NCBI GenBank assembly: GCA_943329075.2
Contig: CALQCM020000025.1
Span: 1-56,992 of the forward strand
DNA: 56,992 nt
DNA from: Chitinophaga pinensis
GTDB lineage: Bacteria > Pseudomonadota > Gammaproteobacteria > Burkholderiales > SG8-41
Reading direction: 5' to 3'
Below the pieces are notes generated by a model. It did no database searches, was not told the origin of the DNA, and saw only the letters and a list, made by a program, of their open reading frames with translations. Below are positions 1 to 56,992 of this stretch, piece after piece. Every line of letters starts with the position of its first letter. Position 1 is the stretch's first letter. The position numbers and the translations under genes were made by a program.

Positions 1-259
1 GCGCGCGAACTATCGATCATCACTTTGGCTAAACTATTGTGTACCCAGCATTCCCTTATATTGACCGACTTCGCCATGCAGGTGCTCAAGAAACGACTCG
101 GATTACGAGCATGAAAAGCCGGGGAAACATCAGGGGTAGGGGTGAGGGGCAAGCGGTCGCATTGCGATGCGTACCCCCTCACCCTAGCCCTCTCCCCCTT
201 GGCAGGGGGAGAGGGGATTTTTAGGATAGATTCTTGTGAATACGTCTCAGGGAGCCGCC
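1..259. other. Leading non-coding stretch with a strong hairpin
   Basis: I see no credible gene here. The short open frames have no recognisable product. The stretch holds an 11-bp perfect inverted repeat (arms 188-198 and 205-215, 6-nt loop) of the C-rich/G-rich kind that also occurs near 47815 and 49101. It lies upstream of the ribosome-binding site of the first selenoprotein gene and could be a terminator of an unseen upstream gene or a dispersed repeat. The promoter of the 260-5809 operon is presumably here, but I cannot place a convincing -35/-10 pair. Confidence 0.5.
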
Positions 260-1873
260 ATGGCCGCCATCACCATACTGAATCCGAAAGTTTCCCAGCC
301 GGTCGCGCCCATTACCGGCGCCACCCGCATCGCCGACCTCAAGGGCGCGGTGATCGGCTTTGTCGACAACAGTAAACAGAACGCCGACCATTTCATCGAA
401 CGCGTTGGCGCGCTGCTGCGCGAGAACTACGGCATCGGTGCCAACGTGACGGTGCGCAAGCGCGCGCCGAAAGATGAGCTGGCCGACAGCGACCTGGCCG
501 AACTCGTCAAATGCGCTGCCGTCGTGCAGTGTTACGGCGACTGAGGAACCTCCGCTTCCATCAGCGTGGCTGATGGCGTGAAACTCGAAGCACACGGCAT
601 CCCGACCGCAACGATTTGCAGCACGGCGTTTGCCGGTGCCGCGCGCGTGCAGGCCGCCGGCCGCGGTTTTGCCGCACTGCCAATCGTTGAAATTCCGCAT
701 CCGATGCATACCGCTTCGCGTTCGCTGGTCGAAGGGCGCGCCGCCGAGGCTGCGCAGTCGATTGCCAAAGCTCTGCTCGAAGGCGCAGCGGCGCGCGGTG
801 CGCTGGGCGAGGACATTCTCGAAGATCGTATCGAAATCGATGCCGATCCGGTCGCACTCGAAGAATTCTTTTTCACTCACGGCTGGACTGACGGCCTGCC
901 GGTGACGCCGCCGACGGTGGCAAGTGTGGCCGCCATGCTGGCCGCGGCGGGCCGCGATCCGCACGAGACCATCGGGCCGATCCCGCCGCGCATGCGCGTA
1001 GCGACCATCGAGAAACTCGCCGTCAACGCGGTGATGGCGGGCTGCAAACCGGCCTATTTTCCGGTGGTGCTGGCGGCACTCGACTCCGTGCTCGACGACA
1101 ATATCCGCCTCTATGGGATACAGACCGCGACCAACACGAGTTCGGCGCTGCTCATCGTCAACGGCCCGATCGTCAAAGAGTTGGGACTGAATGCGCGCGG
1201 CAATGTATTCGGCCAGGGCAACCGCGCCAATGCCACCATCGGCCGCGCGCTGCAACTCATTTTGCGCAATGTCGGCGGCGACCTGCCGGGCGAAACCGAC
1301 ATGGCGACGCACGGCCACGCCGGCAAGTTCACCTTCTGCATTGCCGAGAACGAAGACGAGTCGCCGTGGGAGCCGCTACACGTCGAACGCGGCTTCAAGC
1401 GCGGCGACAGCACGGTGACGGCCATCGGCGGCTCGGGGCCGCAGAACGTCTTTACTTACGGTTGCGAAACCGGCGCCGAAATTCTCGATCATTTTGTCGG
1501 CGCACTGACCGGGCTTGGCCACAACAACATCATCTTCCCGACCGGACCGCTGTTTGTATTGAGTCCGGAGCATGCGCAGACGCTGGCACGCGACGGTTTC
1601 GACAAGCAGAAAATCAAGCAGCATTTGTTCGAGAAGGCGCGTATTCCGTTGACGCGTTTCGCTGCGCGCTCGATTACGGGTTTGCATCACCGCCGCTCGC
1701 GCTGGTTCGAGATTGCCGGCGATCCGACGCATATCGGTGTCGCCGACCGCATCAACGACATCAATATCGTCGTCGCCGGTGGCGCAGGCATACACTCGCA
1801 GTTCGTGCCGACCTCGTTCAGTTACGAGCCGGTGACGCGCCTGATTCGAACAAAAGCCGGCAGCGCGAAATAA
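260..1873 (+). CDS. UGSC-family selenoprotein fused to its partner domain (UGA = Sec95)
   Basis: One reading frame of 538 codons with a single in-frame TGA at 542-544. Read as selenocysteine it gives a 537-residue protein. Residues 1 to about 190 align with the two other UGSC proteins of this window (2918-3448 and 50377-50922): a Rossmann-like start with DNSKQNAD near residue 40, then G-D-Sec-G. Residues from about 198 match the stand-alone partner proteins at 1888-2907 and 50919-51998, with GWTDGLPV, MAGCKPAYFPVV, a VNGP motif, IGRALQL and SPWEPL. The motif after Sec is G-T-S instead of G-S-C, so the resolving Cys of the UxxC pair is absent. ATG 260 is chosen because GGGAG lies 5 nt upstream; GTG 236 is an alternative. 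A SECIS-like hairpin follows the TGA (558-576). The biochemical function is unknown; a redox role is inferred from Sec. The alternative is a nonsense-broken gene, which two sibling genes with TGA at the same site argue against. Confidence 0.85.
558..576 (+). promoter_or_regulatory. Candidate bacterial SECIS element after UGA 542
   Basis: A perfect 8-bp stem CCATCAGC / GCTGATGG closes a GTG triloop at 566-568. The loop starts after 21 intervening nt from the UGA, inside the 16-37 nt window known for bacterial SECIS elements, and it begins with G followed by U, the kind of loop bases SelB contacts. The stem lies inside the coding sequence. Function as a SECIS is inferred. Confidence 0.75.
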
Positions 1874-1887
1874 CGCGGAGGATTGCA

Positions 1888-2907
1888 GTGGCGGACAAGA
1901 TCGACGAATTCGAATTTTTCCTGCAGAAGGAATGGTCGGACGGCCTGCCAGTGGTTACGCCGACTGAAGCGCGCGTGCAGTGGATGTTGTCGGGAACGAA
2001 ACTTGATCCGGAGAAGGTCATCGGCCACATCGCGCCGGCCGGAGAGCCGGCGAGCGTGCGCACGATCGCAATTCACGCGCTGATGGCCGGCTGCAAACCC
2101 GAATACCTGCCGGTGGTGATCGGTGCGGTTGAAGTCATTACGCGCGAGGAATTCAATCTGGGTGGCGTGCAGTGCACGATGCACGGCGTGGCGCCGCTCA
2201 TGATCGTCAACGGCCCCTATGCCAAACAAATCGGGCTGCACGGCGGCAACGGTTGTTTCGGCCCGGGCTTTCGCGCTAATACCACTATCGGCCGTGCGAT
2301 TCGTCTGTTGTTGCTGAATGTCGGCGACGGCATACCCGGTGGCGCGTCGGCGACGATTTTCAGTTCACCGATTCGTTACAGCGCCTGCCTCACGGAAAAT
2401 GCAGAATTGAGTCCGTGGGAAAGCCTTGCCATGTCGCGCGGCTACAAGCCCGACGACAACGTGATCAGCGCGGTGATGGTCGAAGCGCCGCGTTTGCATT
2501 TCGATGACGTCAGCACGGAACCTGAACGGTTGCTGCGCGGCATCGCCGATTCGATGACGTCCACCGGTTCCTGGCATATGTGGTTCGCCTCGGGCATCGC
2601 GGTGGCTATGAGTCCGCAGCACGCCGGCCTCTGCGCCGCTGCCGGCATGAGCCGCGCCGAGGTGCATGCACGCTTGTGCGAATTGGCGGTGCGCCGTCAG
2701 GGCGACATCCGCAACGGCGGCAACTGGCGGCCCGAACGCGCGCGTGCGATGGGCGCCGATCCTGACGATGATGACTATCTGATCAAAGCGGTGAAGAATC
2801 CGGCAACGCTGCAGTTGTTTGTGGCGGGCGGACGCGGGCCGATCACCGCGGTGTGCCACGGCTGGAACGATTCGAGCCAGCCGGTGCATGGCCGTTACGA
2901 AGTTTGA
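1888..2907 (+). CDS. UGSC-partner family protein, function unknown
   Basis: 339 residues from GTG 1888, supported by GGAGG at 1877-1881; the frame is open further upstream but that part overlaps the previous gene out of frame. The whole protein is a homologue of the C-terminal half of the 260-1873 product and of the protein at 50919-51998. Shared landmarks are W-S-DGLPVVTPT near residue 16, the invariant-looking MAGCKPEYLPVV with a Cys, the VNGP motif, FRANTTIGRAIRL and SPWESL. No signal peptide or membrane segment is visible, so it is probably cytoplasmic. It sits between two selenoprotein genes with 14- and 10-nt gaps, so co-translation is likely. The conserved Cys and strict pairing with UGSC proteins suggest the two act together, perhaps as subunits of one enzyme; this is inference. 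Confidence 0.85.
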   Translation: MADKIDEFEFFLQKEWSDGLPVVTPTEARVQWMLSGTKLDPEKVIGHIAPAGEPASVRTIAIHALMAGCKPEYLPVVIGAVEVITREEFNLGGVQCTMHGVAPLMIVNGPYAKQIGLHGGNGCFGPGFRANTTIGRAIRLLLLNVGDGIPGGASATIFSSPIRYSACLTENAELSPWESLAMSRGYKPDDNVISAVMVEAPRLHFDDVSTEPERLLRGIADSMTSTGSWHMWFASGIAVAMSPQHAGLCAAAGMSRAEVHARLCELAVRRQGDIRNGGNWRPERARAMGADPDDDDYLIKAVKNPATLQLFVAGGRGPITAVCHGWNDSSQPVHGRYEV

Positions 2908-2917
2908 GGAGAGCGCA

Positions 2918-3448
2918 ATGACAGACGAACTCGGCTTCATCGATCCAACCGTCAAAAAGCAGCGCGCGCGTATCGCGCAGGCGCCGCGACCGATGGATCT
3001 GACCAATCGCGTGGTCGGTCTGCTCGACAATACCAAGGAGCAGGGCGAGCAGATTCTCGAATCGGTGGCTGAGGCATTGAAGCGCGATTACGGCGTGGCG
3101 CGTGTGGTGCTGCGGCGCAAGGAATATTTTTCGCGGCCGGCCTCGAAAGAGTTGCTCGATGAGATGGCAAAGGAGGTTGATGTCGCCATCTCGGCCCTCG
3201 GCGGATGAGGCTCATGCACGTTGTGCAGTGTGCACGACACAGTTGAATTCGAAAAGCGCGGCATTCCTTCGACGCTCTTCATCACGCAGATTTTCAAGAA
3301 CTCCGCGGTTTCGCAGTTCCGCAACAAGGGCATGGACGGCCATGCGCTGATCGAGTTGCCGCATCCGGTGAGCAATCTCACGCCGGCGCAGATGCACGCG
3401 CTCACGCACGAATACGTGCGCGAGATGGTGCGGCAGTTGACGACCTAA
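2918..3448 (+). CDS. UGSC-family selenoprotein (UGA = Sec97)
   Basis: 177 codons, 176 residues with Sec at residue 97 (TGA 3206-3208). The sequence around it is A-L-G-G-Sec-G-S-C-T, an exact UGSC motif giving a Sec-x-x-Cys pair with C100; another Cys follows at 103. The N-terminal half has the Rossmann-like VVGLLDNTKEQ segment shared with the first gene. The C-terminal part has GIPST and IELPHPVSN, parallel to GIPTA and IEIPHPMHT in the first gene. ATG 2918 has AGGAG 6 nt upstream, and the upstream stop codon overlaps that site. Without Sec insertion the product would stop at 96 residues and lose the conserved half. A SECIS-like hairpin lies at 3220-3238. The protein is probably cytoplasmic and redox-active (inferred), and is co-transcribed with its partner gene and a TctC gene. 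Confidence 0.9.
3220..3238 (+). promoter_or_regulatory. Candidate bacterial SECIS element after UGA 3206
   Basis: An 8-bp stem GTTGTGCA / TGCACGAC (one G-U wobble) closes a GTG triloop at 3228-3230, after 19 intervening nt from the UGA. Stem length and loop sequence are the same as in the hairpin at 558-576, although the two genes differ in sequence here. A shorter competing stem (3215-3219 with 3223-3227) is possible but places its loop too near the UGA. Confidence 0.72.
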
Positions 3449-3451
3449 CGC

Positions 3452-4429
3452 ATGAGAGGCCTCACGTCATTTTTGTGTGCGCTTGCTGCGGCCACGCTCG
3501 CGATACCGGTGCATGCGGCAGATGGCGAGCGTTATCCCGCGCGGCCCATCCGTTTGATCGTGCCATTCGCGCCGGGCGGCACGGTGGACGTCATCGCGCG
3601 CCTGATCGGCGCCAAAATCGGCGAGGCCACGGGCCAGCAGGTGGTGATCGACAACCGCGGCGGCGCCGGCGGCGTGGTTGGCACCGAACTGGTGGTGCGT
3701 GCCGTGCCCGACGGTTACACGCTGCTGCTGCACAGCGCAGCACTGGCCTACGAGCCGGCCTTGCGCGCGAAGCTGCCCTACGACGCGTTGAAGGATCTTG
3801 CGACTATCAGTGTCATCGGCGCCACGCCGAATCTGCTGGTGATGCATCCGTCGTTCGCCGCGCGTTCCGCGCGTGATCTCGTGCAATCGGCAAAACAGAA
3901 GCCGGGTGCGGTGACCTATGGCACCGGCGGCATCGGCAGTTCCTCGCATCTGGCGGTCGAACTGTTCCGCAACATGGCGGGTGTGACTTTCAATCACGTG
4001 CCGTACAAAGGCGCGGGACCGGCATTGACGGAGGTCATTGCCGGTCAGATCGATTTCATGATCGCCACCATGCCCGGCGCGGTGATGCATGTGCGCAGTA
4101 CGCGCCTGCGTGCGATCGGAATTTCGACACTCAAGCGTTCGCCCGAATTGCCCGAGGTGCCGACGATTGCCGAAAGCGGCGTGCCCGGTTATGAATATGT
4201 GGCATGGTTCGGTCTGCTCGGCCCGGCCGCGCTGTCGCCCCCGCGCGTAACGCAAATCCAGAATCTCTTCGCGCAGGCGGTGAACAGCCCGGACTTGAAG
4301 AGACGTCTTGAGGCTGAAGGCGTCGAGCCGCAACTGACGACGCCGCAGCAGTTCCGCACCACACTCGCAGCGGAAACCCTGCGCTGGAAAAAAATTATCG
4401 AAGCCGCCGGCATCAAGGCGGCGAACTAA
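3452..4429 (+). CDS. Bug/TctC-type periplasmic solute-binding protein
   Basis: 325 residues. Proteins of this family bind small carboxylates in the periplasm for tripartite tricarboxylate transporters. The signal peptide is about residues 1-22, ending VHA-A. The family landmarks follow: YPARPIRLIVPFAPGG, DNRGGAGG, PDGYTLL, a VPYKG segment, and VPTIAESG with PGYE near residue 245. Length is normal. The gene starts 3 nt after the selenoprotein stop codon, so it belongs to that operon and may deliver the substrate of the UGSC pathway. The ligand cannot be predicted. Confidence 0.93.
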   Translation: MRGLTSFLCALAAATLAIPVHAADGERYPARPIRLIVPFAPGGTVDVIARLIGAKIGEATGQQVVIDNRGGAGGVVGTELVVRAVPDGYTLLLHSAALAYEPALRAKLPYDALKDLATISVIGATPNLLVMHPSFAARSARDLVQSAKQKPGAVTYGTGGIGSSSHLAVELFRNMAGVTFNHVPYKGAGPALTEVIAGQIDFMIATMPGAVMHVRSTRLRAIGISTLKRSPELPEVPTIAESGVPGYEYVAWFGLLGPAALSPPRVTQIQNLFAQAVNSPDLKRRLEAEGVEPQLTTPQQFRTTLAAETLRWKKIIEAAGIKAAN

Positions 4430-4450
4430 CCGCATCAATAAGGGGCAGTC

Positions 4451-5809
4451 ATGGCAGATGAAATCCTGAAAAACGGCGTTACTGAAAAACTCGCTGCCTG
4501 GCTGACCAGCCACCGTTACGAACAGATGCCGGATGCCGTCAAGGCCAAGGCGGTCGAGGTGGTATTCGATTCGGTGGGCGCGATGACGGCCTGTTCGACG
4601 CTGCCGGAAGTCAAAGCCATCGTCGAACTGATGGGCGAGCAGGGCGGCAAAGGCGACTGCACCATCATCGGCCACAGCGGCTCGACTTCGGTGATCAATG
4701 CCGCGATGTGCAATGGCGGCATGGCGCACGGCAATGAAGTCGACCCAGTGCATTCCACTTCCGTCGGTGGTCACGTTGCAGCGGGGCCGGTGCCCTCGGC
4801 GCTGGCGATCGGCGAATCGATCGGTGCTTCCGGCAAGGACATTTTGCGCGCGGTGGTGCTGGGTTACGAAGTCGGCGGCCGCCTGATGACGATTTTTTAC
4901 CGCGAGCGCGATTACACCAAGCGCCGCTTCTATCACACCGCAGTGGCGGCCAATATCAGCTCGGCGGTGAGCGCCGGGGTGCTGCTTGGCCTCGACACGC
5001 AGGCGATGCAGGTGGCAATGTGTCTGGCCACCTATCAGGCGGCAGGCCCCGACAACATGACCAAGGACCCGGTGCACATGGGCAAGACCTTCCAGGTTGC
5101 CGCGGCGAACCGCAACGGCGTCACTGCTGCGCTGCTCGCGCACAAGGGATGCTACGCGCCAACCGACATCCTCGACGGCACGCATGGCCTGTTCGACGCT
5201 TATCTGAACACACCCGAGGCCGGCCCTGAACTCCTCGACAAACTCGGCGAGTATTATTCGATTACCGACGTCATGCACAAGCGTTATTCAGCCGGCACGC
5301 CGAACCAGACCTATCTCGCCGCGTTGTTCCGCCTGCTCAAAGACAACGCGATCAAGCCTGAACAGATCGAGCAGATCGAAATCCAGATGCCGACGCGCGG
5401 CGTCAAGCGCGTGCCGACCACGCGCCACGCCTCGATCTCGGCGCTGAAAGTCAGTGCAATTGCCGCCGCCACCGGCAAGCTCGACTTCTATCAGCTGCAC
5501 GGCCCGCAGGCAGCGGTTGATGCCGCCATCGCCTCGATGATAGCCCGCGTCAAATTCGTCGGCCGCGACGACTGGACCGGCATGGAACACGGCCGCCACG
5601 CCATCGTCATCATCCGCACGCCGGATGGAAAAAAATACGAGGAAGAAACGTGGTTCACACCGATGGACCGTAGCGAGCTTTCCGCCAAATTCAACGAGCT
5701 TGTTGAGCCGCAGTTTGGTGCGGCGCGCACCGCTAAGCTGGAAAAATCGCTGCTTGAAATAGAAGCCTTGCCGAACATCAAATCATTAATGCAGCAATTG
5801 CGCGCGTAA
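4451..5809 (+). CDS. MmgE/PrpD family dehydratase-like protein
   Basis: 452 residues, full length for the family that includes 2-methylcitrate dehydratase PrpD and cis-aconitate decarboxylase. Landmarks are the early VFDSVGAMTA helix, GHSGSTSVINAAMCNGGMAHGNEVDP near residues 75-102, and KTFQVAAANRNGVTAALLA near 216. No signal peptide, so cytoplasmic. It lies 21 nt after the TctC gene and is probably the last gene of the operon that begins at 260. The likely role is dehydration or isomerisation of a hydroxy-acid taken up by the neighbouring binding protein. The substrate is not inferable, because this family is broad and often misnamed. Confidence 0.92.
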   Translation: MADEILKNGVTEKLAAWLTSHRYEQMPDAVKAKAVEVVFDSVGAMTACSTLPEVKAIVELMGEQGGKGDCTIIGHSGSTSVINAAMCNGGMAHGNEVDPVHSTSVGGHVAAGPVPSALAIGESIGASGKDILRAVVLGYEVGGRLMTIFYRERDYTKRRFYHTAVAANISSAVSAGVLLGLDTQAMQVAMCLATYQAAGPDNMTKDPVHMGKTFQVAAANRNGVTAALLAHKGCYAPTDILDGTHGLFDAYLNTPEAGPELLDKLGEYYSITDVMHKRYSAGTPNQTYLAALFRLLKDNAIKPEQIEQIEIQMPTRGVKRVPTTRHASISALKVSAIAAATGKLDFYQLHGPQAAVDAAIASMIARVKFVGRDDWTGMEHGRHAIVIIRTPDGKKYEEETWFTPMDRSELSAKFNELVEPQFGAARTAKLEKSLLEIEALPNIKSLMQQLRA

Positions 5810-5839
5810 ATTTCATGACCACAGGCGCCCGCATTTTCC

Positions 5840-6120
5840 TCCCCCTGAGAGCCGCCGAGCAGCACAGCCACGCCGGGGGAAGTCGGCGAGCACTGTCTGA
5901 GCCCTTGTCGTTTTTTGACAAGGGCGAGTTGCGCAGCCGCCCGGCGTGGCGAGCAGCGCAGGGGAGTCCGCAGGACCGGCGAACCGGGGGTCGCCTTCTT
6001 TTGGTTACTTTTCTTGGCGAATCAAGAAAAGTAATCAGCCGCCGGGCTGCCCCCGGCGAAGTTGAAGCACAGCGCCCCGCGTGGGCAACGAGTTGCCCAC
6101 CCTACAGTTGGCTTCGGTGC
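5840..6120. repeat. Dispersed intergenic repeat region rich in palindromes
   Basis: This stretch carries a perfect 8-bp hairpin (5902-5909 with 5917-5924, T-rich loop) and a perfect 11-bp hairpin (6005-6015 with 6024-6034, 8-nt loop) inside a TTGGTTACTTTTCTTGGCGA segment. From memory, that segment is a common non-coding repeat of beta- and gammaproteobacteria. It ends with an arm reading GTGGGCAACGAGTTGCCCAC (6081-6100), itself palindromic. The open frame running through it from ATG 5815 looks incidental. The element abuts the signal peptide of the next gene. Confidence 0.7.
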
Positions 6121-7065
6121 TTGCTGTCTGCAACAGCCATCCTGCTTGGCCTACCTGCAATGACCTCGAGCGCTATTGCACAGCCTTATCCCTACAAGCC
6201 GGTGCGCATCTTGAGCGCCGAAGTCGGCGGCGGCGCCGACCTCGCCGCGCGCGTGATTGCGCAACGCATGGCGCTGCCGCTGGGCAAACAGGTGGTGGTG
6301 GAAAACCGTCCCGGCCGCTTGATCGGTGACCTACTGGTGAAATCCACGCCCGACGGCTACACCTTGCTCCTCGTTAGCAGCACGATCCTGTTCGCGCCGG
6401 TGCTGGAGCAGACGGGCTACGACCCGGTGAAGGATTTCGCGCCGATTTCGCTGGTGGCGACCAATCCGAACATTGTCGTCGTGCATGCCTCGGTGGCCGC
6501 GACTTCGATCCGGGAGTTGATCGCGCTGGCGAAGGCCAAGCCGGGGGTGCTCAATTACGGCTCCGGGGGCACTGGTTCGTCGATTCATCTGGCGGTCGAA
6601 TTGTTCAAGCAGATGGCCGGCGTCGATATCACACGCATCGCCTACAAGGGCGCGGGGCCGGCAATGAACGATCTGCTCGGCGGTCAGTTGCAGTTGATGT
6701 TCGCGACGGCCGGTTCGGTGATGCGCCATGTTAATGGTGGCCGCCTGCGCGCGCTGGCGGTCACCAGCGCGCAGCCTTCGGCGCTGGCGCCGGGCCTGCC
6801 GACGGTGGCTGCGGCAGGCTTGCCCGGCTATGAGATGGTGGCGATTTACGCGCTCGCCGCACCGCTGAAAACGCCGGCTGCCATCGTCAACCAACTTAAT
6901 CAGGTCGTCGTGCAGTCGCTGCACGATGCCGAGTTGAAAGAGCGCTTTCTCGTCAGCGGCATGGAAGCACAATCGAGTGCGACGGGGGCGCTGGCTGCGC
7001 GTATCAAAGGTGAGGTTGCCACGGTTGCAAAGCTGGTGAAGAGCGCCGGCATACGCGCCGAATAG
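6121..7065 (+). CDS. Bug/TctC-type solute-binding protein with a disturbed 5' end
   Basis: The mature part (from about 6181, AQPYPYKPVRI) is a normal TctC-type binding protein with PDGYTLL, IAYKGAGPA and PGYEMVA. The usual DNRxGAGG segment is degenerate (ENRPGRLIG). The start is unclear. TTG 6121 gives a hydrophobic leader ending SSAIA-Q but without an Arg/Lys-rich start and without a Shine-Dalgarno sequence. The frame is open back to ATG 5815, but that extension is the palindromic repeat just upstream. ATG 6160 would remove most of the signal peptide. I infer that a repeat has replaced the original start region, so expression is doubtful. Confidence 0.75.
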   Translation: MLSATAILLGLPAMTSSAIAQPYPYKPVRILSAEVGGGADLAARVIAQRMALPLGKQVVVENRPGRLIGDLLVKSTPDGYTLLLVSSTILFAPVLEQTGYDPVKDFAPISLVATNPNIVVVHASVAATSIRELIALAKAKPGVLNYGSGGTGSSIHLAVELFKQMAGVDITRIAYKGAGPAMNDLLGGQLQLMFATAGSVMRHVNGGRLRALAVTSAQPSALAPGLPTVAAAGLPGYEMVAIYALAAPLKTPAAIVNQLNQVVVQSLHDAELKERFLVSGMEAQSSATGALAARIKGEVATVAKLVKSAGIRAE

Positions 7066-7093
7066 CGTCGCAGGCCGGCGTTGTTGCGTTTAG

Positions 7094-7708
7094 CTACTTC
7101 GGCGTTGCGCGCAGCGGCAGCGGCGGCAGCGGCAGCGGGTTGCCTTCGGGCACTGCGGTGCGCGCGACGTTCATCACCATCGCCAGCAGCGCGTAATAGC
7201 CGGCGACACCGACCAGGTCGATGATGCCTTCCTCGCCGAATCTCTTCACGGCGCGCGCGTAGGTGGTGTCGCTCGCGCCCTTGGTGTTGAGCACTTCGGT
7301 GAGCAGATCGTAAACAATGGTTTCGTCCTCGGCCATGCCGTCGGGCCGGCGGCCTTCGGCGACGGCGTCGGCGATTTTCGGATCAAGGCCGTGCTCAAGG
7401 GCCTGGCGGTAATGCGCCCACCATTCGAACTGCTGGCCCCAGTGGCGCGCCGCGATGATGGCGGCGAATTCGTTGATGCGTTTGTCGAGCGGGCAGACGA
7501 AGCGGATGTATTCGCCGACTTTCTGCACGCGGTTCATGAATTCCGGGCTGCGCAGCAGCGCGACGAAGGGGCCTTTGACCTCGCCGCGCGGGCCGGCCGT
7601 GATGTCGGCGGCGGCTTTCTTCTGTGCCGGCGTCATCTTGTCTTCGGCGATCATCGGCATGCGCTCGGGCGCGATTGCGTAATTCACAGTGCTGCGGTCT
7701 GACGTCAT
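7094..7708 (-). CDS. Carboxymuconolactone-decarboxylase-like (AhpD-fold) protein
   Basis: 204 residues from ATG 7706-7708, with an AGGAGG site upstream on the minus strand; a longer frame to 7747 lacks such a site. The central helix pair INEFAAIIAARHWGQQFEW followed by AHYRQALEHG is the signature of the carboxymuconolactone decarboxylase family, which comprises helical homotrimeric or hexameric enzymes. There is no CxxC pair, so a peroxidase role like AhpD is unlikely. It is divergent from the TctC gene at 7857 and convergent with the one before it. A decarboxylase or hydrolase step in aromatic or lactone catabolism is possible, but the substrate is unknown. Confidence 0.82.
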   Translation of the reverse strand: MTSDRSTVNYAIAPERMPMIAEDKMTPAQKKAAADITAGPRGEVKGPFVALLRSPEFMNRVQKVGEYIRFVCPLDKRINEFAAIIAARHWGQQFEWWAHYRQALEHGLDPKIADAVAEGRRPDGMAEDETIVYDLLTEVLNTKGASDTTYARAVKRFGEEGIIDLVGVAGYYALLAMVMNVARTAVPEGNPLPLPPLPLRATPK

Positions 7709-7856
7709 TGCGTTTACTCCTCCTGATTGGTCAAAGAGGGATAACAAATCGATGGCGGGGTGTCAAGGAAGGCGGCGCCCGCGAACGTATCGACAGCGGC
7801 GCGCGCAGCTTCTAGACTAGGCACGGTGTGTTTTTGCACGAACGTGGAGCAATCAA

Positions 7857-8828
7857 ATGCAGTGGATTTTGCGGAGCCTGCTGGCGACGGCGGTTGCACT
7901 GGCGACAAACCTGATGGCGGCGCAACCTGCCAATGACCTGCCGACGCGCGCCGTGCGCCTGCTGGTGCCGTCGCCGCCGGGCGGGCCGTCGGATTTCGCC
8001 GGCCGCCTGATCGCACCCGGCCTCAGCGAGGCTCTCGGTCAGAACGTGGTGATCGATGCGCGGCAGAGTGTCAACGGCATTCTGTCGATGGAAACCGCCG
8101 CGCATGCCTCACCCGATGGTTCGACATTGTCGATCGGCAACGTCGGCACGCATGTGATGAATGTCGGGCTCTACAAAAAGCTGCCGTACGATCCGGTGCG
8201 CGACTTCGTGCCGGTCGGACGCATCATTTCGGCGGGCACCGCGCTGGTCTCGCACCCGAAGTTCGCGCCGAACAGCTTTCGCGAGTTCATCGCCGCCGCC
8301 AAAAAAGACCCCGGCAAAATCAATATCGCGATCGCCGGCGCCAACGGGCATGTCGGCACCGAGGTGCTGAAGTCGATGGCCGCCATCAATCTCAACAACG
8401 TGCCGTACAAAGGCAGTTCACCGTCGGAGCTGGCGGTGATGTCGGGCGAAGTCGAGGTGTCGCTGCTGTCGATCCCTATCATCACGCCCTACGTGAAATC
8501 GGGCCGCATGAAGGTGTTCGGCGTGACGACCGCAAAACGTTCGCCGCTGCTGCCCGAGGTGCCGACCATCGCCGAGTCGGGTCTCGAAGGTTACGAATTC
8601 GGCAACTGGCACGCGCTGTTCGCGCCGAAGGGCACGCCCGAGAGTCGCGTGCGCCTGCTCAACAAGGCGCTGGTGCGGATTTTCGATAAACCGGAAATCC
8701 GCGAGCTGGTGCTGGCGCGCGGCAGCGAAATCGTCGCCGGCTCGCCGGAGGAACTTGCCGGCGTTCTGAAACGCGACATTCCGAAATACCGGAAGCTGAT
8801 GGTCGAGGCGGGCATCGTGCCGCAGTAA
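7857..8828 (+). CDS. Bug/TctC-type solute-binding protein (divergent ligand loop)
   Basis: 323 residues, ATG 7857 preceded by TGGAG at 7845-7849. The signal peptide runs to about residue 22 (LMA-AQP). Recognisable family segments are RLLVPSPPGGPSD, the VPYKG segment, VPTIAESGLEGYE and the C-terminal YRKLMVEAGI. The segment that normally reads DNRxGAGG is replaced by DARQSVNGIL and PDGYT by PDGST, so the ligand site may differ from the other TctC proteins here. It stands alone in a unit running toward the metallo-beta-lactamase-fold gene at 8983. Confidence 0.92.
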   Translation: MQWILRSLLATAVALATNLMAAQPANDLPTRAVRLLVPSPPGGPSDFAGRLIAPGLSEALGQNVVIDARQSVNGILSMETAAHASPDGSTLSIGNVGTHVMNVGLYKKLPYDPVRDFVPVGRIISAGTALVSHPKFAPNSFREFIAAAKKDPGKINIAIAGANGHVGTEVLKSMAAINLNNVPYKGSSPSELAVMSGEVEVSLLSIPIITPYVKSGRMKVFGVTTAKRSPLLPEVPTIAESGLEGYEFGNWHALFAPKGTPESRVRLLNKALVRIFDKPEIRELVLARGSEIVAGSPEELAGVLKRDIPKYRKLMVEAGIVPQ

Positions 8829-8982
8829 GGTGGCGCTGCGTTACACTGTCGGCGTGGGTTTGTAGCGGGATGGCCGTATCCGGGATACTAAAGATGAATT
8901 CTTCCCGCAATGCGTTCTGCCCTATCCGGCCTAGGGGCTGGAAGTTCCGCAATCGAAGAATAATGATGATGGAGGAGAATAG

Positions 8983-9936
8983 ATGAATTCTGCAATGCGT
9001 TTTCTCGTTGTGCTGGTCACGAGCGGATTCGTTTCACTCGCCGCGGCGCAGGCGCCCGACGACGGTACCGTGCTCGAAAAAGACATTCCGATTGCAGTCA
9101 CCGAGGTGGCACCCGGCCTGTTCTTTCAATACCACCACGCCGAATCGAACAACGCCTGGCTGGTTACCGACGATGGCGTGCTGGTGATCGACTCGCGCCA
9201 GCATCCGCGTCGCGCCGAAGAACTGCTTGCCGCCATTCGCAAAACGACCAACAAGCCAATCAAGTACGTCATCAATACGCATGCCCACGGCGACCACTAT
9301 TTCGGCAATCCGGTGTTCAAGCGCGAGGGCGCCATCTTCATTGCCCACCGCGACACCGAAGGCATGATGAAGGCGCACTACAACCTCGAGATCAAGCGCC
9401 GCATGGGTTACTTCAAGCAAATGAAATACGACCCGGCTGAAGTGAAGATGGTGCTGCCTGATCTCGTCTACGATTCGAAGCTGGTGATCACACTGGGCGG
9501 CCGCACTATTGAGCTGATTTATATGGGCCCCGGCCAGAATCCTGGCGACACGCTGGTGCTGTTCCCGAAAGAAAAAGTCATCTTCACCGGCGGGCCGTTC
9601 TCGAAAAATTCCTGGGCCAACCCGTCGTTCACGCCGTCGATGTCGAATTGGGTCGCCATGCTGCGCAAGATCGCCTCGATGGACATCGACAAATTCCTCG
9701 GCGGCCACGGCGACATCGGCAACAAGCAGGACGTCCTGCACGAAGCGCAGATGCTCGAAGACTTCGATGCCGGCATGCGTGAGGCGGTGAAAAAGGGCAT
9801 GAGCAAGGACGAGATCATCAAGAACGTGAAGTTCGAGAAATACAAGGACGTGCGCAATTACTACCGCATGAACCTGTTCATCTCGAGCTACTACCACTTC
9901 CTGACCACCGGCAAGCCCGAAAACGCGCTGCCATGA
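8983..9936 (+). CDS. Exported metallo-beta-lactamase-fold protein with altered metal site
   Basis: 317 residues with a signal peptide (about 1-22, LAAA-Q) and GGAGGAG upstream of ATG 8983. The first metal motif is intact: H100-A-H102-G-D104-H105. The later ligands differ from the family norm. The loop usually ending in His reads GPGQNPGD, with Q185 in that place, and the bridging Asp of the usual TGD motif is Gly (TGG, residue 204). The last His (GGHGD, H242) is kept. A dinuclear zinc site is therefore unlikely; a mononuclear site is possible. The stop overlaps the start of the next TctC gene (ATGA), so the two are translationally coupled. It could be a periplasmic hydrolase or a quinoprotein-relay-type MBL protein. 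Confidence 0.88.
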   Translation: MNSAMRFLVVLVTSGFVSLAAAQAPDDGTVLEKDIPIAVTEVAPGLFFQYHHAESNNAWLVTDDGVLVIDSRQHPRRAEELLAAIRKTTNKPIKYVINTHAHGDHYFGNPVFKREGAIFIAHRDTEGMMKAHYNLEIKRRMGYFKQMKYDPAEVKMVLPDLVYDSKLVITLGGRTIELIYMGPGQNPGDTLVLFPKEKVIFTGGPFSKNSWANPSFTPSMSNWVAMLRKIASMDIDKFLGGHGDIGNKQDVLHEAQMLEDFDAGMREAVKKGMSKDEIIKNVKFEKYKDVRNYYRMNLFISSYYHFLTTGKPENALP

Positions 9937-10898
9937 TTGCTGCCGTGCGGCTGGTCGTCGGTGCACTTGTTGTTTGCGCCGCCGCAGCCACCGCGGCGGC
10001 TTATCCGGAACGGCCGCTACGCATGATCGTGCCGGCCTCGCCGGGCAGCGGCATGGATTTTTTCGGCCGCACCGTGGCGCAATCGCTGAGCGAGGCATAC
10101 AAGCAGCAGGTGATTGCCGATAACCGCGCCGGTGCCGGCGGACTCATCGGCGCCGCGACCGTCGCGGCGGCCACGCCCGACGGTTACACCCTCGGTATGG
10201 CGTCGACCTCGACCATCATCGCACCGCTGCTGCAACTGAAACCGCCGTACCGGCCGATCGAGGATTTCACGCCGGTCGCGTTGCTCGCCTCGATCACCAG
10301 CGTGCTGGTGGTCGCTCCCGGCGTGCAGGCCAAAACCGTGCAGGAATTCGTCGCCATGGCCAAAGCACGGCCGGGCCAGTTGAACTATGCCTCCATTGGC
10401 AGCGGTACGGCGGCGCATCTGACGGCGGAGATATTCAACCGCGCCGCCGGCATCGACGCCGTGCACGTGCCGTTCAAGATCGTCGCCGACATCTATACCG
10501 AAATGCTGGCTAACCGCGTGCACTATCTGGTGTTTGTGTCACCGGCATCGATCCCGATGCTGCGCGACGGCAAGATGCGCGCGCTGGCCGTTACCAGCGC
10601 GAAGCGCAATGCCGCGTTGCCCGACACGCCAACCGTAGTCGAGGCAGGACTGCCGGGGGCCGAGGTCGACACCATGTTCGGTGTGTTGGCGCCCGCGGGA
10701 TTGCCCAAGGCGGTCGTTGCCAGACTGCATGCGGATATCGTGAAAATTCTGCGCCTGCCTGAAACACGCGAGCGTTTCGCGCGGCAGGGCGGCGAGCCGG
10801 CGGTGGATACCACGCCGGAAATGTTCGGGCGGCAGCTGCGCGCCGAATACGAGCGCTACCGCAAGCTGTTGCCGGCGATCGGATTGAAACCGCAGTAA
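9933..10898 (+). CDS. Bug/TctC-type solute-binding protein
   Basis: 321 residues with a short Ala-rich signal peptide (to about residue 22). It shows RMIVPASPGSGMD, DNRAGAGGLIG, PDGYTLG and PTVVEAGLPG in family order. The usual VPYKG segment reads VPFKIVADIYTE, an atypical pocket wall. ATG 9933 overlaps the stop codon of the MBL-fold gene by four bases. This is the clearest operon link of a TctC protein with an enzyme in this stretch, which suggests the binding protein's ligand and the MBL substrate are related. Confidence 0.92.
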   Translation: MIAAVRLVVGALVVCAAAATAAAYPERPLRMIVPASPGSGMDFFGRTVAQSLSEAYKQQVIADNRAGAGGLIGAATVAAATPDGYTLGMASTSTIIAPLLQLKPPYRPIEDFTPVALLASITSVLVVAPGVQAKTVQEFVAMAKARPGQLNYASIGSGTAAHLTAEIFNRAAGIDAVHVPFKIVADIYTEMLANRVHYLVFVSPASIPMLRDGKMRALAVTSAKRNAALPDTPTVVEAGLPGAEVDTMFGVLAPAGLPKAVVARLHADIVKILRLPETRERFARQGGEPAVDTTPEMFGRQLRAEYERYRKLLPAIGLKPQ

Positions 10899-10928
10899 CG
10901 ATTCGCCGGACACACGTTGGTGTTTTTC

Positions 10929-11080
10929 GTGGCGCAGGCGCCCCGCCTGCGCGAAGCGCCAAGGCTTCTGTGTGCCGATGTGTTTTGACGCAGGCGAGTC
11001 GCCTGCGCCACAAAATACACGATGCTTTTGGGTCTGGCGAGGACGGGGAGTTCGTAGGGTGCACGATGCGCACCCTACGG
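10929..11080. repeat. Cluster of three palindromic repeats
   Basis: Three perfect hairpins lie between convergent genes: GCGCAGGCG at 10932-10940 with its complement at 10944-10952; CGCAGGCG at 10989-10996 with 11000-11007; and CGTAGGGTGC at 11053-11062 with 11070-11079. The last unit resembles the repeat at 45244-45299. These are dispersed REP-like units; the cluster may also terminate transcription from both sides. Confidence 0.75.
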
Positions 11081-11081
11081 G

Positions 11082-12077
11082 TCAACGTCCCAGCGCCTTC
11101 AGCGCGCGCTCGTAATACTGCATGTCGAAGTATTTGTCGGGCGCGGGCGCCTTGCCGTCCCACTGGCCTTCGATCTCGGCGCGCAGCGACAGCAGGTTTT
11201 TGAAACCTGCGAGATCGAATTTGGCGTCCGGTGTGAAACCGAATTTCGGATCGCGTGCCATGTCATAAGTCTGTTCAGCGACATCACGCGGGATCTTCAG
11301 CCATTTCACCAGCAGGTCGATCGAATCATTGCGGTGTTCCGGGGCCAGCGCCCAGCGCAGCGATTCGACGTAAGCGGCGATATAGCGCGAGAGCGTGTCG
11401 GCGTTGGCCGCTGCCCACGAGCGCATGACGAAGGCGCCGGTGGCCTGATAGGGGCCGAGCAGGTCGATGGTGCGGCCAAGACTCTTTGCGCCCTTCTGCC
11501 GCGCCATGATCGAGAACGGCACGTTCAGGATCGACGCCGAGCCCTCCTTGTTTTCGACCATCGCGCGATAACGCAGCAGCGTGCCGCCGGCGAGTTTCAA
11601 TCGGTAGTCGCCGGCCTTGAGGCCGTTGTTGAGCAGGATCTTTTTCGCCTGCAGCGCGTAGGCGGTGTTCGGCGCGTCGACCAGCAGTTCGCGGCCGCGC
11701 ATGTCGGTAATCGTGTTGATGTCCGGCTGCACGAAGAATTCGTTCATGCTGCTGTCGCCGCCCAGCACGATGATGACGTTGCGGCCGGCGCCTTCGACCA
11801 TCGCCACCGCGTTGTCGACGGCGGCGTGGGCGATTTCGAATTTTCCTTCGGCCAGCCCGTTGCGCTGGTCGTCGGAGTTGGGCGTGAACTGCAGATCGAT
11901 CCTGAAGCCGTGGCGGACGAAAATGCCTTGCGCGAGCCCGGCGTAGAGCGGCAGGTTTTGCGCGCCCGGGAAGACGTTGACGCGCAGCGGCTGCGGCTCG
12001 TCCGCAGCGGCGACGGTGGCAACAATGACGCTTGCCAGTGCGGCAGCGCGAAGCAGGTGGCGCATGAAATTCAGCAT
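11082..12077 (-). CDS. ABC-transporter substrate-binding protein (NMT1/SsuA-like)
   Basis: 331 residues; signal peptide to about residue 25 (ATVAA-ADE), start supported by GGAGAA upstream. The opening VNVFPGAQNLPLYAGLAQGIF and the following HGFRIDL are typical of the NMT1/THI5 and nitrate/sulfonate/taurine binding-protein class. It is not a TctC protein. No permease or ATPase gene is next to it. It lies 37 nt downstream of the minus-strand TctC gene (12115-13068), so the two may be co-transcribed. The ligand is unknown. Confidence 0.85.
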   Translation of the reverse strand: MLNFMRHLLRAAALASVIVATVAAADEPQPLRVNVFPGAQNLPLYAGLAQGIFVRHGFRIDLQFTPNSDDQRNGLAEGKFEIAHAAVDNAVAMVEGAGRNVIIVLGGDSSMNEFFVQPDINTITDMRGRELLVDAPNTAYALQAKKILLNNGLKAGDYRLKLAGGTLLRYRAMVENKEGSASILNVPFSIMARQKGAKSLGRTIDLLGPYQATGAFVMRSWAAANADTLSRYIAAYVESLRWALAPEHRNDSIDLLVKWLKIPRDVAEQTYDMARDPKFGFTPDAKFDLAGFKNLLSLRAEIEGQWDGKAPAPDKYFDMQYYERALKALGR

Positions 12078-12114
12078 GGTGTTTTCTCCGAGAATGGCGT
12101 CGCTAAGGGCGCGC

Positions 12115-13068
12115 TCAACTTTCCGGCTTGATGTTGGCGGCTTTGATTACGCGCGAGAATTTTTCGACTTCGGCGCGCATGAATTTGTCGAATGCCTCGG
12201 GTTTTTCGCCACCGGGTTTGAAACCCTGTTTCTCGATGGCGGGTTTCATGTCGACCATCGCTTTGGCCGTTGCCTCATAAATGCGTGCGACGATGGGGCC
12301 CGGCGTTTTTGCCGGCACCCACATGCCGAACCACGCCGGCACGTCAAAGCCGCGCACACCGGATTCGTCCAGCGTCGGGATGTCCGGTGCCATTGCCGAG
12401 CGCGTGAGCGTGCTCACCGCGATGCCGTTCAGACGGCCGGCGCGCGCATGCGGCAGCATGTAGGGGATGCCGCCGAACAGGAAATGCGTCTGCCCGGCGA
12501 TGGTTTCCTGCACCGCCTGCGGCGTGCTTTTGTAAGCGATATGCACGATGTTGGTGGTAGTGGCCTGCTTGAACAGTTCGGCGGCGAGCTGCGCGATGCT
12601 GCCGTGGCCGAACGAGGCGTAGTTGAGTTTGCCCGGCTGCGCTTTTGCCAGCGCAATCAGATCAGCGACATTTTTTACCGGTGTGTGCGCGTAGACGCCG
12701 AGCAATAGCTCGACCTCGGCGAGCCGCGTGATGCCCGCCAGATCGCGCACCACGTCGTAATCGAGTTTGTAGAGGCCGGGGTTGATGGCGATCGAGAGTG
12801 AATTGGCGAGGATGGTGTGGCCATCGGGTGCGGCGCGCACGCCCATTTCATTACCGATGATGCCGTTGGCGCCGGCGCGGTTGTCGACGACGATCGGTTG
12901 ACCGAGCAGTTCGGTCATGCGCGGCGTCAGCGTGCGGATGAAGATGTCGGTGGCGCCGCCGGCGGCCATCGGAATGATCAGCCGGATCGGTTTGTTCGGA
13001 AAAGTCTGCGCACCGGTGGGAAAGGTGGCAAACAGCGACAACAATGCAATGGCGTGGCTCGTGCGCAT
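12115..13068 (-). CDS. Bug/TctC-type solute-binding protein
   Basis: 317 residues with a signal peptide ending TGA-Q near residue 21. Family segments in order: KPIRLIIPMAAGGATD, DNRAGANGIIG, APDGHTIL, IAYKSTPQAV and IPTLDESGVRGFD. The VPYKG glycine is replaced (AYKST). The PII-like gene lies just upstream on the same strand with a 63-nt gap, and the ABC-type binding protein just downstream, so these three may form one minus-strand unit. Confidence 0.92.
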   Translation of the reverse strand: MRTSHAIALLSLFATFPTGAQTFPNKPIRLIIPMAAGGATDIFIRTLTPRMTELLGQPIVVDNRAGANGIIGNEMGVRAAPDGHTILANSLSIAINPGLYKLDYDVVRDLAGITRLAEVELLLGVYAHTPVKNVADLIALAKAQPGKLNYASFGHGSIAQLAAELFKQATTTNIVHIAYKSTPQAVQETIAGQTHFLFGGIPYMLPHARAGRLNGIAVSTLTRSAMAPDIPTLDESGVRGFDVPAWFGMWVPAKTPGPIVARIYEATAKAMVDMKPAIEKQGFKPGGEKPEAFDKFMRAEVEKFSRVIKAANIKPES

Positions 13069-13131
13069 GATGATTCCCCCGGATGCGAGTGTCGCCCGCT
13101 GCGTGGGCGGACGCGTGGTCGCGTAAGCTGG

Positions 13132-13431
13132 CTAAACGATGCGGTCGAGCGGTAACTGGAACAGGCGGATCTTGTCGTCCGAGCGCTTGATGTTGACGTT
13201 GGCGGCGGTGATCGCATCGATCAGTTTCGCCAGCGCGCCTTCGTCTTCAAACGCAATCATCAACACCGAGTTGGTGCTCGGGAAACCGCCGGAACCCATG
13301 TGCGGGTCGGTGCCGTGGCCCTTGCCGACCACATTGTCCCAGCGCGTGAAGTAGTCGATATCGTTTTTTTTGAGCAGCTCGAGCACGTTCTTGGAGTAGT
13401 GCTCGTTGTGGACTACGAACGCCATTTTCAT
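13132..13431 (-). CDS. Small PII-like signalling-fold protein
   Basis: 99 residues. The pattern (short beta-strand start MKMAFVVHNEHYSKNVLELL, a central GKGHGTDPHMGSGGFPSTNS loop and a C-terminal strand IRLFQLPLDRIV) fits the ferredoxin-like PII superfamily. It most resembles transporter-associated PII-like proteins (PG0541 type) rather than GlnB/GlnK, and no uridylylation-loop Tyr is evident. It is first in a minus-strand unit with a TctC and an ABC-type binding protein, and a regulatory role over transport is plausible. The family assignment is from memory of the pattern and is moderately sure. Confidence 0.65.
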   Translation of the reverse strand: MKMAFVVHNEHYSKNVLELLKKNDIDYFTRWDNVVGKGHGTDPHMGSGGFPSTNSVLMIAFEDEGALAKLIDAITAANVNIKRSDDKIRLFQLPLDRIV

Positions 13432-13629
13432 TGTATCGCTCCCGGGTCGGATGGTGCCGTTCGGGCCGCGCGCCCCACCGTTTCGTCGCGGTCACACCGG
13501 CTGATTATGCGATTGAATTTACCATACTGGCGGCGGCGCGGCGTTGCGACAGATCAAGCGTCTTTCTTGCCGGCGATTGACGAATATAATGGCGTTCGCC
13601 TGATTTCTGGCTTCCAGCGGATTGCCCTG

Positions 13630-14619
13630 ATGCCCCAGTCGTTTTTGAACGCGCGCGCCCGCTGCGGCCGCCTGATGCTATGCGCCATGGCGCTCGGTGC
13701 GGCACAGGCCTGGGCGCAGGACTACCCGCACAAACCCATCCGCCTGATCATTCCCTTCGCGCCCGGCGGCACCAACGACGTGATCGGCCGCCTGATGGCG
13801 GCGAAACTCGGCGACATTCTCGGCCAGCAGGTGGTGCCCGACAACCGCGCCGGCGCCGGCGGCACGGTCGGCATCGAGATCGTGGTGAAGACGCCGCCAG
13901 ACGGTTACAACCTCGTCATTGGCAATATCGCCACACTCGCCATCAATCCGACTCTGTATCCAAAGCTTTCCTACGATCCGCTGCGCGATCTGCAGCCGGT
14001 GACGCTGATCGCCAAAGTGCCGCAGGTGCTGGTGGCGCATCCGTCGCTGCCGGCGAAGAACGCGCGTGAGTTGATCGCGCTGGCGAAAACGCGGCCCGGC
14101 GAACTCGCTTACGGCTCCGGCGGCAACGGCAGCGGCGCGCATGTGTCGGGCGAGATGCTCAAAATGCTGGCAAAAATCAATCTCACGCATATCCCGTACA
14201 AAGGCGTGGGTCCGGCGCAGATCGACCTGCTCGCCGGCCAGATCCAGCTGGTGTTCGCCGGCGTGCCGAGTGTCGTGCCGTATGTGAAGGGCGGGCGTCT
14301 GCGCGCGCTGGGCATCACCGGCCCCAAGCGCGTGGTGACGTTTCCAGAAGTGCCGACCATCGCCGAGAGCGGGGTCGCCAATTACGAAGTGACCATGTGG
14401 TACGGCGTGCTGGCCGCCGCGGGTACGCCGCAAACGCTGGTGATGAAGCTGCACAGCGCAGTCAATCGCGCGCTGCGCACGCCGGACCTCAATGAACGCC
14501 TGCTGGCAGAAGGCTCGGAACCGAGCGGTATTTTGCCGGAAGAGTTTTCCGCCTTCATCAAAAGCGAACTCACGCGCTGGGCGCCGGTGATCAGGGCGTC
14601 GGGCGCTAAACCGGATTGA
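13630..14619 (+). CDS. Bug/TctC-type solute-binding protein
   Basis: 329 residues from ATG 13630. The frame is open back to 13300, but that part overlaps the divergent PII-like gene and has no leader character. The signal peptide ends WA-Q near residue 31, with Arg residues at its start (ARARCGR). Canonical family segments: RLIIPFAPGGTND, DNRAGAGGTVG, PPDGYNL, IPYKGVGPAQ and VPTIAESGVANYE. It is followed within 8 nt by the Ldh-type oxidoreductase gene, so binding protein and dehydrogenase are probably one operon. Confidence 0.93.
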   Translation: MPQSFLNARARCGRLMLCAMALGAAQAWAQDYPHKPIRLIIPFAPGGTNDVIGRLMAAKLGDILGQQVVPDNRAGAGGTVGIEIVVKTPPDGYNLVIGNIATLAINPTLYPKLSYDPLRDLQPVTLIAKVPQVLVAHPSLPAKNARELIALAKTRPGELAYGSGGNGSGAHVSGEMLKMLAKINLTHIPYKGVGPAQIDLLAGQIQLVFAGVPSVVPYVKGGRLRALGITGPKRVVTFPEVPTIAESGVANYEVTMWYGVLAAAGTPQTLVMKLHSAVNRALRTPDLNERLLAEGSEPSGILPEEFSAFIKSELTRWAPVIRASGAKPD

Positions 14620-14624
14620 AAGCC

Positions 14625-15641
14625 ATGAACGAAGAAAGTCCCGGCCGTATCCGCCTGAGTGTCGACGAGGCGCGTGCCCTGTCGCTGCAGGCGCTCGCGC
14701 GCATCGGCTACGACGCCGAAGAGTCGCGCATATTGGCTGAGCACATGCTCGACGCCGCACTTTGCGGCTACGAATATTCCGGCCTGCCGAAAATCCTCAA
14801 TGTTGCCGAGCACCGCCGCCTGCGCCTGCCGCGGCGCGCCATGCGCGCGGTGCATGAAACGCCGGTGTCGGCGATGTTCGACGGTGGCAATAACGTCGGC
14901 ATGGTCAGCATGTATCAGGCCACGCAGGTCGCGATCAAGAAAGCGCGCGAACACGGTTTTGCGGTGGTTGGCGTCAACAACAGCTGGGTCAGCGGCCGTG
15001 GCGCACATTATGTTGAACTGATGGCCAATGAAGGTCTGATCGGTTTGCACACCGTGAGCTCGACGCGCCACGTCGCGCCGCCCGGCGGCGCCGAAGCGAG
15101 CTTCGGCACCAATCCGCTGGCCTGCGCGTTTCCGACCGAGGGTGAAGCGTTTGTCATCGACATGGGTACCTCGGCTTTCATGTCGACCGATCTGCTGTTT
15201 CGCCAGCGCCGCGGCGAGTTGCTGCCGGAGGGCGTGGCGATTGATGCGACCGGCAAACCGACGCGCGATCCGGCGGCGGCGCTAAACGGCGCGATCCTGC
15301 CGTTCGGCGGCTACAAGGGTTTCGCGCTAGCGCTGATGATGCAGGGCTTCGGCGTGCTGGCCGGGTCCGGCAGCGATTTCGAAAAGAGTTATGGTTATCT
15401 GGTCATCGCGATCAAACCCGATCTGCTGATGCCGCTGGCGGATTACCGCCGCGACATGAGTGCCACGCTGGCCGCAATCAAGGCGACGCCGCGCCTGCCG
15501 GGTGTTGATGCAATCCGTTTGCCGTCGGAGCGCGCATTTGCCGAGCGCGCGCGCAACCAGCGCGAGGGCATCGTCCTCGACCTTCACATTGTCGAAGCGT
15601 TGAAGAACCTGCCGCAGGGGCGTTTACCGGAAAAAAGCTGA
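14625..15641 (+). CDS. Ldh/DpkA-family NAD(P)-dependent oxidoreductase
   Basis: 338 residues from ATG 14625; an in-frame TTG at 14616 overlaps the upstream stop codon. The protein matches the malate/L-lactate dehydrogenase family that also includes ureidoglycolate dehydrogenase, DpkA and sulfolactate dehydrogenases. These enzymes reduce or oxidise 2-keto/2-hydroxy acids with NAD(P) and lack a classical Rossmann fold. Landmarks: GFAVVGVNNSWVSG near residues 110-123, the cofactor region FGTNPLACAFPT, IDMGTSAFM and PFGGYKGFALALMMQ near 225. Cytoplasmic. It probably acts on the compound bound by the preceding TctC protein. The substrate is not predictable from the motif set. Confidence 0.92.
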   Translation: MNEESPGRIRLSVDEARALSLQALARIGYDAEESRILAEHMLDAALCGYEYSGLPKILNVAEHRRLRLPRRAMRAVHETPVSAMFDGGNNVGMVSMYQATQVAIKKAREHGFAVVGVNNSWVSGRGAHYVELMANEGLIGLHTVSSTRHVAPPGGAEASFGTNPLACAFPTEGEAFVIDMGTSAFMSTDLLFRQRRGELLPEGVAIDATGKPTRDPAAALNGAILPFGGYKGFALALMMQGFGVLAGSGSDFEKSYGYLVIAIKPDLLMPLADYRRDMSATLAAIKATPRLPGVDAIRLPSERAFAERARNQREGIVLDLHIVEALKNLPQGRLPEKS

Positions 15642-15798
15642 CGCACAATTCGTGCGTCGGCATGGTGCGCGGGCGCAGCTTGCGGGTGCTGGTGTAATCG
15701 TCTAAATTGCCTGTGGTGCGTGAGGCACGCAAGCGTTATGCGCGCCGCCGAAAACAACAGTGCCGGCGAATCACACCGGCCGTTACGAGGAAAATCCA

Positions 15799-16875
15799 AT
15801 GTTATTGCCCGCGCAAAAAAAGGTGGTCACCGCGTTTGATGAATACATCGGTTCGTTTGCCATTTCACGCCGCGGTTTTCTCGCCGGCCTCGGCGCAGTC
15901 GGCGCCGGTGCGCTGCTGCCCGGTTGCACGACGACGAGTGCGCTGTCCGGCAAACCGCACCGCATCGACGTGCATCACCACATCGTCGCGCCGACTTATT
16001 CGGCGGCACTGAAGGCGCGCGGGCAGGGCCACATCGCGTGGTCGGTGCAGAAATCAATCGAGGACATGGACAAGAGCGGCATCGCTACCGCGCTGACCTC
16101 GCTGATCCAGCCGGCGATGGCGATTGGCGACGTCGCCGGCAACCGCCGCCTCGCGCGCGAATCCAACGAATACGCGGCGAAAATTGCACGCGATTACCCC
16201 GGGCGTTTCGGCTCGTATGCGGCGCTGCCGTTTACCGATACCGAGGGCGCGCTGAAAGAAATCGAATACGCGCTCGACACCCTCAAGGCCGAGGGTTTCT
16301 GTCTGATGACGAGTTACGGCAGCAAATACCTCGGCGACCCGGCGTTTTTTCCGGTGCTCGAAGAACTCAACCGCCGCAAGGCCATCGTCTACGTGCATCC
16401 GCTGGCGCCGCAGTGCTGCGCAGCGATACTGCCGGATGTGCCGGTCGGTACCATCGAATACGCCGTGGACTCGACGCGCACCATGGCCAGCCTCGTTTTT
16501 GGCGGGGCGGCCGCGAAGTATCCGGGCATCCGCTGGATTTTCTCGCACAGCGGCGGCACCACGCCTTTCCTGCTGTCGCGTTTCATCCGCCAGGAGCAGG
16601 ACATGAAGGGCGAGGCGGTCAAACGCATGCCCAACGGCGTGATGTACGAATACAAGAAGTTTTATTACGAGACCGCACAGGGCAACCACGCCGGCGCGCT
16701 CGACGCCCTGCTGCGCATCATTCCGGTTTCGCAGATCCTCTACGGTACCGACTTCCCGTATCGCGATGGCGCCGAGGTCAATGAAGGGTTGGGCAATTAT
16801 CGCTTCAGTTCGTCGGAGCGCATGGCGATCGACCGCGACAATGCGTTGCGTATGATGCCGCGTTTGCAGGGCTGA
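15799..16875 (+). CDS. Tat-exported amidohydrolase 2 family lipoprotein
   Basis: 358 residues from ATG 15799, with GAGGAAA 5 nt upstream; an in-frame ATG at 15760 lacks one. The N-terminus carries a twin-arginine motif (SRRGFLAG) and then LLPGC, a possible lipobox, so the enzyme is probably exported folded and lipid-anchored. The body is an ACMSD/gamma-resorcylate-decarboxylase-type TIM barrel: IDVHHHI (metal His pair), the strand Cys-rich HPLAPQCC, FSHSGGTTPF and the late GTDFPY Asp. Members are metal-dependent hydrolases or decarboxylases. It is a close paralogue of the next gene. Confidence 0.92.
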   Translation: MLLPAQKKVVTAFDEYIGSFAISRRGFLAGLGAVGAGALLPGCTTTSALSGKPHRIDVHHHIVAPTYSAALKARGQGHIAWSVQKSIEDMDKSGIATALTSLIQPAMAIGDVAGNRRLARESNEYAAKIARDYPGRFGSYAALPFTDTEGALKEIEYALDTLKAEGFCLMTSYGSKYLGDPAFFPVLEELNRRKAIVYVHPLAPQCCAAILPDVPVGTIEYAVDSTRTMASLVFGGAAAKYPGIRWIFSHSGGTTPFLLSRFIRQEQDMKGEAVKRMPNGVMYEYKKFYYETAQGNHAGALDALLRIIPVSQILYGTDFPYRDGAEVNEGLGNYRFSSSERMAIDRDNALRMMPRLQG

Positions 16876-16895
16876 TGTTCAATTGATAGTGATTC

Positions 16896-16979
16896 GTCAC
16901 TCCCGCGAAAGCGGGAGTCCAGTCGAAGCCCCATGCGTTGTAAAAACCTGGATTCCCGCTTTCGCGGGAATGACGAAAC
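16896..16979. repeat. Paired REP-like palindromes
   Basis: Two inverted copies of a short palindrome, CTCCCGCGAAAGCGGGAG (16899-16916) and TTCCCGCTTTCGCGGGAA (16953-16970), flanked by GTCA/TGAC. The same unit occurs at 33748, 45307 and 54027. It lies between the two tandem amidohydrolase genes. Confidence 0.85.
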
Positions 16980-17034
16980 TGAAACATAACGCGCATCATT
17001 CTCGAACAATGTTTGAAGTTTCCGGAGGCGACAC

Positions 17035-18114
17035 ATGAACGACAACAACAATGGCCTTGATAGCCTGTTTGAAGACATTCTCGCGGTACCGCGCCGCCGT
17101 TTCCTGCAGAGTGCCGCGGGGCTCGGCGCCGGCGTACTGCTGCCTGGTTGCGAGTCACTGCCGAAAACCGCGTCCGGCCAGACGCTGCACCGCATCGACA
17201 TCCACCACCACCTGCTGCCGCCGAAATACGTCGCCGAGCTGCCGAAGCTGGTGAAGGGTGAGAGCCCGCCGACCAACTGGACGCCGGCGCGCTCGCTCGA
17301 AGATATGGACAAGAACGGCATCGCCATGTCGATGCTGAGCCTGATGCAGCCGGGCTCCTGGTTCGGCGACGTCGCGCTGGGCCGCCGCATTTCACGCGAG
17401 AGCAACGACTACGCCGCCGCGGTGGTGCGCGATCACCCGACGCGCTTTGGCATTTTCGCCACGCTGCCATTGCCGGACATCGAAGGCAGTCTGAAGGAAA
17501 TCGCTTACGCGCTCGACACGCTGAAGGCCGACGGCTTCGGCCTGATGACGAGTTACGCCGGCAAATATCTCGGCGACCCGGCCTTCTGGCCGGTGCTCGA
17601 AGAACTGAACCGCAGGAAGGCCGTGGTCTACAACCATCCGCTGTCGGCCGACTGCTGCCGCAACCCGATTCCGCAGTACATGGTGAATTCGGCGATTGAA
17701 TACGCGACCGACACGTCAAGGACGATTGCGAGCCTGTTGTTCAGCGGGGCGGCGGCGCGTTTCCCCGACATCAAGTGGATCCATTCGCACGGCGGCGGCA
17801 CCATGCCGATGCTGTGGCAGCGTTACGTCCGCCAGGAGGCAACGCTGAAAAACAAACAGGAACTCCTGCCCAACGGTGTGTTGCACGAAATCAAGCGTTT
17901 CTACTACGACACCGCGCAGGCCAATTCGCCGGGCGCGCTCGCCGCGCTGTTGAAACTGGTGTCGACCTCGCAAGTGATGTTCGGCACCGATTACCCCTAC
18001 CGCCCCGGGGCCGAGGTGGTCGAAGGCCTGACCGGCTACGGTTTTTCCGCCGCCGAGTTGCGCGCCATCGACCGCGACAATGCGCTGCGCCTGATTCCGC
18101 GCCTGAAAACCTGA
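17035..18114 (+). CDS. Tat-exported amidohydrolase 2 family lipoprotein (second copy)
   Basis: 359 residues, GGAGG at 17022-17026. Same architecture as the preceding gene: twin-arginine motif (RRRFLQSA), LLPGC lipobox-like Cys, IDIHHHLL metal pair, SIEDM-equivalent SLEDMDKNGIA, HPLSADCC, HSHGGGTMPM and GTDYPY. Long identical stretches such as EIAYALDTLKA indicate a tandem duplication. The stretch after the Tat motif also keeps the paired Cys of the HPL segment. It probably decarboxylates or hydrolyses a related compound in the periplasm. The 159-nt spacer with REP units may allow separate expression. Confidence 0.92.
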   Translation: MNDNNNGLDSLFEDILAVPRRRFLQSAAGLGAGVLLPGCESLPKTASGQTLHRIDIHHHLLPPKYVAELPKLVKGESPPTNWTPARSLEDMDKNGIAMSMLSLMQPGSWFGDVALGRRISRESNDYAAAVVRDHPTRFGIFATLPLPDIEGSLKEIAYALDTLKADGFGLMTSYAGKYLGDPAFWPVLEELNRRKAVVYNHPLSADCCRNPIPQYMVNSAIEYATDTSRTIASLLFSGAAARFPDIKWIHSHGGGTMPMLWQRYVRQEATLKNKQELLPNGVLHEIKRFYYDTAQANSPGALAALLKLVSTSQVMFGTDYPYRPGAEVVEGLTGYGFSAAELRAIDRDNALRLIPRLKT

Positions 18115-18267
18115 ACCTGACACGCTGGAAGGGCTGTTTGATCGATTTTGTGTGACGCCGGTTGTCGAGCTGAAGTACCATTCGGTTTTCGCTGTGCGGC
18201 TGCGTGCCGCGCGGAACGCAGCGTCGCAGCGTCGGCGGTGCGCGGCAATTCTTGAGGGCGGTTACGG

Positions 18268-19527
18268 ATGTCGATGAAATGCGTGAATGATTTTCGCCTG
18301 CGTTTCGGCAAGCAGGAGCTGGTGCCGATCATGGTCGGTGGCATGGGCGTGGATATTTCAACGGTGGATCTTGCGCTCGAAGCGGCGCGCCTGGGCGGCA
18401 TCGGCCATATTTCCGACGCGATGGTGCAGACGGTTTCCGACCGTCGCGACAACACCCACTTCACCAAAGAAAAGCTCAAGCTCTACAAATACAACGTCGC
18501 CAATTCCGACAAGTCGAAGGTGATGTTCGACCTCGGCCGTCTCGCCGAGGCGACGCACAACCATGTCGGCCGTGCGATGCAGGCCAAGCGTGGCGACGGC
18601 ATGATCTTCGTCAACTGCATGGAAAAACTGACGATGAACGCGCCCAAGGACACGCTGCGCGTGCGCCTCGCCTCGGCGCTCGACGCCGGCATCGACGGCA
18701 TCACGCTCTCCGCCGGCCTGCATCTGGGTTCGCTCGCGCTGATCGCCGACCATCCGCGCTTTCGCGACGCCAAGTTCGGCATCATCGTTTCATCGCTGCG
18801 CGCACTGCAGTTGTTCCTGCGCAAGAACGCGCGGCTTAACCGCGCACCCGATTACATCGTCGTCGAAGGGCCGCTCGCCGGCGGCCACCTTGGTTTCGGT
18901 CTTGAAGACTGGGCACAATACGATCTGCGCACCATCGTCGTCGAGATCCTCGCTTATCTGAAGGCCGAACAGCTTGATATTCCGGTGATTCCGGCCGGCG
19001 GTATCTTCACCGGCAGCGACGCGGCGTCATATCTCGAAATCGGCGCCGCCGCGGTGCAGGTGGCGACGCGTTTCACCGCCACGCGCGAATGCGGCCTGCC
19101 CGACAAGGTCAAGCAGGAATACTTCAAGGCGGACGAAGCAGACATCGAAGTGAACATGATCTCGCCGACCGGCTATCCGATGCGCATGCTGAAGAGCAGC
19201 CCGGCGATCGGCAACGGCATCCGCCCGAACTGCGAAGCCTACGGTTACCTGCTCGACGGCAGCGGCAACTGCGCCTACATCACGGCCTACAACCGCGAAG
19301 TCGCCATACACCCGGGCGCGAAGAAGGTCGCGGTCATGGACAAAACCTGTCTGTGCACGGCGATGCGCAACTTCGACTGCTGGACCTGCGGACACAACAC
19401 CTACCGCCTGAAAGACACCACGCGGCAATTGGCCGATGGCAGCTACGCGTTGCTGAGTGCCGAACACGTCTTTCGCGACTACCAGTTCAGCATCGACCAG
19501 AAGATCGCCCTGCCGCCGGCCGCCTAG
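18268..19527 (+). CDS. Nitronate-monooxygenase-like FMN oxidoreductase with C-terminal Cys cluster
   Basis: 419 residues, cytoplasmic. The N-terminal LVPIMVGGMGVDIS, the central EGPLAGGHLGFG (with the His of the active-site loop) and IPVIPAGGIFTGSDA identify the 2-nitropropane dioxygenase/NMO FMN-binding TIM-barrel family, which also includes FabK and PfaD. It is longer than typical nitronate monooxygenases (about 320-360). The extra C-terminal region holds C361-x-C363-x7-C371-x2-C374, which could bind a metal or an Fe-S cluster. The start ATG 18268 follows GAGGG. It ends 7 nt before the convergent propeller gene. The electron acceptor and substrate are not clear. Confidence 0.85.
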   Translation: MSMKCVNDFRLRFGKQELVPIMVGGMGVDISTVDLALEAARLGGIGHISDAMVQTVSDRRDNTHFTKEKLKLYKYNVANSDKSKVMFDLGRLAEATHNHVGRAMQAKRGDGMIFVNCMEKLTMNAPKDTLRVRLASALDAGIDGITLSAGLHLGSLALIADHPRFRDAKFGIIVSSLRALQLFLRKNARLNRAPDYIVVEGPLAGGHLGFGLEDWAQYDLRTIVVEILAYLKAEQLDIPVIPAGGIFTGSDAASYLEIGAAAVQVATRFTATRECGLPDKVKQEYFKADEADIEVNMISPTGYPMRMLKSSPAIGNGIRPNCEAYGYLLDGSGNCAYITAYNREVAIHPGAKKVAVMDKTCLCTAMRNFDCWTCGHNTYRLKDTTRQLADGSYALLSAEHVFRDYQFSIDQKIALPPAA

Positions 19528-19534
19528 TTGCCGC

Positions 19535-21175
19535 TCAATCGAGCGGTTCGAGCTTGATGATCGACGCGCCGTGGTTGCTGCCGACCCAGAAGGTCACCGG
19601 GCTGGTCGAGTTATCGACGAAGACGCGCCGCACGTTGGTTTGCCGCGGCAGCAGGTATTCGATCGCGCGGCCGGTTTCGGTGTCCATGCGCAGGATGCGG
19701 TCGCTCGACATCGAGCCGCTCCAGAGTTCGCCGTTTTTATCGACGAACACGTCGTAGGGATAGGTGTGCGCGGTGGGCACATCCCATTCGCGGATCGCTT
19801 CCTTCTTCGGATCGAACATGCCGACCTTGTTGGCGGCGAACTCGGCGAACCAGACGCGGCCCTGCGCATCCATCATGGTGCGGCGCGGGCGCGAGCGGCG
19901 TGTCGGCGTCGGGTAGATCGTCGATTGCAAGGTCTTCGCATCGACGCGGCCGATGTTCTCGTCGCCGAAATCCATGAAATAGAGATTGTTCTGCGCGTCG
20001 GCGATCATGCCGTAGGGCGAATGATTGACGCCCTTCGGCATGTCGCGGAAGGGGTCGATCAATTCGTATTTGCCGCTGGCCAGATCGAGCCGCATGACCG
20101 ATTGTTTGCTGACCTCGTTGGTCCATACCTTGCCGTCGAGATGCGCGCTGCCCGGCATCACCATCGATTGTTGCGCGGTGTCCGCATTCATCGTCGCGGG
20201 TAGCGGGAAGGACTGAAATTTGCGCGTTTTGGTATTGAATTTTACGAGGCCCGTCTGGAACATCGCCGCCAGCCAGTAGTTGCCGTCGCGGTCGACTTCA
20301 AGCGCCAACGATCCGGTCGGAAAGCCGGGTTTGCTCACCGGAAAGGCGAATTCAACATGCGCGCCGGTTTTCGGGTCGAGCCGGCCGAGAAAATTCTCCA
20401 CAAAGTTCGAATACCAGACGTAGCCCTGCGCGTCGGTGCGCACATCGTGCGGCGCGATCGATTTGCGCGGCATGTCGTATTCGGTGATGACGACGCGCGT
20501 GGCGCGGCCCTGCGGGCGCGGCAGCGTCTTCAGTTCGTAGTTCCAGGTCGCGCCCTTGCTGAGATTGACGGTTGCCAGATAGTCGGCGAGCTTGCGCGCC
20601 AGCTCCTCGTTCGGTTTGCGTTCGGCCACGCGCGGCTGCACGCGCGCCATCGTCGTGTTGTTGGCGAACTGCGACATGCGGTTGAGGACACCGAAAAACT
20701 CCTGCGCATTGAATTTCGAGCGCACGATGCGTTCGAAGGTGTGGCAGCTCATGCATTCGATCAGCGGCCGCTTTTGATCGGTGCTGCCCGGCATGCTCAT
20801 GAACCATTCGGTATTGGTGAGTTGCGCCGAGAACTCCTGCAGCTTGTGCAGCCGGATTTCGAGCGGCGTGTTTTTCTGCGCGACGACCTCGACCGTGGCC
20901 GGGCCATCGAGCGCATAGCCGGTGGCGCGGACCGCCAGCGCATAACGGCCGGCGCCGACTTTCGCAGCCGGAAAGGCGAAGCGGCCGTCGTGGTCGCTGA
21001 CGACGGTGATGGTGATGTTCGCGCCGCTTTTCTTCGCACTGACCAGCACGCCTTCCATCGCGCCGTCTTCGGCGGAACTGACGCGTCCAGCCAGCAGCTG
21101 CGCCTCTACGGCGCTGCTGGCGGCAAGAAAAACGAGCAGGGCGCATGCGTGCGCGGCAGAGCGTAAAAATTTCAT
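19535..21175 (-). CDS. Haem-c plus Vgb-type beta-propeller fusion protein
   Basis: 546 residues. Signal peptide to about residue 25 (SAVEA-Q). Residues 27-110 form a carboxypeptidase-regulatory-like beta domain (EGVLVSAKKSG, DGRFAFPAAKVGAGRYAL). Residues 141-145 are CMSCH, a c-type haem attachment site. From about 210 to the end is a streptogramin-lyase (Vgb)/NHL-type propeller with repeats such as GYVWYSNF, GNYWLAAMF and GRVWFAEF. The start is ATG 21173-21175; an in-frame extension to 21301 overlaps the upstream gene and lacks a leader. It is a paralogue of 22517-24184. The haem suggests periplasmic electron transfer; whether the propeller is catalytic is unknown. Confidence 0.88.
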   Translation of the reverse strand: MKFLRSAAHACALLVFLAASSAVEAQLLAGRVSSAEDGAMEGVLVSAKKSGANITITVVSDHDGRFAFPAAKVGAGRYALAVRATGYALDGPATVEVVAQKNTPLEIRLHKLQEFSAQLTNTEWFMSMPGSTDQKRPLIECMSCHTFERIVRSKFNAQEFFGVLNRMSQFANNTTMARVQPRVAERKPNEELARKLADYLATVNLSKGATWNYELKTLPRPQGRATRVVITEYDMPRKSIAPHDVRTDAQGYVWYSNFVENFLGRLDPKTGAHVEFAFPVSKPGFPTGSLALEVDRDGNYWLAAMFQTGLVKFNTKTRKFQSFPLPATMNADTAQQSMVMPGSAHLDGKVWTNEVSKQSVMRLDLASGKYELIDPFRDMPKGVNHSPYGMIADAQNNLYFMDFGDENIGRVDAKTLQSTIYPTPTRRSRPRRTMMDAQGRVWFAEFAANKVGMFDPKKEAIREWDVPTAHTYPYDVFVDKNGELWSGSMSSDRILRMDTETGRAIEYLLPRQTNVRRVFVDNSTSPVTFWVGSNHGASIIKLEPLD

Positions 21176-21195
21176 GGGGATTTTCCGGGACACAA

Positions 21196-21618
21196 CTACT
21201 GACGCTGCATGCGGCATTCGGTCTCGATGGATTTTACCGCTTTGCCGCGCGGTGCCGGACGCCGCATCACGCGCGTCTGCTGGTAGCCGTCTTTGCTGCA
21301 ACTGATAACGACATCATTCGGATTGACCTGTTTGCCGAGGCCGCGCACGCGGTAGATGCCCGAGCGGTCGGTGCGCGTCACATAGGTGAGACCGCTGGCG
21401 ATCTTGAGCGTGACCTTGGCATCGTTGAGCGGCGCGTTGCGCAGGTCTTTGACGAAACCGAAGTAGGTCGGGCCGTCTTCCTCGGTGTGCTCATGCGGTT
21501 CGTTGATGCCGCCGCCGGCGCGTGCGGGCGGCGCAGTCGTCATCAATATAAACGCCATCATCACGACGGCAAGCGCGGTGTTCTGTGCGCTGGCGGCGGG
21601 CATGATCGGGGATGACAC
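21196..21618 (-). CDS. Small exported carboxypeptidase-regulatory-like domain protein
   Basis: 140 residues with a hydrophobic leader ending APPARA-G near residue 34. The mature part (YFGFVKDLRNAPLNDAKVTL, then RSGIYRVRG) is a single transthyretin-like/CarboxypepD_reg-type beta sandwich; two Cys occur near the C-terminus (VISCSKDG, ETECRM). It lies 20 nt upstream of the haem-propeller gene and 13 nt downstream of the membrane-protein pair, all on the minus strand, so these genes are likely one operon. The function is unknown; the domain resembles the N-terminal domain of its neighbour. Confidence 0.75.
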   Translation of the reverse strand: MSSPIMPAASAQNTALAVVMMAFILMTTAPPARAGGGINEPHEHTEEDGPTYFGFVKDLRNAPLNDAKVTLKIASGLTYVTRTDRSGIYRVRGLGKQVNPNDVVISCSKDGYQQTRVMRRPAPRGKAVKSIETECRMQRQ

Positions 21619-21631
21619 GGCAGCGCGCGGC

Positions 21632-21970
21632 TCAGCGCAGAAAGTAGTCGCGCAACAGAATCACGAATGCGACCAGCACGCCCAGCGGCACCAGCCATGC
21701 CAGCGCAGGGCGCAGAAAGCGCGTCAGCGCCGCCGGCAGCAGGCCGGCAACGAGGCCGGCGCCGCCGCCGGCCAGCGCGGCCGTCGCCATCCAGCCGAAC
21801 CAGTACATGGCCGGGCCTTCGCCGGGTTGTTGCGCGCCGAAGCCGAAGCTGTAGGTGATGGGGTGGTAGGTGATCAGCGCGTAATTGTTTTCAACGGCAA
21901 TCACGTAAACAAGCGGCGCCACCGTCGCAAAGACGATGGCGAAAACTTCAAACCGTCTTGATGTGCTCAT
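21632..21970 (-). CDS. Small membrane protein, function unknown
   Basis: 112 residues from ATG 21968-21970, which overlaps the stop codon of the preceding gene (ATGA). Three hydrophobic segments are visible: about residues 8-25 (FEVFAIVFATVAPLVYVIAV), 55-75 (WMATAALAGGGAGLVAGLL) and 85-105. I do not recognise the family. Tight coupling with the next membrane gene and the haem-propeller gene suggests a membrane partner of that periplasmic electron-transfer system. Confidence 0.7.
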   Translation of the reverse strand: MSTSRRFEVFAIVFATVAPLVYVIAVENNYALITYHPITYSFGFGAQQPGEGPAMYWFGWMATAALAGGGAGLVAGLLPAALTRFLRPALAWLVPLGVLVAFVILLRDYFLR

Positions 21971-22428
21971 GCGCCGAACCCGCGGATGTTGTTGATGATG
22001 TGGCCGGTGAGGAAGTTCCACCAGACAATGACGGCAAGCAGTGCTGTGAGGGCGTTGCGCGTGCGCTGGTTTTCAGCCGACGGCTGGCGCCAGAAAAAAC
22101 GATAGGCCGGCAGCATGGCCATGCCGACGGCGGCGAAGTGTTCCTTGATTTCAAACGCGCCGTTCTCCGCCCACGCTTCCATCTGTTCGACGACCACGCG
22201 AATGCTGACGCGGTATTCGGGATAAATGAACGCACCGAGCAGAAAAGTCAGGATGTAGAGAAAGATGATGGCATCGACGTAGCCGCCGCCCGGGACGGCA
22301 CGAAAGCGTTGCTGAAACGACGCGGCGGGTTTGCGTGCGGGCAGGCAGGCACTGCAGGCCTGGTGTGTAATGGCGCCGAGCAGGGCGACGGCCAGCAGGC
22401 CGTGGATGATCAGCAGTGCAGTCCACAT
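21967..22428 (-). CDS. Four-helix membrane protein, function unknown
   Basis: 153 residues with hydrophobic segments at about 2-22, 50-68, 97-111 and 128-145, and a His and two Cys near the first helix (THQACSACLP). It carries HFAAVGMAMLPAYRFFW and ends IINNIRGFGA. The pattern recalls small membrane proteins next to quinoproteins or cytochromes, but I do not recognise it firmly. It is first of the minus-strand set 21967-19535, following the second propeller gene by 88 nt. Confidence 0.7.
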   Translation of the reverse strand: MWTALLIIHGLLAVALLGAITHQACSACLPARKPAASFQQRFRAVPGGGYVDAIIFLYILTFLLGAFIYPEYRVSIRVVVEQMEAWAENGAFEIKEHFAAVGMAMLPAYRFFWRQPSAENQRTRNALTALLAVIVWWNFLTGHIINNIRGFGA

Positions 22429-22516
22429 GGCAGCGAGAGGGTCGGTGAGTTCATGTCGGGTTTCCTTTCAGCGCGCGCTGCAACGCGCCCAAGCGCGTTG
22501 CAGCGGCCTGTTGCGA

Positions 22517-24184
22517 TTACTCCAGCGGTTCGAGCTTGACGATGGAAGCGCCGTGGTTGCTGCCGACCCAGAAGGTCACCGGCGTGGTCGTATTGTCGAC
22601 GTAGACGCGGCGCACGTTGGTTTGTTTCGGCAGCAGGTACTCGGTGAACTGGCCGGTCTTCGGGTCGAGCCGCGAGATGCGGTCGTTGAGCATTGAGCCG
22701 GTCCAGGCGTGGCCGTTCTTGTCGACGGCAACGTCGTAGGGCGCGGCCCACGGCATCGGCAGTTTCCACTCCTTGAACTCGGTTGATTTGGTATCGAACA
22801 CCGCAATCGCATTGGCGCGGTACTCGCCGAACCAGAGGCGGTCCTGATCATCCATCATGGCGCGGCGAGGGCCCGAATCCTTGGTCGGCGTCGCGAACAG
22901 GGTGATCTCGCCGGTTTTCGCATCGATGCGACCGACATGCTCGCGGCCGATGTCAGTGAAATAGGCATTGTTCTTCGAGTCGGCAACGACGTCGTAGATG
23001 TTGTGGCCCTGCGGCGAAGCCTTGAACGGCTCCCAGGTTTCCCATTTGCCGGTTTTCAGATCAATGCGGTGAATGCCGGCAAAGCCGTTGTTCTGCGACC
23101 ACACCTTGCCGTCGACGGCGATGTTCATTGGGCTGGTCATGTTGACCTGGGTGTTGGCCGAGTTCATTTCCGCCGGGATCGGCCAGGTCTGGAATTTTTC
23201 CGACTTGCGGTCGAATTTCGCCACGCCCCCCTGATACATCATACCCAGCCACAGGTTGCCGTCGCGGTCGTTGCGCAGCGACAGTGCGCCCACCGGCGAG
23301 CCCTTTTTGAGTTCGGGCACCGGAAACTCGCTGTGTTTGCCGGTTTTCGGATCGATCTTGCCGAGCGTCTGGCCGCCGAAGTTCGAATACCAGGCATTGC
23401 CCTCCGGATCGAGCACGACATCGTGCGGCTCGATGGTCGGACGGGGCAGATCGTATTCGGTGTAGACGACCTGCGTTGCCTTGCCTTTCGGGCGCGGGAA
23501 GGTTTTCAGCGCGTAGTCCCAGGTCGCCGACTGGCTGAGGTTAACGCTGGCCAGAAAATCGGCCTGCGCACGCTGCACGCGCACGCGGTCTTCGCCGACG
23601 AGTTCGGTGGCACGCGTGGTCAGGCGTTTCTGCGGGTTGAGCGGCGTGCTTTGGTTCGCGTAAGTCGACATGCGCTGCACGGTGGCGAGGAAGCCGTCGG
23701 CATCGTATTTCGAGCGCACGATGCGTTCAAGGCTGTGGCAGCCGACGCAGCCGAGCAGCGTGTTTTTCATTTTCTGCTCGCCGGGCATACTGCTGAGCCA
23801 TTCGGCATTGGTCATCTGCGCGGCGAGGTCGGTGGTCTTGCGCAGTTTGAGATCGGCACTGGCGGTTTTCTGCGCGACCACCTCCGCGTTTACGCGGCCG
23901 TCAAGATCGTAGCCGATGGCGCGGATGCTGATGCGGTACTGGCCCGGGTCAAGTTTTGCAGCGGGAAAGCGGTAGCGGCCCTGCGCGTCGCTGACCACAG
24001 TGATGGTCAGTGGCGAGCCGGCTTTTTTGGCGCTGATCAAGACGCCTTCCATCACGCCTTCTTCGGCCGAACTGACGCTGCCGGTCAAGGCGGGCGCCGC
24101 GTCCGCGGCGAACAGCGACGGCACGTTCATGACAAACAACAAGATACTCGCGCATGCGGCGACCTTACTGCGCATCGATACCAT
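22517..24184 (-). CDS. Haem-c plus Vgb-type beta-propeller fusion protein (second copy)
   Basis: 555 residues. Signal peptide to about residue 26 (SLFA-A), regulatory-like beta domain at about 32-115, haem motif C146-V-G-C149-H150, and a Vgb/NHL propeller from about 220 (NAWYSNFGG, GNLWLGMMY, DRLWFGEYR, GHAWTGSM). It ends VGSNHGASIVKLEPLE, nearly identical to the paralogue at 19535-21175. It is divergent from the TonB receptor gene with a 262-nt gap that presumably carries both promoters. With its copy and the quinoproteins it probably belongs to a periplasmic oxidation chain. Confidence 0.88.
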   Translation of the reverse strand: MVSMRSKVAACASILLFVMNVPSLFAADAAPALTGSVSSAEEGVMEGVLISAKKAGSPLTITVVSDAQGRYRFPAAKLDPGQYRISIRAIGYDLDGRVNAEVVAQKTASADLKLRKTTDLAAQMTNAEWLSSMPGEQKMKNTLLGCVGCHSLERIVRSKYDADGFLATVQRMSTYANQSTPLNPQKRLTTRATELVGEDRVRVQRAQADFLASVNLSQSATWDYALKTFPRPKGKATQVVYTEYDLPRPTIEPHDVVLDPEGNAWYSNFGGQTLGKIDPKTGKHSEFPVPELKKGSPVGALSLRNDRDGNLWLGMMYQGGVAKFDRKSEKFQTWPIPAEMNSANTQVNMTSPMNIAVDGKVWSQNNGFAGIHRIDLKTGKWETWEPFKASPQGHNIYDVVADSKNNAYFTDIGREHVGRIDAKTGEITLFATPTKDSGPRRAMMDDQDRLWFGEYRANAIAVFDTKSTEFKEWKLPMPWAAPYDVAVDKNGHAWTGSMLNDRISRLDPKTGQFTEYLLPKQTNVRRVYVDNTTTPVTFWVGSNHGASIVKLEPLE

Positions 24185-24446
24185 GGCATTTCCCCCTCAG
24201 GATGATGTTGAACGGCGGTGCGCCGGTGCGGACTTTTGTTTTTGTTGGAAGACCGCCTGCACGCCAAGTATGCGCCAGTGCGCGCCGGCTTTCAAACCCG
24301 CTGAAATCCCTGCGCGGGACGGGGTCTTGCGCTGGAGACGAGCGGGATGTGCCAAGCGGGCGCCGAGGGTTTATCATCGCGTTTCGACGCCGATCCGCGC
24401 TGATGATGCAGCGCGACGACCGTCGTGCAAACGGGGGGACATTTGA

Positions 24447-26561
24447 ATGATCGGCAAGCCAGCGGAATGTGGTCGTCTGTGCGTGGCGCTTGCGCTGCTC
24501 GCGGCGGGTGCTGCGGCCGCGCAAACACCCGCGGTAACCGCCAAACCGGCGCTGCTGCCTGAAGTGGTGACCAGCGCCACGCGCACCGCGCGCGACGCCT
24601 TCGAACTGCCGCTGGCGATCGACAGCGTCGACAAAAGCGTGATCCAGGAAGACCGTCCGCAGGTCAATATTTCCGAATCGCTCAACCGCGTGCCGGGCAT
24701 CGCCGTGCTGAACCGCCAGAACTACGCGCAGGACCTGCAGATTTCGTCGCGCGGCTTCGGCGCGCGTTCGACCTTCGGCGTGCGCGGCATCCGCCTGATT
24801 GCCGACGGCATACCGGCGACCAGCCCTGACGGGCAGGCGCAGGCCGCGTCGTTTAATCTCGGCGCCGCTGAACGCATCGAGGTCATGCGCGGGCCGTTCT
24901 CAACGCTCTACGGCAACGCCGCCGGCGGCGTCATCCAGTTGTTTACCGCTGACGGTCCGCCCGATCCGACGCTGGGCGCTTCACTGGTCGGCGGCAGTTA
25001 CGGCACCTGGAAGGCGGCGACGCAGTTCGGCGGCCAGTGGGGCAGCCTCAATTATTCGCTCGATGCCTCGCGTTTTCACAGCGACGGTTATCGCGCCCAC
25101 AGCACCGTCACGCGCGACATGCAGAACATGAAATTCAAAATGCCGCTGACGACCGGCACGCTGACGCTGGTGGCCAACGCCTTCGACCAGCCGGAGACGC
25201 AGGACCCGCTCGGTTTGACGCGGTCGCAGATGGTGGCGAATCCGCGGCAATCGGATAGCGTCGCCACGCAGTTCAACACGCGCAAAAGCATCCGGCAGAA
25301 CCAGCTCGGCCTGATATACGACGCCAGCTTCGGCCGCGGTGACCTGCAGGCGCGTGTCTACGGCGGCGACCGCCAGGTCACGCAGTACCTGTCACTTTCG
25401 GCCGCCGCGCAGGCGCCGGCGACCTCCGCCGGCGGCGTGGTCGATCTCGACCGCGGATACGAGGGCATCGGTTTGCGCTGGACGCAGCGCGTCATTGAAG
25501 GTGAACGCCCGTTGACCGTCAGTGTCGGCGCCGACCACGACCGGCAGGCCGAACACCGCCGCGGCTTTCTCAATAACAACGGTGCGGTCGGCGTGTTGAA
25601 GCGCGACGAAGACGACACCGTGCACAACACCGATGCCTACGCGCAGCTCGAATGGAAATTCGCGTCGCGCTGGAGCACCACCGCGGGCCTGCGCCACAGC
25701 CGCATCTATTTCAACTCGAAGGACTACTTCATCCGCACCGGTAACGGCAACGATTCGGGGGCGGCGAGCTTCAACAAAACCACGCCGGTGGCGGGCCTGT
25801 TGTTCAACGTGGCCCCGGCCTTGAACCTCTACGGCAATATCGGGCGCGGTTTCGAAACGCCGAGCTTCGCCGAACTCGCTTATCGTGCCGGCGGCGTGAC
25901 TGGTCTTAATTTTGCGTTGACGCCGTCGACCAGCCTGCACCGCGAAATCGGCGTCAAGGCTAAAACCGGCAGGGTGCGCGCCAATCTCGCAGTGTTCCGC
26001 ATCGACACCAACGACGAAATCGTCGTCAACAATGCGGCGGGCGGCCGCACCGACTACAAAAACGCCTCGCAGTCGCGCCGCAAGGGTGTTGAGCTTTCCG
26101 CCGAGGCCGATCTCGGCCGTGGCTTTGAGGCGTACCTTGGCTACACCTGGCTTGATGCGCATTTCACACTGCCGTTCGTCACCGGCACCGGTGCCACCGC
26201 GGCGACGGTGGCGACCGGCAGCCGCATCGCCGGTGTGCCGGGTTATTCCCTGTTCGGCGAACTGGTGTGGCGCCATGCGGCGAGCGGATTTCATGCCGGC
26301 GCCGAGATGCGCATGGCCGGCAAGATTTACGTCAATGATCCGAACAGCGCGGCCTCCGACGCCTATACCATCGGCAGCCTGCGCGCCGGCTTCGAGCAGC
26401 GCGCGAAAAGGTGGCGCATCGCGGAATACGTCCGCATCGACAACATCACCGACCGGCAGTACGTCGGCTCGGTCATCGTCGCCGACGCCAACAGCCGTTT
26501 CTACGAACCGTCGCCCGGCCGCAACTGGCTGCTCGGCGTCAACGCATCGCTCTCTTTTTGA
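24447..26561 (+). CDS. TonB-dependent outer-membrane receptor, YncD/PqqU-like
   Basis: 704 residues: signal peptide to about residue 26 (AAAA-Q), plug domain and a 22-strand-type barrel ending in Phe (NASLSF). A TonB-box-like LPEVVTSAT is near the mature start. The plug reads SRGFGARSTFGVRGIRL, ADGIPATSPDGQ and MRGPFSTLYGNAAGGVI, which by memory is the pattern of E. coli YncD (PqqU), the receptor for the quinone cofactor PQQ. The gene lies just before three PQQ-dependent dehydrogenases, so PQQ uptake is a natural inference; a metallophore receptor for lanthanides is the main alternative. Start ATG 24447 follows GGGGGGA. Confidence 0.85.
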   Translation: MIGKPAECGRLCVALALLAAGAAAAQTPAVTAKPALLPEVVTSATRTARDAFELPLAIDSVDKSVIQEDRPQVNISESLNRVPGIAVLNRQNYAQDLQISSRGFGARSTFGVRGIRLIADGIPATSPDGQAQAASFNLGAAERIEVMRGPFSTLYGNAAGGVIQLFTADGPPDPTLGASLVGGSYGTWKAATQFGGQWGSLNYSLDASRFHSDGYRAHSTVTRDMQNMKFKMPLTTGTLTLVANAFDQPETQDPLGLTRSQMVANPRQSDSVATQFNTRKSIRQNQLGLIYDASFGRGDLQARVYGGDRQVTQYLSLSAAAQAPATSAGGVVDLDRGYEGIGLRWTQRVIEGERPLTVSVGADHDRQAEHRRGFLNNNGAVGVLKRDEDDTVHNTDAYAQLEWKFASRWSTTAGLRHSRIYFNSKDYFIRTGNGNDSGAASFNKTTPVAGLLFNVAPALNLYGNIGRGFETPSFAELAYRAGGVTGLNFALTPSTSLHREIGVKAKTGRVRANLAVFRIDTNDEIVVNNAAGGRTDYKNASQSRRKGVELSAEADLGRGFEAYLGYTWLDAHFTLPFVTGTGATAATVATGSRIAGVPGYSLFGELVWRHAASGFHAGAEMRMAGKIYVNDPNSAASDAYTIGSLRAGFEQRAKRWRIAEYVRIDNITDRQYVGSVIVADANSRFYEPSPGRNWLLGVNASLSF

Positions 26562-26680
26562 TCCGGCGCAAGCCCGCCGGGGGCTTTCGCTGGCGGGCGC
26601 GCATCGCGTCAACCGGCCCGATGGCGCGGATAGTCCTTAACTGTTAATATTTTCCCCGATTCCAAAAACAACAAAAATCC

Positions 26681-26702
26681 GGACGGCGTTGCGGCGCCGT
26701 CC
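26681..26702 (+). terminator. GC-rich hairpin after the TonB receptor gene
   Basis: A perfect 8-bp stem GGACGGCG / CGCCGTCC with a 6-nt loop sits between the TonB receptor and the first quinoprotein gene. No T-run follows, so it is either a weak terminator or an mRNA-stabilising structure ahead of the quinoprotein operon. Confidence 0.45.
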
Positions 26703-26740
26703 GCGCTGTTACTCATACGCGATTATCAGGAGAGGCTCCA

Positions 26741-28405
26741 ATGAAAATTACGCTATCGGCGGTCGCCCTTATTTTTGCCGCGGGCGCGGCATTTGCACAA
26801 AGCGATATGGACTTGCGCAATGACGGCAAGAACACCGACAACGTGCTGACCTACGGCATGGGCTACAACCAGAACCGCTACAGCCCGCTCAAACAGATCA
26901 ACAAGCAGAGCATCAAGCGTCTGGTGCCGCTGTGGAGCGCCGGGTTGTCCAGCAACTTCGGTGAACAGGGCCAGCCGCTCGTCTACAACGGCGTCATGTT
27001 CATCGCTAACGCGCAATGGACGATCGCAATTGATGTCGAGTCCGGCAAGCAGCTCTGGCGCACGGCGGTTGATTATGATCCGGCGACGCCGCGTGTGGTC
27101 TGCTGCGGCATTTCGAACAAGGGCCCGGCGATTTACGACGGCAAGGTCTACCGCGGCACGCTCGATGCGCACGTCGTCGCGCTCGACCAGAAAACCGGCA
27201 AGCAGGTGTGGAAGACCAGGATCGCCGAGTGGAAGGACGGTTTCTCAATCACCGGCGCGCCATTGGTCGCCAATGGCATAGTCATGACCGGCATCTCGGG
27301 CGCCGAGTTCGGCGTGCGCGGTTTCATTGACGGTCTTGATCCGCAAACCGGCAAGCAAATGTGGCGGCGCTACACGATTCCGGCGCCGGGCGAAAAGGGC
27401 AGCGAAACCTGGCCGAAGGACGATTCGTGGAAAAGCGGCGGCGGTTCGACCTGGGTTACCGGTTCCTATGATCCGGAACTTGATCTCGTCTACTGGGGCA
27501 CCGGCAACGCCGGCCCGTGGAACCCGAAAGGGCGCCCCGGCGACAACCTCTACACTGCCTCGGTGCTTGCCATGCGGCCGAAGACCGGCGAAATCGTCTG
27601 GCACCGTCAATTGGTGCCGAACGAAATGTTCGACCTTGATGCGGTGTGGGAATGGATCCTCGCCGACATCGACGTCAAAGGCGTGAAGCGTAAAGTCACC
27701 ATGCATTTTTCGCGCGGCGGTTTTCTCTACGTGATCGATCGCACCAACGGCGAGCTGCTCTCGGCCGAGCCGTTCGAAAAAGTGAACTGGGCCTCGCACG
27801 TCGACATGGCCACCGGCCGTCCGGTTGAAACCGAGGTATCGAAGCGCGTGCGCGCCGGCGAACAGATCGAACTGTGGCCGGGCCAGTGGGGCGGCAAAAA
27901 CTGGGCACATGCGGCGTTCAATCCGGAAACCGGTCTGCTCTATGCCAACACCATGCACAATCCACGCCTCGTGAAGTTCGAGCCGGTTGAATACAAACTC
28001 GGCCAGCGTTACGTCGGCCTGCAGAACGCGCCGGCCGAGGCCGCGCCGTTCCGCCCGATCGCGCACGTCGATGCGATCGAGCCGCTCACCGGCAAGCATA
28101 AATGGCGGGTGCCGATCATGGACATCCCGCATTACTCGGCGGTAATGGCCACCGGCGGAGGACTGCTCTTCACCGGCAAGGAAACCGGCGAATTCGTCGC
28201 CTACGATATCGATAACGGCGACAAGTTGTGGGAGTTCCGCACCACCTCGGGCATCAACGCGCAGCCGATCACCTTCACGCACAAGGGCCGCCAGTATGTG
28301 GCGATCCAGTCCGGCCTCGGCGGCGTCAACGTTGTGCGCATGGGTCCGCAGCTGGCGAACGTTCCGCGCGGTGGCACCGTGTGGGTATTCGCGCTGGTCG
28401 ACTAA
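26741..28405 (+). CDS. PQQ-dependent dehydrogenase, lanthanide-type motif (copy 1)
   Basis: 554 residues; signal peptide to residue 19 (AFA-Q); AGGAG upstream of ATG 26741. It is an eight-bladed quinoprotein alcohol/methanol dehydrogenase type. The vicinal Cys pair C121-C122 (VVCCG), metal ligands E189 (GAEFG) and N256 ([10 protein letters not shown]), and the catalytic region FD298-L-D300 are visible. The second Asp two residues after the catalytic one is the mark of lanthanide-using enzymes (XoxF, ExaF, PedH); calcium enzymes have Ala or Ser there. No fused cytochrome domain is present, so electrons must go to a separate cytochrome, probably that at 31807. First of three tandem paralogues. 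Confidence 0.93.
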
Positions 28406-28428
28406 TTCCTGAATACAGGGGAGACATC

Positions 28429-30096
28429 ATGAATAAAATTTTCGCCGCGCTGACCACCTTGCTGCTGCTGGGCGGCTGCGCCATCGGACCGGGCAATTAC
28501 GATCTGAGAAACGACGGCAGGAACACCGACAATGTGCTGACCTACGGCATGGGCTACGCGCAGAACCGCTACAGCCCGCTGGAGCAGATCAACAAGTCGA
28601 ACGTCAAAAAGCTGGTGCCGGTGTGGAGCCTCGGCCTTGAAAACGATCTCGGCGAGCAGGCGCAGCCGATGATCTACGACGGCGTCATGTACATCAGCGA
28701 CGCCAAATGGACGGTTGCCATCGATGCCGTCAGCGGCAAGCAGCTCTGGCGTACCGCGGTGAACTTCGACGCCGACACGCCGCGCGTGGTGTGCTGCGGT
28801 GTGTCGAACAAGGGGGTCGCGCTCTACAACGGCAAGGTGCTGCGCACCACCATCGATGCGCACGTCATGGCGCTCGACCAGAAGACCGGCGCCGTGATGT
28901 GGAAACAGAAAGTCGCCGAGTGGAAAGAGGGCTATTCGCTGACGCTGGCGCCGTTACTCGCCAACGGCGTACTGGTGACTGGTTGTTCGGGGGCCGAATT
29001 CGGCGCGCGTTGCTTCCTCGATGGCTGGAACCCGGATACCGGCGAACACCTGTGGCGCCGTTACACGATTCCGGCGCCGGGCGAAAAGGGCAGCGAGACC
29101 TGGCCCAAGAACGACGCCTATCTGCACGGCGGTGCCAGCACCTGGATCACCGGCTCCTACGATCCCGAACTCGACCTGATGTACTGGGGCACCGGCAACG
29201 CCGCGCCCTACAATCCGGCCAATCGCGCGGGGGACAATCTCTATACGGCGTCGATACTCGCGGTGCGGCCGAAGACCGGCGAGATCGTCTGGCACTACCA
29301 GGTCGCGCCGAATGAAATCTACGACTGGGACACAGTGTGGGAAATCATCCTCGCCGAGATCAAGGTCGACGGCTTGCCGCGTAAGGTGGCGATGCAGTTG
29401 AACCGCAACGGCTTTCTCTATGTACTCGACCGCGCCACCGGCGAACTGCTGTCGGCCAAGGCGTTCACCAAGGTCAACTGGGCGACGCATGTCGACATGA
29501 AGACCGGACGCCCGGTCGAGTCGGAGCTGTCGAAGAAGCTGCGTGCCGGCGAACAGATCCAGCTTTATCCGAGCATCCGCGGCGGCAAGAACTGGATGCA
29601 TGCGGCGTTCAATCCGAACACCGGCCTGCTCTACGCCAACACCAACGAGGGTTATTCGAATTACAAATTGATCCCGATCGAGCCGTTCAAGCCGGGCTTC
29701 CGCTATCAGGCCGTGGAGGCGACCTACTCGCCGGTGACGCCGACCACCGTCGGCGGCTACATCGAGGCGATTGACCCGATGACCGCAAAACCGAAGTGGA
29801 AGGTGCCGATCATGGGGGAACTGCCCGGCTCCGCCGTGCTGGTGACCGGTGGCGGTCTGTTGTTCACCGGCAAACATACGGGTGAAGTCATTGCGGTTGA
29901 CGCCGACAACGGTACGCAACTGTGGAGCTTCCGCACGCCCTCCGGTGTGAATGCCCAGCCGGTGACCTGGACCCGCAACGGCCGCCAGTATGTGACCATC
30001 CTCTCCGGCAGCGGCGGCACCACTTCACAACGGCGCGGCCTGACCAATATCCCGGATTACGGTTCGGTGTGGACTTTTGCGTTGCAGCCCGAATAA
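28429..30096 (+). CDS. PQQ-dependent dehydrogenase, lanthanide-type, lipoprotein (copy 2)
   Basis: 555 residues from ATG 28429, with GGGGAG upstream; the longer open frame overlaps copy 1. The leader LLLLGGC ends in a lipobox Cys (C17), so unlike its neighbours this copy is probably membrane-anchored. Vicinal Cys C122-C123, E190, N257 and the D299-W-D301 pair are present. Extra Cys residues occur at the metal-ligand loop (TGCSGAEFGARCF), absent in the other copies. It is closely related to copy 3 and lies 23 nt after copy 1. The substrate is probably an alcohol or aldehyde; which one cannot be told. Confidence 0.93.
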   Translation: MNKIFAALTTLLLLGGCAIGPGNYDLRNDGRNTDNVLTYGMGYAQNRYSPLEQINKSNVKKLVPVWSLGLENDLGEQAQPMIYDGVMYISDAKWTVAIDAVSGKQLWRTAVNFDADTPRVVCCGVSNKGVALYNGKVLRTTIDAHVMALDQKTGAVMWKQKVAEWKEGYSLTLAPLLANGVLVTGCSGAEFGARCFLDGWNPDTGEHLWRRYTIPAPGEKGSETWPKNDAYLHGGASTWITGSYDPELDLMYWGTGNAAPYNPANRAGDNLYTASILAVRPKTGEIVWHYQVAPNEIYDWDTVWEIILAEIKVDGLPRKVAMQLNRNGFLYVLDRATGELLSAKAFTKVNWATHVDMKTGRPVESELSKKLRAGEQIQLYPSIRGGKNWMHAAFNPNTGLLYANTNEGYSNYKLIPIEPFKPGFRYQAVEATYSPVTPTTVGGYIEAIDPMTAKPKWKVPIMGELPGSAVLVTGGGLLFTGKHTGEVIAVDADNGTQLWSFRTPSGVNAQPVTWTRNGRQYVTILSGSGGTTSQRRGLTNIPDYGSVWTFALQPE

Positions 30097-30121
30097 CAAA
30101 CAGCGTAGCGGAGGAGAAGCG

Positions 30122-31798
30122 ATGAAGAAGCTCATTTCGATCGGCGCACTGGCGGCGCTATGCGCGGCCAGCGCATTGGCACAGACGCAGGCGGACCTGC
30201 AGACGGACGGCAACGGCAAAAACACCGGCAACGTGCTGACCTACGGCATGGGTTATTCGCAGCAGCGTTATTCGCCGCTCACGCAGATCAACAAGTCGAA
30301 CGTGAAGAAGTTGGTGCCGGTGTGGAGCCTCGGTCTCGAAAACGATTTCGGCGAGCAGGCACAGCCGATCATCCACGATGGTGTCATGTACGTCAGCAAT
30401 GCGAAGTGGACGGTTGCCATCGATGCCTTGAGCGGCCGCCAGTTGTGGCGCACGGCGGTGGATTTCCCGCCGGAAACGCCGCGCGTGGTTTGCTGCGGCG
30501 TGTCGAACAAGGGTGTCGCCGTTTACAACGGCAAGGTGTTCCGCACCACGCTGCATGCCTATGTTGTCGCGCTTGATCAGAAGACCGGCAAGGAAGTCTG
30601 GCGGCAGAAGGCGGCGGAATGGACGCAGGGCTATTCGCAGACCGTCGCACCGCTGGTTGCCAACGGCGTGCTGGTCACCGGCATCTCCGGCGCCGAGTTC
30701 GGCATACGCGGTTTTCTCGATGGTTGGGACCCGGAAACCGGCAAGCACCTCTGGCGGCGTTTCACCACCGCCGGCCCCGGCGAGAAGGGTTATGAAACCT
30801 GGGAGCCGCGCGAAGCCTACGAACACGGCGGCGGCAGCACCTGGATCACCGGCTCGTACGATCCGGAACTTGATCTGATGTACTGGGGCACCGGCAACGC
30901 CGGGCCGTGGAACCCGTCGGTGCGCAAGGGCGACAACCTCTATAGCGCGGCGATCATCGCGGTGCGGCCAAAGACCGGCGAAATCGTCTGGCACTATCAA
31001 GCCACGCCGAACGATATTTTCGACTGGGATGCGGTGTGGGAAGTGATCCTCGGCGAGATCAAGATCGACGGCAAGCCGCGCAAGGTGGCGATGCAGATGA
31101 ACCGCAACGGTTTCCTCTACGTGCTCGACCGCGCCACCGGCCAGCTGCTGTCGGCCAACGCCTACGGGCCGGTCAACTGGGCCACGCATGTCGACATGAA
31201 GACGGGTCGTCCGGTGGAGTCCGACGGTGCGAAAAAATACCGCGCCGGCGAACCGTTCGAGATGTGGCCAAGCGTGCGCGGCGCGAAGAACTGGCCGCAC
31301 GCGGCGTTCAATCCGAACACCGGCCTGCTCTACGCCAACACCAACAACACGCCGTCGACCGTCAAGCTGGTCGAACTTGCGCCGTACAAGGCGGGCATGC
31401 GTTACACGGGCGTCGAAAATTCCTATCCGCCGGTCAAACCCGGTGACACCGTCGGCCACATCGAAGCGATCGATCCGCTCACGGCAAAACCGAAATGGCG
31501 CGTGCCGGTGAAGGATTTCCAGATCGCTGCGGCAATGCTGTCAACCGGCGGCGGCCTCCTGTTCACCGGCAAACATACCGGCGAATTCGTCGCACTCGAT
31601 GCCGACAACGGCAACACGCTGTGGCAGTTCCGCGTCAGCTCGGGCATCAATGCCATGCCCGTGACGTGGACGCATCAGGGCAAACAGTACGTCACTGTGC
31701 TGTCGGGCCTCGGCGGTCTCTATGGCACCCGCAGCCGCGAAGCCCTGAAGAATGTGCCGGTCGGCGGTTCGGTGTGGACTTTTGCATTAACGGAGTAA
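30122..31798 (+). CDS. PQQ-dependent dehydrogenase, lanthanide-type (copy 3)
   Basis: 558 residues from ATG 30122, GGAGGAGAA upstream. Cleavable signal peptide to residue 20 (ALA-Q). Vicinal Cys C124-C125, E192, N259 and D301-W-D303. Closest to copy 2, with many shared blocks (RNGFLYVLDRATG, NWATHVDMKTGRPVES). It lies 25 nt after copy 2 and 8 nt before the cytochrome c gene, so electron transfer to that cytochrome is likely. Three intact copies in one operon suggest different substrate ranges or metal use rather than decay. Confidence 0.93.
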   Translation: MKKLISIGALAALCAASALAQTQADLQTDGNGKNTGNVLTYGMGYSQQRYSPLTQINKSNVKKLVPVWSLGLENDFGEQAQPIIHDGVMYVSNAKWTVAIDALSGRQLWRTAVDFPPETPRVVCCGVSNKGVAVYNGKVFRTTLHAYVVALDQKTGKEVWRQKAAEWTQGYSQTVAPLVANGVLVTGISGAEFGIRGFLDGWDPETGKHLWRRFTTAGPGEKGYETWEPREAYEHGGGSTWITGSYDPELDLMYWGTGNAGPWNPSVRKGDNLYSAAIIAVRPKTGEIVWHYQATPNDIFDWDAVWEVILGEIKIDGKPRKVAMQMNRNGFLYVLDRATGQLLSANAYGPVNWATHVDMKTGRPVESDGAKKYRAGEPFEMWPSVRGAKNWPHAAFNPNTGLLYANTNNTPSTVKLVELAPYKAGMRYTGVENSYPPVKPGDTVGHIEAIDPLTAKPKWRVPVKDFQIAAAMLSTGGGLLFTGKHTGEFVALDADNGNTLWQFRVSSGINAMPVTWTHQGKQYVTVLSGLGGLYGTRSREALKNVPVGGSVWTFALTE

Positions 31799-31806
31799 GC
31801 AATCGA

Positions 31807-32130
31807 ATGAGCACGAAGCATTTTTGTATCGCAGCCGGCACGCTGTGTCTGCTGACCGCAGTCAACGCGTTTGCACAGGAAAAATTTTCACCCGAGCAGA
31901 TCAAGCGCGGTTCGGCCATTTTTTCGCAGAACTGCGCGCCCTGTCACGGCCCGCGCATGGCCGATCCGCAGGGCGCGTTCGATCTGCGCACCTTTCCGTC
32001 GGAGCAGAAAAGCCGCTTTCTCAATTCGGTGACCAACGGCAAGAACAGCATGCCGCCATGGGGCGGTCTGTTTAACGCTGAGGAAATCGAATCGCTGTGG
32101 GCCTACGTGATGGCAGGCGAGAAGAAGTAA
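31807..32130 (+). CDS. Small periplasmic cytochrome c
   Basis: 107 residues; signal peptide to residue 23 (AFA-Q). Class I cytochrome c: C43-A-P-C46-H47 haem site and M82 (SMPPW) as the likely sixth ligand, followed by the usual C-terminal helix (EEIESLWAYVMAG). It follows the third quinoprotein by 8 nt and is the probable electron acceptor of the PQQ dehydrogenases. Confidence 0.93.
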   Translation: MSTKHFCIAAGTLCLLTAVNAFAQEKFSPEQIKRGSAIFSQNCAPCHGPRMADPQGAFDLRTFPSEQKSRFLNSVTNGKNSMPPWGGLFNAEEIESLWAYVMAGEKK

Positions 32131-32203
32131 TGATGCAAGGAACAAGGGGGCACGCCTCCTTGTTGGTTCCCCACTTCCGCTGAAATTCTGAGCAAACAAC
32201 CCC

Positions 32204-32764
32204 ATGCAGGAACCCGCCTACACCCGCACCGCCGTTGCACTCCACTGGCTGATTGCGATCTGCATCATCGCGCAGATCGCGCTCGGTCTGTGGATGATCG
32301 GCATCCCGAAAGACCCGCCCGGTGTGCGCGCGTGGTGGTTCAATGTGCACAAGTCGATCGGGCTTACGCTCGGCCTCTTCATACTGCTGCGGGTTTTCTG
32401 GCGTGTCACGCACCGTGCGCCGCCGCTGCCTGATGCCATGCCGCGCTGGCAGCGCGTGGCCGCGGCCGCCAGTCATCACCTGATGTACCTGTGCATGGTG
32501 GTGATGCCGGTGAGCGGCTATCTCGGCTCGTCGTTCACCAAGTATCCGATCATCTACTTCGGCAACAAGCTGCCGCACTGGGGGTGGGATGCGCCGGTGC
32601 TGAAAGACCTTTGCAGCACGGTGCATCTGACCACGGTCGTTATTCTGATCGTCTTGATCGCGGTGCACATTGCCGCCGCGCTGAAACACCGCTTCGTCGC
32701 TCGCGACGGCGTGTTTGAGCGCATGCTGGTGTGGCGCAGTCCCGGCGCCACAGTGGATAAATAA
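32204..32764 (+). CDS. Cytochrome b561-type membrane protein
   Basis: 186 residues with four transmembrane helices (about 12-32, 50-66, 92-109 and 140-160). The first helix has ALHWL (H14), and further His ligands are at H49, H91/H92, H141 and H155, the arrangement of bacterial di-haem cytochrome b561 (YodB/CybB type). These proteins pass electrons between a periplasmic or quinone pool and a partner. Its place after cytochrome c and the quinoproteins suggests it links periplasmic oxidation to the quinone pool. Start ATG 32204; no strong ribosome-binding site is seen. Confidence 0.92.
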   Translation: MQEPAYTRTAVALHWLIAICIIAQIALGLWMIGIPKDPPGVRAWWFNVHKSIGLTLGLFILLRVFWRVTHRAPPLPDAMPRWQRVAAAASHHLMYLCMVVMPVSGYLGSSFTKYPIIYFGNKLPHWGWDAPVLKDLCSTVHLTTVVILIVLIAVHIAAALKHRFVARDGVFERMLVWRSPGATVDK

Positions 32765-32771
32765 TCCGCGG

Positions 32772-33722
32772 CTAGCGGATCACCACACCCCACGGCAGTT
32801 CGCCGACCGCCACATCGCGGATTTTTTCGTTGCTCTCGGTGTCGATCACCGAGACCGAATTCGAGCGTCCGTTGGCAACATAAAGTTTTTTGCCGTCCGG
32901 CGTGATCGCCATGTTCCACGGCCGCAGGCCGACGCGGATGGTGGCGATCACGGTGTCGCTGGCGGTGTCGATCGCCATCACCGTGCCTTCGCCGTTGGAG
33001 ACGAACACGCGTTTGCCGTCGGGACGCACCGCAATGCCGTTGGCGCGCACGCCGGCCTTGATTGCGCGCAGCACCGTTTGCTTTGCCGTGTCGATCGAAT
33101 AAACGGTGTTGGCCTCTTCGCCGGCGACATAGGCGCGGCTGCCGTCGGGCAGAAAGCCGATGCCGCGCGGGCGTATGCCGACCTTGATCGAGGTCACCTG
33201 TTTTTGCGCCCTGGCGTCGATCACATCGACGACGTCGCCTTCTTCGGCGCTGACGTAGAGCCAGCGGCCGTCGGGACTGAATACTGCGTGCTCGGGGTTC
33301 TTGCCAGTGACCTTGAGGTTGACCACCACTTTGCGCGTCGCCGTGTCTATGATGGCGACACTGTTGCTTTCTTCCACCGCGACCGCTACCCAGCGGCCAT
33401 CGGGCGAAATGCCCACACCCTCGGGCGATTCGCCAAGGTTGATGTTGGCAACAATCGAACGTGCCGCGACGTCGATGACATTGACGCCATTGGTCGGCTG
33501 GTCGCTGACGTAAATGAATTTGCCGTCGGGGCTCACCGCCATGCCGCGCGGCCGTTTGCCGGCGGGAATTTCGCCGGTGACCATATCGGTGGCGGTGTCG
33601 ATGATGGAAATCGTGCCGGATTTTTCATTCGGCACGTAGGCAAAGGGCGCGGCCTGTCCCGGGCCAGCACACATCGTCAGCACGAACAGGGCGAAGGTCA
33701 TGATTAAACGGCAGCAATGCAT
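32772..33722 (-). CDS. YVTN-type beta-propeller, PQQ-catabolism-associated
   Basis: 316 residues, signal peptide ending GQA-A near residue 25. Seven or so copies of the YVTN repeat (for example PRGMAVSPDGKFIYVSD and SNSVSVIDTES). It resembles the beta-propeller family often encoded beside PQQ-dependent alcohol dehydrogenases. It is convergent with the cytochrome b561 gene with only 7 nt between the stop codons. Probably a periplasmic accessory or sensor protein of the quinoprotein system; no catalytic residues are evident. Confidence 0.85.
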   Translation of the reverse strand: MHCCRLIMTFALFVLTMCAGPGQAAPFAYVPNEKSGTISIIDTATDMVTGEIPAGKRPRGMAVSPDGKFIYVSDQPTNGVNVIDVAARSIVANINLGESPEGVGISPDGRWVAVAVEESNSVAIIDTATRKVVVNLKVTGKNPEHAVFSPDGRWLYVSAEEGDVVDVIDARAQKQVTSIKVGIRPRGIGFLPDGSRAYVAGEEANTVYSIDTAKQTVLRAIKAGVRANGIAVRPDGKRVFVSNGEGTVMAIDTASDTVIATIRVGLRPWNMAITPDGKKLYVANGRSNSVSVIDTESNEKIRDVAVGELPWGVVIR

Positions 33723-33747
33723 GATGGAATCTCCTCTTAAAGCAACG

Positions 33748-33863
33748 TCATTCCCGCGAAAGCGAGTATCCCCTTCCCCCGCTTGCGGGGAAAGGTAGGA
33801 TGGGGGCCTTGGGCAATTGCAAAACGATTTAACGCATGGGCTCCCGCTTTCGCGGGAGCGACG
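33748..33863. repeat. Composite REP-like element (copy A)
   Basis: Two outer palindromes (TTCCCGCGAAAGCG at 33751-33764 and CTCCCGCTTTCGCGGGAG at 33841-33858) enclose a second palindrome CCCCCGCTTGCGGGG (33776-33790). The order and the unique spacer text (AAGGTAGGATGGGGGC, then TTGCAAAA, then GATTTAAC) are the same as at 45307-45433, so this is one composite dispersed element. Confidence 0.85.
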
Positions 33864-33881
33864 ATCGTTGTTCCAATAATG

Positions 33882-34652
33882 CTAAAACATCATCTGTCCG
33901 CCGTTGACCTGGATCGACTGTCCGGTCAAAAAGCTCGAACTCGGGCCGGCCAGAAAGCGCACGACGCTGGCGATCTCTTCGGCTTCGCCGAAGCGTTTGA
34001 GCGGGATGTTGGTCGGCTCGGGGCGCGCCGCACGCCCGGCGGCGCGCGTCGTGTTCATGGTGCCCGGTGCGATGCAATTGGCGCGGATGTTGCGGTCGCC
34101 GAATTCGCGCGCGAGCCCACGCGTGAAACCAACGAGGCCGTGTTTGGCCACCGAACCGTTGATACGGTCCTTGGCGCCCGCCAGCGATTGCATGCCGCCG
34201 AGCGTGACGATGGCACCGCCGCCGTTTTTTAACATCGATGGCAGGCAGGCCTGCGCGCAGAAAAAGGCGCCGTCGAGCGTGATGCCCAGCGGCAGGCGCC
34301 ACTCTTCGTAGGTGAGTTCGGTAAACGGTTTTTCACTGCGCACCGAGGCGTTGAGCACAAGGATATCGATGCGGCCGAACTTGGCGAGAATCGCCTCGCC
34401 CATCGCCTTGACCTGTTTACCATCGGCGATGTCGGCCACATACACCTCGGCCTTGCCGCCCGCGGCGCGGATTTCCTGCGCAACTTTTTCAGCGTCTTCT
34501 TTCGACGAGCGCGTATTGATTGCAACGGCGGCGCCGCCGGCGGCGAGCGCGAGCGCGGTGGCGCGGCCGATGTTCTTGGCGGCACCGGTCACCAGCGCGA
34601 CCTTGCCGGCCAGTTCGGTGCCGGGTGCGAAGGCATTGCCGGGTGCAGTCAT
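33882..34652 (-). CDS. SDR-family protein lacking the canonical Ser/Tyr
   Basis: 256 residues. Classical Rossmann start KVALVTGAAKNIGRATALAL, the NAS motif (ILVLNAS), a conserved Lys (VAKHGLVGFTRGLA) and the PG loop (CIAPGTMNTT). At the active site the usual Ser position reads TLGGMQS, and the Tyr four residues before the Lys is Gly (G-S-V-A-K). Standard short-chain dehydrogenase catalysis is therefore unlikely. It is clearly homologous to 42001-42774, which has the same two losses. Cytoplasmic; the role is unknown, possibly a binding or non-redox function. Confidence 0.88.
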   Translation of the reverse strand: MTAPGNAFAPGTELAGKVALVTGAAKNIGRATALALAAGGAAVAINTRSSKEDAEKVAQEIRAAGGKAEVYVADIADGKQVKAMGEAILAKFGRIDILVLNASVRSEKPFTELTYEEWRLPLGITLDGAFFCAQACLPSMLKNGGGAIVTLGGMQSLAGAKDRINGSVAKHGLVGFTRGLAREFGDRNIRANCIAPGTMNTTRAAGRAARPEPTNIPLKRFGEAEEIASVVRFLAGPSSSFLTGQSIQVNGGQMMF

Positions 34653-34695
34653 ATTTTTCTCCTCAGGGTGCTGTTGTTATGGCGGTCGCGCGCGA

Positions 34696-35211
34696 CTAAC
34701 GCGTTGCGATTGGCCGTGCGGTGGTGATGAAGGCGATCGAGCGGCCGGCCGGCATGTTCAGATGCAGCGCCTCGACCACCGGCGCATTGGCCGCTTCGTC
34801 GGACTGCCAGACGATAACGAAGTTGGCGCCGGAGCCGCCGGCGCTGTCGCTGCGCGGCACGTAAATCTCATGCGTGCCCATCGGCGCGACGATCGCCGGT
34901 TTGGGCATGTATTCGCGCAGTTTTTTCCCCTGCGTGTCGTAATACACCGCCGAGGTGATGCGGATCGCCTTGTTCAGGTCGGTGTTGCGGATGCTGACCA
35001 GCGCCGACACCAGCGTCTGCTGCGGTGCGCCCTTCGAATCGACGTCGCCGTGGTAGACGTGCGAATACACCGGCAGATACAGCGTCTGGCCGTTGCCCGT
35101 CGCAGGCTGTGCCAGCGCAGTGCCTGTGGCGAACGCGCAAATAGAAAACGCCAGCCACAGGCGCAGATGCGCCGCGGCGGTCCGGAGCAGGGGCGGGGTC
35201 GTAGTGTTCAT
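34696..35211 (-). CDS. DUF3124 family exported protein
   Basis: 171 residues. An Ala-rich leader ends ALA-Q near residue 35. The mature sequence has LYLPVYSHVYHGD, VSIRNTDLNKAIRITSAVYYD and SGGSGANFVIVWQ, the pattern I recall for DUF3124, whose function is unknown; a beta-sandwich is likely. It lies 43 nt upstream of the SDR gene on the same strand. Confidence 0.75.
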   Translation of the reverse strand: MNTTTPPLLRTAAAHLRLWLAFSICAFATGTALAQPATGNGQTLYLPVYSHVYHGDVDSKGAPQQTLVSALVSIRNTDLNKAIRITSAVYYDTQGKKLREYMPKPAIVAPMGTHEIYVPRSDSAGGSGANFVIVWQSDEAANAPVVEALHLNMPAGRSIAFITTARPIATR

Positions 35212-35306
35212 GGTGCGTAGTCTAATGCATCGCGCGCGAATTGACTTTGATCACGGCGCGCGCATCCGGTAGCATCGCCGCTCCGCAACCTGCCAAGAGC
35301 ACCGCC

Positions 35307-36275
35307 ATGCGCCCCCTGACTCTGATGACCGCCGTGATTGCCGCCATGTTTGTACCGTTCGCCGCCGCGCAAACCTATCCGGAAAAGCCGGTGCGCGTGA
35401 TCGTGCCCGTGCCCGCCGGCGGCACGCCCGACGTCGTCGCGCGCATGGTGCTGCCGGGGCTCGCCGCGCAGCTCGGTCAGCAGTTCGTCATCGACAACCG
35501 GGGTGGCGCCGGCGGCCTGATTGGCGCCGAACTGGCGGCGAAAGCGGTAGCCGACGGCTACACGCTCTTCTTCAGCAGCCCCGGCGCACTGGTGATCCTG
35601 CCCTATCTGCAAAAGCAGGTCGCCTACGACACACTGCGCGATTTCACGCCGGTCAGCCTGGTTTCGATCGGACCCTTCCTGTTGATCGCACATCCCTCGC
35701 TGCCGGCGAAGTCAGTGAAGGAACTGTTGGCGCTTGCCAAGGCCGAGCCCGGCAAAATCAACTATGCCTCGGCCGGCAACGGCGCGGCCAACCATCTGGC
35801 GATGGAACTCTTCAAGAGCCTTTCCGGCGCCAACCTGACGCACATCCCGTACAAGGGCGCGCCGCAGGCGGTCACTGATCTCATCGGCGGCAGCGGCGTC
35901 TCGCTGATGTTCAATTCGATTCCGCCAGTGAGCCAGCACATCAAGGCCGGGCGCTTAAAGCTACTCGGCGTGTCGACCGCCAAACGTTCGCCGCAACTGC
36001 CCGACGTGCCGACGGTTGCCGAATCCGGCGTGCCGGGCTATGAATCGATCACCTGGTTCGGTCTGCTGGCACCGGCGAAAACGCCTGCACCTATCGTAAA
36101 ACGGTTGAACGAACTGCTGGTGAAGGTTGTGCGCGCGCCGGAACTCAAAGCACAGTTCGAATCGCAGGGCTACGACCCGGTCGGCAGCAGCGCGGCGGAA
36201 TTCACCACCTTCATTCGTGGTGAAGCGGAAAAATACAGCAGGGTGGTGAAGGCGTCGGGGGCGAAGGTCGATTAA
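35307..36275 (+). CDS. Bug/TctC-type solute-binding protein
   Basis: 322 residues from ATG 35307; an in-frame extension to 35241 is not leader-like. Signal peptide to about residue 21 (FAAA-Q). Canonical segments: RVIVPVPAGGTPD, DNRGGAGGLIG, IPYKGAPQAV and VPTVAESGVPGYE. It is divergent from the DUF3124 gene and followed by a 169-nt spacer and a convergent response-regulator gene, so it is probably transcribed alone. Confidence 0.93.
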   Translation: MRPLTLMTAVIAAMFVPFAAAQTYPEKPVRVIVPVPAGGTPDVVARMVLPGLAAQLGQQFVIDNRGGAGGLIGAELAAKAVADGYTLFFSSPGALVILPYLQKQVAYDTLRDFTPVSLVSIGPFLLIAHPSLPAKSVKELLALAKAEPGKINYASAGNGAANHLAMELFKSLSGANLTHIPYKGAPQAVTDLIGGSGVSLMFNSIPPVSQHIKAGRLKLLGVSTAKRSPQLPDVPTVAESGVPGYESITWFGLLAPAKTPAPIVKRLNELLVKVVRAPELKAQFESQGYDPVGSSAAEFTTFIRGEAEKYSRVVKASGAKVD

Positions 36276-36444
36276 GCACCGCATTGCGGATTGAAACGGA
36301 CAAGCGATGTTTGCTATCGGTGTGAACCGACCTTTGGTGAAGTGTCGCCTGCCTGCCGAAACCGGACGGTCGCTGTTACGGTTCAATTCGACGAATTGAA
36401 CCCTGCTTGCACAAAAATCTGGACGCGCCCTGACAGGGGCATGG

Positions 36445-36855
36445 TTATTTTTCGGGTAGGATCGTCTGCATTTCTTTGGTCGACGCTTCCAACTGATTGA
36501 TTAGATTTACCAGCGTAGTTGGCAAGAAAGGTTTGACGATATAAGCATCGATACCGTGGCGTTTAGCCTCTGCGAGGTCTTCGGCCTCGCCATGGCCGCT
36601 GATCACCACGACCCGAAGCTTACGGTGTCGCACGTCTTTTGAAAGTGCTTCATATAGCGAGAACCCGTTGAATTGCCCGGGGAGCCCGATGTCGAGCAAC
36701 AGAATATCCGGCGGATCTTCATTGGCGATATGCAAGCCATCCAGCGCGGACCCGGCTTCGACAATATCGCGTTTGCCATTATCGATCGAGGCACGGATGA
36801 ATTTGCGCAAAACGCTGTCATCATCAACGATGAGTATTCTTGAGTTTTTCGTCAT
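36445..36855 (-). CDS. Single-domain CheY-like response regulator
   Basis: 136 residues, only a receiver domain: acidic pocket D11/D12 (IVDDD), phospho-acceptor D55 (LLLDIGLPG), the conserved Ser at 86 (VISGHG) and K108 (YIVKPF). No output domain, so it signals through protein contacts or a phosphorelay. No histidine kinase is adjacent. It stands at the edge of the AT-rich segment. Confidence 0.92.
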   Translation of the reverse strand: MTKNSRILIVDDDSVLRKFIRASIDNGKRDIVEAGSALDGLHIANEDPPDILLLDIGLPGQFNGFSLYEALSKDVRHRKLRVVVISGHGEAEDLAEAKRHGIDAYIVKPFLPTTLVNLINQLEASTKEMQTILPEK

Positions 36856-37648
36856 AATTGATTCAACCCCTTAAGAGCGCGCAACAAGATGACTCTTGTA
36901 ATTTTCTGAAAGAATTCCGCCATGCTGTATAGGCGACGATCAAGCGTATTATCCGCCGCCACGGCTGCATCGAGGCAGAAAGCAAGGTCGACGAGGGTGC
37001 CCCCCGCGGTTCGACGCATTTCCTGTCTACCTATATTCGGCGACCTAAAGTGCGATTTCGGCAGGTTTCACAACGGCAATATTGTCGAGTTAGCCAAAAT
37101 CATACCGCAGTGGCGGAATGCTGAAAATGAGGAAAATCAATAAAAATGAAAAAATACTCTACATTACTGAGACGCGCCAAATCCTGATCCGGTTTGATTT
37201 CCTAAAACTGCAAGAGATCGCGTACCACTAATGTCCGCTATGCGGCAATTCGACAGGCAGTTTCGGGTCGATTTTTTCGGCCACAACCGGCCATCGGCGG
37301 TTACGTTTGAATTTCGACGATTGCTCGACACCATGCATTAGCTTGGCGCTAAACACCTATCAAGGTAGCATTGGTTCAAACGAGAGAAACTCCCCTGCAC
37401 CCAAACTGGGCAACGCCGATGCGTTTGATCCGCGCACGGCCGAGGCTCTTCACCAGCCACGGGTTGGCGTGGCAACAGTCTGGCTGCTGCTCCCAGTCTC
37501 GTCTGAAGCTGTTTCTCGAAAACATTATCGCACGCCTGATGAAAATGCTGCTCAAAAATGGTTATCTCACCGAGATGGTGAGGGCATGCCCCATCAAGAA
37601 ATGTTCATTAAAAGCTCGTTTTCTTACGGCAGTTAAGAATAATTTAAG
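36856..37648. other. Gene-poor stretch of mixed, apparently degenerate sequence
   Basis: About 790 nt without a convincing gene. Short open frames (for example 36922-37143 and 37371-37652) show no recognisable domain. Parts near 37220-37330 have the look of decayed intergenic sequence, and similar text occurs at 36300-36400 and 40700-40860. Base composition shifts to AT-rich toward the next gene. It may be the left edge of an acquired segment; I see no integrase, tRNA or clear direct repeat. Confidence 0.5.
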
Positions 37649-37666
37649 GTGAAATTTATTTTCGTC

Positions 37667-39226
37667 ATGAATCAAAATAATCAATGTTTTATATTAGATC
37701 GTAGAAATGCAATCAAAACATACAGTGCACTTATTGCAGGCCTCTGTTTTGGGGTTGACCCAGTGTTTTCTGATGAGAGGGTTGGCAATGGGCCGCGCAC
37801 TGCACTGGTAATTGGAAATAGCAAGTATCCTGATAGTCCGCTTACCAACCCAGCTAATGATGCAAAAGCTATTAGCAAAGAGTTGACCTCGCTTGGATTT
37901 AACACATTACTTTTGATGGATGCTAATTTAAATAATATAACAACTTCTATTCAAAAATACACCGATCGCCTCAATAAAGAAAAATCAATTGGTTTTTTCT
38001 ATTATGCGGGGCATGGGGCGCAGTTGGGATGGAGAAATTACTTAATACCAATTGACGCCGAAATTGACCGGGTAGACGACATTCCTAAGAAAACATACGA
38101 GTTAAATACCATGCTTTCTGCGCTTACTGAAGCTCAGAATCCAATGAATATAATTATTTTGGATGCATGCCGTGATAACCCGTTTGGAAAGAGATTGCCC
38201 ATTGAGCAAAGAGGATTGAGTCAGTTTGATGCCCCGCCTAACTCGGTAATTTGTTACGCCACTGCTCCCGGCAACGTGGCGAGCGATGGGGCTGGAACGA
38301 ACGGATTGTTTACTGAAAACCTATTGCGCGAAATGCGTAATCCGTCAGCAAAAATTGAGGAAGTGATGAAGCGAGTAAGGCTGGGGGTAAGGGAGGCATC
38401 ACTAGGAGCGCAAATTCCCTGGGAAAGCACATCGCTTGTAGATGATTTCTATTTTATACCGCCCAGCCTGAATAAGAAAAAAGGAGAAGCCGTTCAGGCT
38501 GAAGAATATTTTGAGCAGAAGAGGGAATGGGACCGGATTAAAGATAGCAAGAATGTTCATGACTTTTATTCTTTTTTGAATAAGTATCCCAGTGGTTTCA
38601 TTACCGAACAAGCAACATTTATAATTGAAAAATTGCAAAAAGCAAAAATAACGCTACAAGCAAATAAAAATGGAGAAATCCAGAAATATGGAGAAAATCG
38701 GTTCAGGGTGGGCGATATATTTACTGGAAAAGTAGTGAATGGCATTACGGGCGAGTTAATTTTTAATACCTACAATAAAGTGGAAAAAATTGAGAACGGT
38801 CTTGTATATATTAATAACAAGACTGGAAAGCATGCAATTAGAACGCTTGATGGAGGCTTGGTTCGGATTGGGAGCGGCGTTGACGGGATGATCTTATATG
38901 ACCCACCACGACTTGATATGCCAGGTGATATTTTTGAGGTTGGGAAACGTTGGGTTGCCAGAAATACTGGTATGTACGAAGAAAGTAAGAGAACTTTTGA
39001 CCAACAAGCAACAGTAGAGATTGTTTCCTATGAACAGATTGAGGTGCCGCTTGGTAAATTTTGGGCATATAAAATCGTATTAACTTCCAATACATTTAAG
39101 CGGACGTTTTGGGCTCAATCCGGATGGGGTGTGGAGTTAAAATCAATCACAGAATGGTTTAATAAACCACGTAAAGATGTATTTGAGTTGGCCACGCGCA
39201 TTCGCGGCGAAGAAAGTGGTCTATAG
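37667..39226 (+). CDS. Caspase-like (peptidase C14) protein in AT-rich DNA
   Basis: 519 residues from ATG 37667; GTG 37649 is an alternative start. The catalytic pair of the caspase/metacaspase fold is present: H116 in YYAGHGAQ and C168 in ILDACRDNPF. The fold opens with RTALVIGNSKY. An N-terminal LDRRNAIKTYSALIAG stretch looks like a twin-arginine leader, so export is possible. After the peptidase domain (to about residue 270) comes a region with a coiled or helical linker and a C-terminal beta-rich part I do not recognise. Codon use is AT-rich, unlike the flanks. Such proteins act in cell death, defence or signalling; the role here is unknown. Confidence 0.88.
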   Translation: MNQNNQCFILDRRNAIKTYSALIAGLCFGVDPVFSDERVGNGPRTALVIGNSKYPDSPLTNPANDAKAISKELTSLGFNTLLLMDANLNNITTSIQKYTDRLNKEKSIGFFYYAGHGAQLGWRNYLIPIDAEIDRVDDIPKKTYELNTMLSALTEAQNPMNIIILDACRDNPFGKRLPIEQRGLSQFDAPPNSVICYATAPGNVASDGAGTNGLFTENLLREMRNPSAKIEEVMKRVRLGVREASLGAQIPWESTSLVDDFYFIPPSLNKKKGEAVQAEEYFEQKREWDRIKDSKNVHDFYSFLNKYPSGFITEQATFIIEKLQKAKITLQANKNGEIQKYGENRFRVGDIFTGKVVNGITGELIFNTYNKVEKIENGLVYINNKTGKHAIRTLDGGLVRIGSGVDGMILYDPPRLDMPGDIFEVGKRWVARNTGMYEESKRTFDQQATVEIVSYEQIEVPLGKFWAYKIVLTSNTFKRTFWAQSGWGVELKSITEWFNKPRKDVFELATRIRGEESGL

Positions 39227-39412
39227 TTCATTGTGGCCAATCGTTTTCTCCATTATATTTTGCAAATAGCGGCTTTGGATTAAGCGTTCTTGACCTCGGT
39301 CGATTCCGCCACTGACCGCTAAGAATCACAATAGCCCACTTGTTGAGCTATTTTATAGTGATCTGATGCGGTAATTTTATTACGCGGATTACAAGAATAT
39401 ACATGAGGCAAA

Positions 39413-40549
39413 ATGAGGCGATTGCCTTATCTATTGTTATTTTTATCTGTGCCCGCTTATTCGCAAATGCCAATGGTTGGGGATTATGCTGCTGCCCCGG
39501 ATAATTGGCTTTTAGGAAGTGGCCAAAGATGGCACTACCACACGGATGCGGCTAAAAGATCTCAAGAGATTGCTGTGCGAGAGCCCGTCGGGGATGAGGT
39601 TTCTGTTGTCGATAGGGCTAAAACAATATTAAATAATTCTTCTGCCAAAGCGATTGCCTTGATTGATGGCAATCAAATTGTTTGGGCTGGCTATAAGTCG
39701 CCCGCAAATTCAAACTCTTTATTTTTAAGTTTTAGTGTCGGCAAGACTATTACATCAATGGCGATAGGCAAAGCGATTTGTGCGGGCAAGTTATCCCTTG
39801 CAGATTCTGCTGAATATTTTGTTCCTGAGCTCAAAGACACGGATCTTGGACGCGCCACGGTTCGGCAGTTACTAGAAATGAGCTCTGGCACATCGGCTAT
39901 TAATCATGACAGCTCTATAATGTCCGCAGAGCAAGAGCGTGATATGCGCCTAGGCAAAATTAGTGTTTTAGATATCCTTAAAACACCGAAAGTCAGCGAT
40001 GCCTATCTGGGGCTATTTGGAAATAAAAGGCAGCCTGGCGAAGTGTTTAATTATCACAGCACCGATCCTTTGCTCTTGGGTATTATCTTAAACAGAGCTA
40101 CCGGAATCTCTTATGCGAAATGGGTTGAGAAAGAAGTATTAATTGCCGTTGGCATTAGTAATGAATCCGTTATTGGTCAAGACCATTTTGGTTATGGGAT
40201 TGCTGATGGCAATGTAAGAATGACCTTAGAGGATTGGGGTCGATTTGCTGTTTGGTTAAAGCAAAGCGAATCTGGCGATAGTTGCTTTTCAAATTATGTA
40301 AAACAGGCCTCTAGCACACAGATTCCGAACTCTATTAAAAGGGAGGGAAAGGCTTTTAGCGGGTATGGCTACTTAATTTGGACAGAAAATAATAGGCAAA
40401 AGAATAGCTACTGGGCCGTGGGATACGGTGGTCAGCGCATCGCTTGGAATCATAAAAATCAAAAAATTCTGATAGCGTTCTCAAATTTAGAGAATTACAT
40501 GGATGATCTTTATTTGCTATATCGAGATTGGTCATCTTTGTCGAATTAG
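39413..40549 (+). CDS. Exported class C beta-lactamase-fold serine hydrolase
   Basis: 378 residues with a signal peptide to about residue 17 (AYS-Q). The SxxK nucleophile pair is S108-V-G-K111, a Tyr-containing second motif is YHST (near residue 216), and the third motif region reads VGYGGQR. It is most like 6-aminohexanoate-dimer-hydrolase/EstB-type hydrolases, not a true resistance enzyme. Like the caspase-like gene 187 nt upstream it is AT-rich compared with the rest, which suggests common foreign origin. Confidence 0.9.
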   Translation: MRRLPYLLLFLSVPAYSQMPMVGDYAAAPDNWLLGSGQRWHYHTDAAKRSQEIAVREPVGDEVSVVDRAKTILNNSSAKAIALIDGNQIVWAGYKSPANSNSLFLSFSVGKTITSMAIGKAICAGKLSLADSAEYFVPELKDTDLGRATVRQLLEMSSGTSAINHDSSIMSAEQERDMRLGKISVLDILKTPKVSDAYLGLFGNKRQPGEVFNYHSTDPLLLGIILNRATGISYAKWVEKEVLIAVGISNESVIGQDHFGYGIADGNVRMTLEDWGRFAVWLKQSESGDSCFSNYVKQASSTQIPNSIKREGKAFSGYGYLIWTENNRQKNSYWAVGYGGQRIAWNHKNQKILIAFSNLENYMDDLYLLYRDWSSLSN

Positions 40550-40895
40550 GATTTCTTTGGCCCGCTCCTGGTCGATTTCACTCGTGTCGCTTTTTGGATG
40601 GCAAGAAAGTTGGCGGGGTATCTTTGGGCGCGTTAGTTTGTTTTATGGTGTTCAATCGCAGATCGGCGCGTCCGGGCAGATTGCCGTTGTCAGCTTTACT
40701 TGTCGCTACATCACCCGCCCCGCGATTGCCAATGAACGGCAGCTTCAGAGAACTCGACCGTCTCCTCAGGGGCGGAAGCGGTTATAGCGATTGCCAGCCA
40801 TCTGCAATCGCAGACCTTCGCCACTGATCCCCCCGCCAGGGTGAACGGTCGCCTAAATTGCGCGGTCGGCGCGTTGTGTGCGGCCGGCGCTGCGA
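40550..40895. other. Non-coding stretch at the right edge of the AT-rich segment
   Basis: About 345 nt without a supportable gene. GC content returns to the level of the flanks. The part near 40700-40860 resembles the degenerate intergenic text seen at 36300-36400. I see no repeat pair that would mark an insertion boundary. Confidence 0.45.
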
Positions 40896-41864
40896 TTAAT
40901 AATCGCCTTTGATCCCCGCGCGCTTGATCACGTCCGTCCATTTCGCGGTTTCCGTTTTGACATGCGCAGTGAATCGTTCGGGTGTGCCGCCGACGGGTTC
41001 TATGCCCAAGGCCAGCCAGCGTTCACGGATTGCCGCGGAGGCGATGACTTTGTTGAGTTCCGCGTTGAGCCTGACGACGATGGCCGAGGGTGTGCCCGCC
41101 GGTGCCATGTAACCGCCCCATGCCGTGAGCTCGTAGCCGGGCACGCCGGCTTCGGCGACGGTCGGAATATCGGGGGCGAGCGGAATGCGCCGCGCCGCCG
41201 TTACGCCGAGTGCGCGCAGGCGGCCGGCAGTGACGTGTGGCAGCACAGAGGTGACGTTGTCTGACATGAGCTGCAGGCGGCCGCCGATGATCTCGGTGAT
41301 GACCTGCTGCATGCCTTTGTACGGCACGTGCACCATGCGCGTGCCGGTCATCAGCTTGAACAACTCGATGCTCAGATGCATCGTGCCGCCGCTGCCTGCA
41401 GAGCCGAACAGCAACTGGTCCGGATTGCGTTTGGCGTAGGCAATCAGTTCCGATACCGAATTCACGGGCAGCGCCGGCGTGATCGCGATGAGATTGGGTG
41501 AGATATTCGTCAGCACCAGCATGCTGAAATCCTTGTGCACATCGTACGGCACCTTGGCGAGCAGGGCCTGATTGGTGGCGAGCGGAAACCCGCCGTAGCC
41601 GATCGTATAGCCGTCGGGCTGTGCCCGCGCAATGGCTTCAAAGCCGATTGAACTGGCGGCGCCCGGGCGGTTATCCACCACGACCTGCTGGCCGAGCAGT
41701 TTGCCGAGTTCGGTGGCGACCAAGCGCGAATTCGTATCCGGTTGTCCGCCGGCGGCGGACGGCACGATCATGCGGATGGGTCGTTCCGGATAGGCGGCGA
41801 GCGCAGGCGGAGCCGACACACAGCCCGTCAGAATGATCAACAACATGCTTGCTTCAAATCGCAT
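40896..41864 (-). CDS. Bug/TctC-type solute-binding protein
   Basis: 322 residues from ATG 41862-41864, with AAGGA seven nt upstream on the minus strand; GTG at 41865-41867 is an alternative. The leader contains ILTGC (C15), a possible lipobox, and also an ordinary ALA-A cleavage site, so it may be lipid-anchored or soluble. Family segments: RMIVPSAAGGQPD, DNRPGAASSIG, PDGYTIG, VPYKGMQQV and IPTVAEAGVPGYE. Divergent from the second SDR gene (42001). Confidence 0.92.
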   Translation of the reverse strand: MRFEASMLLIILTGCVSAPPALAAYPERPIRMIVPSAAGGQPDTNSRLVATELGKLLGQQVVVDNRPGAASSIGFEAIARAQPDGYTIGYGGFPLATNQALLAKVPYDVHKDFSMLVLTNISPNLIAITPALPVNSVSELIAYAKRNPDQLLFGSAGSGGTMHLSIELFKLMTGTRMVHVPYKGMQQVITEIIGGRLQLMSDNVTSVLPHVTAGRLRALGVTAARRIPLAPDIPTVAEAGVPGYELTAWGGYMAPAGTPSAIVVRLNAELNKVIASAAIRERWLALGIEPVGGTPERFTAHVKTETAKWTDVIKRAGIKGDY

Positions 41865-42000
41865 CACAACGTCCTTGGCTAGATCGCGCTTGCCGAATTG
41901 CGCATAATAGCCCGCCGACTTCGCTGCTCCAAGGGATCGCAGCGCGTCAGGCGCAAGACAAGTTCATCATCATTGTTGTGTGCATTGCAGGGAGACAAGA

Positions 42001-42774
42001 ATGGCAAACCAGAATCCATCCGCCGTAAGTCGCGAGCTTGCCGGCCAGGTCGCGATCGTCACCGGCGGCGCGAAGAACATCGGTCGCGCAATCTCGCTGG
42101 CACTTGCTGCGGCAGGTGCCGCCGTTGCGGTCAATACGCTGAGTTCGCGCGAAGAGGCCGCAGCAGTGGTGCAGGAAATCCGCGCGGCGGGCGGCGAGGC
42201 AGAGGTGTTTATCGCCGACATCGCGGATGCCGCGGCAGTTCGTGCGATGGGCGAAGGCGTGATCAAACGCTTCGGCAAAATCGACATCCTCGTCCTCAAC
42301 GCCTCGCAGCGCCGCGAGATCCTCTTCAAGGACATGACCTTCGAGGATTGGCGCAACACCATGTCAATCACCCTCGACGGCTCGTTTCATTGCATCAAGG
42401 CCTGTCTGCCGTCGATGCTCGAACACAAAAGCGGCAACATTATCGCCCTCGGTGGCGACGCGGTGCTGCTTGGCGGCAATCGCAAATCGCACAACACAAC
42501 GGCTAAGAACGGCCTCGTCGGACTCACCCGCGCGCTGGCGAAAGAACTCGCGGAGGACGGTATTCGTATGAACTGCGTGTCACCCGGCAGCTTTAACACG
42601 ACGCGGCCCGCCCACCGCAGCGCGCGCACCGACCCCAAAGGCAAGATCCCGCTGGGGCGCCGCGGCGAACCGGCAGAAATCGCCTCCATGGTGCGTTTCC
42701 TGTGCGGCCCCGGCGGCGGTTTCATCACTGGCCAGATTCTGCATGTGAATGGCGGCGCTTTTGTTTTTGCCTAG
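42001..42774 (+). CDS. SDR-family protein lacking the canonical Ser/Tyr (second copy)
   Basis: 257 residues from ATG 42001 (GGGAGA upstream). Strongly similar to 33882-34652: GGAKNIGRAISLAL, IDILVLNAS, ITLDGSFHCIKACLPSML. At the active site the Ser position reads ALGGDAV and the Tyr four before the Lys is Asn (N-T-T-A-K). The cofactor-binding region and the Lys are intact. Cytoplasmic. Divergent from a TctC gene and convergent with the kinase gene. Confidence 0.88.
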   Translation: MANQNPSAVSRELAGQVAIVTGGAKNIGRAISLALAAAGAAVAVNTLSSREEAAAVVQEIRAAGGEAEVFIADIADAAAVRAMGEGVIKRFGKIDILVLNASQRREILFKDMTFEDWRNTMSITLDGSFHCIKACLPSMLEHKSGNIIALGGDAVLLGGNRKSHNTTAKNGLVGLTRALAKELAEDGIRMNCVSPGSFNTTRPAHRSARTDPKGKIPLGRRGEPAEIASMVRFLCGPGGGFITGQILHVNGGAFVFA

Positions 42775-42775
42775 T

Positions 42776-42872
42776 GAAGCGCTGAATAACCCCTCCGTTC
42801 GTGGTGAGCCCTTCGACTTCGCTCGGGAGAGCCTTGTCGAACCATGAACGCAATCAACTTATTCAGCGCTTC
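42776..42872. terminator. Long palindromic element between convergent genes
   Basis: Perfect 14-bp inverted arms GAAGCGCTGAATAA (42776-42789) and its complement (42859-42872) enclose an inner, partly self-complementary segment (GTTCGTGGT...ACCATGAAC). It fills the whole gap between the convergent SDR and kinase genes, so it may act as a terminator for both; the inner segment looks like a widespread proteobacterial repeat. Confidence 0.6.
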
Positions 42873-42873
42873 T

Positions 42874-44148
42874 CTAGCTGATCACCCGCGAGATCCGGTT
42901 GTCCGCGAACGCCAGCCGGTCCACCAGCGTGTTGAGCAGTGCGCGCATGAGATGTGATTGCGCCGTATTGCCGACGCCCTTTTCCGTTTCCGCCGCACCG
43001 AGTTCGGCCACCAGTACTTCGGTAATCGCTTCGACGGTGGCATGGCGCGGTGTTTCGCCGGCCTTGATGTAACCCATTTCACCGAAGCATTCGCCGCTGC
43101 GCAAGATGCTCAGCAGGCGTCCGCTTTTGGTGACTTTGACCTCGCCCTGCGCCAGGAAAAACAGGCTTTGTCCCGGCTGATCCTCAGTGACGATTACGCT
43201 GCGCGACGGCAGGCGTGTCCAGTTCGTGCAGTTCACCAGTTCCCAGATTTCCGGTTCGCTGAAGGCTTTCAGCATCGGCATCGCGCGCAGCGCGTCGAAC
43301 TTGCTGCTATCGAGAATGGATTGATCAAAGCGGCTCAAGCGCCCGATCTTGGCGAGCTCCAGCGCGAACTCGGCCCACGTCGGATAACGGTCGGCGGGGC
43401 TTTTCGCCAGCGCCGACATCAGCACGATGTCGAGTTCGGGCGGCAGTTCGGGGCGCACGTAACTCAGGGGCGCGGGTTCTTCGTGCAGGATCTTGGTTTG
43501 CAGCTCGAGGCCGACCTGGCCGACGAAGGGCTTCTCGCCGGCGAGCAGGTGATAGAGCACGGTGCCGAGCGAGAACATGTCGCTCTGATAGGTCAGCGTG
43601 CCGCCGCGCACCTGTTCGGGCGACATATACGCCGGTGAACCGATGTCGAGGATCTGCGTGCGGTCGGTGTCTTTCAGCAGGGCGGCGCCGAAGTCGGTGA
43701 TCTTGATGTCGGTGTCGTTGAGCAACATGATGTTGGCGGGCTTGATGTCGCGGTGGATGATGCCCTGGCGGTGCGCGTAGTCGAGCGCGCCGCAGCACTT
43801 GAAGCCGATCTCGACGATTTTTTCCACCGGTGCGAGATTGCGCGAATCGGTCAGCGCGCGCAGGTTGCCGCCGCCGATGTATTCCATAGCGATATAGCTG
43901 AAGTCGTCGCCGACCGCGGCGTCGAGTATCGACACGATATGCGGGTGCGACAGTTTGCCGACGAGCGAGGCTTCGTTGAGAAACTGTGTCTGCACGGTCT
44001 TGCGCCGGTCGGGGTCGATCAGCAGGCGCTGGTCGAGCACTTTCAGCGCGACATCTTCGCGCGTGAAGCTGTCGGTGGCGAGGTAAACGGTGCCGGAAGA
44101 ACCCCTGCCGATTTCCTGTTTGAGTTCGTATTTGCCGAGCTTGCTCAT
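42874..44148 (-). CDS. Ser/Thr protein kinase fused to a cyclic-nucleotide-binding-like domain
   Basis: 424 residues. Residues 7 to about 270 are a Hanks-type kinase: glycine loop IGRGSSGTVY, K36 (VALK), HRDIKPAN with D134, DFG at 152-154, GSPAYMSPEQ. Residues about 290-405 are a CRP/cNMP-binding-like beta-roll (SVIVTEDQPGQSLFFLAQGEV, LRSGECFGEMGYI). No transmembrane segment, so it is probably cytoplasmic and possibly controlled by a nucleotide ligand or used as a docking module. The typical phosphate-binding Arg of the roll is not clearly placed, so cAMP binding is uncertain. No phosphatase gene is adjacent. Confidence 0.92.
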   Translation of the reverse strand: MSKLGKYELKQEIGRGSSGTVYLATDSFTREDVALKVLDQRLLIDPDRRKTVQTQFLNEASLVGKLSHPHIVSILDAAVGDDFSYIAMEYIGGGNLRALTDSRNLAPVEKIVEIGFKCCGALDYAHRQGIIHRDIKPANIMLLNDTDIKITDFGAALLKDTDRTQILDIGSPAYMSPEQVRGGTLTYQSDMFSLGTVLYHLLAGEKPFVGQVGLELQTKILHEEPAPLSYVRPELPPELDIVLMSALAKSPADRYPTWAEFALELAKIGRLSRFDQSILDSSKFDALRAMPMLKAFSEPEIWELVNCTNWTRLPSRSVIVTEDQPGQSLFFLAQGEVKVTKSGRLLSILRSGECFGEMGYIKAGETPRHATVEAITEVLVAELGAAETEKGVGNTAQSHLMRALLNTLVDRLAFADNRISRVIS

Positions 44149-44221
44149 GCGGTCAGTGCGGATGCCTGATTGCGAAGGAACGCCAGATTACACCGAAAGC
44201 GTCGCGGAAAACATCGACCGT

Positions 44222-45220
44222 TCAGTCGATGCGCAAACCGGCGATAGTCGGCGTGAGCTCGATGTACTTGGCGACTTCGCGCGCGAGAAAATCACGGAAC
44301 GCCGCCGGGCCGTTGCCGTCGAGTTCGAAGCCTTCGCCCGCAAGATACTCCGACACTGCGCGCGTGCGCAGGGCGCCGGCGATGGCGCCACTGAGTTTGT
44401 CGACGATGGCGGCGGGCGTGTGGCGCGGCGCCAGCACGCCGTACCACGAGGTGTATTCGTAACCGGGCGCGCCGCCTTCTGCCACCGTCGGCAGCTCCGG
44501 AAATGCGGCCGCACGTTTGGCCGTGCTCACCGCCAGCGCGCGCAGGCGGCCGGCTTTCGCATGCGGCAGCACCGACAGCGGGCCCGTGAAGAGGATGGGC
44601 GTTTCGCCGCCGACCACCGCCAGCAGCGCCGCCGAGCCTTTGTAAGCGATATGCGTGAGGTCGATCTTCGCCAGCTTCTTCAGCAATTCGCCGGCGAAAT
44701 GGCTGGTCGAACCGATGCCGGCCGAGGCGTAATTGGTCTGGCCGGGCTTCGCGCGAGCCAGCGCGATCAATTCTTGCACTGATTTCACCGGCAGTGACGG
44801 ATGCACGACGAGAATGAACGGAATTTTCGCGAACAGCGTGACGGTTTCGAAATCGTTGAGCGGATCGAACGGCAGCTTGCCACGGCGCACGCCGGCGTTG
44901 ATGGCGTGCGTGCTCGACACCCACAGTATCGTGTAACCGTCGGGCGTTGCTTTCGCAACGATGTCGGTGCCGATGATATTGCTCGCTCCCGGCCGGTTAT
45001 CGACGACGACGCGCTGGTTGAAGGTCTCGGAAAGTTTGTTGGCGAGCAGGCGTACCGTGGCGTCAGCGCCGCCACCGGCGAGCACGGGCGTGACGAGACG
45101 CAGCGGGCGGCTGGGGTAGTCCGGCGTTGCGGCGCTAGCGTGGCCGGCAATCAGCAACGTTGCAATAAGAATTATGGTTTGAGTGTGTCGAACAAGGCGG
45201 TGCATATTCAGCTTCGTCAT
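44222..45220 (-). CDS. Bug/TctC-type solute-binding protein
   Basis: 332 residues; the signal peptide ends ASA-A near residue 30 after a basic start (MHRLVRHTQ). Family segments: RLVTPVLAGGGAD, DNRPGASNIIG, PDGYTIL, IAYKGSAALL and LPTVAEGGAPGYE. It lies upstream of the kinase gene on the same strand, separated by 73 nt. A REP-rich spacer precedes it. Confidence 0.92.
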   Translation of the reverse strand: MTKLNMHRLVRHTQTIILIATLLIAGHASAATPDYPSRPLRLVTPVLAGGGADATVRLLANKLSETFNQRVVVDNRPGASNIIGTDIVAKATPDGYTILWVSSTHAINAGVRRGKLPFDPLNDFETVTLFAKIPFILVVHPSLPVKSVQELIALARAKPGQTNYASAGIGSTSHFAGELLKKLAKIDLTHIAYKGSAALLAVVGGETPILFTGPLSVLPHAKAGRLRALAVSTAKRAAAFPELPTVAEGGAPGYEYTSWYGVLAPRHTPAAIVDKLSGAIAGALRTRAVSEYLAGEGFELDGNGPAAFRDFLAREVAKYIELTPTIAGLRID

Positions 45221-45243
45221 CTTGGTGAAGAGAATTCACCCGT

Positions 45244-45299
45244 AGGGTGCGCACCGCGCACCGTTCGGCGGTGTTTCCGCGTGCGCAGTGCGCACCCTG
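45244..45299. repeat. Palindromic repeat related to 11053-11079
   Basis: Arms GTAGGGTGCGCAC (45244-45256) and GTGCGCACCCTGC (45287-45299) pair with one mismatch around a GC-rich middle. The arm sequence matches the third palindrome of the 10929-11080 cluster. Confidence 0.7.
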
Positions 45300-45306
45300 C
45301 CAATTC

Positions 45307-45433
45307 GTCATTCCCGCGAAAGCGGGTATCCCCTTCCCCCGCTTGCGGGGGAAGGTAGGATGGGGGCATCGGGCGTTTGCAAAATCAACGGCATCGATTT
45401 AACTTCCAGGCTCCCGCTTTCGCGGGAGCGACA
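45307..45433. repeat. Composite REP-like element (copy B)
   Basis: Same order as 33748-33863: TTCCCGCGAAAGCGGG palindrome, CCCCCGCTTGCGGGGG palindrome, AAGGTAGGATGGGGGC, TTGCAAAA, GATTTAAC, and a closing CTCCCGCTTTCGCGGGAG palindrome. It is slightly longer in the middle. It lies between a TctC gene and the 3' end of the hydrolase gene. Confidence 0.85.
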
Positions 45434-45443
45434 CAATATGAAA

Positions 45444-46640
45444 TCAGCGCGTCAATTGCTGGCGCAGCCATTTCCACGCCGCCGGCCCCCATTCGCGTTC
45501 GTTTTTCGCTGCGATGTGACCGTCATCCGGATAGACGCGTGCGACACGGCCGTCGGCCGGGCCGGACTCCAGCGCCAGATACAGATTGCCGATCGGGGTG
45601 AGGTGATCGATCTTGCCGTTGACGAGGAACATCGGCATCGTCAGTTTATCGAGCAGGCCATTGTCTTTCAGCGACCAGCGCAGGAATTCCTTGCGTTGCT
45701 CGTCCTCGCTCATTTCGGTAATCACCGGACGCGTGCCGCGCGGGCCGAACCAGTTTTTCTTGGCGCGTTCAACCGCCGCCATGCGCAGTTCCTTGCGCTC
45801 TTCATCGGTGCCCCAGTAACCGACACCACCCGGCGCGCAGGAGATCAGCGCCTTGATACGTTGATCGTGCGCAGCGAGCCGCATCACCCACAGACCACCG
45901 CGGCTCACACCGAAGGCGCCCAGCCGGTTGCCATCGATCTCGGGGCGTTTCTGCAAAGCGTCGAGTGCCGATTGCCACGCCACCACCGATTCCGGCGCGT
46001 GGGCAAACGAGGTCTGGCCGGTGCCCGGTGCATCGACCACCAGTGCGGCCATGCCTTCGTTCATTGCGCCGTCAGCGTATTTCTCGCGGTCTTCCTTGTA
46101 CATGTCGCCGCCGCACATCACGAGCACGGCCGGCACTTTGTTCGTTGCCGACGCACCTTTCGGCACACGCAGATAACCGACCGCTTCATGGCCGTCGCGT
46201 GCCACCTTGATGACCTCATGCGTGCCGTCGCGCAATTCAACAGTGCGGCGGAAACAGTCGAGGTAACGGTCGTACGATTCTTTTTTGATCGCACTCATCT
46301 CCGGCGGGCAGATCGGCGAGCCGGAGTGATAGGGCGCCGGGAAACGCGCCAGGCTGTAATAGGTCTTGGCATGGATGAAGCCGTTGCGCGCCGCCGCTTT
46401 GTCGCCGCGTTTCAGTGCGTCCTCGGCTTGCTTGACGAATTTTTCAGCGACCGCGCTCCATGCCGGCACCCAGTCTTCGTCTTCGGTGCCCTTCAATGTC
46501 GCAACGGTGTCGAGCATCGGCTGCAGATCATCGACCAGATTGAACCAGCGACGGTAGAAGCCGCCGATGGCGACGACAAACGGATCTTCATCGGCGCGAA
46601 TAGGTAGTGCCGCCATCTGGGCGGCTTTATCAACTGCCAT
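45444..46640 (-). CDS. Alpha/beta hydrolase with N-terminal helical domain
   Basis: 398 residues from ATG 46638-46640 (GGGGAG upstream); the frame is open to 46835 but that part is not needed. Catalytic triad: S246 in GVSRGG, D345 (NGKIDHLTP) and H375 (DDGHIA). The helical N-terminal part (about 1-135), followed by the core domain, resembles the 2,6-dihydroxypseudooxynicotine hydrolase/FrsA-like group, some of which cleave C-C bonds. No signal peptide. Divergent from the TctC gene at 46802, with which it may share regulation. Confidence 0.85.
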   Translation of the reverse strand: MAVDKAAQMAALPIRADEDPFVVAIGGFYRRWFNLVDDLQPMLDTVATLKGTEDEDWVPAWSAVAEKFVKQAEDALKRGDKAAARNGFIHAKTYYSLARFPAPYHSGSPICPPEMSAIKKESYDRYLDCFRRTVELRDGTHEVIKVARDGHEAVGYLRVPKGASATNKVPAVLVMCGGDMYKEDREKYADGAMNEGMAALVVDAPGTGQTSFAHAPESVVAWQSALDALQKRPEIDGNRLGAFGVSRGGLWVMRLAAHDQRIKALISCAPGGVGYWGTDEERKELRMAAVERAKKNWFGPRGTRPVITEMSEDEQRKEFLRWSLKDNGLLDKLTMPMFLVNGKIDHLTPIGNLYLALESGPADGRVARVYPDDGHIAAKNEREWGPAAWKWLRQQLTR

Positions 46641-46801
46641 GCTGTTCTCCCCTTGATTTGAATAGTTGCCGCGCGCGACTGGACAGCGCGGGCAAGGCGT
46701 GAACATACGGCGCGCCTGCGATTCTGTAAAGAGGCGCGCAGCCGTCGGCTGGCGATGCCTGTCGATTCGCGGTAGATTGCCGCCTTCGATAAGGGGGAAC
46801 G

Positions 46802-47770
46802 ATGCAGCACAGCGCAACCGCGTGTCTGTTGGCATTACTGCTCTGCGGCCCCTGTGTTGCTGCGGAGCAAGCTTATCCGTCGCGCATTATTCGCATCGTC
46901 GTGCCGTTCACGCCGGGCGGGCCGCAGGATGTCAACGCGCGCCTGATCGGACAGAAACTCACCGAAGCCTGGGGCCAGCCGGTGGTGGTGGAGAACCGTG
47001 CAGCCGCCGGCGGCATTGTCGCCACTGAATATGTTTCGAAGGCGGCGCCCGACGGTTACACGCTGCTGATGGGCAACCCGACACCGCTCACCATCGCGCC
47101 CAGCCTCTACGACAAACTCGGCTACGATCCGCAGCGCCAGTTCGCGCCGGTGATCCTTGTCACGCAGACGGCCAGCGTGTTCGTCGTGCATCCGAGCGTG
47201 CCGGCGAAAAATATCAGTGAACTCGTCGCACTGGCGAAAACGAAACCGGGGCGCCTGATCTACGGCACATCGGGGATCGGCTCGACTGGGCATCTCACGA
47301 TCGAACTCTTCAGCACGCTGACCGGCATCACGATGACGCATGTGCCCTACAAAGGCGCCTCACAGGCGATCAGCGACATGATCGCCGGGCAGATCGATCT
47401 CCGCATGTTTCCGATTCCGGTGACCATTCCGCTGCTGAGAGATAAACGCGTGCGACCGTTGGGTGTGACGTCGTTGCAGCGCTTTCCATTGTTGCCCGAT
47501 GTGCCGACGATCGCCGAACAGGGCCTGCTCGGATTTGAATCGACCAACTGGAACGGCATCCTCGCGCCGGCCGGCACGCCGCGCGAGATTGTGATGAAGC
47601 TGCACGACGAAATCGCGCGCCGCGTGCTCGCCCCCGAGGAACGTGACAAACTCATCCGCGAAGGTTATGAGATCAGCGGCCTCGGCCCCGATCAATACGC
47701 GGCCTTTCTGCGCGCGGAGACGGCGAAGTGGGCAAAGGTCATCAAGGCAGGCAACGTCAAGGCGGAATAA
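46802..47770 (+). CDS. Bug/TctC-type solute-binding protein
   Basis: 322 residues, signal peptide to about residue 20 (CVAA-EQ). Family segments: RIVVPFTPGGPQD, ENRAAAGGIVA, PDGYTLL, VPYKGASQAI and VPTIAEQGLLGFE. It heads a run of two TctC genes (the next starts 77 nt later) and is divergent from the alpha/beta hydrolase gene, which points to a shared substrate. GGGGGA precedes ATG 46802. Confidence 0.93.
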   Translation: MQHSATACLLALLLCGPCVAAEQAYPSRIIRIVVPFTPGGPQDVNARLIGQKLTEAWGQPVVVENRAAAGGIVATEYVSKAAPDGYTLLMGNPTPLTIAPSLYDKLGYDPQRQFAPVILVTQTASVFVVHPSVPAKNISELVALAKTKPGRLIYGTSGIGSTGHLTIELFSTLTGITMTHVPYKGASQAISDMIAGQIDLRMFPIPVTIPLLRDKRVRPLGVTSLQRFPLLPDVPTIAEQGLLGFESTNWNGILAPAGTPREIVMKLHDEIARRVLAPEERDKLIREGYEISGLGPDQYAAFLRAETAKWAKVIKAGNVKAE

Positions 47771-47772
47771 CG

Positions 47773-47847
47773 ATGAAAAACTGCATTGTGCAAGTTGGCG
47801 GTACCCTAAGAATTCCCTCTCCCCGCTATCGCGGGGCGAGGGAGTAA
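47773..47847 (+). promoter_or_regulatory. Leader ORF and hairpin covering the ribosome-binding site of the next gene
   Basis: A 24-codon leader frame (47773-47847) begins 2 nt after the previous stop codon, and its TAA overlaps the next start (TAATG). Inside it, CCCTCTCCCCGC (47815-47826) pairs with GCGGGGCGAGGG (47831-47842) with one mismatch; the right arm contains the GAGG Shine-Dalgarno of the gene at 47847. The ribosome-binding site would be closed in the folded state, so translation may depend on ribosomes reading the leader. This is inferred; the palindrome may be a dispersed repeat that landed here. Confidence 0.45.
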
Positions 47848-48809
47848 TGCTTGGCGGCCGACGATTGTTGGTAGTGATCGGCTTTTTTGCCGTTGCTGCC
47901 GGTGCCGCCGACTATCCGGTGCGCCCGATCCGCATGATCGTGCCGCAGGCGCCGGGCAGCGCATCCGACACCGTGGCGCGTCTCGTCGCCGCCGAACTGA
48001 CGCCGCGGCTCGGCCAGCAGGTGGTGGTTGATAACCGGCCCGGCGGCGCGCTGATGATCGGTATGGAAATGACGGCGCGCGCCGCGCCCGACGGTTACAC
48101 CATCGGTTACGCGCCGGTCGGCGGACTCGTCATCAGTCCGAACGTTTCGGGCAAGCCGCCGTACGATTCGAATAAGGATTTTGCCGCCATCATCATGACG
48201 GCGTTCAACACGATGCTGCTCGCATCGAACCCGAACCTGCCGGTGAAAAACATCCGCGAGCTGATCGATTACGCGAAAGCGAATCCAACCAAATTGTCGA
48301 ATGCCTCGTCGGGCAACGGCACGCCCGGCCACGTCGGCATGGAACTTTTCAAACTAATGACCAACACGCAGATCGTGCACATTCCGTACAAAGGCGGCGC
48401 CGCCGGTATTACCGCAACCATCTCGGGCGAAGTGCAACTGATGATGGAAAGCCTCAACTCGATCACACCGAATGCCAAAGCCGGCCGCGTGCGCGCACTC
48501 GGCGTCACCGGATCGAAGCGCGCGGCGGTGCTGCCCGACGTGCCGACCGTTGCCGAAGCCGGTGTGCCCGGTTACGAAGCGATTACCTGGAACGGCATCG
48601 TTGCACCCGCCGGCATGCCGCGCGCGATGATTGCGCGGCTCAACACCGAGATCAATCGAGCACTGGCCGAACCGGGGCTACAGCAGAAACTCGCCGCCAT
48701 CGGTGCCGAACCCGCCGGCGGCACACCGGAGGAATTCGCCAAATTCATCCGCAGCGAATACGCAAAGTGGGGTGACGTCGTGCGGCGCTCCGGCGCGAAG
48801 ATGGATTGA
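47847..48809 (+). CDS. Bug/TctC-type solute-binding protein
   Basis: 320 residues from ATG 47847; the frame is open back to 47643 but overlaps the previous gene. Signal peptide to about residue 20 (AAGA-ADY). Family segments: RMIVPQAPGSASD, DNRPGGALMIG, PDGYTIG, IPYKGGAAGI and VPTVAEAGVPGYE. The usual FVPVxxxxxxP region has four or more Asn (NTMLLASNPNLP). Its ribosome-binding site lies in a hairpin (see 47773-47847). Confidence 0.92.
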   Translation: MLGGRRLLVVIGFFAVAAGAADYPVRPIRMIVPQAPGSASDTVARLVAAELTPRLGQQVVVDNRPGGALMIGMEMTARAAPDGYTIGYAPVGGLVISPNVSGKPPYDSNKDFAAIIMTAFNTMLLASNPNLPVKNIRELIDYAKANPTKLSNASSGNGTPGHVGMELFKLMTNTQIVHIPYKGGAAGITATISGEVQLMMESLNSITPNAKAGRVRALGVTGSKRAAVLPDVPTVAEAGVPGYEAITWNGIVAPAGMPRAMIARLNTEINRALAEPGLQQKLAAIGAEPAGGTPEEFAKFIRSEYAKWGDVVRRSGAKMD

Positions 48810-48835
48810 ATGTTCAGGATCGACAGGAACGCCAA

Positions 48836-49033
48836 ATGAAAATCAAACGCATCATGTCGGAAGTAAAGCTGGTGATCGCCGACGTCGAGGTCGAAATCAA
48901 CGGCACCATGCGTAGCAGCCCGACGCTGTGCGCGCTGATTGCGAACGCCGAGGGGGATGAATCCGTCGTGCCGCTCAACACGCCGGACGGGCGGCCGATT
49001 TTCATGAAGATGGAAAACGCAATCAGGTTGTAA
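48836..49033 (+). CDS. Small protein of unknown function
   Basis: 65 residues from ATG 48836, with AGGAA 8 nt upstream; an alternative start lies at 48806. The sequence (SEVKLVIADVEVEINGTMR, then LIANAEGDESVVPLN and MENAIRL) looks like a compact alpha/beta domain without a signal peptide. I do not recognise the family. It directly follows the TctC gene with a 26-nt gap and may be its partner. Confidence 0.55.
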   Translation: MKIKRIMSEVKLVIADVEVEINGTMRSSPTLCALIANAEGDESVVPLNTPDGRPIFMKMENAIRL

Positions 49034-49100
49034 GGCCTGAGCCATCGGTTTCCGATTTTCTGCGGACGACAGATCACACGCGCCCGGCGACATTCAGTCT

Positions 49101-49190
49101 TTCCCTTCCCCCTTGTGGGGGAGGGCAGGGTGGGGGGTAGGCACACACCAATCCCCCCACATCCCAACCTTCCCCCACAAGGGGGGAAGG
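49101..49190. repeat. C/G-rich palindromic repeat
   Basis: Inverted arms CCTTCCCCCTTGTGGGGGA (near 49104-49122) and its near complement at 49168-49189 enclose a G-rich then C-rich core. Between convergent genes; related in type to the elements at 188 and 47815. Confidence 0.65.
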
Positions 49191-49229
49191 AGTCAGTAAA
49201 CCAATCGCCTCGCAAAAAAATCGTGCGAC

Positions 49230-50195
49230 TTATTCCGGCTTGATGCCAGCACTGCGGATCACGCCGGACCATTTGTTGATTTCATTTTTCAGATAACGGT
49301 CGAATTCCGCAGGCGTGCCGGCGACAACGCGGGTGCCATCGGCTTCGAGCCGTTGTTTCATGTCAGCGAGTGCCAGCACGCGGGTGGTTTCACGGTGCAA
49401 TCGATCGATCACCGGCAACGGCGTTCCCGCGGTCGTCAGCAGCCCGTACCACTGTGGCGCGTCGTAGCCGGGTAGACCGGACTCCGCGATCGTCGGCACT
49501 TCGGGCAAAACCGCTGCGCGTTTCAATGTGGTGACGCCCAGCGCGCGCAGCTTGCCGCTGCGCAGATGCTGGATGACGGTGAGTGCGGTTGGCGTCATCA
49601 GCGCGATCTCGCCGGACAACAGGCTGACCATGCCCTGTCCCAAGCCTTTGTAATGCGCAAACACGACGTCGATCTTCGCCATCGATTTGAACAGCTCGAG
49701 CGACAAATGCGGCGCGCTGCCGATGCCGGCGGTGCCGCCGGTGAGGATGCCCGGCCGGGCTTTCGCCAGCGCGATGAGTTGCTTCACGGACGTCGCTGGC
49801 ACTGATGGATGCACGGTCAATACGCTCGGCGCATCGGCGAGTTGCGTGATTGGCGCCAGATCGCGCAGCGTGTCGTAGGGCAGCTTCGCGTACATGCTCG
49901 GATTGATGGCAAGCCCCGCTGGTGCGATCAATAGCGTGTAGCCATCGGGCGGCGCCTTGGCGACGTAATCGATGCCGATGATGCCGCCGGCACCGGCGCG
50001 ATTTTCGACAATCACCTGCTGGCCCAGCACCTCGGTGAGTTTCTGCGCCAGCTGGCGGCCGAAAATATCGCTGCCGCCGCCGGGCGAAGTGGGCGCGATC
50101 AGGCGCAAAGGTTTGGTTGGATAACCTTGCGCGCAGACGGCGCTGCCGACGGCAAACAGTGCAAATGTGCAGAAGAAAGTGTGAGTTGTTTTCAT
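49230..50195 (-). CDS. Bug/TctC-type solute-binding protein
   Basis: 321 residues; signal peptide to about residue 22 (AVCA-Q). Family segments: RLIAPTSPGGGSD, ENRAGAGGIIG, PDGYTLL, AHYKGLGQGM and VPTIAESGLPGYD. It is divergent from the third selenoprotein gene with a 181-nt gap, so both promoters lie there. Confidence 0.93.
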   Translation of the reverse strand: MKTTHTFFCTFALFAVGSAVCAQGYPTKPLRLIAPTSPGGGSDIFGRQLAQKLTEVLGQQVIVENRAGAGGIIGIDYVAKAPPDGYTLLIAPAGLAINPSMYAKLPYDTLRDLAPITQLADAPSVLTVHPSVPATSVKQLIALAKARPGILTGGTAGIGSAPHLSLELFKSMAKIDVVFAHYKGLGQGMVSLLSGEIALMTPTALTVIQHLRSGKLRALGVTTLKRAAVLPEVPTIAESGLPGYDAPQWYGLLTTAGTPLPVIDRLHRETTRVLALADMKQRLEADGTRVVAGTPAEFDRYLKNEINKWSGVIRSAGIKPE

Positions 50196-50376
50196 GTTGT
50201 TCGTCGCGTTGCTTTACCTTGCATTGGATCACGGCGGCTATCTTGACAGTGTATGCGACCGGGCATAACCTCGAACGGCTTCGTGCGTCACACGCGTCGC
50301 GTGCGGACGCAGGCGAATACAACAATGTTACCGGTATCGTGGCCAGCACAGAACCGGAATTTTCAGGAGGCTATCC

Positions 50377-50922
50377 ATGGTACTCAGAGTTCTCGAACCT
50401 TTGGCGGAAATCAACAAACCGGCTGATAGCAAGCCGATGCGCCGCATTCAATCCTTGCAGGGCAAACGCGCCGGCATGTTGTGGGGCGGTCATGCGGCCA
50501 CCGTCAAATTCTGGCCAGTGTTTGAAAGCGTGGCCGAGAAAAAATTCGCCGCCGAACCGGTGCGCCTCTACAAAAAAAGCAGCTGGAACCCGGCGCCGCT
50601 GCCAGACATCGAGGCTTTTGCCGGAAAAATAGACTACGCCTTCGTTGGCGTCGGCGCCTGAGGGTCCTGCACATCAGCTACCGTGCGTGACACGGTCAAT
50701 ATGGTGCAACAGGGCGTGCCCACCGTCGGCTTCATTCATGAGCCGTTCGAAAAACTCGCGCGCATGCAGGCCAAGCAACTCGGCATGGCGAACGCGCCGT
50801 TGCTGATCTATTCGCAGGACCTGCCAAGCAAGGACCCCGCTGATTTCGTGTTGAAAAAAGCCGAGGGCATTGCCGAGCAGGTCGTCAACATACTGCTCTC
50901 GCAAACCGGAGGTGTGGCATGA
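50377..50922 (+). CDS. UGSC-family selenoprotein (UGA = Sec95)
   Basis: 182 codons, 181 residues with Sec at residue 95 (TGA 50659-50661). The context is G-V-G-A-Sec-G-S-C-T, an exact UGSC motif giving a Sec-x-x-Cys pair with C98. AGGAGG at 50365-50370, 6 nt before ATG 50377, makes the start sure. The N-terminal half contains KRAGMLWGGHAATVKFWP, the counterpart of the DNSKQNAD and DNTKEQG segments. The C-terminal half continues RDTVNMVQQGVPTVGFIHEP, parallel to HDTVEFEKRGIPSTLFITQ of the second gene. The stop codon overlaps the partner gene start (ATGA). Without Sec decoding only 94 residues would be made and coupling with the partner would be lost. Function unknown, probably redox. Confidence 0.9.
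50680..50696 (+). promoter_or_regulatory. Candidate bacterial SECIS element after UGA 50659
   Basis: A perfect 6-bp stem ACCGTG / CACGGT closes a 5-nt loop CGTGA; the loop begins after 24 intervening nt from the UGA and has G at its second base followed by U. It is shorter than the two other SECIS-like stems but meets the same spacing and loop rules. Confidence 0.65.
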
Positions 50923-51998
50923 GCGAAGTGCAGCTGGTTTCGAAAGTTTTCGAATGCGCGGACATCGACGATTTCACTGAACTCGCCTACAAGAACGGCT
51001 GGACCGACGGTCTGCCGGTGCTGCCGCCGACGGAGAAAAAAGTTCGCGCCATGCTCGATTACATCAAGCGCGATCCGCAGGAGGTGCTCGGTGTGGTGTC
51101 ATGCGGCGAGGGCATGGCGACCATTGAGAAGGTCGCGATCAACGCGGTGATGGCGGGCTGTCTGCCTGAATATCTGCCGGTGGTGATCACCGCAGTCGAA
51201 GCGATGCTCGACAACACCTTCGAGTTGATGCGCGTGCAGTGCACGACCGGCGGGCCCGGACCGCTGGCCATCATCAGCGGTCCCGTGGTGAAGAAACTCA
51301 ATTTCAATTGCGGTGAGGGTGTTTTCACCGGCACCGGTCATCGCGCGAACTCGACGATCGGCCGCGCCATCCGTCTCATCCTCTGGAACATCGGGTTGGG
51401 GCGTCCCGGCCAGATGTCGCACGCGACCATGGGGCATCCCGGACGTTATTCCTATCTCGTCGCCGAGCGTCCGCCGGAAGAGGCGAACCCGTGGGAGCCG
51501 CTGCATGTCACCAACGGGTTGAAAGCCGAAGACAGCGCGGTGTCGATGTTCCCGTCGGGCGCGCACATCCAGTTCAATCTCGGCGCCGGTGCAAACACGG
51601 TCGAAAACAACCTCTTCGTCGTCAAGGACGTGCTGACCAACCTCGGTCAGTTCCAGCAGGCGATGCAGAAGCTGCTGGTCATTAATCCGCAGGGCGCACA
51701 CGTGCTGCAAGCGGCGGGTTACGACAAGGCGCGTTTCCGCGACGAACTCATCAAGCAAAGCGTGCGCGCCGTGCGCGACATCAAGCGCACCGGCGGCACT
51801 TCCACCACCGCAACCTGGCACTGGAGCAAGCTCGTTGATGTCAACGACGACGATGCGATGGTGCCGGCGATGGTCGATGCGCACCACTTGCAGATCATGG
51901 TCGCCGGCGGCTGGGCGCCACCGGTCTGCCAGTGCGTTTGCATCAATGCGATGCATGGTGAAATGGTGACGAAGAAAATCAACTGGTCGTGGGATTGA
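50919..51998 (+). CDS. UGSC-partner family protein, function unknown
   Basis: 359 residues, starting inside the stop codon of the selenoprotein gene. Homologous to 1888-2907 and to the C-terminal half of 260-1873: GWTDGLPVLPPT near residue 27, MAGCLPEYLPVV, TGHRANSTIGRAIRL, NPWEPL. The C-terminal VAGGWAPPVCQCVCINAMHGE holds three closely spaced Cys that the other copies do not share. Cytoplasmic by lack of a leader. The overlap argues that the partner and the selenoprotein work as one complex. The reaction is unknown. Confidence 0.87.
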   Translation: MSEVQLVSKVFECADIDDFTELAYKNGWTDGLPVLPPTEKKVRAMLDYIKRDPQEVLGVVSCGEGMATIEKVAINAVMAGCLPEYLPVVITAVEAMLDNTFELMRVQCTTGGPGPLAIISGPVVKKLNFNCGEGVFTGTGHRANSTIGRAIRLILWNIGLGRPGQMSHATMGHPGRYSYLVAERPPEEANPWEPLHVTNGLKAEDSAVSMFPSGAHIQFNLGAGANTVENNLFVVKDVLTNLGQFQQAMQKLLVINPQGAHVLQAAGYDKARFRDELIKQSVRAVRDIKRTGGTSTTATWHWSKLVDVNDDDAMVPAMVDAHHLQIMVAGGWAPPVCQCVCINAMHGEMVTKKINWSWD

Positions 51999-52978
51999 GC
52001 GCGCGCCGTGGTGTTGCTACTGCCGTTGCGTTCGCAATAGCAGCGTTTGCGTGTGCGGCATTGGCGCAGACACCGCCTTACCCGTCGCGGCCGATTCGTT
52101 TGATCATTCCGGTGCAGCCGGGTTCGAGCACCAACGACAGCATTCCGCGTGCCTTTGCCAATTATCTCTCGGTCGCTGTCGGGCAGACGGTGGTGACCGA
52201 CAACCGGCCCGGCGCCAGTGGCCAGATTGCCAGCGAAACGGTGGCGAAGTCGGCGCCTGACGGTTACACGCTGCTGGTCGGTTACACCACCACACTTGGC
52301 ATCGGTCCCGCCGTGCACGAAAAGCTGCCCTACGATCCGGACAAGGATCTGGTGCCGGTCGCGCGGCTGTTTGTGTCTTCGTATGTGGTCGCCGTGAATA
52401 CGATGGTGCCGGCCAATACGCTCAAGGAGTTGATCGATCTCGCTAGGGCGAAACCGGGGCAGTTGCATTACGCTTCGGCGGGCACCGGCAGCACGCCGCA
52501 TCTCTGCGGCGAACTGCTGAAGACCATGGCCAACATCAACATCGTGCACATCCCCTACAAGGCTTCGGGTTCGGCAATGACCGCGCTGGCCGGCGGCGAA
52601 GCGCAGATCGGTTGCCAGGCGGCGGGTACCTATGTGCCGTTGATCAAGGCCGGCAAGATGCGCGCGCTCGCCGTCGCGGCGCCGCAGCGTCTGCCGACCT
52701 TCGCGGACCTGCCAACTTCAACCGAAGCGGGGCTGCCCGGCTATGAAGTGCAATCATGGACCGGCTATATGGCGCCGGCGAAGACGCCGCCGGCCATCCT
52801 GCGCCGGCTCTACGACGAACTGGCAAAAATTATCGAAACACCCGAGATGAAAAATTTTATTCTCAGCCAGGGCGCAGAACCCGCACTGATGGACTCGGCA
52901 ACTTTCGCCGCCTACATCAGGACCGAACGCGTGAAGTGGGCGAAAGTGGTCAAGGCTGCGGGCATCCAGCCCAACTAA
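51989..52978 (+). CDS. Bug/TctC-type solute-binding protein
   Basis: 329 residues from GTG 51989, overlapping the partner gene by 10 nt; TTG 51995 is an alternative. Signal peptide to about residue 27 (ALA-Q) after a basic start (SARRG). Family segments: RLIIPVQPGSSTND, DNRPGASGQIA, PDGYTLL, IPYKASGSAM and LPTSTEAGLPGYE. It repeats the gene order of the first locus (selenoprotein, then TctC), supporting a functional link. Confidence 0.92.
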   Translation: MGLSARRGVATAVAFAIAAFACAALAQTPPYPSRPIRLIIPVQPGSSTNDSIPRAFANYLSVAVGQTVVTDNRPGASGQIASETVAKSAPDGYTLLVGYTTTLGIGPAVHEKLPYDPDKDLVPVARLFVSSYVVAVNTMVPANTLKELIDLARAKPGQLHYASAGTGSTPHLCGELLKTMANINIVHIPYKASGSAMTALAGGEAQIGCQAAGTYVPLIKAGKMRALAVAAPQRLPTFADLPTSTEAGLPGYEVQSWTGYMAPAKTPPAILRRLYDELAKIIETPEMKNFILSQGAEPALMDSATFAAYIRTERVKWAKVVKAAGIQPN

Positions 52979-53922
52979 CGCGCGCCGGCGCGCCGCGTTG
53001 CCATTTCGGTAATCGCCTTCTCGACTACCGCGCGCTTCAGGTGCGGCGCGAACATTTCGATGAAGGCGAACATATAGCCGCGCAGATAGTGGTTGCGGCG
53101 GATGCCGATCTGGATGGTGTTCGGTTCGAACAGATGACTGGCGTCGAGGGCGCGCAGTTTTTTGTCGCGCGCGCGGTCATAGGCGAGATCGGGCACGATC
53201 GCAATCCCCAGGCCGAATTCGACGTAGGTTTTGATCACATCCGCGTCAATCGCATTCAACGCGATATGCGGTTGTATGCCTTTGGCCTTGAATGCGCTCA
53301 GCGTTTTCGAATGGCCGATGAAGCCGTAGTCGTAGGTGATGAGCGGATATTCCGCGAGTTTTTCCAGCGTGAGGCGGCGCGTTTTCAGCAACGGGTGGCC
53401 CGCCGGGGTCAGCACAATGCGCTGCAACGGATGGCAGGGCAGCATCACCATCGCCTCGGGCAACTCCAGCGGCTCGGTGGCGATCGACAGGTCGGCATTG
53501 CCGCTGGCGACGAGATACGAAACTTCTGCCGGCGTGCCCTGGCGCAGACTCAGGGTCACCTGCGGATAACGCTGGCGGAAGCGGCGCAGCACCTCGGGCA
53601 GCGCGTAACGCGCCTGGGTGTGCGTGGTCGCGATGGTCAGCGCGCCTTCATGTTGCGTGGCGTGTTCGCCCGCGGCCTTCTTGATGTTGTCAGCGGAATC
53701 GAGCGTGTGCCCCGCCATGGCGACGAGCTCGCGGCCGGCGTCCGACAGGCGCACCAGCCGCGTGCGGTTGCGCACGAACAATTCGACTTTAAGTTCTTCT
53801 TCCAGCAGGCGCAGCTGCCGGCTGAGGCCCGGCTGCGTGATGTGCATTACAGCGGCCGCCTTCGAGATGTTCATGTCCTGGCGCGCGACTTCGCAGAAGT
53901 AGCGCAGTTGTTGCAGCGTCAT
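52975..53922 (-). CDS. CysB/Cbl-like LysR-type regulator
   Basis: 315 residues. N-terminal winged helix with LQQLRYFCEVA and NISKAAAVMHITQPGLSRQL. The effector domain carries TTHTQARYALP, ATEPLELPEAMVMLPC, DADVIKTYVEFGLG and RGYMFAFIEMFAPHL, the CysB-type pattern. CysB senses O-/N-acetylserine and controls sulfur assimilation. Here it overlaps the end of the TctC gene by 4 nt on the opposite strand and is divergent from the CoA-ligase operon, which it probably regulates. Whether it is the housekeeping CysB or a local paralogue is open. Confidence 0.88.
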   Translation of the reverse strand: MTLQQLRYFCEVARQDMNISKAAAVMHITQPGLSRQLRLLEEELKVELFVRNRTRLVRLSDAGRELVAMAGHTLDSADNIKKAAGEHATQHEGALTIATTHTQARYALPEVLRRFRQRYPQVTLSLRQGTPAEVSYLVASGNADLSIATEPLELPEAMVMLPCHPLQRIVLTPAGHPLLKTRRLTLEKLAEYPLITYDYGFIGHSKTLSAFKAKGIQPHIALNAIDADVIKTYVEFGLGIAIVPDLAYDRARDKKLRALDASHLFEPNTIQIGIRRNHYLRGYMFAFIEMFAPHLKRAVVEKAITEMATRRAGAR

Positions 53923-54026
53923 GATGTGCGCCTTTTCTAGACCATACTAAAAGTAATGGAAGTATAAGTTATCATTTCTTGCCGGCATAGGGTCGGTTCC
54001 GTATAGTTACGCGTTGCCAATGAGCC

Positions 54027-54090
54027 GTCGTCCCCGCGCAAGCGGGGACCCAGGTTTTTTCTCTGGATTCCCGCTGGCGCGGGAATGACG
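54027..54090. repeat. Paired REP-like palindromes
   Basis: GTCCCCGCGCAAGCGGGGAC (54030-54049) and an inverted TTCCCGCTGGCGCGGGAA (54068-54085), flanked by GTC/TGAC. Same type as 16896-16979. It lies between the divergent CysB-like gene and the CoA-ligase operon. Confidence 0.8.
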
Positions 54091-54130
54091 AAATTGAAGA
54101 CGCCGGAATGGCGCGCGGAGGATGTTAAAA

Positions 54131-55261
54131 ATGATGATGCTGGAGTGCGACGCCAAGCGATTGCTGGCGTCGGTCGGAGTCAATGTGCCGGCCGGCACCG
54201 TCTGGCGCCGCGGTGACGCCGCTGCGAGCGTGAAGGTCGAGTCCTTTCCGGTCGCGGTGAAGGCGCAGGTCCGCAGCGGCGGGCGCGGCAAACAGGGCGG
54301 CGTGCAGAAGGTCGCCGACCGCGCGGCGCTCGAAGTGGCAGCAAAAAAAATGTTCGATACCGAATTCGGCGGTGAAAAGCCCGATGTCCTGCTGATCGAA
54401 CCGTGGCTGGCGATCGAGCGCGAGTCTTATCTGTCGGTGGCCGTTGACGGTCGCGCCGAAGGCTACGTCGTGCTGTATTCGCCCCAGGGCGGCATGGACA
54501 TTGAAGAGGGCGTGCCGCCGGTGCGTTATGAGGTCGGCGCGCCGTGGAATTTTCGTGTGCACCGTCTGCGTGAAATTCTCGAGAAGGTCGAATCCGATTA
54601 CCAGTGGCGCGAAAAAGTCATCGCGCTCGCACAGCGCCTCGTGCGCAGCGCCGCGGCGCAGGACTGCACGACGATCGAAATCAACCCGCTGGTCAAACTC
54701 AGCGACGGTGCGCTGATCGCGGCCGATGCCAAAGTCGCGCGCGACGAATGGGCGCATTTCCGCAGCGCCGAAATCAACGCCGAACGCGAAGCCGAAAAGG
54801 GCCGCGCCGACCCGTATCTGCGCGCCTGCCTCGACATGCAGCACATGTACGTGAAGCTCGACGGCGACATCGGTGTGATTTCCGGTGGGGCCGGCATGAC
54901 GATGGGCGCCATGGACATGATCGCCGAACTCGGCGGCAGTCCGGCCTGTTTTCTCGATTGCAGTCCGGGGCCGACCTCGACGCGCGGTTACCGCCCGGCT
55001 TTTGCGATGCTCGACGCCGATCCTGCGGTAAAAGTGATTCTCGTCAGCGTGTTCGGCGGCGGCACGCAGATGCAGCGCGTTGCAACGTCGATGAAGGAAG
55101 TCATGGCCGAACGCAAGAGCAGTAAACCGGTGATCTACCGTCTCGACGGCACTAACGTCGATCAGGTCGATGGCATCTTCAAAGAGTTTGGCGCGCACAA
55201 CCATGCCACGCTGGAGACTGCGGTCGCTGAGGCGGTGAAACTGGCCGGCGGTGCGCGATGA
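54131..55261 (+). CDS. Succinyl-CoA-synthetase-beta-like (ATP-grasp) CoA ligase subunit
   Basis: 376 residues from ATG 54131. GGAGG at 54117-54121 fits that start better than the ATG at 54122, which it touches. SucC-type ATP-grasp domain (AKRLLASVGVNVPAG, VAVKAQVRSGGRGKQGGV, EINPLVKLSDG) then a flavodoxin-like ligase domain (VISGGAGMTMGAMDMI, VFGGGTQMQRVA). Slightly shorter and more divergent than housekeeping SucC, so malate- or another dicarboxylate-CoA ligase is possible. Coupled by ATGA to the alpha subunit. Confidence 0.92.
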   Translation: MMMLECDAKRLLASVGVNVPAGTVWRRGDAAASVKVESFPVAVKAQVRSGGRGKQGGVQKVADRAALEVAAKKMFDTEFGGEKPDVLLIEPWLAIERESYLSVAVDGRAEGYVVLYSPQGGMDIEEGVPPVRYEVGAPWNFRVHRLREILEKVESDYQWREKVIALAQRLVRSAAAQDCTTIEINPLVKLSDGALIAADAKVARDEWAHFRSAEINAEREAEKGRADPYLRACLDMQHMYVKLDGDIGVISGGAGMTMGAMDMIAELGGSPACFLDCSPGPTSTRGYRPAFAMLDADPAVKVILVSVFGGGTQMQRVATSMKEVMAERKSSKPVIYRLDGTNVDQVDGIFKEFGAHNHATLETAVAEAVKLAGGAR

Positions 55262-56133
55262 GCATACTTCTCGATAAATCGAACCGCGTGCTGATCCAGG
55301 GCGTGACCGGACAGATGGGCCAGTTTTTCGTCGAAGACGCGCGCAAGTACGGCACCAACATGGTGGCAGGCGTGTCGCCGGGCCGCGCCGGCACCAAGGT
55401 CGGTGACGTGCCGGTGTTTGCGAGTGTCGCCATCGCGTGCAAGGAAACGGGCGCCGATACGGCCATGGTGTTCGTGCCGCCGTCGGCGGTGCTGGGCGCG
55501 ACCATCGAAGCGATCGAATCGGGTTGCCGTCTGGTGGTGGCGACCGCCGATGAAATGCCGGTGCTCGATGCGATCGAAGTGCGCGCGGCGGCACGCGCCA
55601 ACGGCGCGGTGTTCGTCGGTCCGAATACGCCGGGATTGATTTCACCCGGCAAGGCCAAGATGGGTTTCATGCCGTCGTTCTGCTACACGCCGGGCAATGT
55701 CGGTGTGATTTCGCGCAGCGGGTCGCTGTCGTATGAAGGCAGCAAACGCATCACGCTGGCCGGCATCGGCCAGACCACAGTGGTCGGCATCGGTGGCGAC
55801 CCGGTCAAGGGCACGACTGCCGCAGAGGCGCTGGCACTGTTTCACAAAGACCCGGACACCAAAGCCATTTTATATCTCGGTGAAATCGGCGGCTCCGAAG
55901 AAACCTTTGTTGCAGAGTATGCAGCGAGCAGCGGCGCCAAAGCGGTCGCGGCACTGATCGTCGGCAAGACCGCACCGCCGGGCAAAAAGATGGGCCATGC
56001 CGCGGCACTCATCGGCTCGAAGGCCGAGGGCCATGCCGCCAAGCAGAAGATGTTGCGCGACGCCGGGGTGTTTGTGGCGGATGGGTTGGGCCAGGTGGTC
56101 GAGGCGATGCGCGCTGCACTCGCGCGCGCATAA
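55258..56133 (+). CDS. Succinyl-CoA-synthetase-alpha-like CoA ligase subunit
   Basis: 291 residues, SucD type. CoA-binding start NRVLIQGVTGQMGQF, PNTPGLISPGKAKMGFMP, SRSGSLSYEG, GIGGDPVKGTT, and GKKMGHAAALIG with the phosphohistidine. With the upstream beta subunit it makes a complete NDP-forming acyl-CoA ligase. Followed by an acyl dehydratase-like gene after 35 nt. The operon therefore probably activates an organic acid to its CoA ester and then processes it. Confidence 0.93.
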   Translation: MSILLDKSNRVLIQGVTGQMGQFFVEDARKYGTNMVAGVSPGRAGTKVGDVPVFASVAIACKETGADTAMVFVPPSAVLGATIEAIESGCRLVVATADEMPVLDAIEVRAAARANGAVFVGPNTPGLISPGKAKMGFMPSFCYTPGNVGVISRSGSLSYEGSKRITLAGIGQTTVVGIGGDPVKGTTAAEALALFHKDPDTKAILYLGEIGGSEETFVAEYAASSGAKAVAALIVGKTAPPGKKMGHAAALIGSKAEGHAAKQKMLRDAGVFVADGLGQVVEAMRAALARA

Positions 56134-56168
56134 CTGAAAAAATTTCAAATTCTGTCACGGAGAAACGC

Positions 56169-56992
56169 ATGAGCACTAATACGGAACTGAACATCAGCGA
56201 AGAAGCGCCCGAGGGCCTGATCAACGAAGCGAGCATGTCGGCTGCGCGCGACCTGATCGGTTGCAAGCTGCGGCCCGAACAGTATCTGCGCGACGCCAGT
56301 GCCGACGCGATCATCATTTTTGCGAACGGCATCGGCGACCTGAATCCGCTCTACCGCGACCAGGAATATACGCGCTGGACGCGCTTCGGCGGCCTCATCG
56401 CGCACCCCTGCTTCCCGTGGACCCACCACTGGCCCGGCCGTTCCTACTGGGGCCTGCCCGGCGTGCACGGTTTCGGCGTGACCATCGATTGCGAATATTT
56501 CCGCAACGTGCGGCCCGGCGACCGTATCAATATCTGGAACCGCGTGCTCGGCATCGAGGAGAAGCATTCGAAATTCTCCGGCAAGATGGCGATGCAGTAT
56601 CTGGAGTCGACTTATACCAACCAGCGTGACGAGGTGGTCTGCCGCGCGCTGGGCCTGACGGCACGGCATGAACGCAAGGCGTCGCGCGAGAAGGATAAAT
56701 ACAAGGACATCAAGACCCACGTCTATACCGAAGACGAGCGTCGCGCCATCGACCACAAAGTGATGACCGAGGTTGATCGCATTCGTGGTGCGGAAACGCG
56801 CTACTGGGACGACGTCAAGGTCGGCGATACGATCGACGAGATCGCGCGCGGTCCGCTGTCGATGTCCGACACCATGGCCTTCGTTATTGCCTCGGGCCGC
56901 GGTGCTGCGCACGGTGCCTTGCTGCGCCACGCCGCCAAGCATCCGAAGCATTACATCCGCAACAAAGAAGGCGGTGGCGGTGTTGAATACAC
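56169..56992 (+). CDS. MaoC/FAS1-like dehydratase-domain protein (cut by window end)
   Basis: Open from ATG 56169 to the window edge, 274 codons and part of another, no stop. CGGAGAAA precedes the start. Residues about 30-165 form a FAS1-type N-terminal hot-dog domain (FANGIGDLNPLYRDQEYTRW, FGGLIAHPCF, VRPGDRINIWNRV). A second, similar segment starts near 213 (YWDDVKVGDTIDEI), so the full protein is probably a double hot-dog enoyl-CoA hydratase or dehydratase-like protein of about 350-400 residues. Part of the CoA-ligase operon. Confidence 0.88.
   Translation, partial: MSTNTELNISEEAPEGLINEASMSAARDLIGCKLRPEQYLRDASADAIIIFANGIGDLNPLYRDQEYTRWTRFGGLIAHPCFPWTHHWPGRSYWGLPGVHGFGVTIDCEYFRNVRPGDRINIWNRVLGIEEKHSKFSGKMAMQYLESTYTNQRDEVVCRALGLTARHERKASREKDKYKDIKTHVYTEDERRAIDHKVMTEVDRIRGAETRYWDDVKVGDTIDEIARGPLSMSDTMAFVIASGRGAAHGALLRHAAKHPKHYIRNKEGGGGVEY

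What the first reader, a model, noticed from the sequence alone, without database searches (positions are those of the whole stretch)
260..51998. Three UGSC-family selenoprotein genes with matching in-frame UGA
Three homologous genes (260-1873, 2918-3448, 50377-50922) each carry exactly one in-frame TGA at the same alignment position (codons 95, 97 and 95), after G-D, G-G and G-A and before Gly. Two read Sec-G-S-C exactly. Downstream coding continues in frame with conserved motifs, good start sites and operon coupling, which is not expected of three independent nonsense mutations. No selA, selB, selC or selD lies in the window, so decoding cannot be confirmed here.
Basis: partly seen in the sequence, partly recalled or inferred. 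Interest (0 to 1): 0.95.

Follow-up and report, generated by a model that had tools for sequence, protein, structure and literature searches.

The report
Dozens of paired selenocysteine enzymes
Three genes in this window belong to a known selenocysteine protein family that has about thirty copies in this one bacterial genome, nearly all next to or fused with the same unnamed second protein, with which each likely forms one selenium enzyme, so this bacterium is predicted to make an unusually large number of selenium proteins of a single kind.

Summary
Observation confirmed; selenoprotein reading supported. All three genes match UGSC (PF24696) with one in-frame TGA at the same place. All 30 UGSC copies above cut-off in this genome carry exactly one TGA there (a 31st, below cut-off, has Met); coding constraint continues past it; an orthologue of the first gene has TGC and a Blastococcus gene TAG.

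The larger finding: 31 diverged copies here (median identity 25%), 58 matches in a same-genus genome (51 with exactly one TGA), and UGSC in 60 of 60 same-family genomes sampled. 29 of 31 copies are fused to, or within 1.1 kb of, an unannotated ~340-residue protein (DGLP) whose divergence tracks its partner's. The UGSC domain models as flavodoxin-like, not thioredoxin-like as proposed in 2008. I read UGSC-DGLP as a two-component selenol enzyme. Sec decoding and partnership are strong; the chemistry (glycine-reductase-like cleavage of carboxylates) is inference, about 0.35. The family and a fusion to an unknown domain are in print; I did not find this copy number, or the adjacent partner gene, in print.

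The parts
260..1873 (+). UGSC-DGLP fusion gene, predicted selenoprotein (537 aa read through TGA); UGSC residues about 6-173, DGLP about 194-533
542..544 (+). in-frame TGA, predicted Sec95 (U-G-T-S)
   Evidence: TGC in orthologue L098
558..576 (+). SECIS-like hairpin, 8-bp stem, GUG loop (predicted)
   Evidence: z -0.88 against shuffles, not significant alone
1888..2907 (+). stand-alone DGLP gene, GTG start, 14 bp after the fusion gene
   Evidence: no Pfam or NCBIfam match
2918..3448 (+). UGSC gene, predicted selenoprotein (176 aa)
3206..3208 (+). in-frame TGA, predicted Sec97 (U-G-S-C)
3220..3238 (+). SECIS-like hairpin (predicted), GUG loop at nt 22-24 counted from 0 at the U of UGA
   Evidence: z +0.70 alone
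3452..4429 (+). TctC-family (Bug) substrate-binding protein, 3 bp after the UGSC gene
   Evidence: PF03401 231.8 bits
4451..5809 (+). MmgE/PrpD-family enzyme in the same run of genes
5815..7065 (+). second TctC-like gene of the run (true start probably further in)
   Evidence: profile built here
50377..50922 (+). UGSC gene, predicted selenoprotein (181 aa)
50659..50661 (+). in-frame TGA, predicted Sec95 (U-G-S-C); TGA also in the homologue of L056
50680..50696 (+). SECIS-like hairpin (predicted) of a different register (CGUGA loop), also found in L056 and L057
   Evidence: z -0.44 alone
50919..51998 (+). DGLP gene overlapping the UGSC stop (ATGA)
51989..52978 (+). TctC-like gene overlapping the DGLP gene
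   Evidence: profile built here

Best explanation
The three genes are UGSC-family genes whose in-frame UGA is predicted to be read as selenocysteine, each lies beside or is fused to a DGLP partner gene, and each UGSC-DGLP pair likely works as one two-component selenol enzyme. Shown: homology, TGA at the same place in 30 of 31 genomic copies, the Sec machinery in the genome, coding constraint after TGA, and pairing with DGLP. Inferred: in the modelled flavodoxin-like UGSC domain the Sec lies between strand 87-93 and helix 96-111; DGLP would hold the substrate; the selenol would attack a carbon bearing a leaving group in a carboxylate-type substrate, as is proposed for glycine/proline reductase protein B, and would be reset through the nearby cysteine (U-x-x-C, where present) and cellular dithiols, perhaps by the TrxB-like enzyme encoded between selB and the tRNA-Sec gene. 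Many diverged copies, often near TctC uptake proteins in this genome, would give one enzyme per substrate. The confidence below is for Sec decoding plus the two-component partnership; the specific chemistry I put at about 0.35.
For: Family. Sec machinery. TGA at the same place; in 80 named DGLP loci (the best 80 of 582), 66 carry UGSC; of 77 aligned pieces 73 have TGA, 2 TGC, and 2 are the halves of L123 split by TAG. Coding after TGA: against L056, differences at codon positions 1/2/3 are 15/10/34 after and 17/8/47 before the TGA. SECIS: 60 of 103 genes form 6 of 6 pairs in one register against mean 18.7, maximum 32 in 1000 arm shuffles; one pair is C-G in 29 and G-C in 31; stability against synonymous recoding mean z -1.10 over 30 genes, -0.09 over 149 control windows. 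tRNA-Sec in 15 of 18 UGSC-positive and 31 of 132 UGSC-negative genomes of the order, Fisher p 1.2e-6. Partnership: 14 fused and 15 within 1.1 kb of 31; Mantel r 0.76 (29 pairs) and 0.755 (15 unfused), 0 of 2000 permutations. Reductase analogy: 6 of the 21 UGSC sequences scanned (of 31) match the GrdB model and 1 PrdB. Genes of the SelA, SelB or SelD type lie within 4 kb of the pair in some named loci.
Confidence: 0.85

Rival explanations
1. UGSC-DGLP pairs are general thiol-disulphide or peroxide-reducing redox proteins, with DGLP as scaffold.
For: U-x-x-C looks like a redox pair, and earlier authors guessed a thioredoxin-like fold (PMC2398784, passages). A TrxB-like gene lies between selB and the tRNA-Sec gene.
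Against: The model (mean pLDDT 89) is a doubly wound flavodoxin/receiver-like sheet, and no row among the 50 listed structural matches is named a thioredoxin. About thirty diverged copies, several beside catabolic genes, are not expected of a general redox protein. The window fusion has U-G-T-S without the second Cys.
Confidence: 0.25
2. UGSC-DGLP is a selenol-dependent hydratase, lyase or isomerase for hydroxy- or unsaturated acids, with a DGLP fold akin to class I fumarate hydratase.
For: The first 24 Foldseek rows for DGLP are fumarate hydratases (that they are class I is recalled); MmgE/PrpD and, less often, enoyl-CoA hydratase genes recur near the pairs.
Confidence: 0.15
3. The TGAs are real stops: the genes are pseudogenes, or the second halves are made separately.
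For: Internal GTG/TTG starts exist downstream, for example 566-1873; no protein evidence is available here.
Against: All 30 copies above cut-off have TGA at the same place and no other stop; purifying selection after TGA and TGC in the L098 orthologue; TAG in L123; co-varying hairpins; the complete Sec machinery.
Confidence: 0.03

Closest known systems
UGSC family (PF24696, NF041046), UGSC-containing selenoprotein of Zhang and Gladyshev
   Same: HMM match, U-G-S-C motif, UGA at the Sec site; in print most frequent in nonmarine samples (PMC2398784, passages)
   Different: 31 copies in one genome and 58 matches in a relative, against 33 UGSC genes in 26 organisms counted in 2016 (PMC5029168, table passage); nearly always with DGLP in this genome; modelled fold is flavodoxin-like
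UGSC/Unknown_1 fusion (PMC2398784, passages; sequence not seen)
   Same: UGSC fused to a conserved domain of unknown function; probably the DGLP domain (inference)
Glycine/sarcosine/betaine reductase protein B (GrdB) and D-proline reductase PrdB
   Same: weak HMM match over the Sec region, U-x-x-C, several substrate-specific paralogues per genome; FarB/FarE proposed for fluoroacetate (PMC10838667, passages)
   Different: far below family cut-offs; DGLP matched no Pfam or NCBIfam model; a separate PrdB-like gene exists in this genome
UAG-encoded UGSC of Geodermatophilaceae (PMC5330540, passage)
   Same: same motif with Sec assigned to UAG; L123 of Blastococcus here shows it
   Different: UAG instead of UGA; copy number there not examined

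Membership tests
UGSC family | Pfam PF24696 above cut-off | tested here: met
   128.5, 163, 105.2 bits against 25
UGSC family | NCBIfam NF041046 equivalog cut-off (125 bits) | tested here: inconclusive
   met by 2918-3448 only (132.6); 109.3 and 64.6 for the others
UGSC family | U-G-S-C motif | tested here: met
   two exact; 260-1873 has U-G-T-S
Bacterial selenoprotein | SelA, SelB, SelD and tRNA-Sec in the genome | tested here: met
Bacterial selenoprotein | bSECIS hairpin just after UGA | tested here: inconclusive
   covariation across 103 genes, supports it for the family; not significant for the single window genes
Bacterial selenoprotein | Cys orthologue or codon change at the Sec site | tested here: met
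   TGC in L098, TAG in L123
Bacterial selenoprotein | selenium in the protein | not testable with these tools
   needs 75Se or mass spectrometry
GrdB/PrdB reductases | NCBIfam equivalog cut-offs | tested here: not met
   TIGR01917 21.9 bits against 602.2
GrdB/PrdB reductases | homology over the Sec region | tested here: inconclusive
   6 of 21 and 1 of 21 members scanned; hhalign probability 2.6%
GrdB/PrdB reductases | GrdE/PrdA pyruvoyl proprotein and GrdA/GrdCD partners | not tested
   GrdA, GrdC/D, GrdE and PrdA models were not searched genome-wide
Thioredoxin fold | thioredoxin-like topology | tested here: inconclusive
   model is a doubly wound Rossmann/flavodoxin-like sheet; no row named thioredoxin among those listed
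Class I fumarate hydratase fold (for DGLP) | fold of the alpha subunit | tested here: inconclusive

The most novel reading that the evidence does not exclude
UGSC-DGLP is a new class of two-component selenol enzyme, and one betaproteobacterial lineage that carries haem-copper oxidases runs much of its small-acid catabolism on a combinatorial fleet of dozens of such enzymes, each tuned to a different substrate: the opposite of the rule that oxygen-respiring bacteria rarely keep selenoproteins.
Probability: 0.3. Interest if true: 0.92.

Novelty: new variant of a known kind. Interest (0 to 1): 0.74.

Why it matters
The largest bacterial selenoproteomes named in the passages I read are 57 and 63 genes, in mostly anaerobic groups (PMC13188914). 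Here one family alone gives 30 single-TGA genes in this draft genome and 51 in a relative. The family was already listed in 2008 and still counts among those with largely uncharacterised function (PMC2398784, PMC13188914, passages). A nearly constant partner protein without a Pfam or NCBIfam model, a challenge to the proposed fold and a natural series of dozens of diverged pairs make its function directly testable. Gene calls that stop at the TGA hide such genes, as the 155-residue public records of a PrdB-like relative show.

Tried and rejected
Rejected: independent nonsense mutations (same place in 30 copies, constraint after TGA). Rejected: strain mixture as the source of the copy number (maximum pairwise identity 0.81, median 0.25; the relative G008, with about 30 contigs and 100% complete, still has 21 matches, 19 with TGA). 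Led nowhere: PDB sequence searches with UGSC and DGLP (no or only weak matches, best E 0.03); Pfam and NCBIfam for DGLP (none); viral contigs with P0003 (none); the fusion model in Foldseek (no match at E 0.001 or better; the rows mostly cover the UGSC domain). The absence of thioredoxins or other folds from the listed rows excludes nothing. The metagenomic paper behind the 63-gene record is cited in PMC13188914 but was not found and I did not read it; it may overlap with this finding. TctC enrichment was not tested against a proper background: at least 150 TctC matches in the genome (150 of 601 candidates scored) against 82 clustered genes at 29 of 31 UGSC loci, counted per locus, so that genes near two UGSC genes can count twice. 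Of 68 neighbour proteins selected, 67 were scanned.
Full report
Observation. The three genes are as described: translated with TGA as U they give 537, 176 and 181 residues with one internal U at codons 95, 97 and 95. All match PF24696; against the NCBIfam model only the second passes its cut-off. The first gene is longer than a UGSC protein because its last ~340 residues are a second domain, and 1888-2907 and 50919-51998 encode stand-alone homologues of that domain. After its D-G-L-P motif I call it DGLP. It has no match in Pfam or NCBIfam, 7,764 homologues among the 8,000 candidates scored in the protein search (a cap), and no PDB relative by sequence.

Selenocysteine. The window is contig 25 of a 4.97-Mb draft genome (167 contigs, 86% complete). 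No call names the organism; the closest named match to a window DGLP gene is a betaproteobacterial MAG (L056, 85% identity). The genome holds tRNA-Sec, SelB, with a TrxB-like gene (239 bits, below that model's cut-off of 343) between it and the tRNA-Sec gene, SelA and SelD, itself with one TGA. It has 31 PF24696 matches: the 30 above cut-off have exactly one TGA, and the 31st, on contig 34 and just below cut-off, has no stop and Met at the site. Each TGA stands at the U of U-G-x. Against the close homologue of the third gene in L056, differences by codon position are 17/8/47 before and 15/10/34 after the TGA, which is itself conserved; the orthologue of the fusion gene in L098 (66% identical over 529 residues) has TGC at that codon. 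In Blastococcus (L123) the site is TAG, in agreement with the UAG-encoded UGSC genes of Geodermatophilaceae in print (PMC5330540, passage).

SECIS. In 103 TGA-bearing UGSC genes (30 own, 73 from named loci), 60 form all six inner pairs of one hairpin register, always with a GUN loop; shuffling arms gives mean 18.7 and maximum 32 in 1000 (relatedness not controlled). One pair is C-G in 29 and G-C in 31 genes; it joins the third base of what is mostly a Trp or Cys codon to the third base of the codon two further on. Against synonymous recoding the mean z is -1.10 over 30 genes (12 below -1.64, 9 above zero) and -0.09 over 149 control windows (12 below -1.64). The three window hairpins alone are not unusual (z -0.88, +0.70, -0.44 against shuffles; -1.16, -0.14, +0.29 against recoding, in gene order), so this evidence belongs to the family, not to each gene.

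Scale. Without the cap, G001 has 58 matches, some of them pieces of one gene: by my count of the listing 51 with one TGA only, 3 with TGA plus another stop and 4 without stops. G008 (about 30 contigs, 100% complete) has 19 of 21 with one TGA, G038 21 of 21, and G050 30 of 35, the other five being partial matches. In 150 genomes of the order, 18 have a UGSC match, 17 above cut-off, and tRNA-Sec is found in 15 of these 18 and in 31 of the 132 others. Own-genome copies have median pairwise identity 0.25 and maximum 0.81, so they are diverged paralogues, not strain duplicates. In print, 33 UGSC genes were counted in 26 organisms (PMC5029168, table passage; its abstract in the listing speaks of more than 5,200 sequenced organisms), and the largest selenoproteomes are given as 57 and 63 genes (PMC13188914, passages) and at least 46 in one study (PMC12013277, passages). 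I found no report of a single-family expansion of this size in the listings; the source of the 63-gene figure was not available to me.

Partner. There are 33 DGLP matches in the genome, none with an internal stop. Of 31 UGSC copies 14 are fused to DGLP and 15 have one within 1.1 kb on the same strand; the other two (C75, C43) have their upstream side cut by a contig end, and beside C75 the cut end of what looks like a DGLP gene is visible (the latter judged by eye). Of the 33 DGLP copies, 29 are thereby paired; C44:36125 faces a UGSC gene on the other strand at a contig end, and three (C21, C167, C5) were not fetched. In 80 named loci picked by DGLP (the best 80 of 582 confirmed), 66 carry UGSC and 14 show none; 73 sites are TGA, 2 are TGC, and one gene is split by TAG. 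UGSC and DGLP distances correlate (Mantel r 0.76 over 29 pairs, 0.755 over the 15 unfused, 0 of 2000 permutations). The fusion of UGSC to an Unknown_1 domain was noted in 2008 (PMC2398784, passages); I take Unknown_1 to be DGLP, without having seen its sequence.

Function. Of the 21 UGSC sequences scanned, six match the GrdB model and one the PrdB model at E 0.01 or better, far below the GrdB cut-off. A PrdB-like gene with its own TGA is present elsewhere in the genome; profile comparison aligns its Sec with that of UGSC, but without significance. In GrdB relatives the selenol is thought to attack a polarised carbon, and FarB/FarE are proposed to cleave fluoroacetate this way (PMC10838667, passages). 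Around the 31 own-genome pairs I find a TctC-like cluster at 29 loci and a cluster that includes the window's MmgE/PrpD gene at 10 (simple gene caller); of 67 other neighbours scanned 6 are MmgE/PrpD, and no other family matches more than 3. In the named loci other genes recur: luciferase-like monooxygenases (10 loci), SelA (6), SelB (6), MmgE/PrpD (5), with TctC at 14 of 80 (one representative of each cluster was identified by Pfam, TctC by a profile built here). I therefore read the pair as a substrate-specific two-component selenol enzyme. Sec decoding and partnership are well supported (0.85); reductive cleavage of a carbon-heteroatom bond is my preferred chemistry at about 0.35. Two haem-copper oxidase genes suggest that the organism can respire oxygen, which makes so many selenols surprising, since aerobic bacteria are said to rarely keep selenoproteins (PMC13188914, passage); that it does so while using them is not shown.

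Verdict. The finding is right, and it is the visible corner of something larger. The family is known; the expansion and the nearly constant unnamed partner make it a new variant of a known kind.

Noticed in passing
L139:1201-1959:- (own genome contig 6): A PrdB-like gene with an in-frame TGA (U156, U-P-N-C-T-C); most of the 120 listed public relatives are 155 aa long, that is they end at this TGA.
   Followed up: partly
own genome contig 9, 64485-65411: SelD is itself a predicted selenoprotein with one in-frame TGA.
   Followed up: no
L029:9923-12997: selB, a TrxB-like reductase gene and the tRNA-Sec gene lie in a row on one strand; selA is on contig 7, about 5 kb from a UGSC-DGLP fusion gene.
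   Followed up: partly
whole genome: At least 150 TctC (Bug) substrate-binding protein matches (scoring cap reached); 13 such genes in the window by a profile built here.
   Followed up: partly
L034:5693-7396:-: UGSC-DGLP fusion with Met in the Sec position and no stop; stop-free, below-cut-off matches occur also in G001 and G008.
   Followed up: no
L085, L100, L101: In Henriciella and Hyphomonadaceae MAGs the UGSC-DGLP pair lies within 3 kb of a SelA, a SelB or a reductase-SelD-like fusion gene.
   Followed up: partly
L123:5299-5301: TAG in place of TGA at the Sec site in Candidatus Blastococcus massiliensis, followed by a sequence like the other hairpins.
   Followed up: partly
L062 and nine other loci: Luciferase-like monooxygenase genes (16 in 10 loci by clustering; the representative in a Dehalococcoidia MAG was identified by Pfam) near DGLP.
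   Followed up: no
window 15760-18114: Two adjacent similar genes; the first is an amidohydrolase with a weak TAT signal match, the second was not scanned.
   Followed up: no
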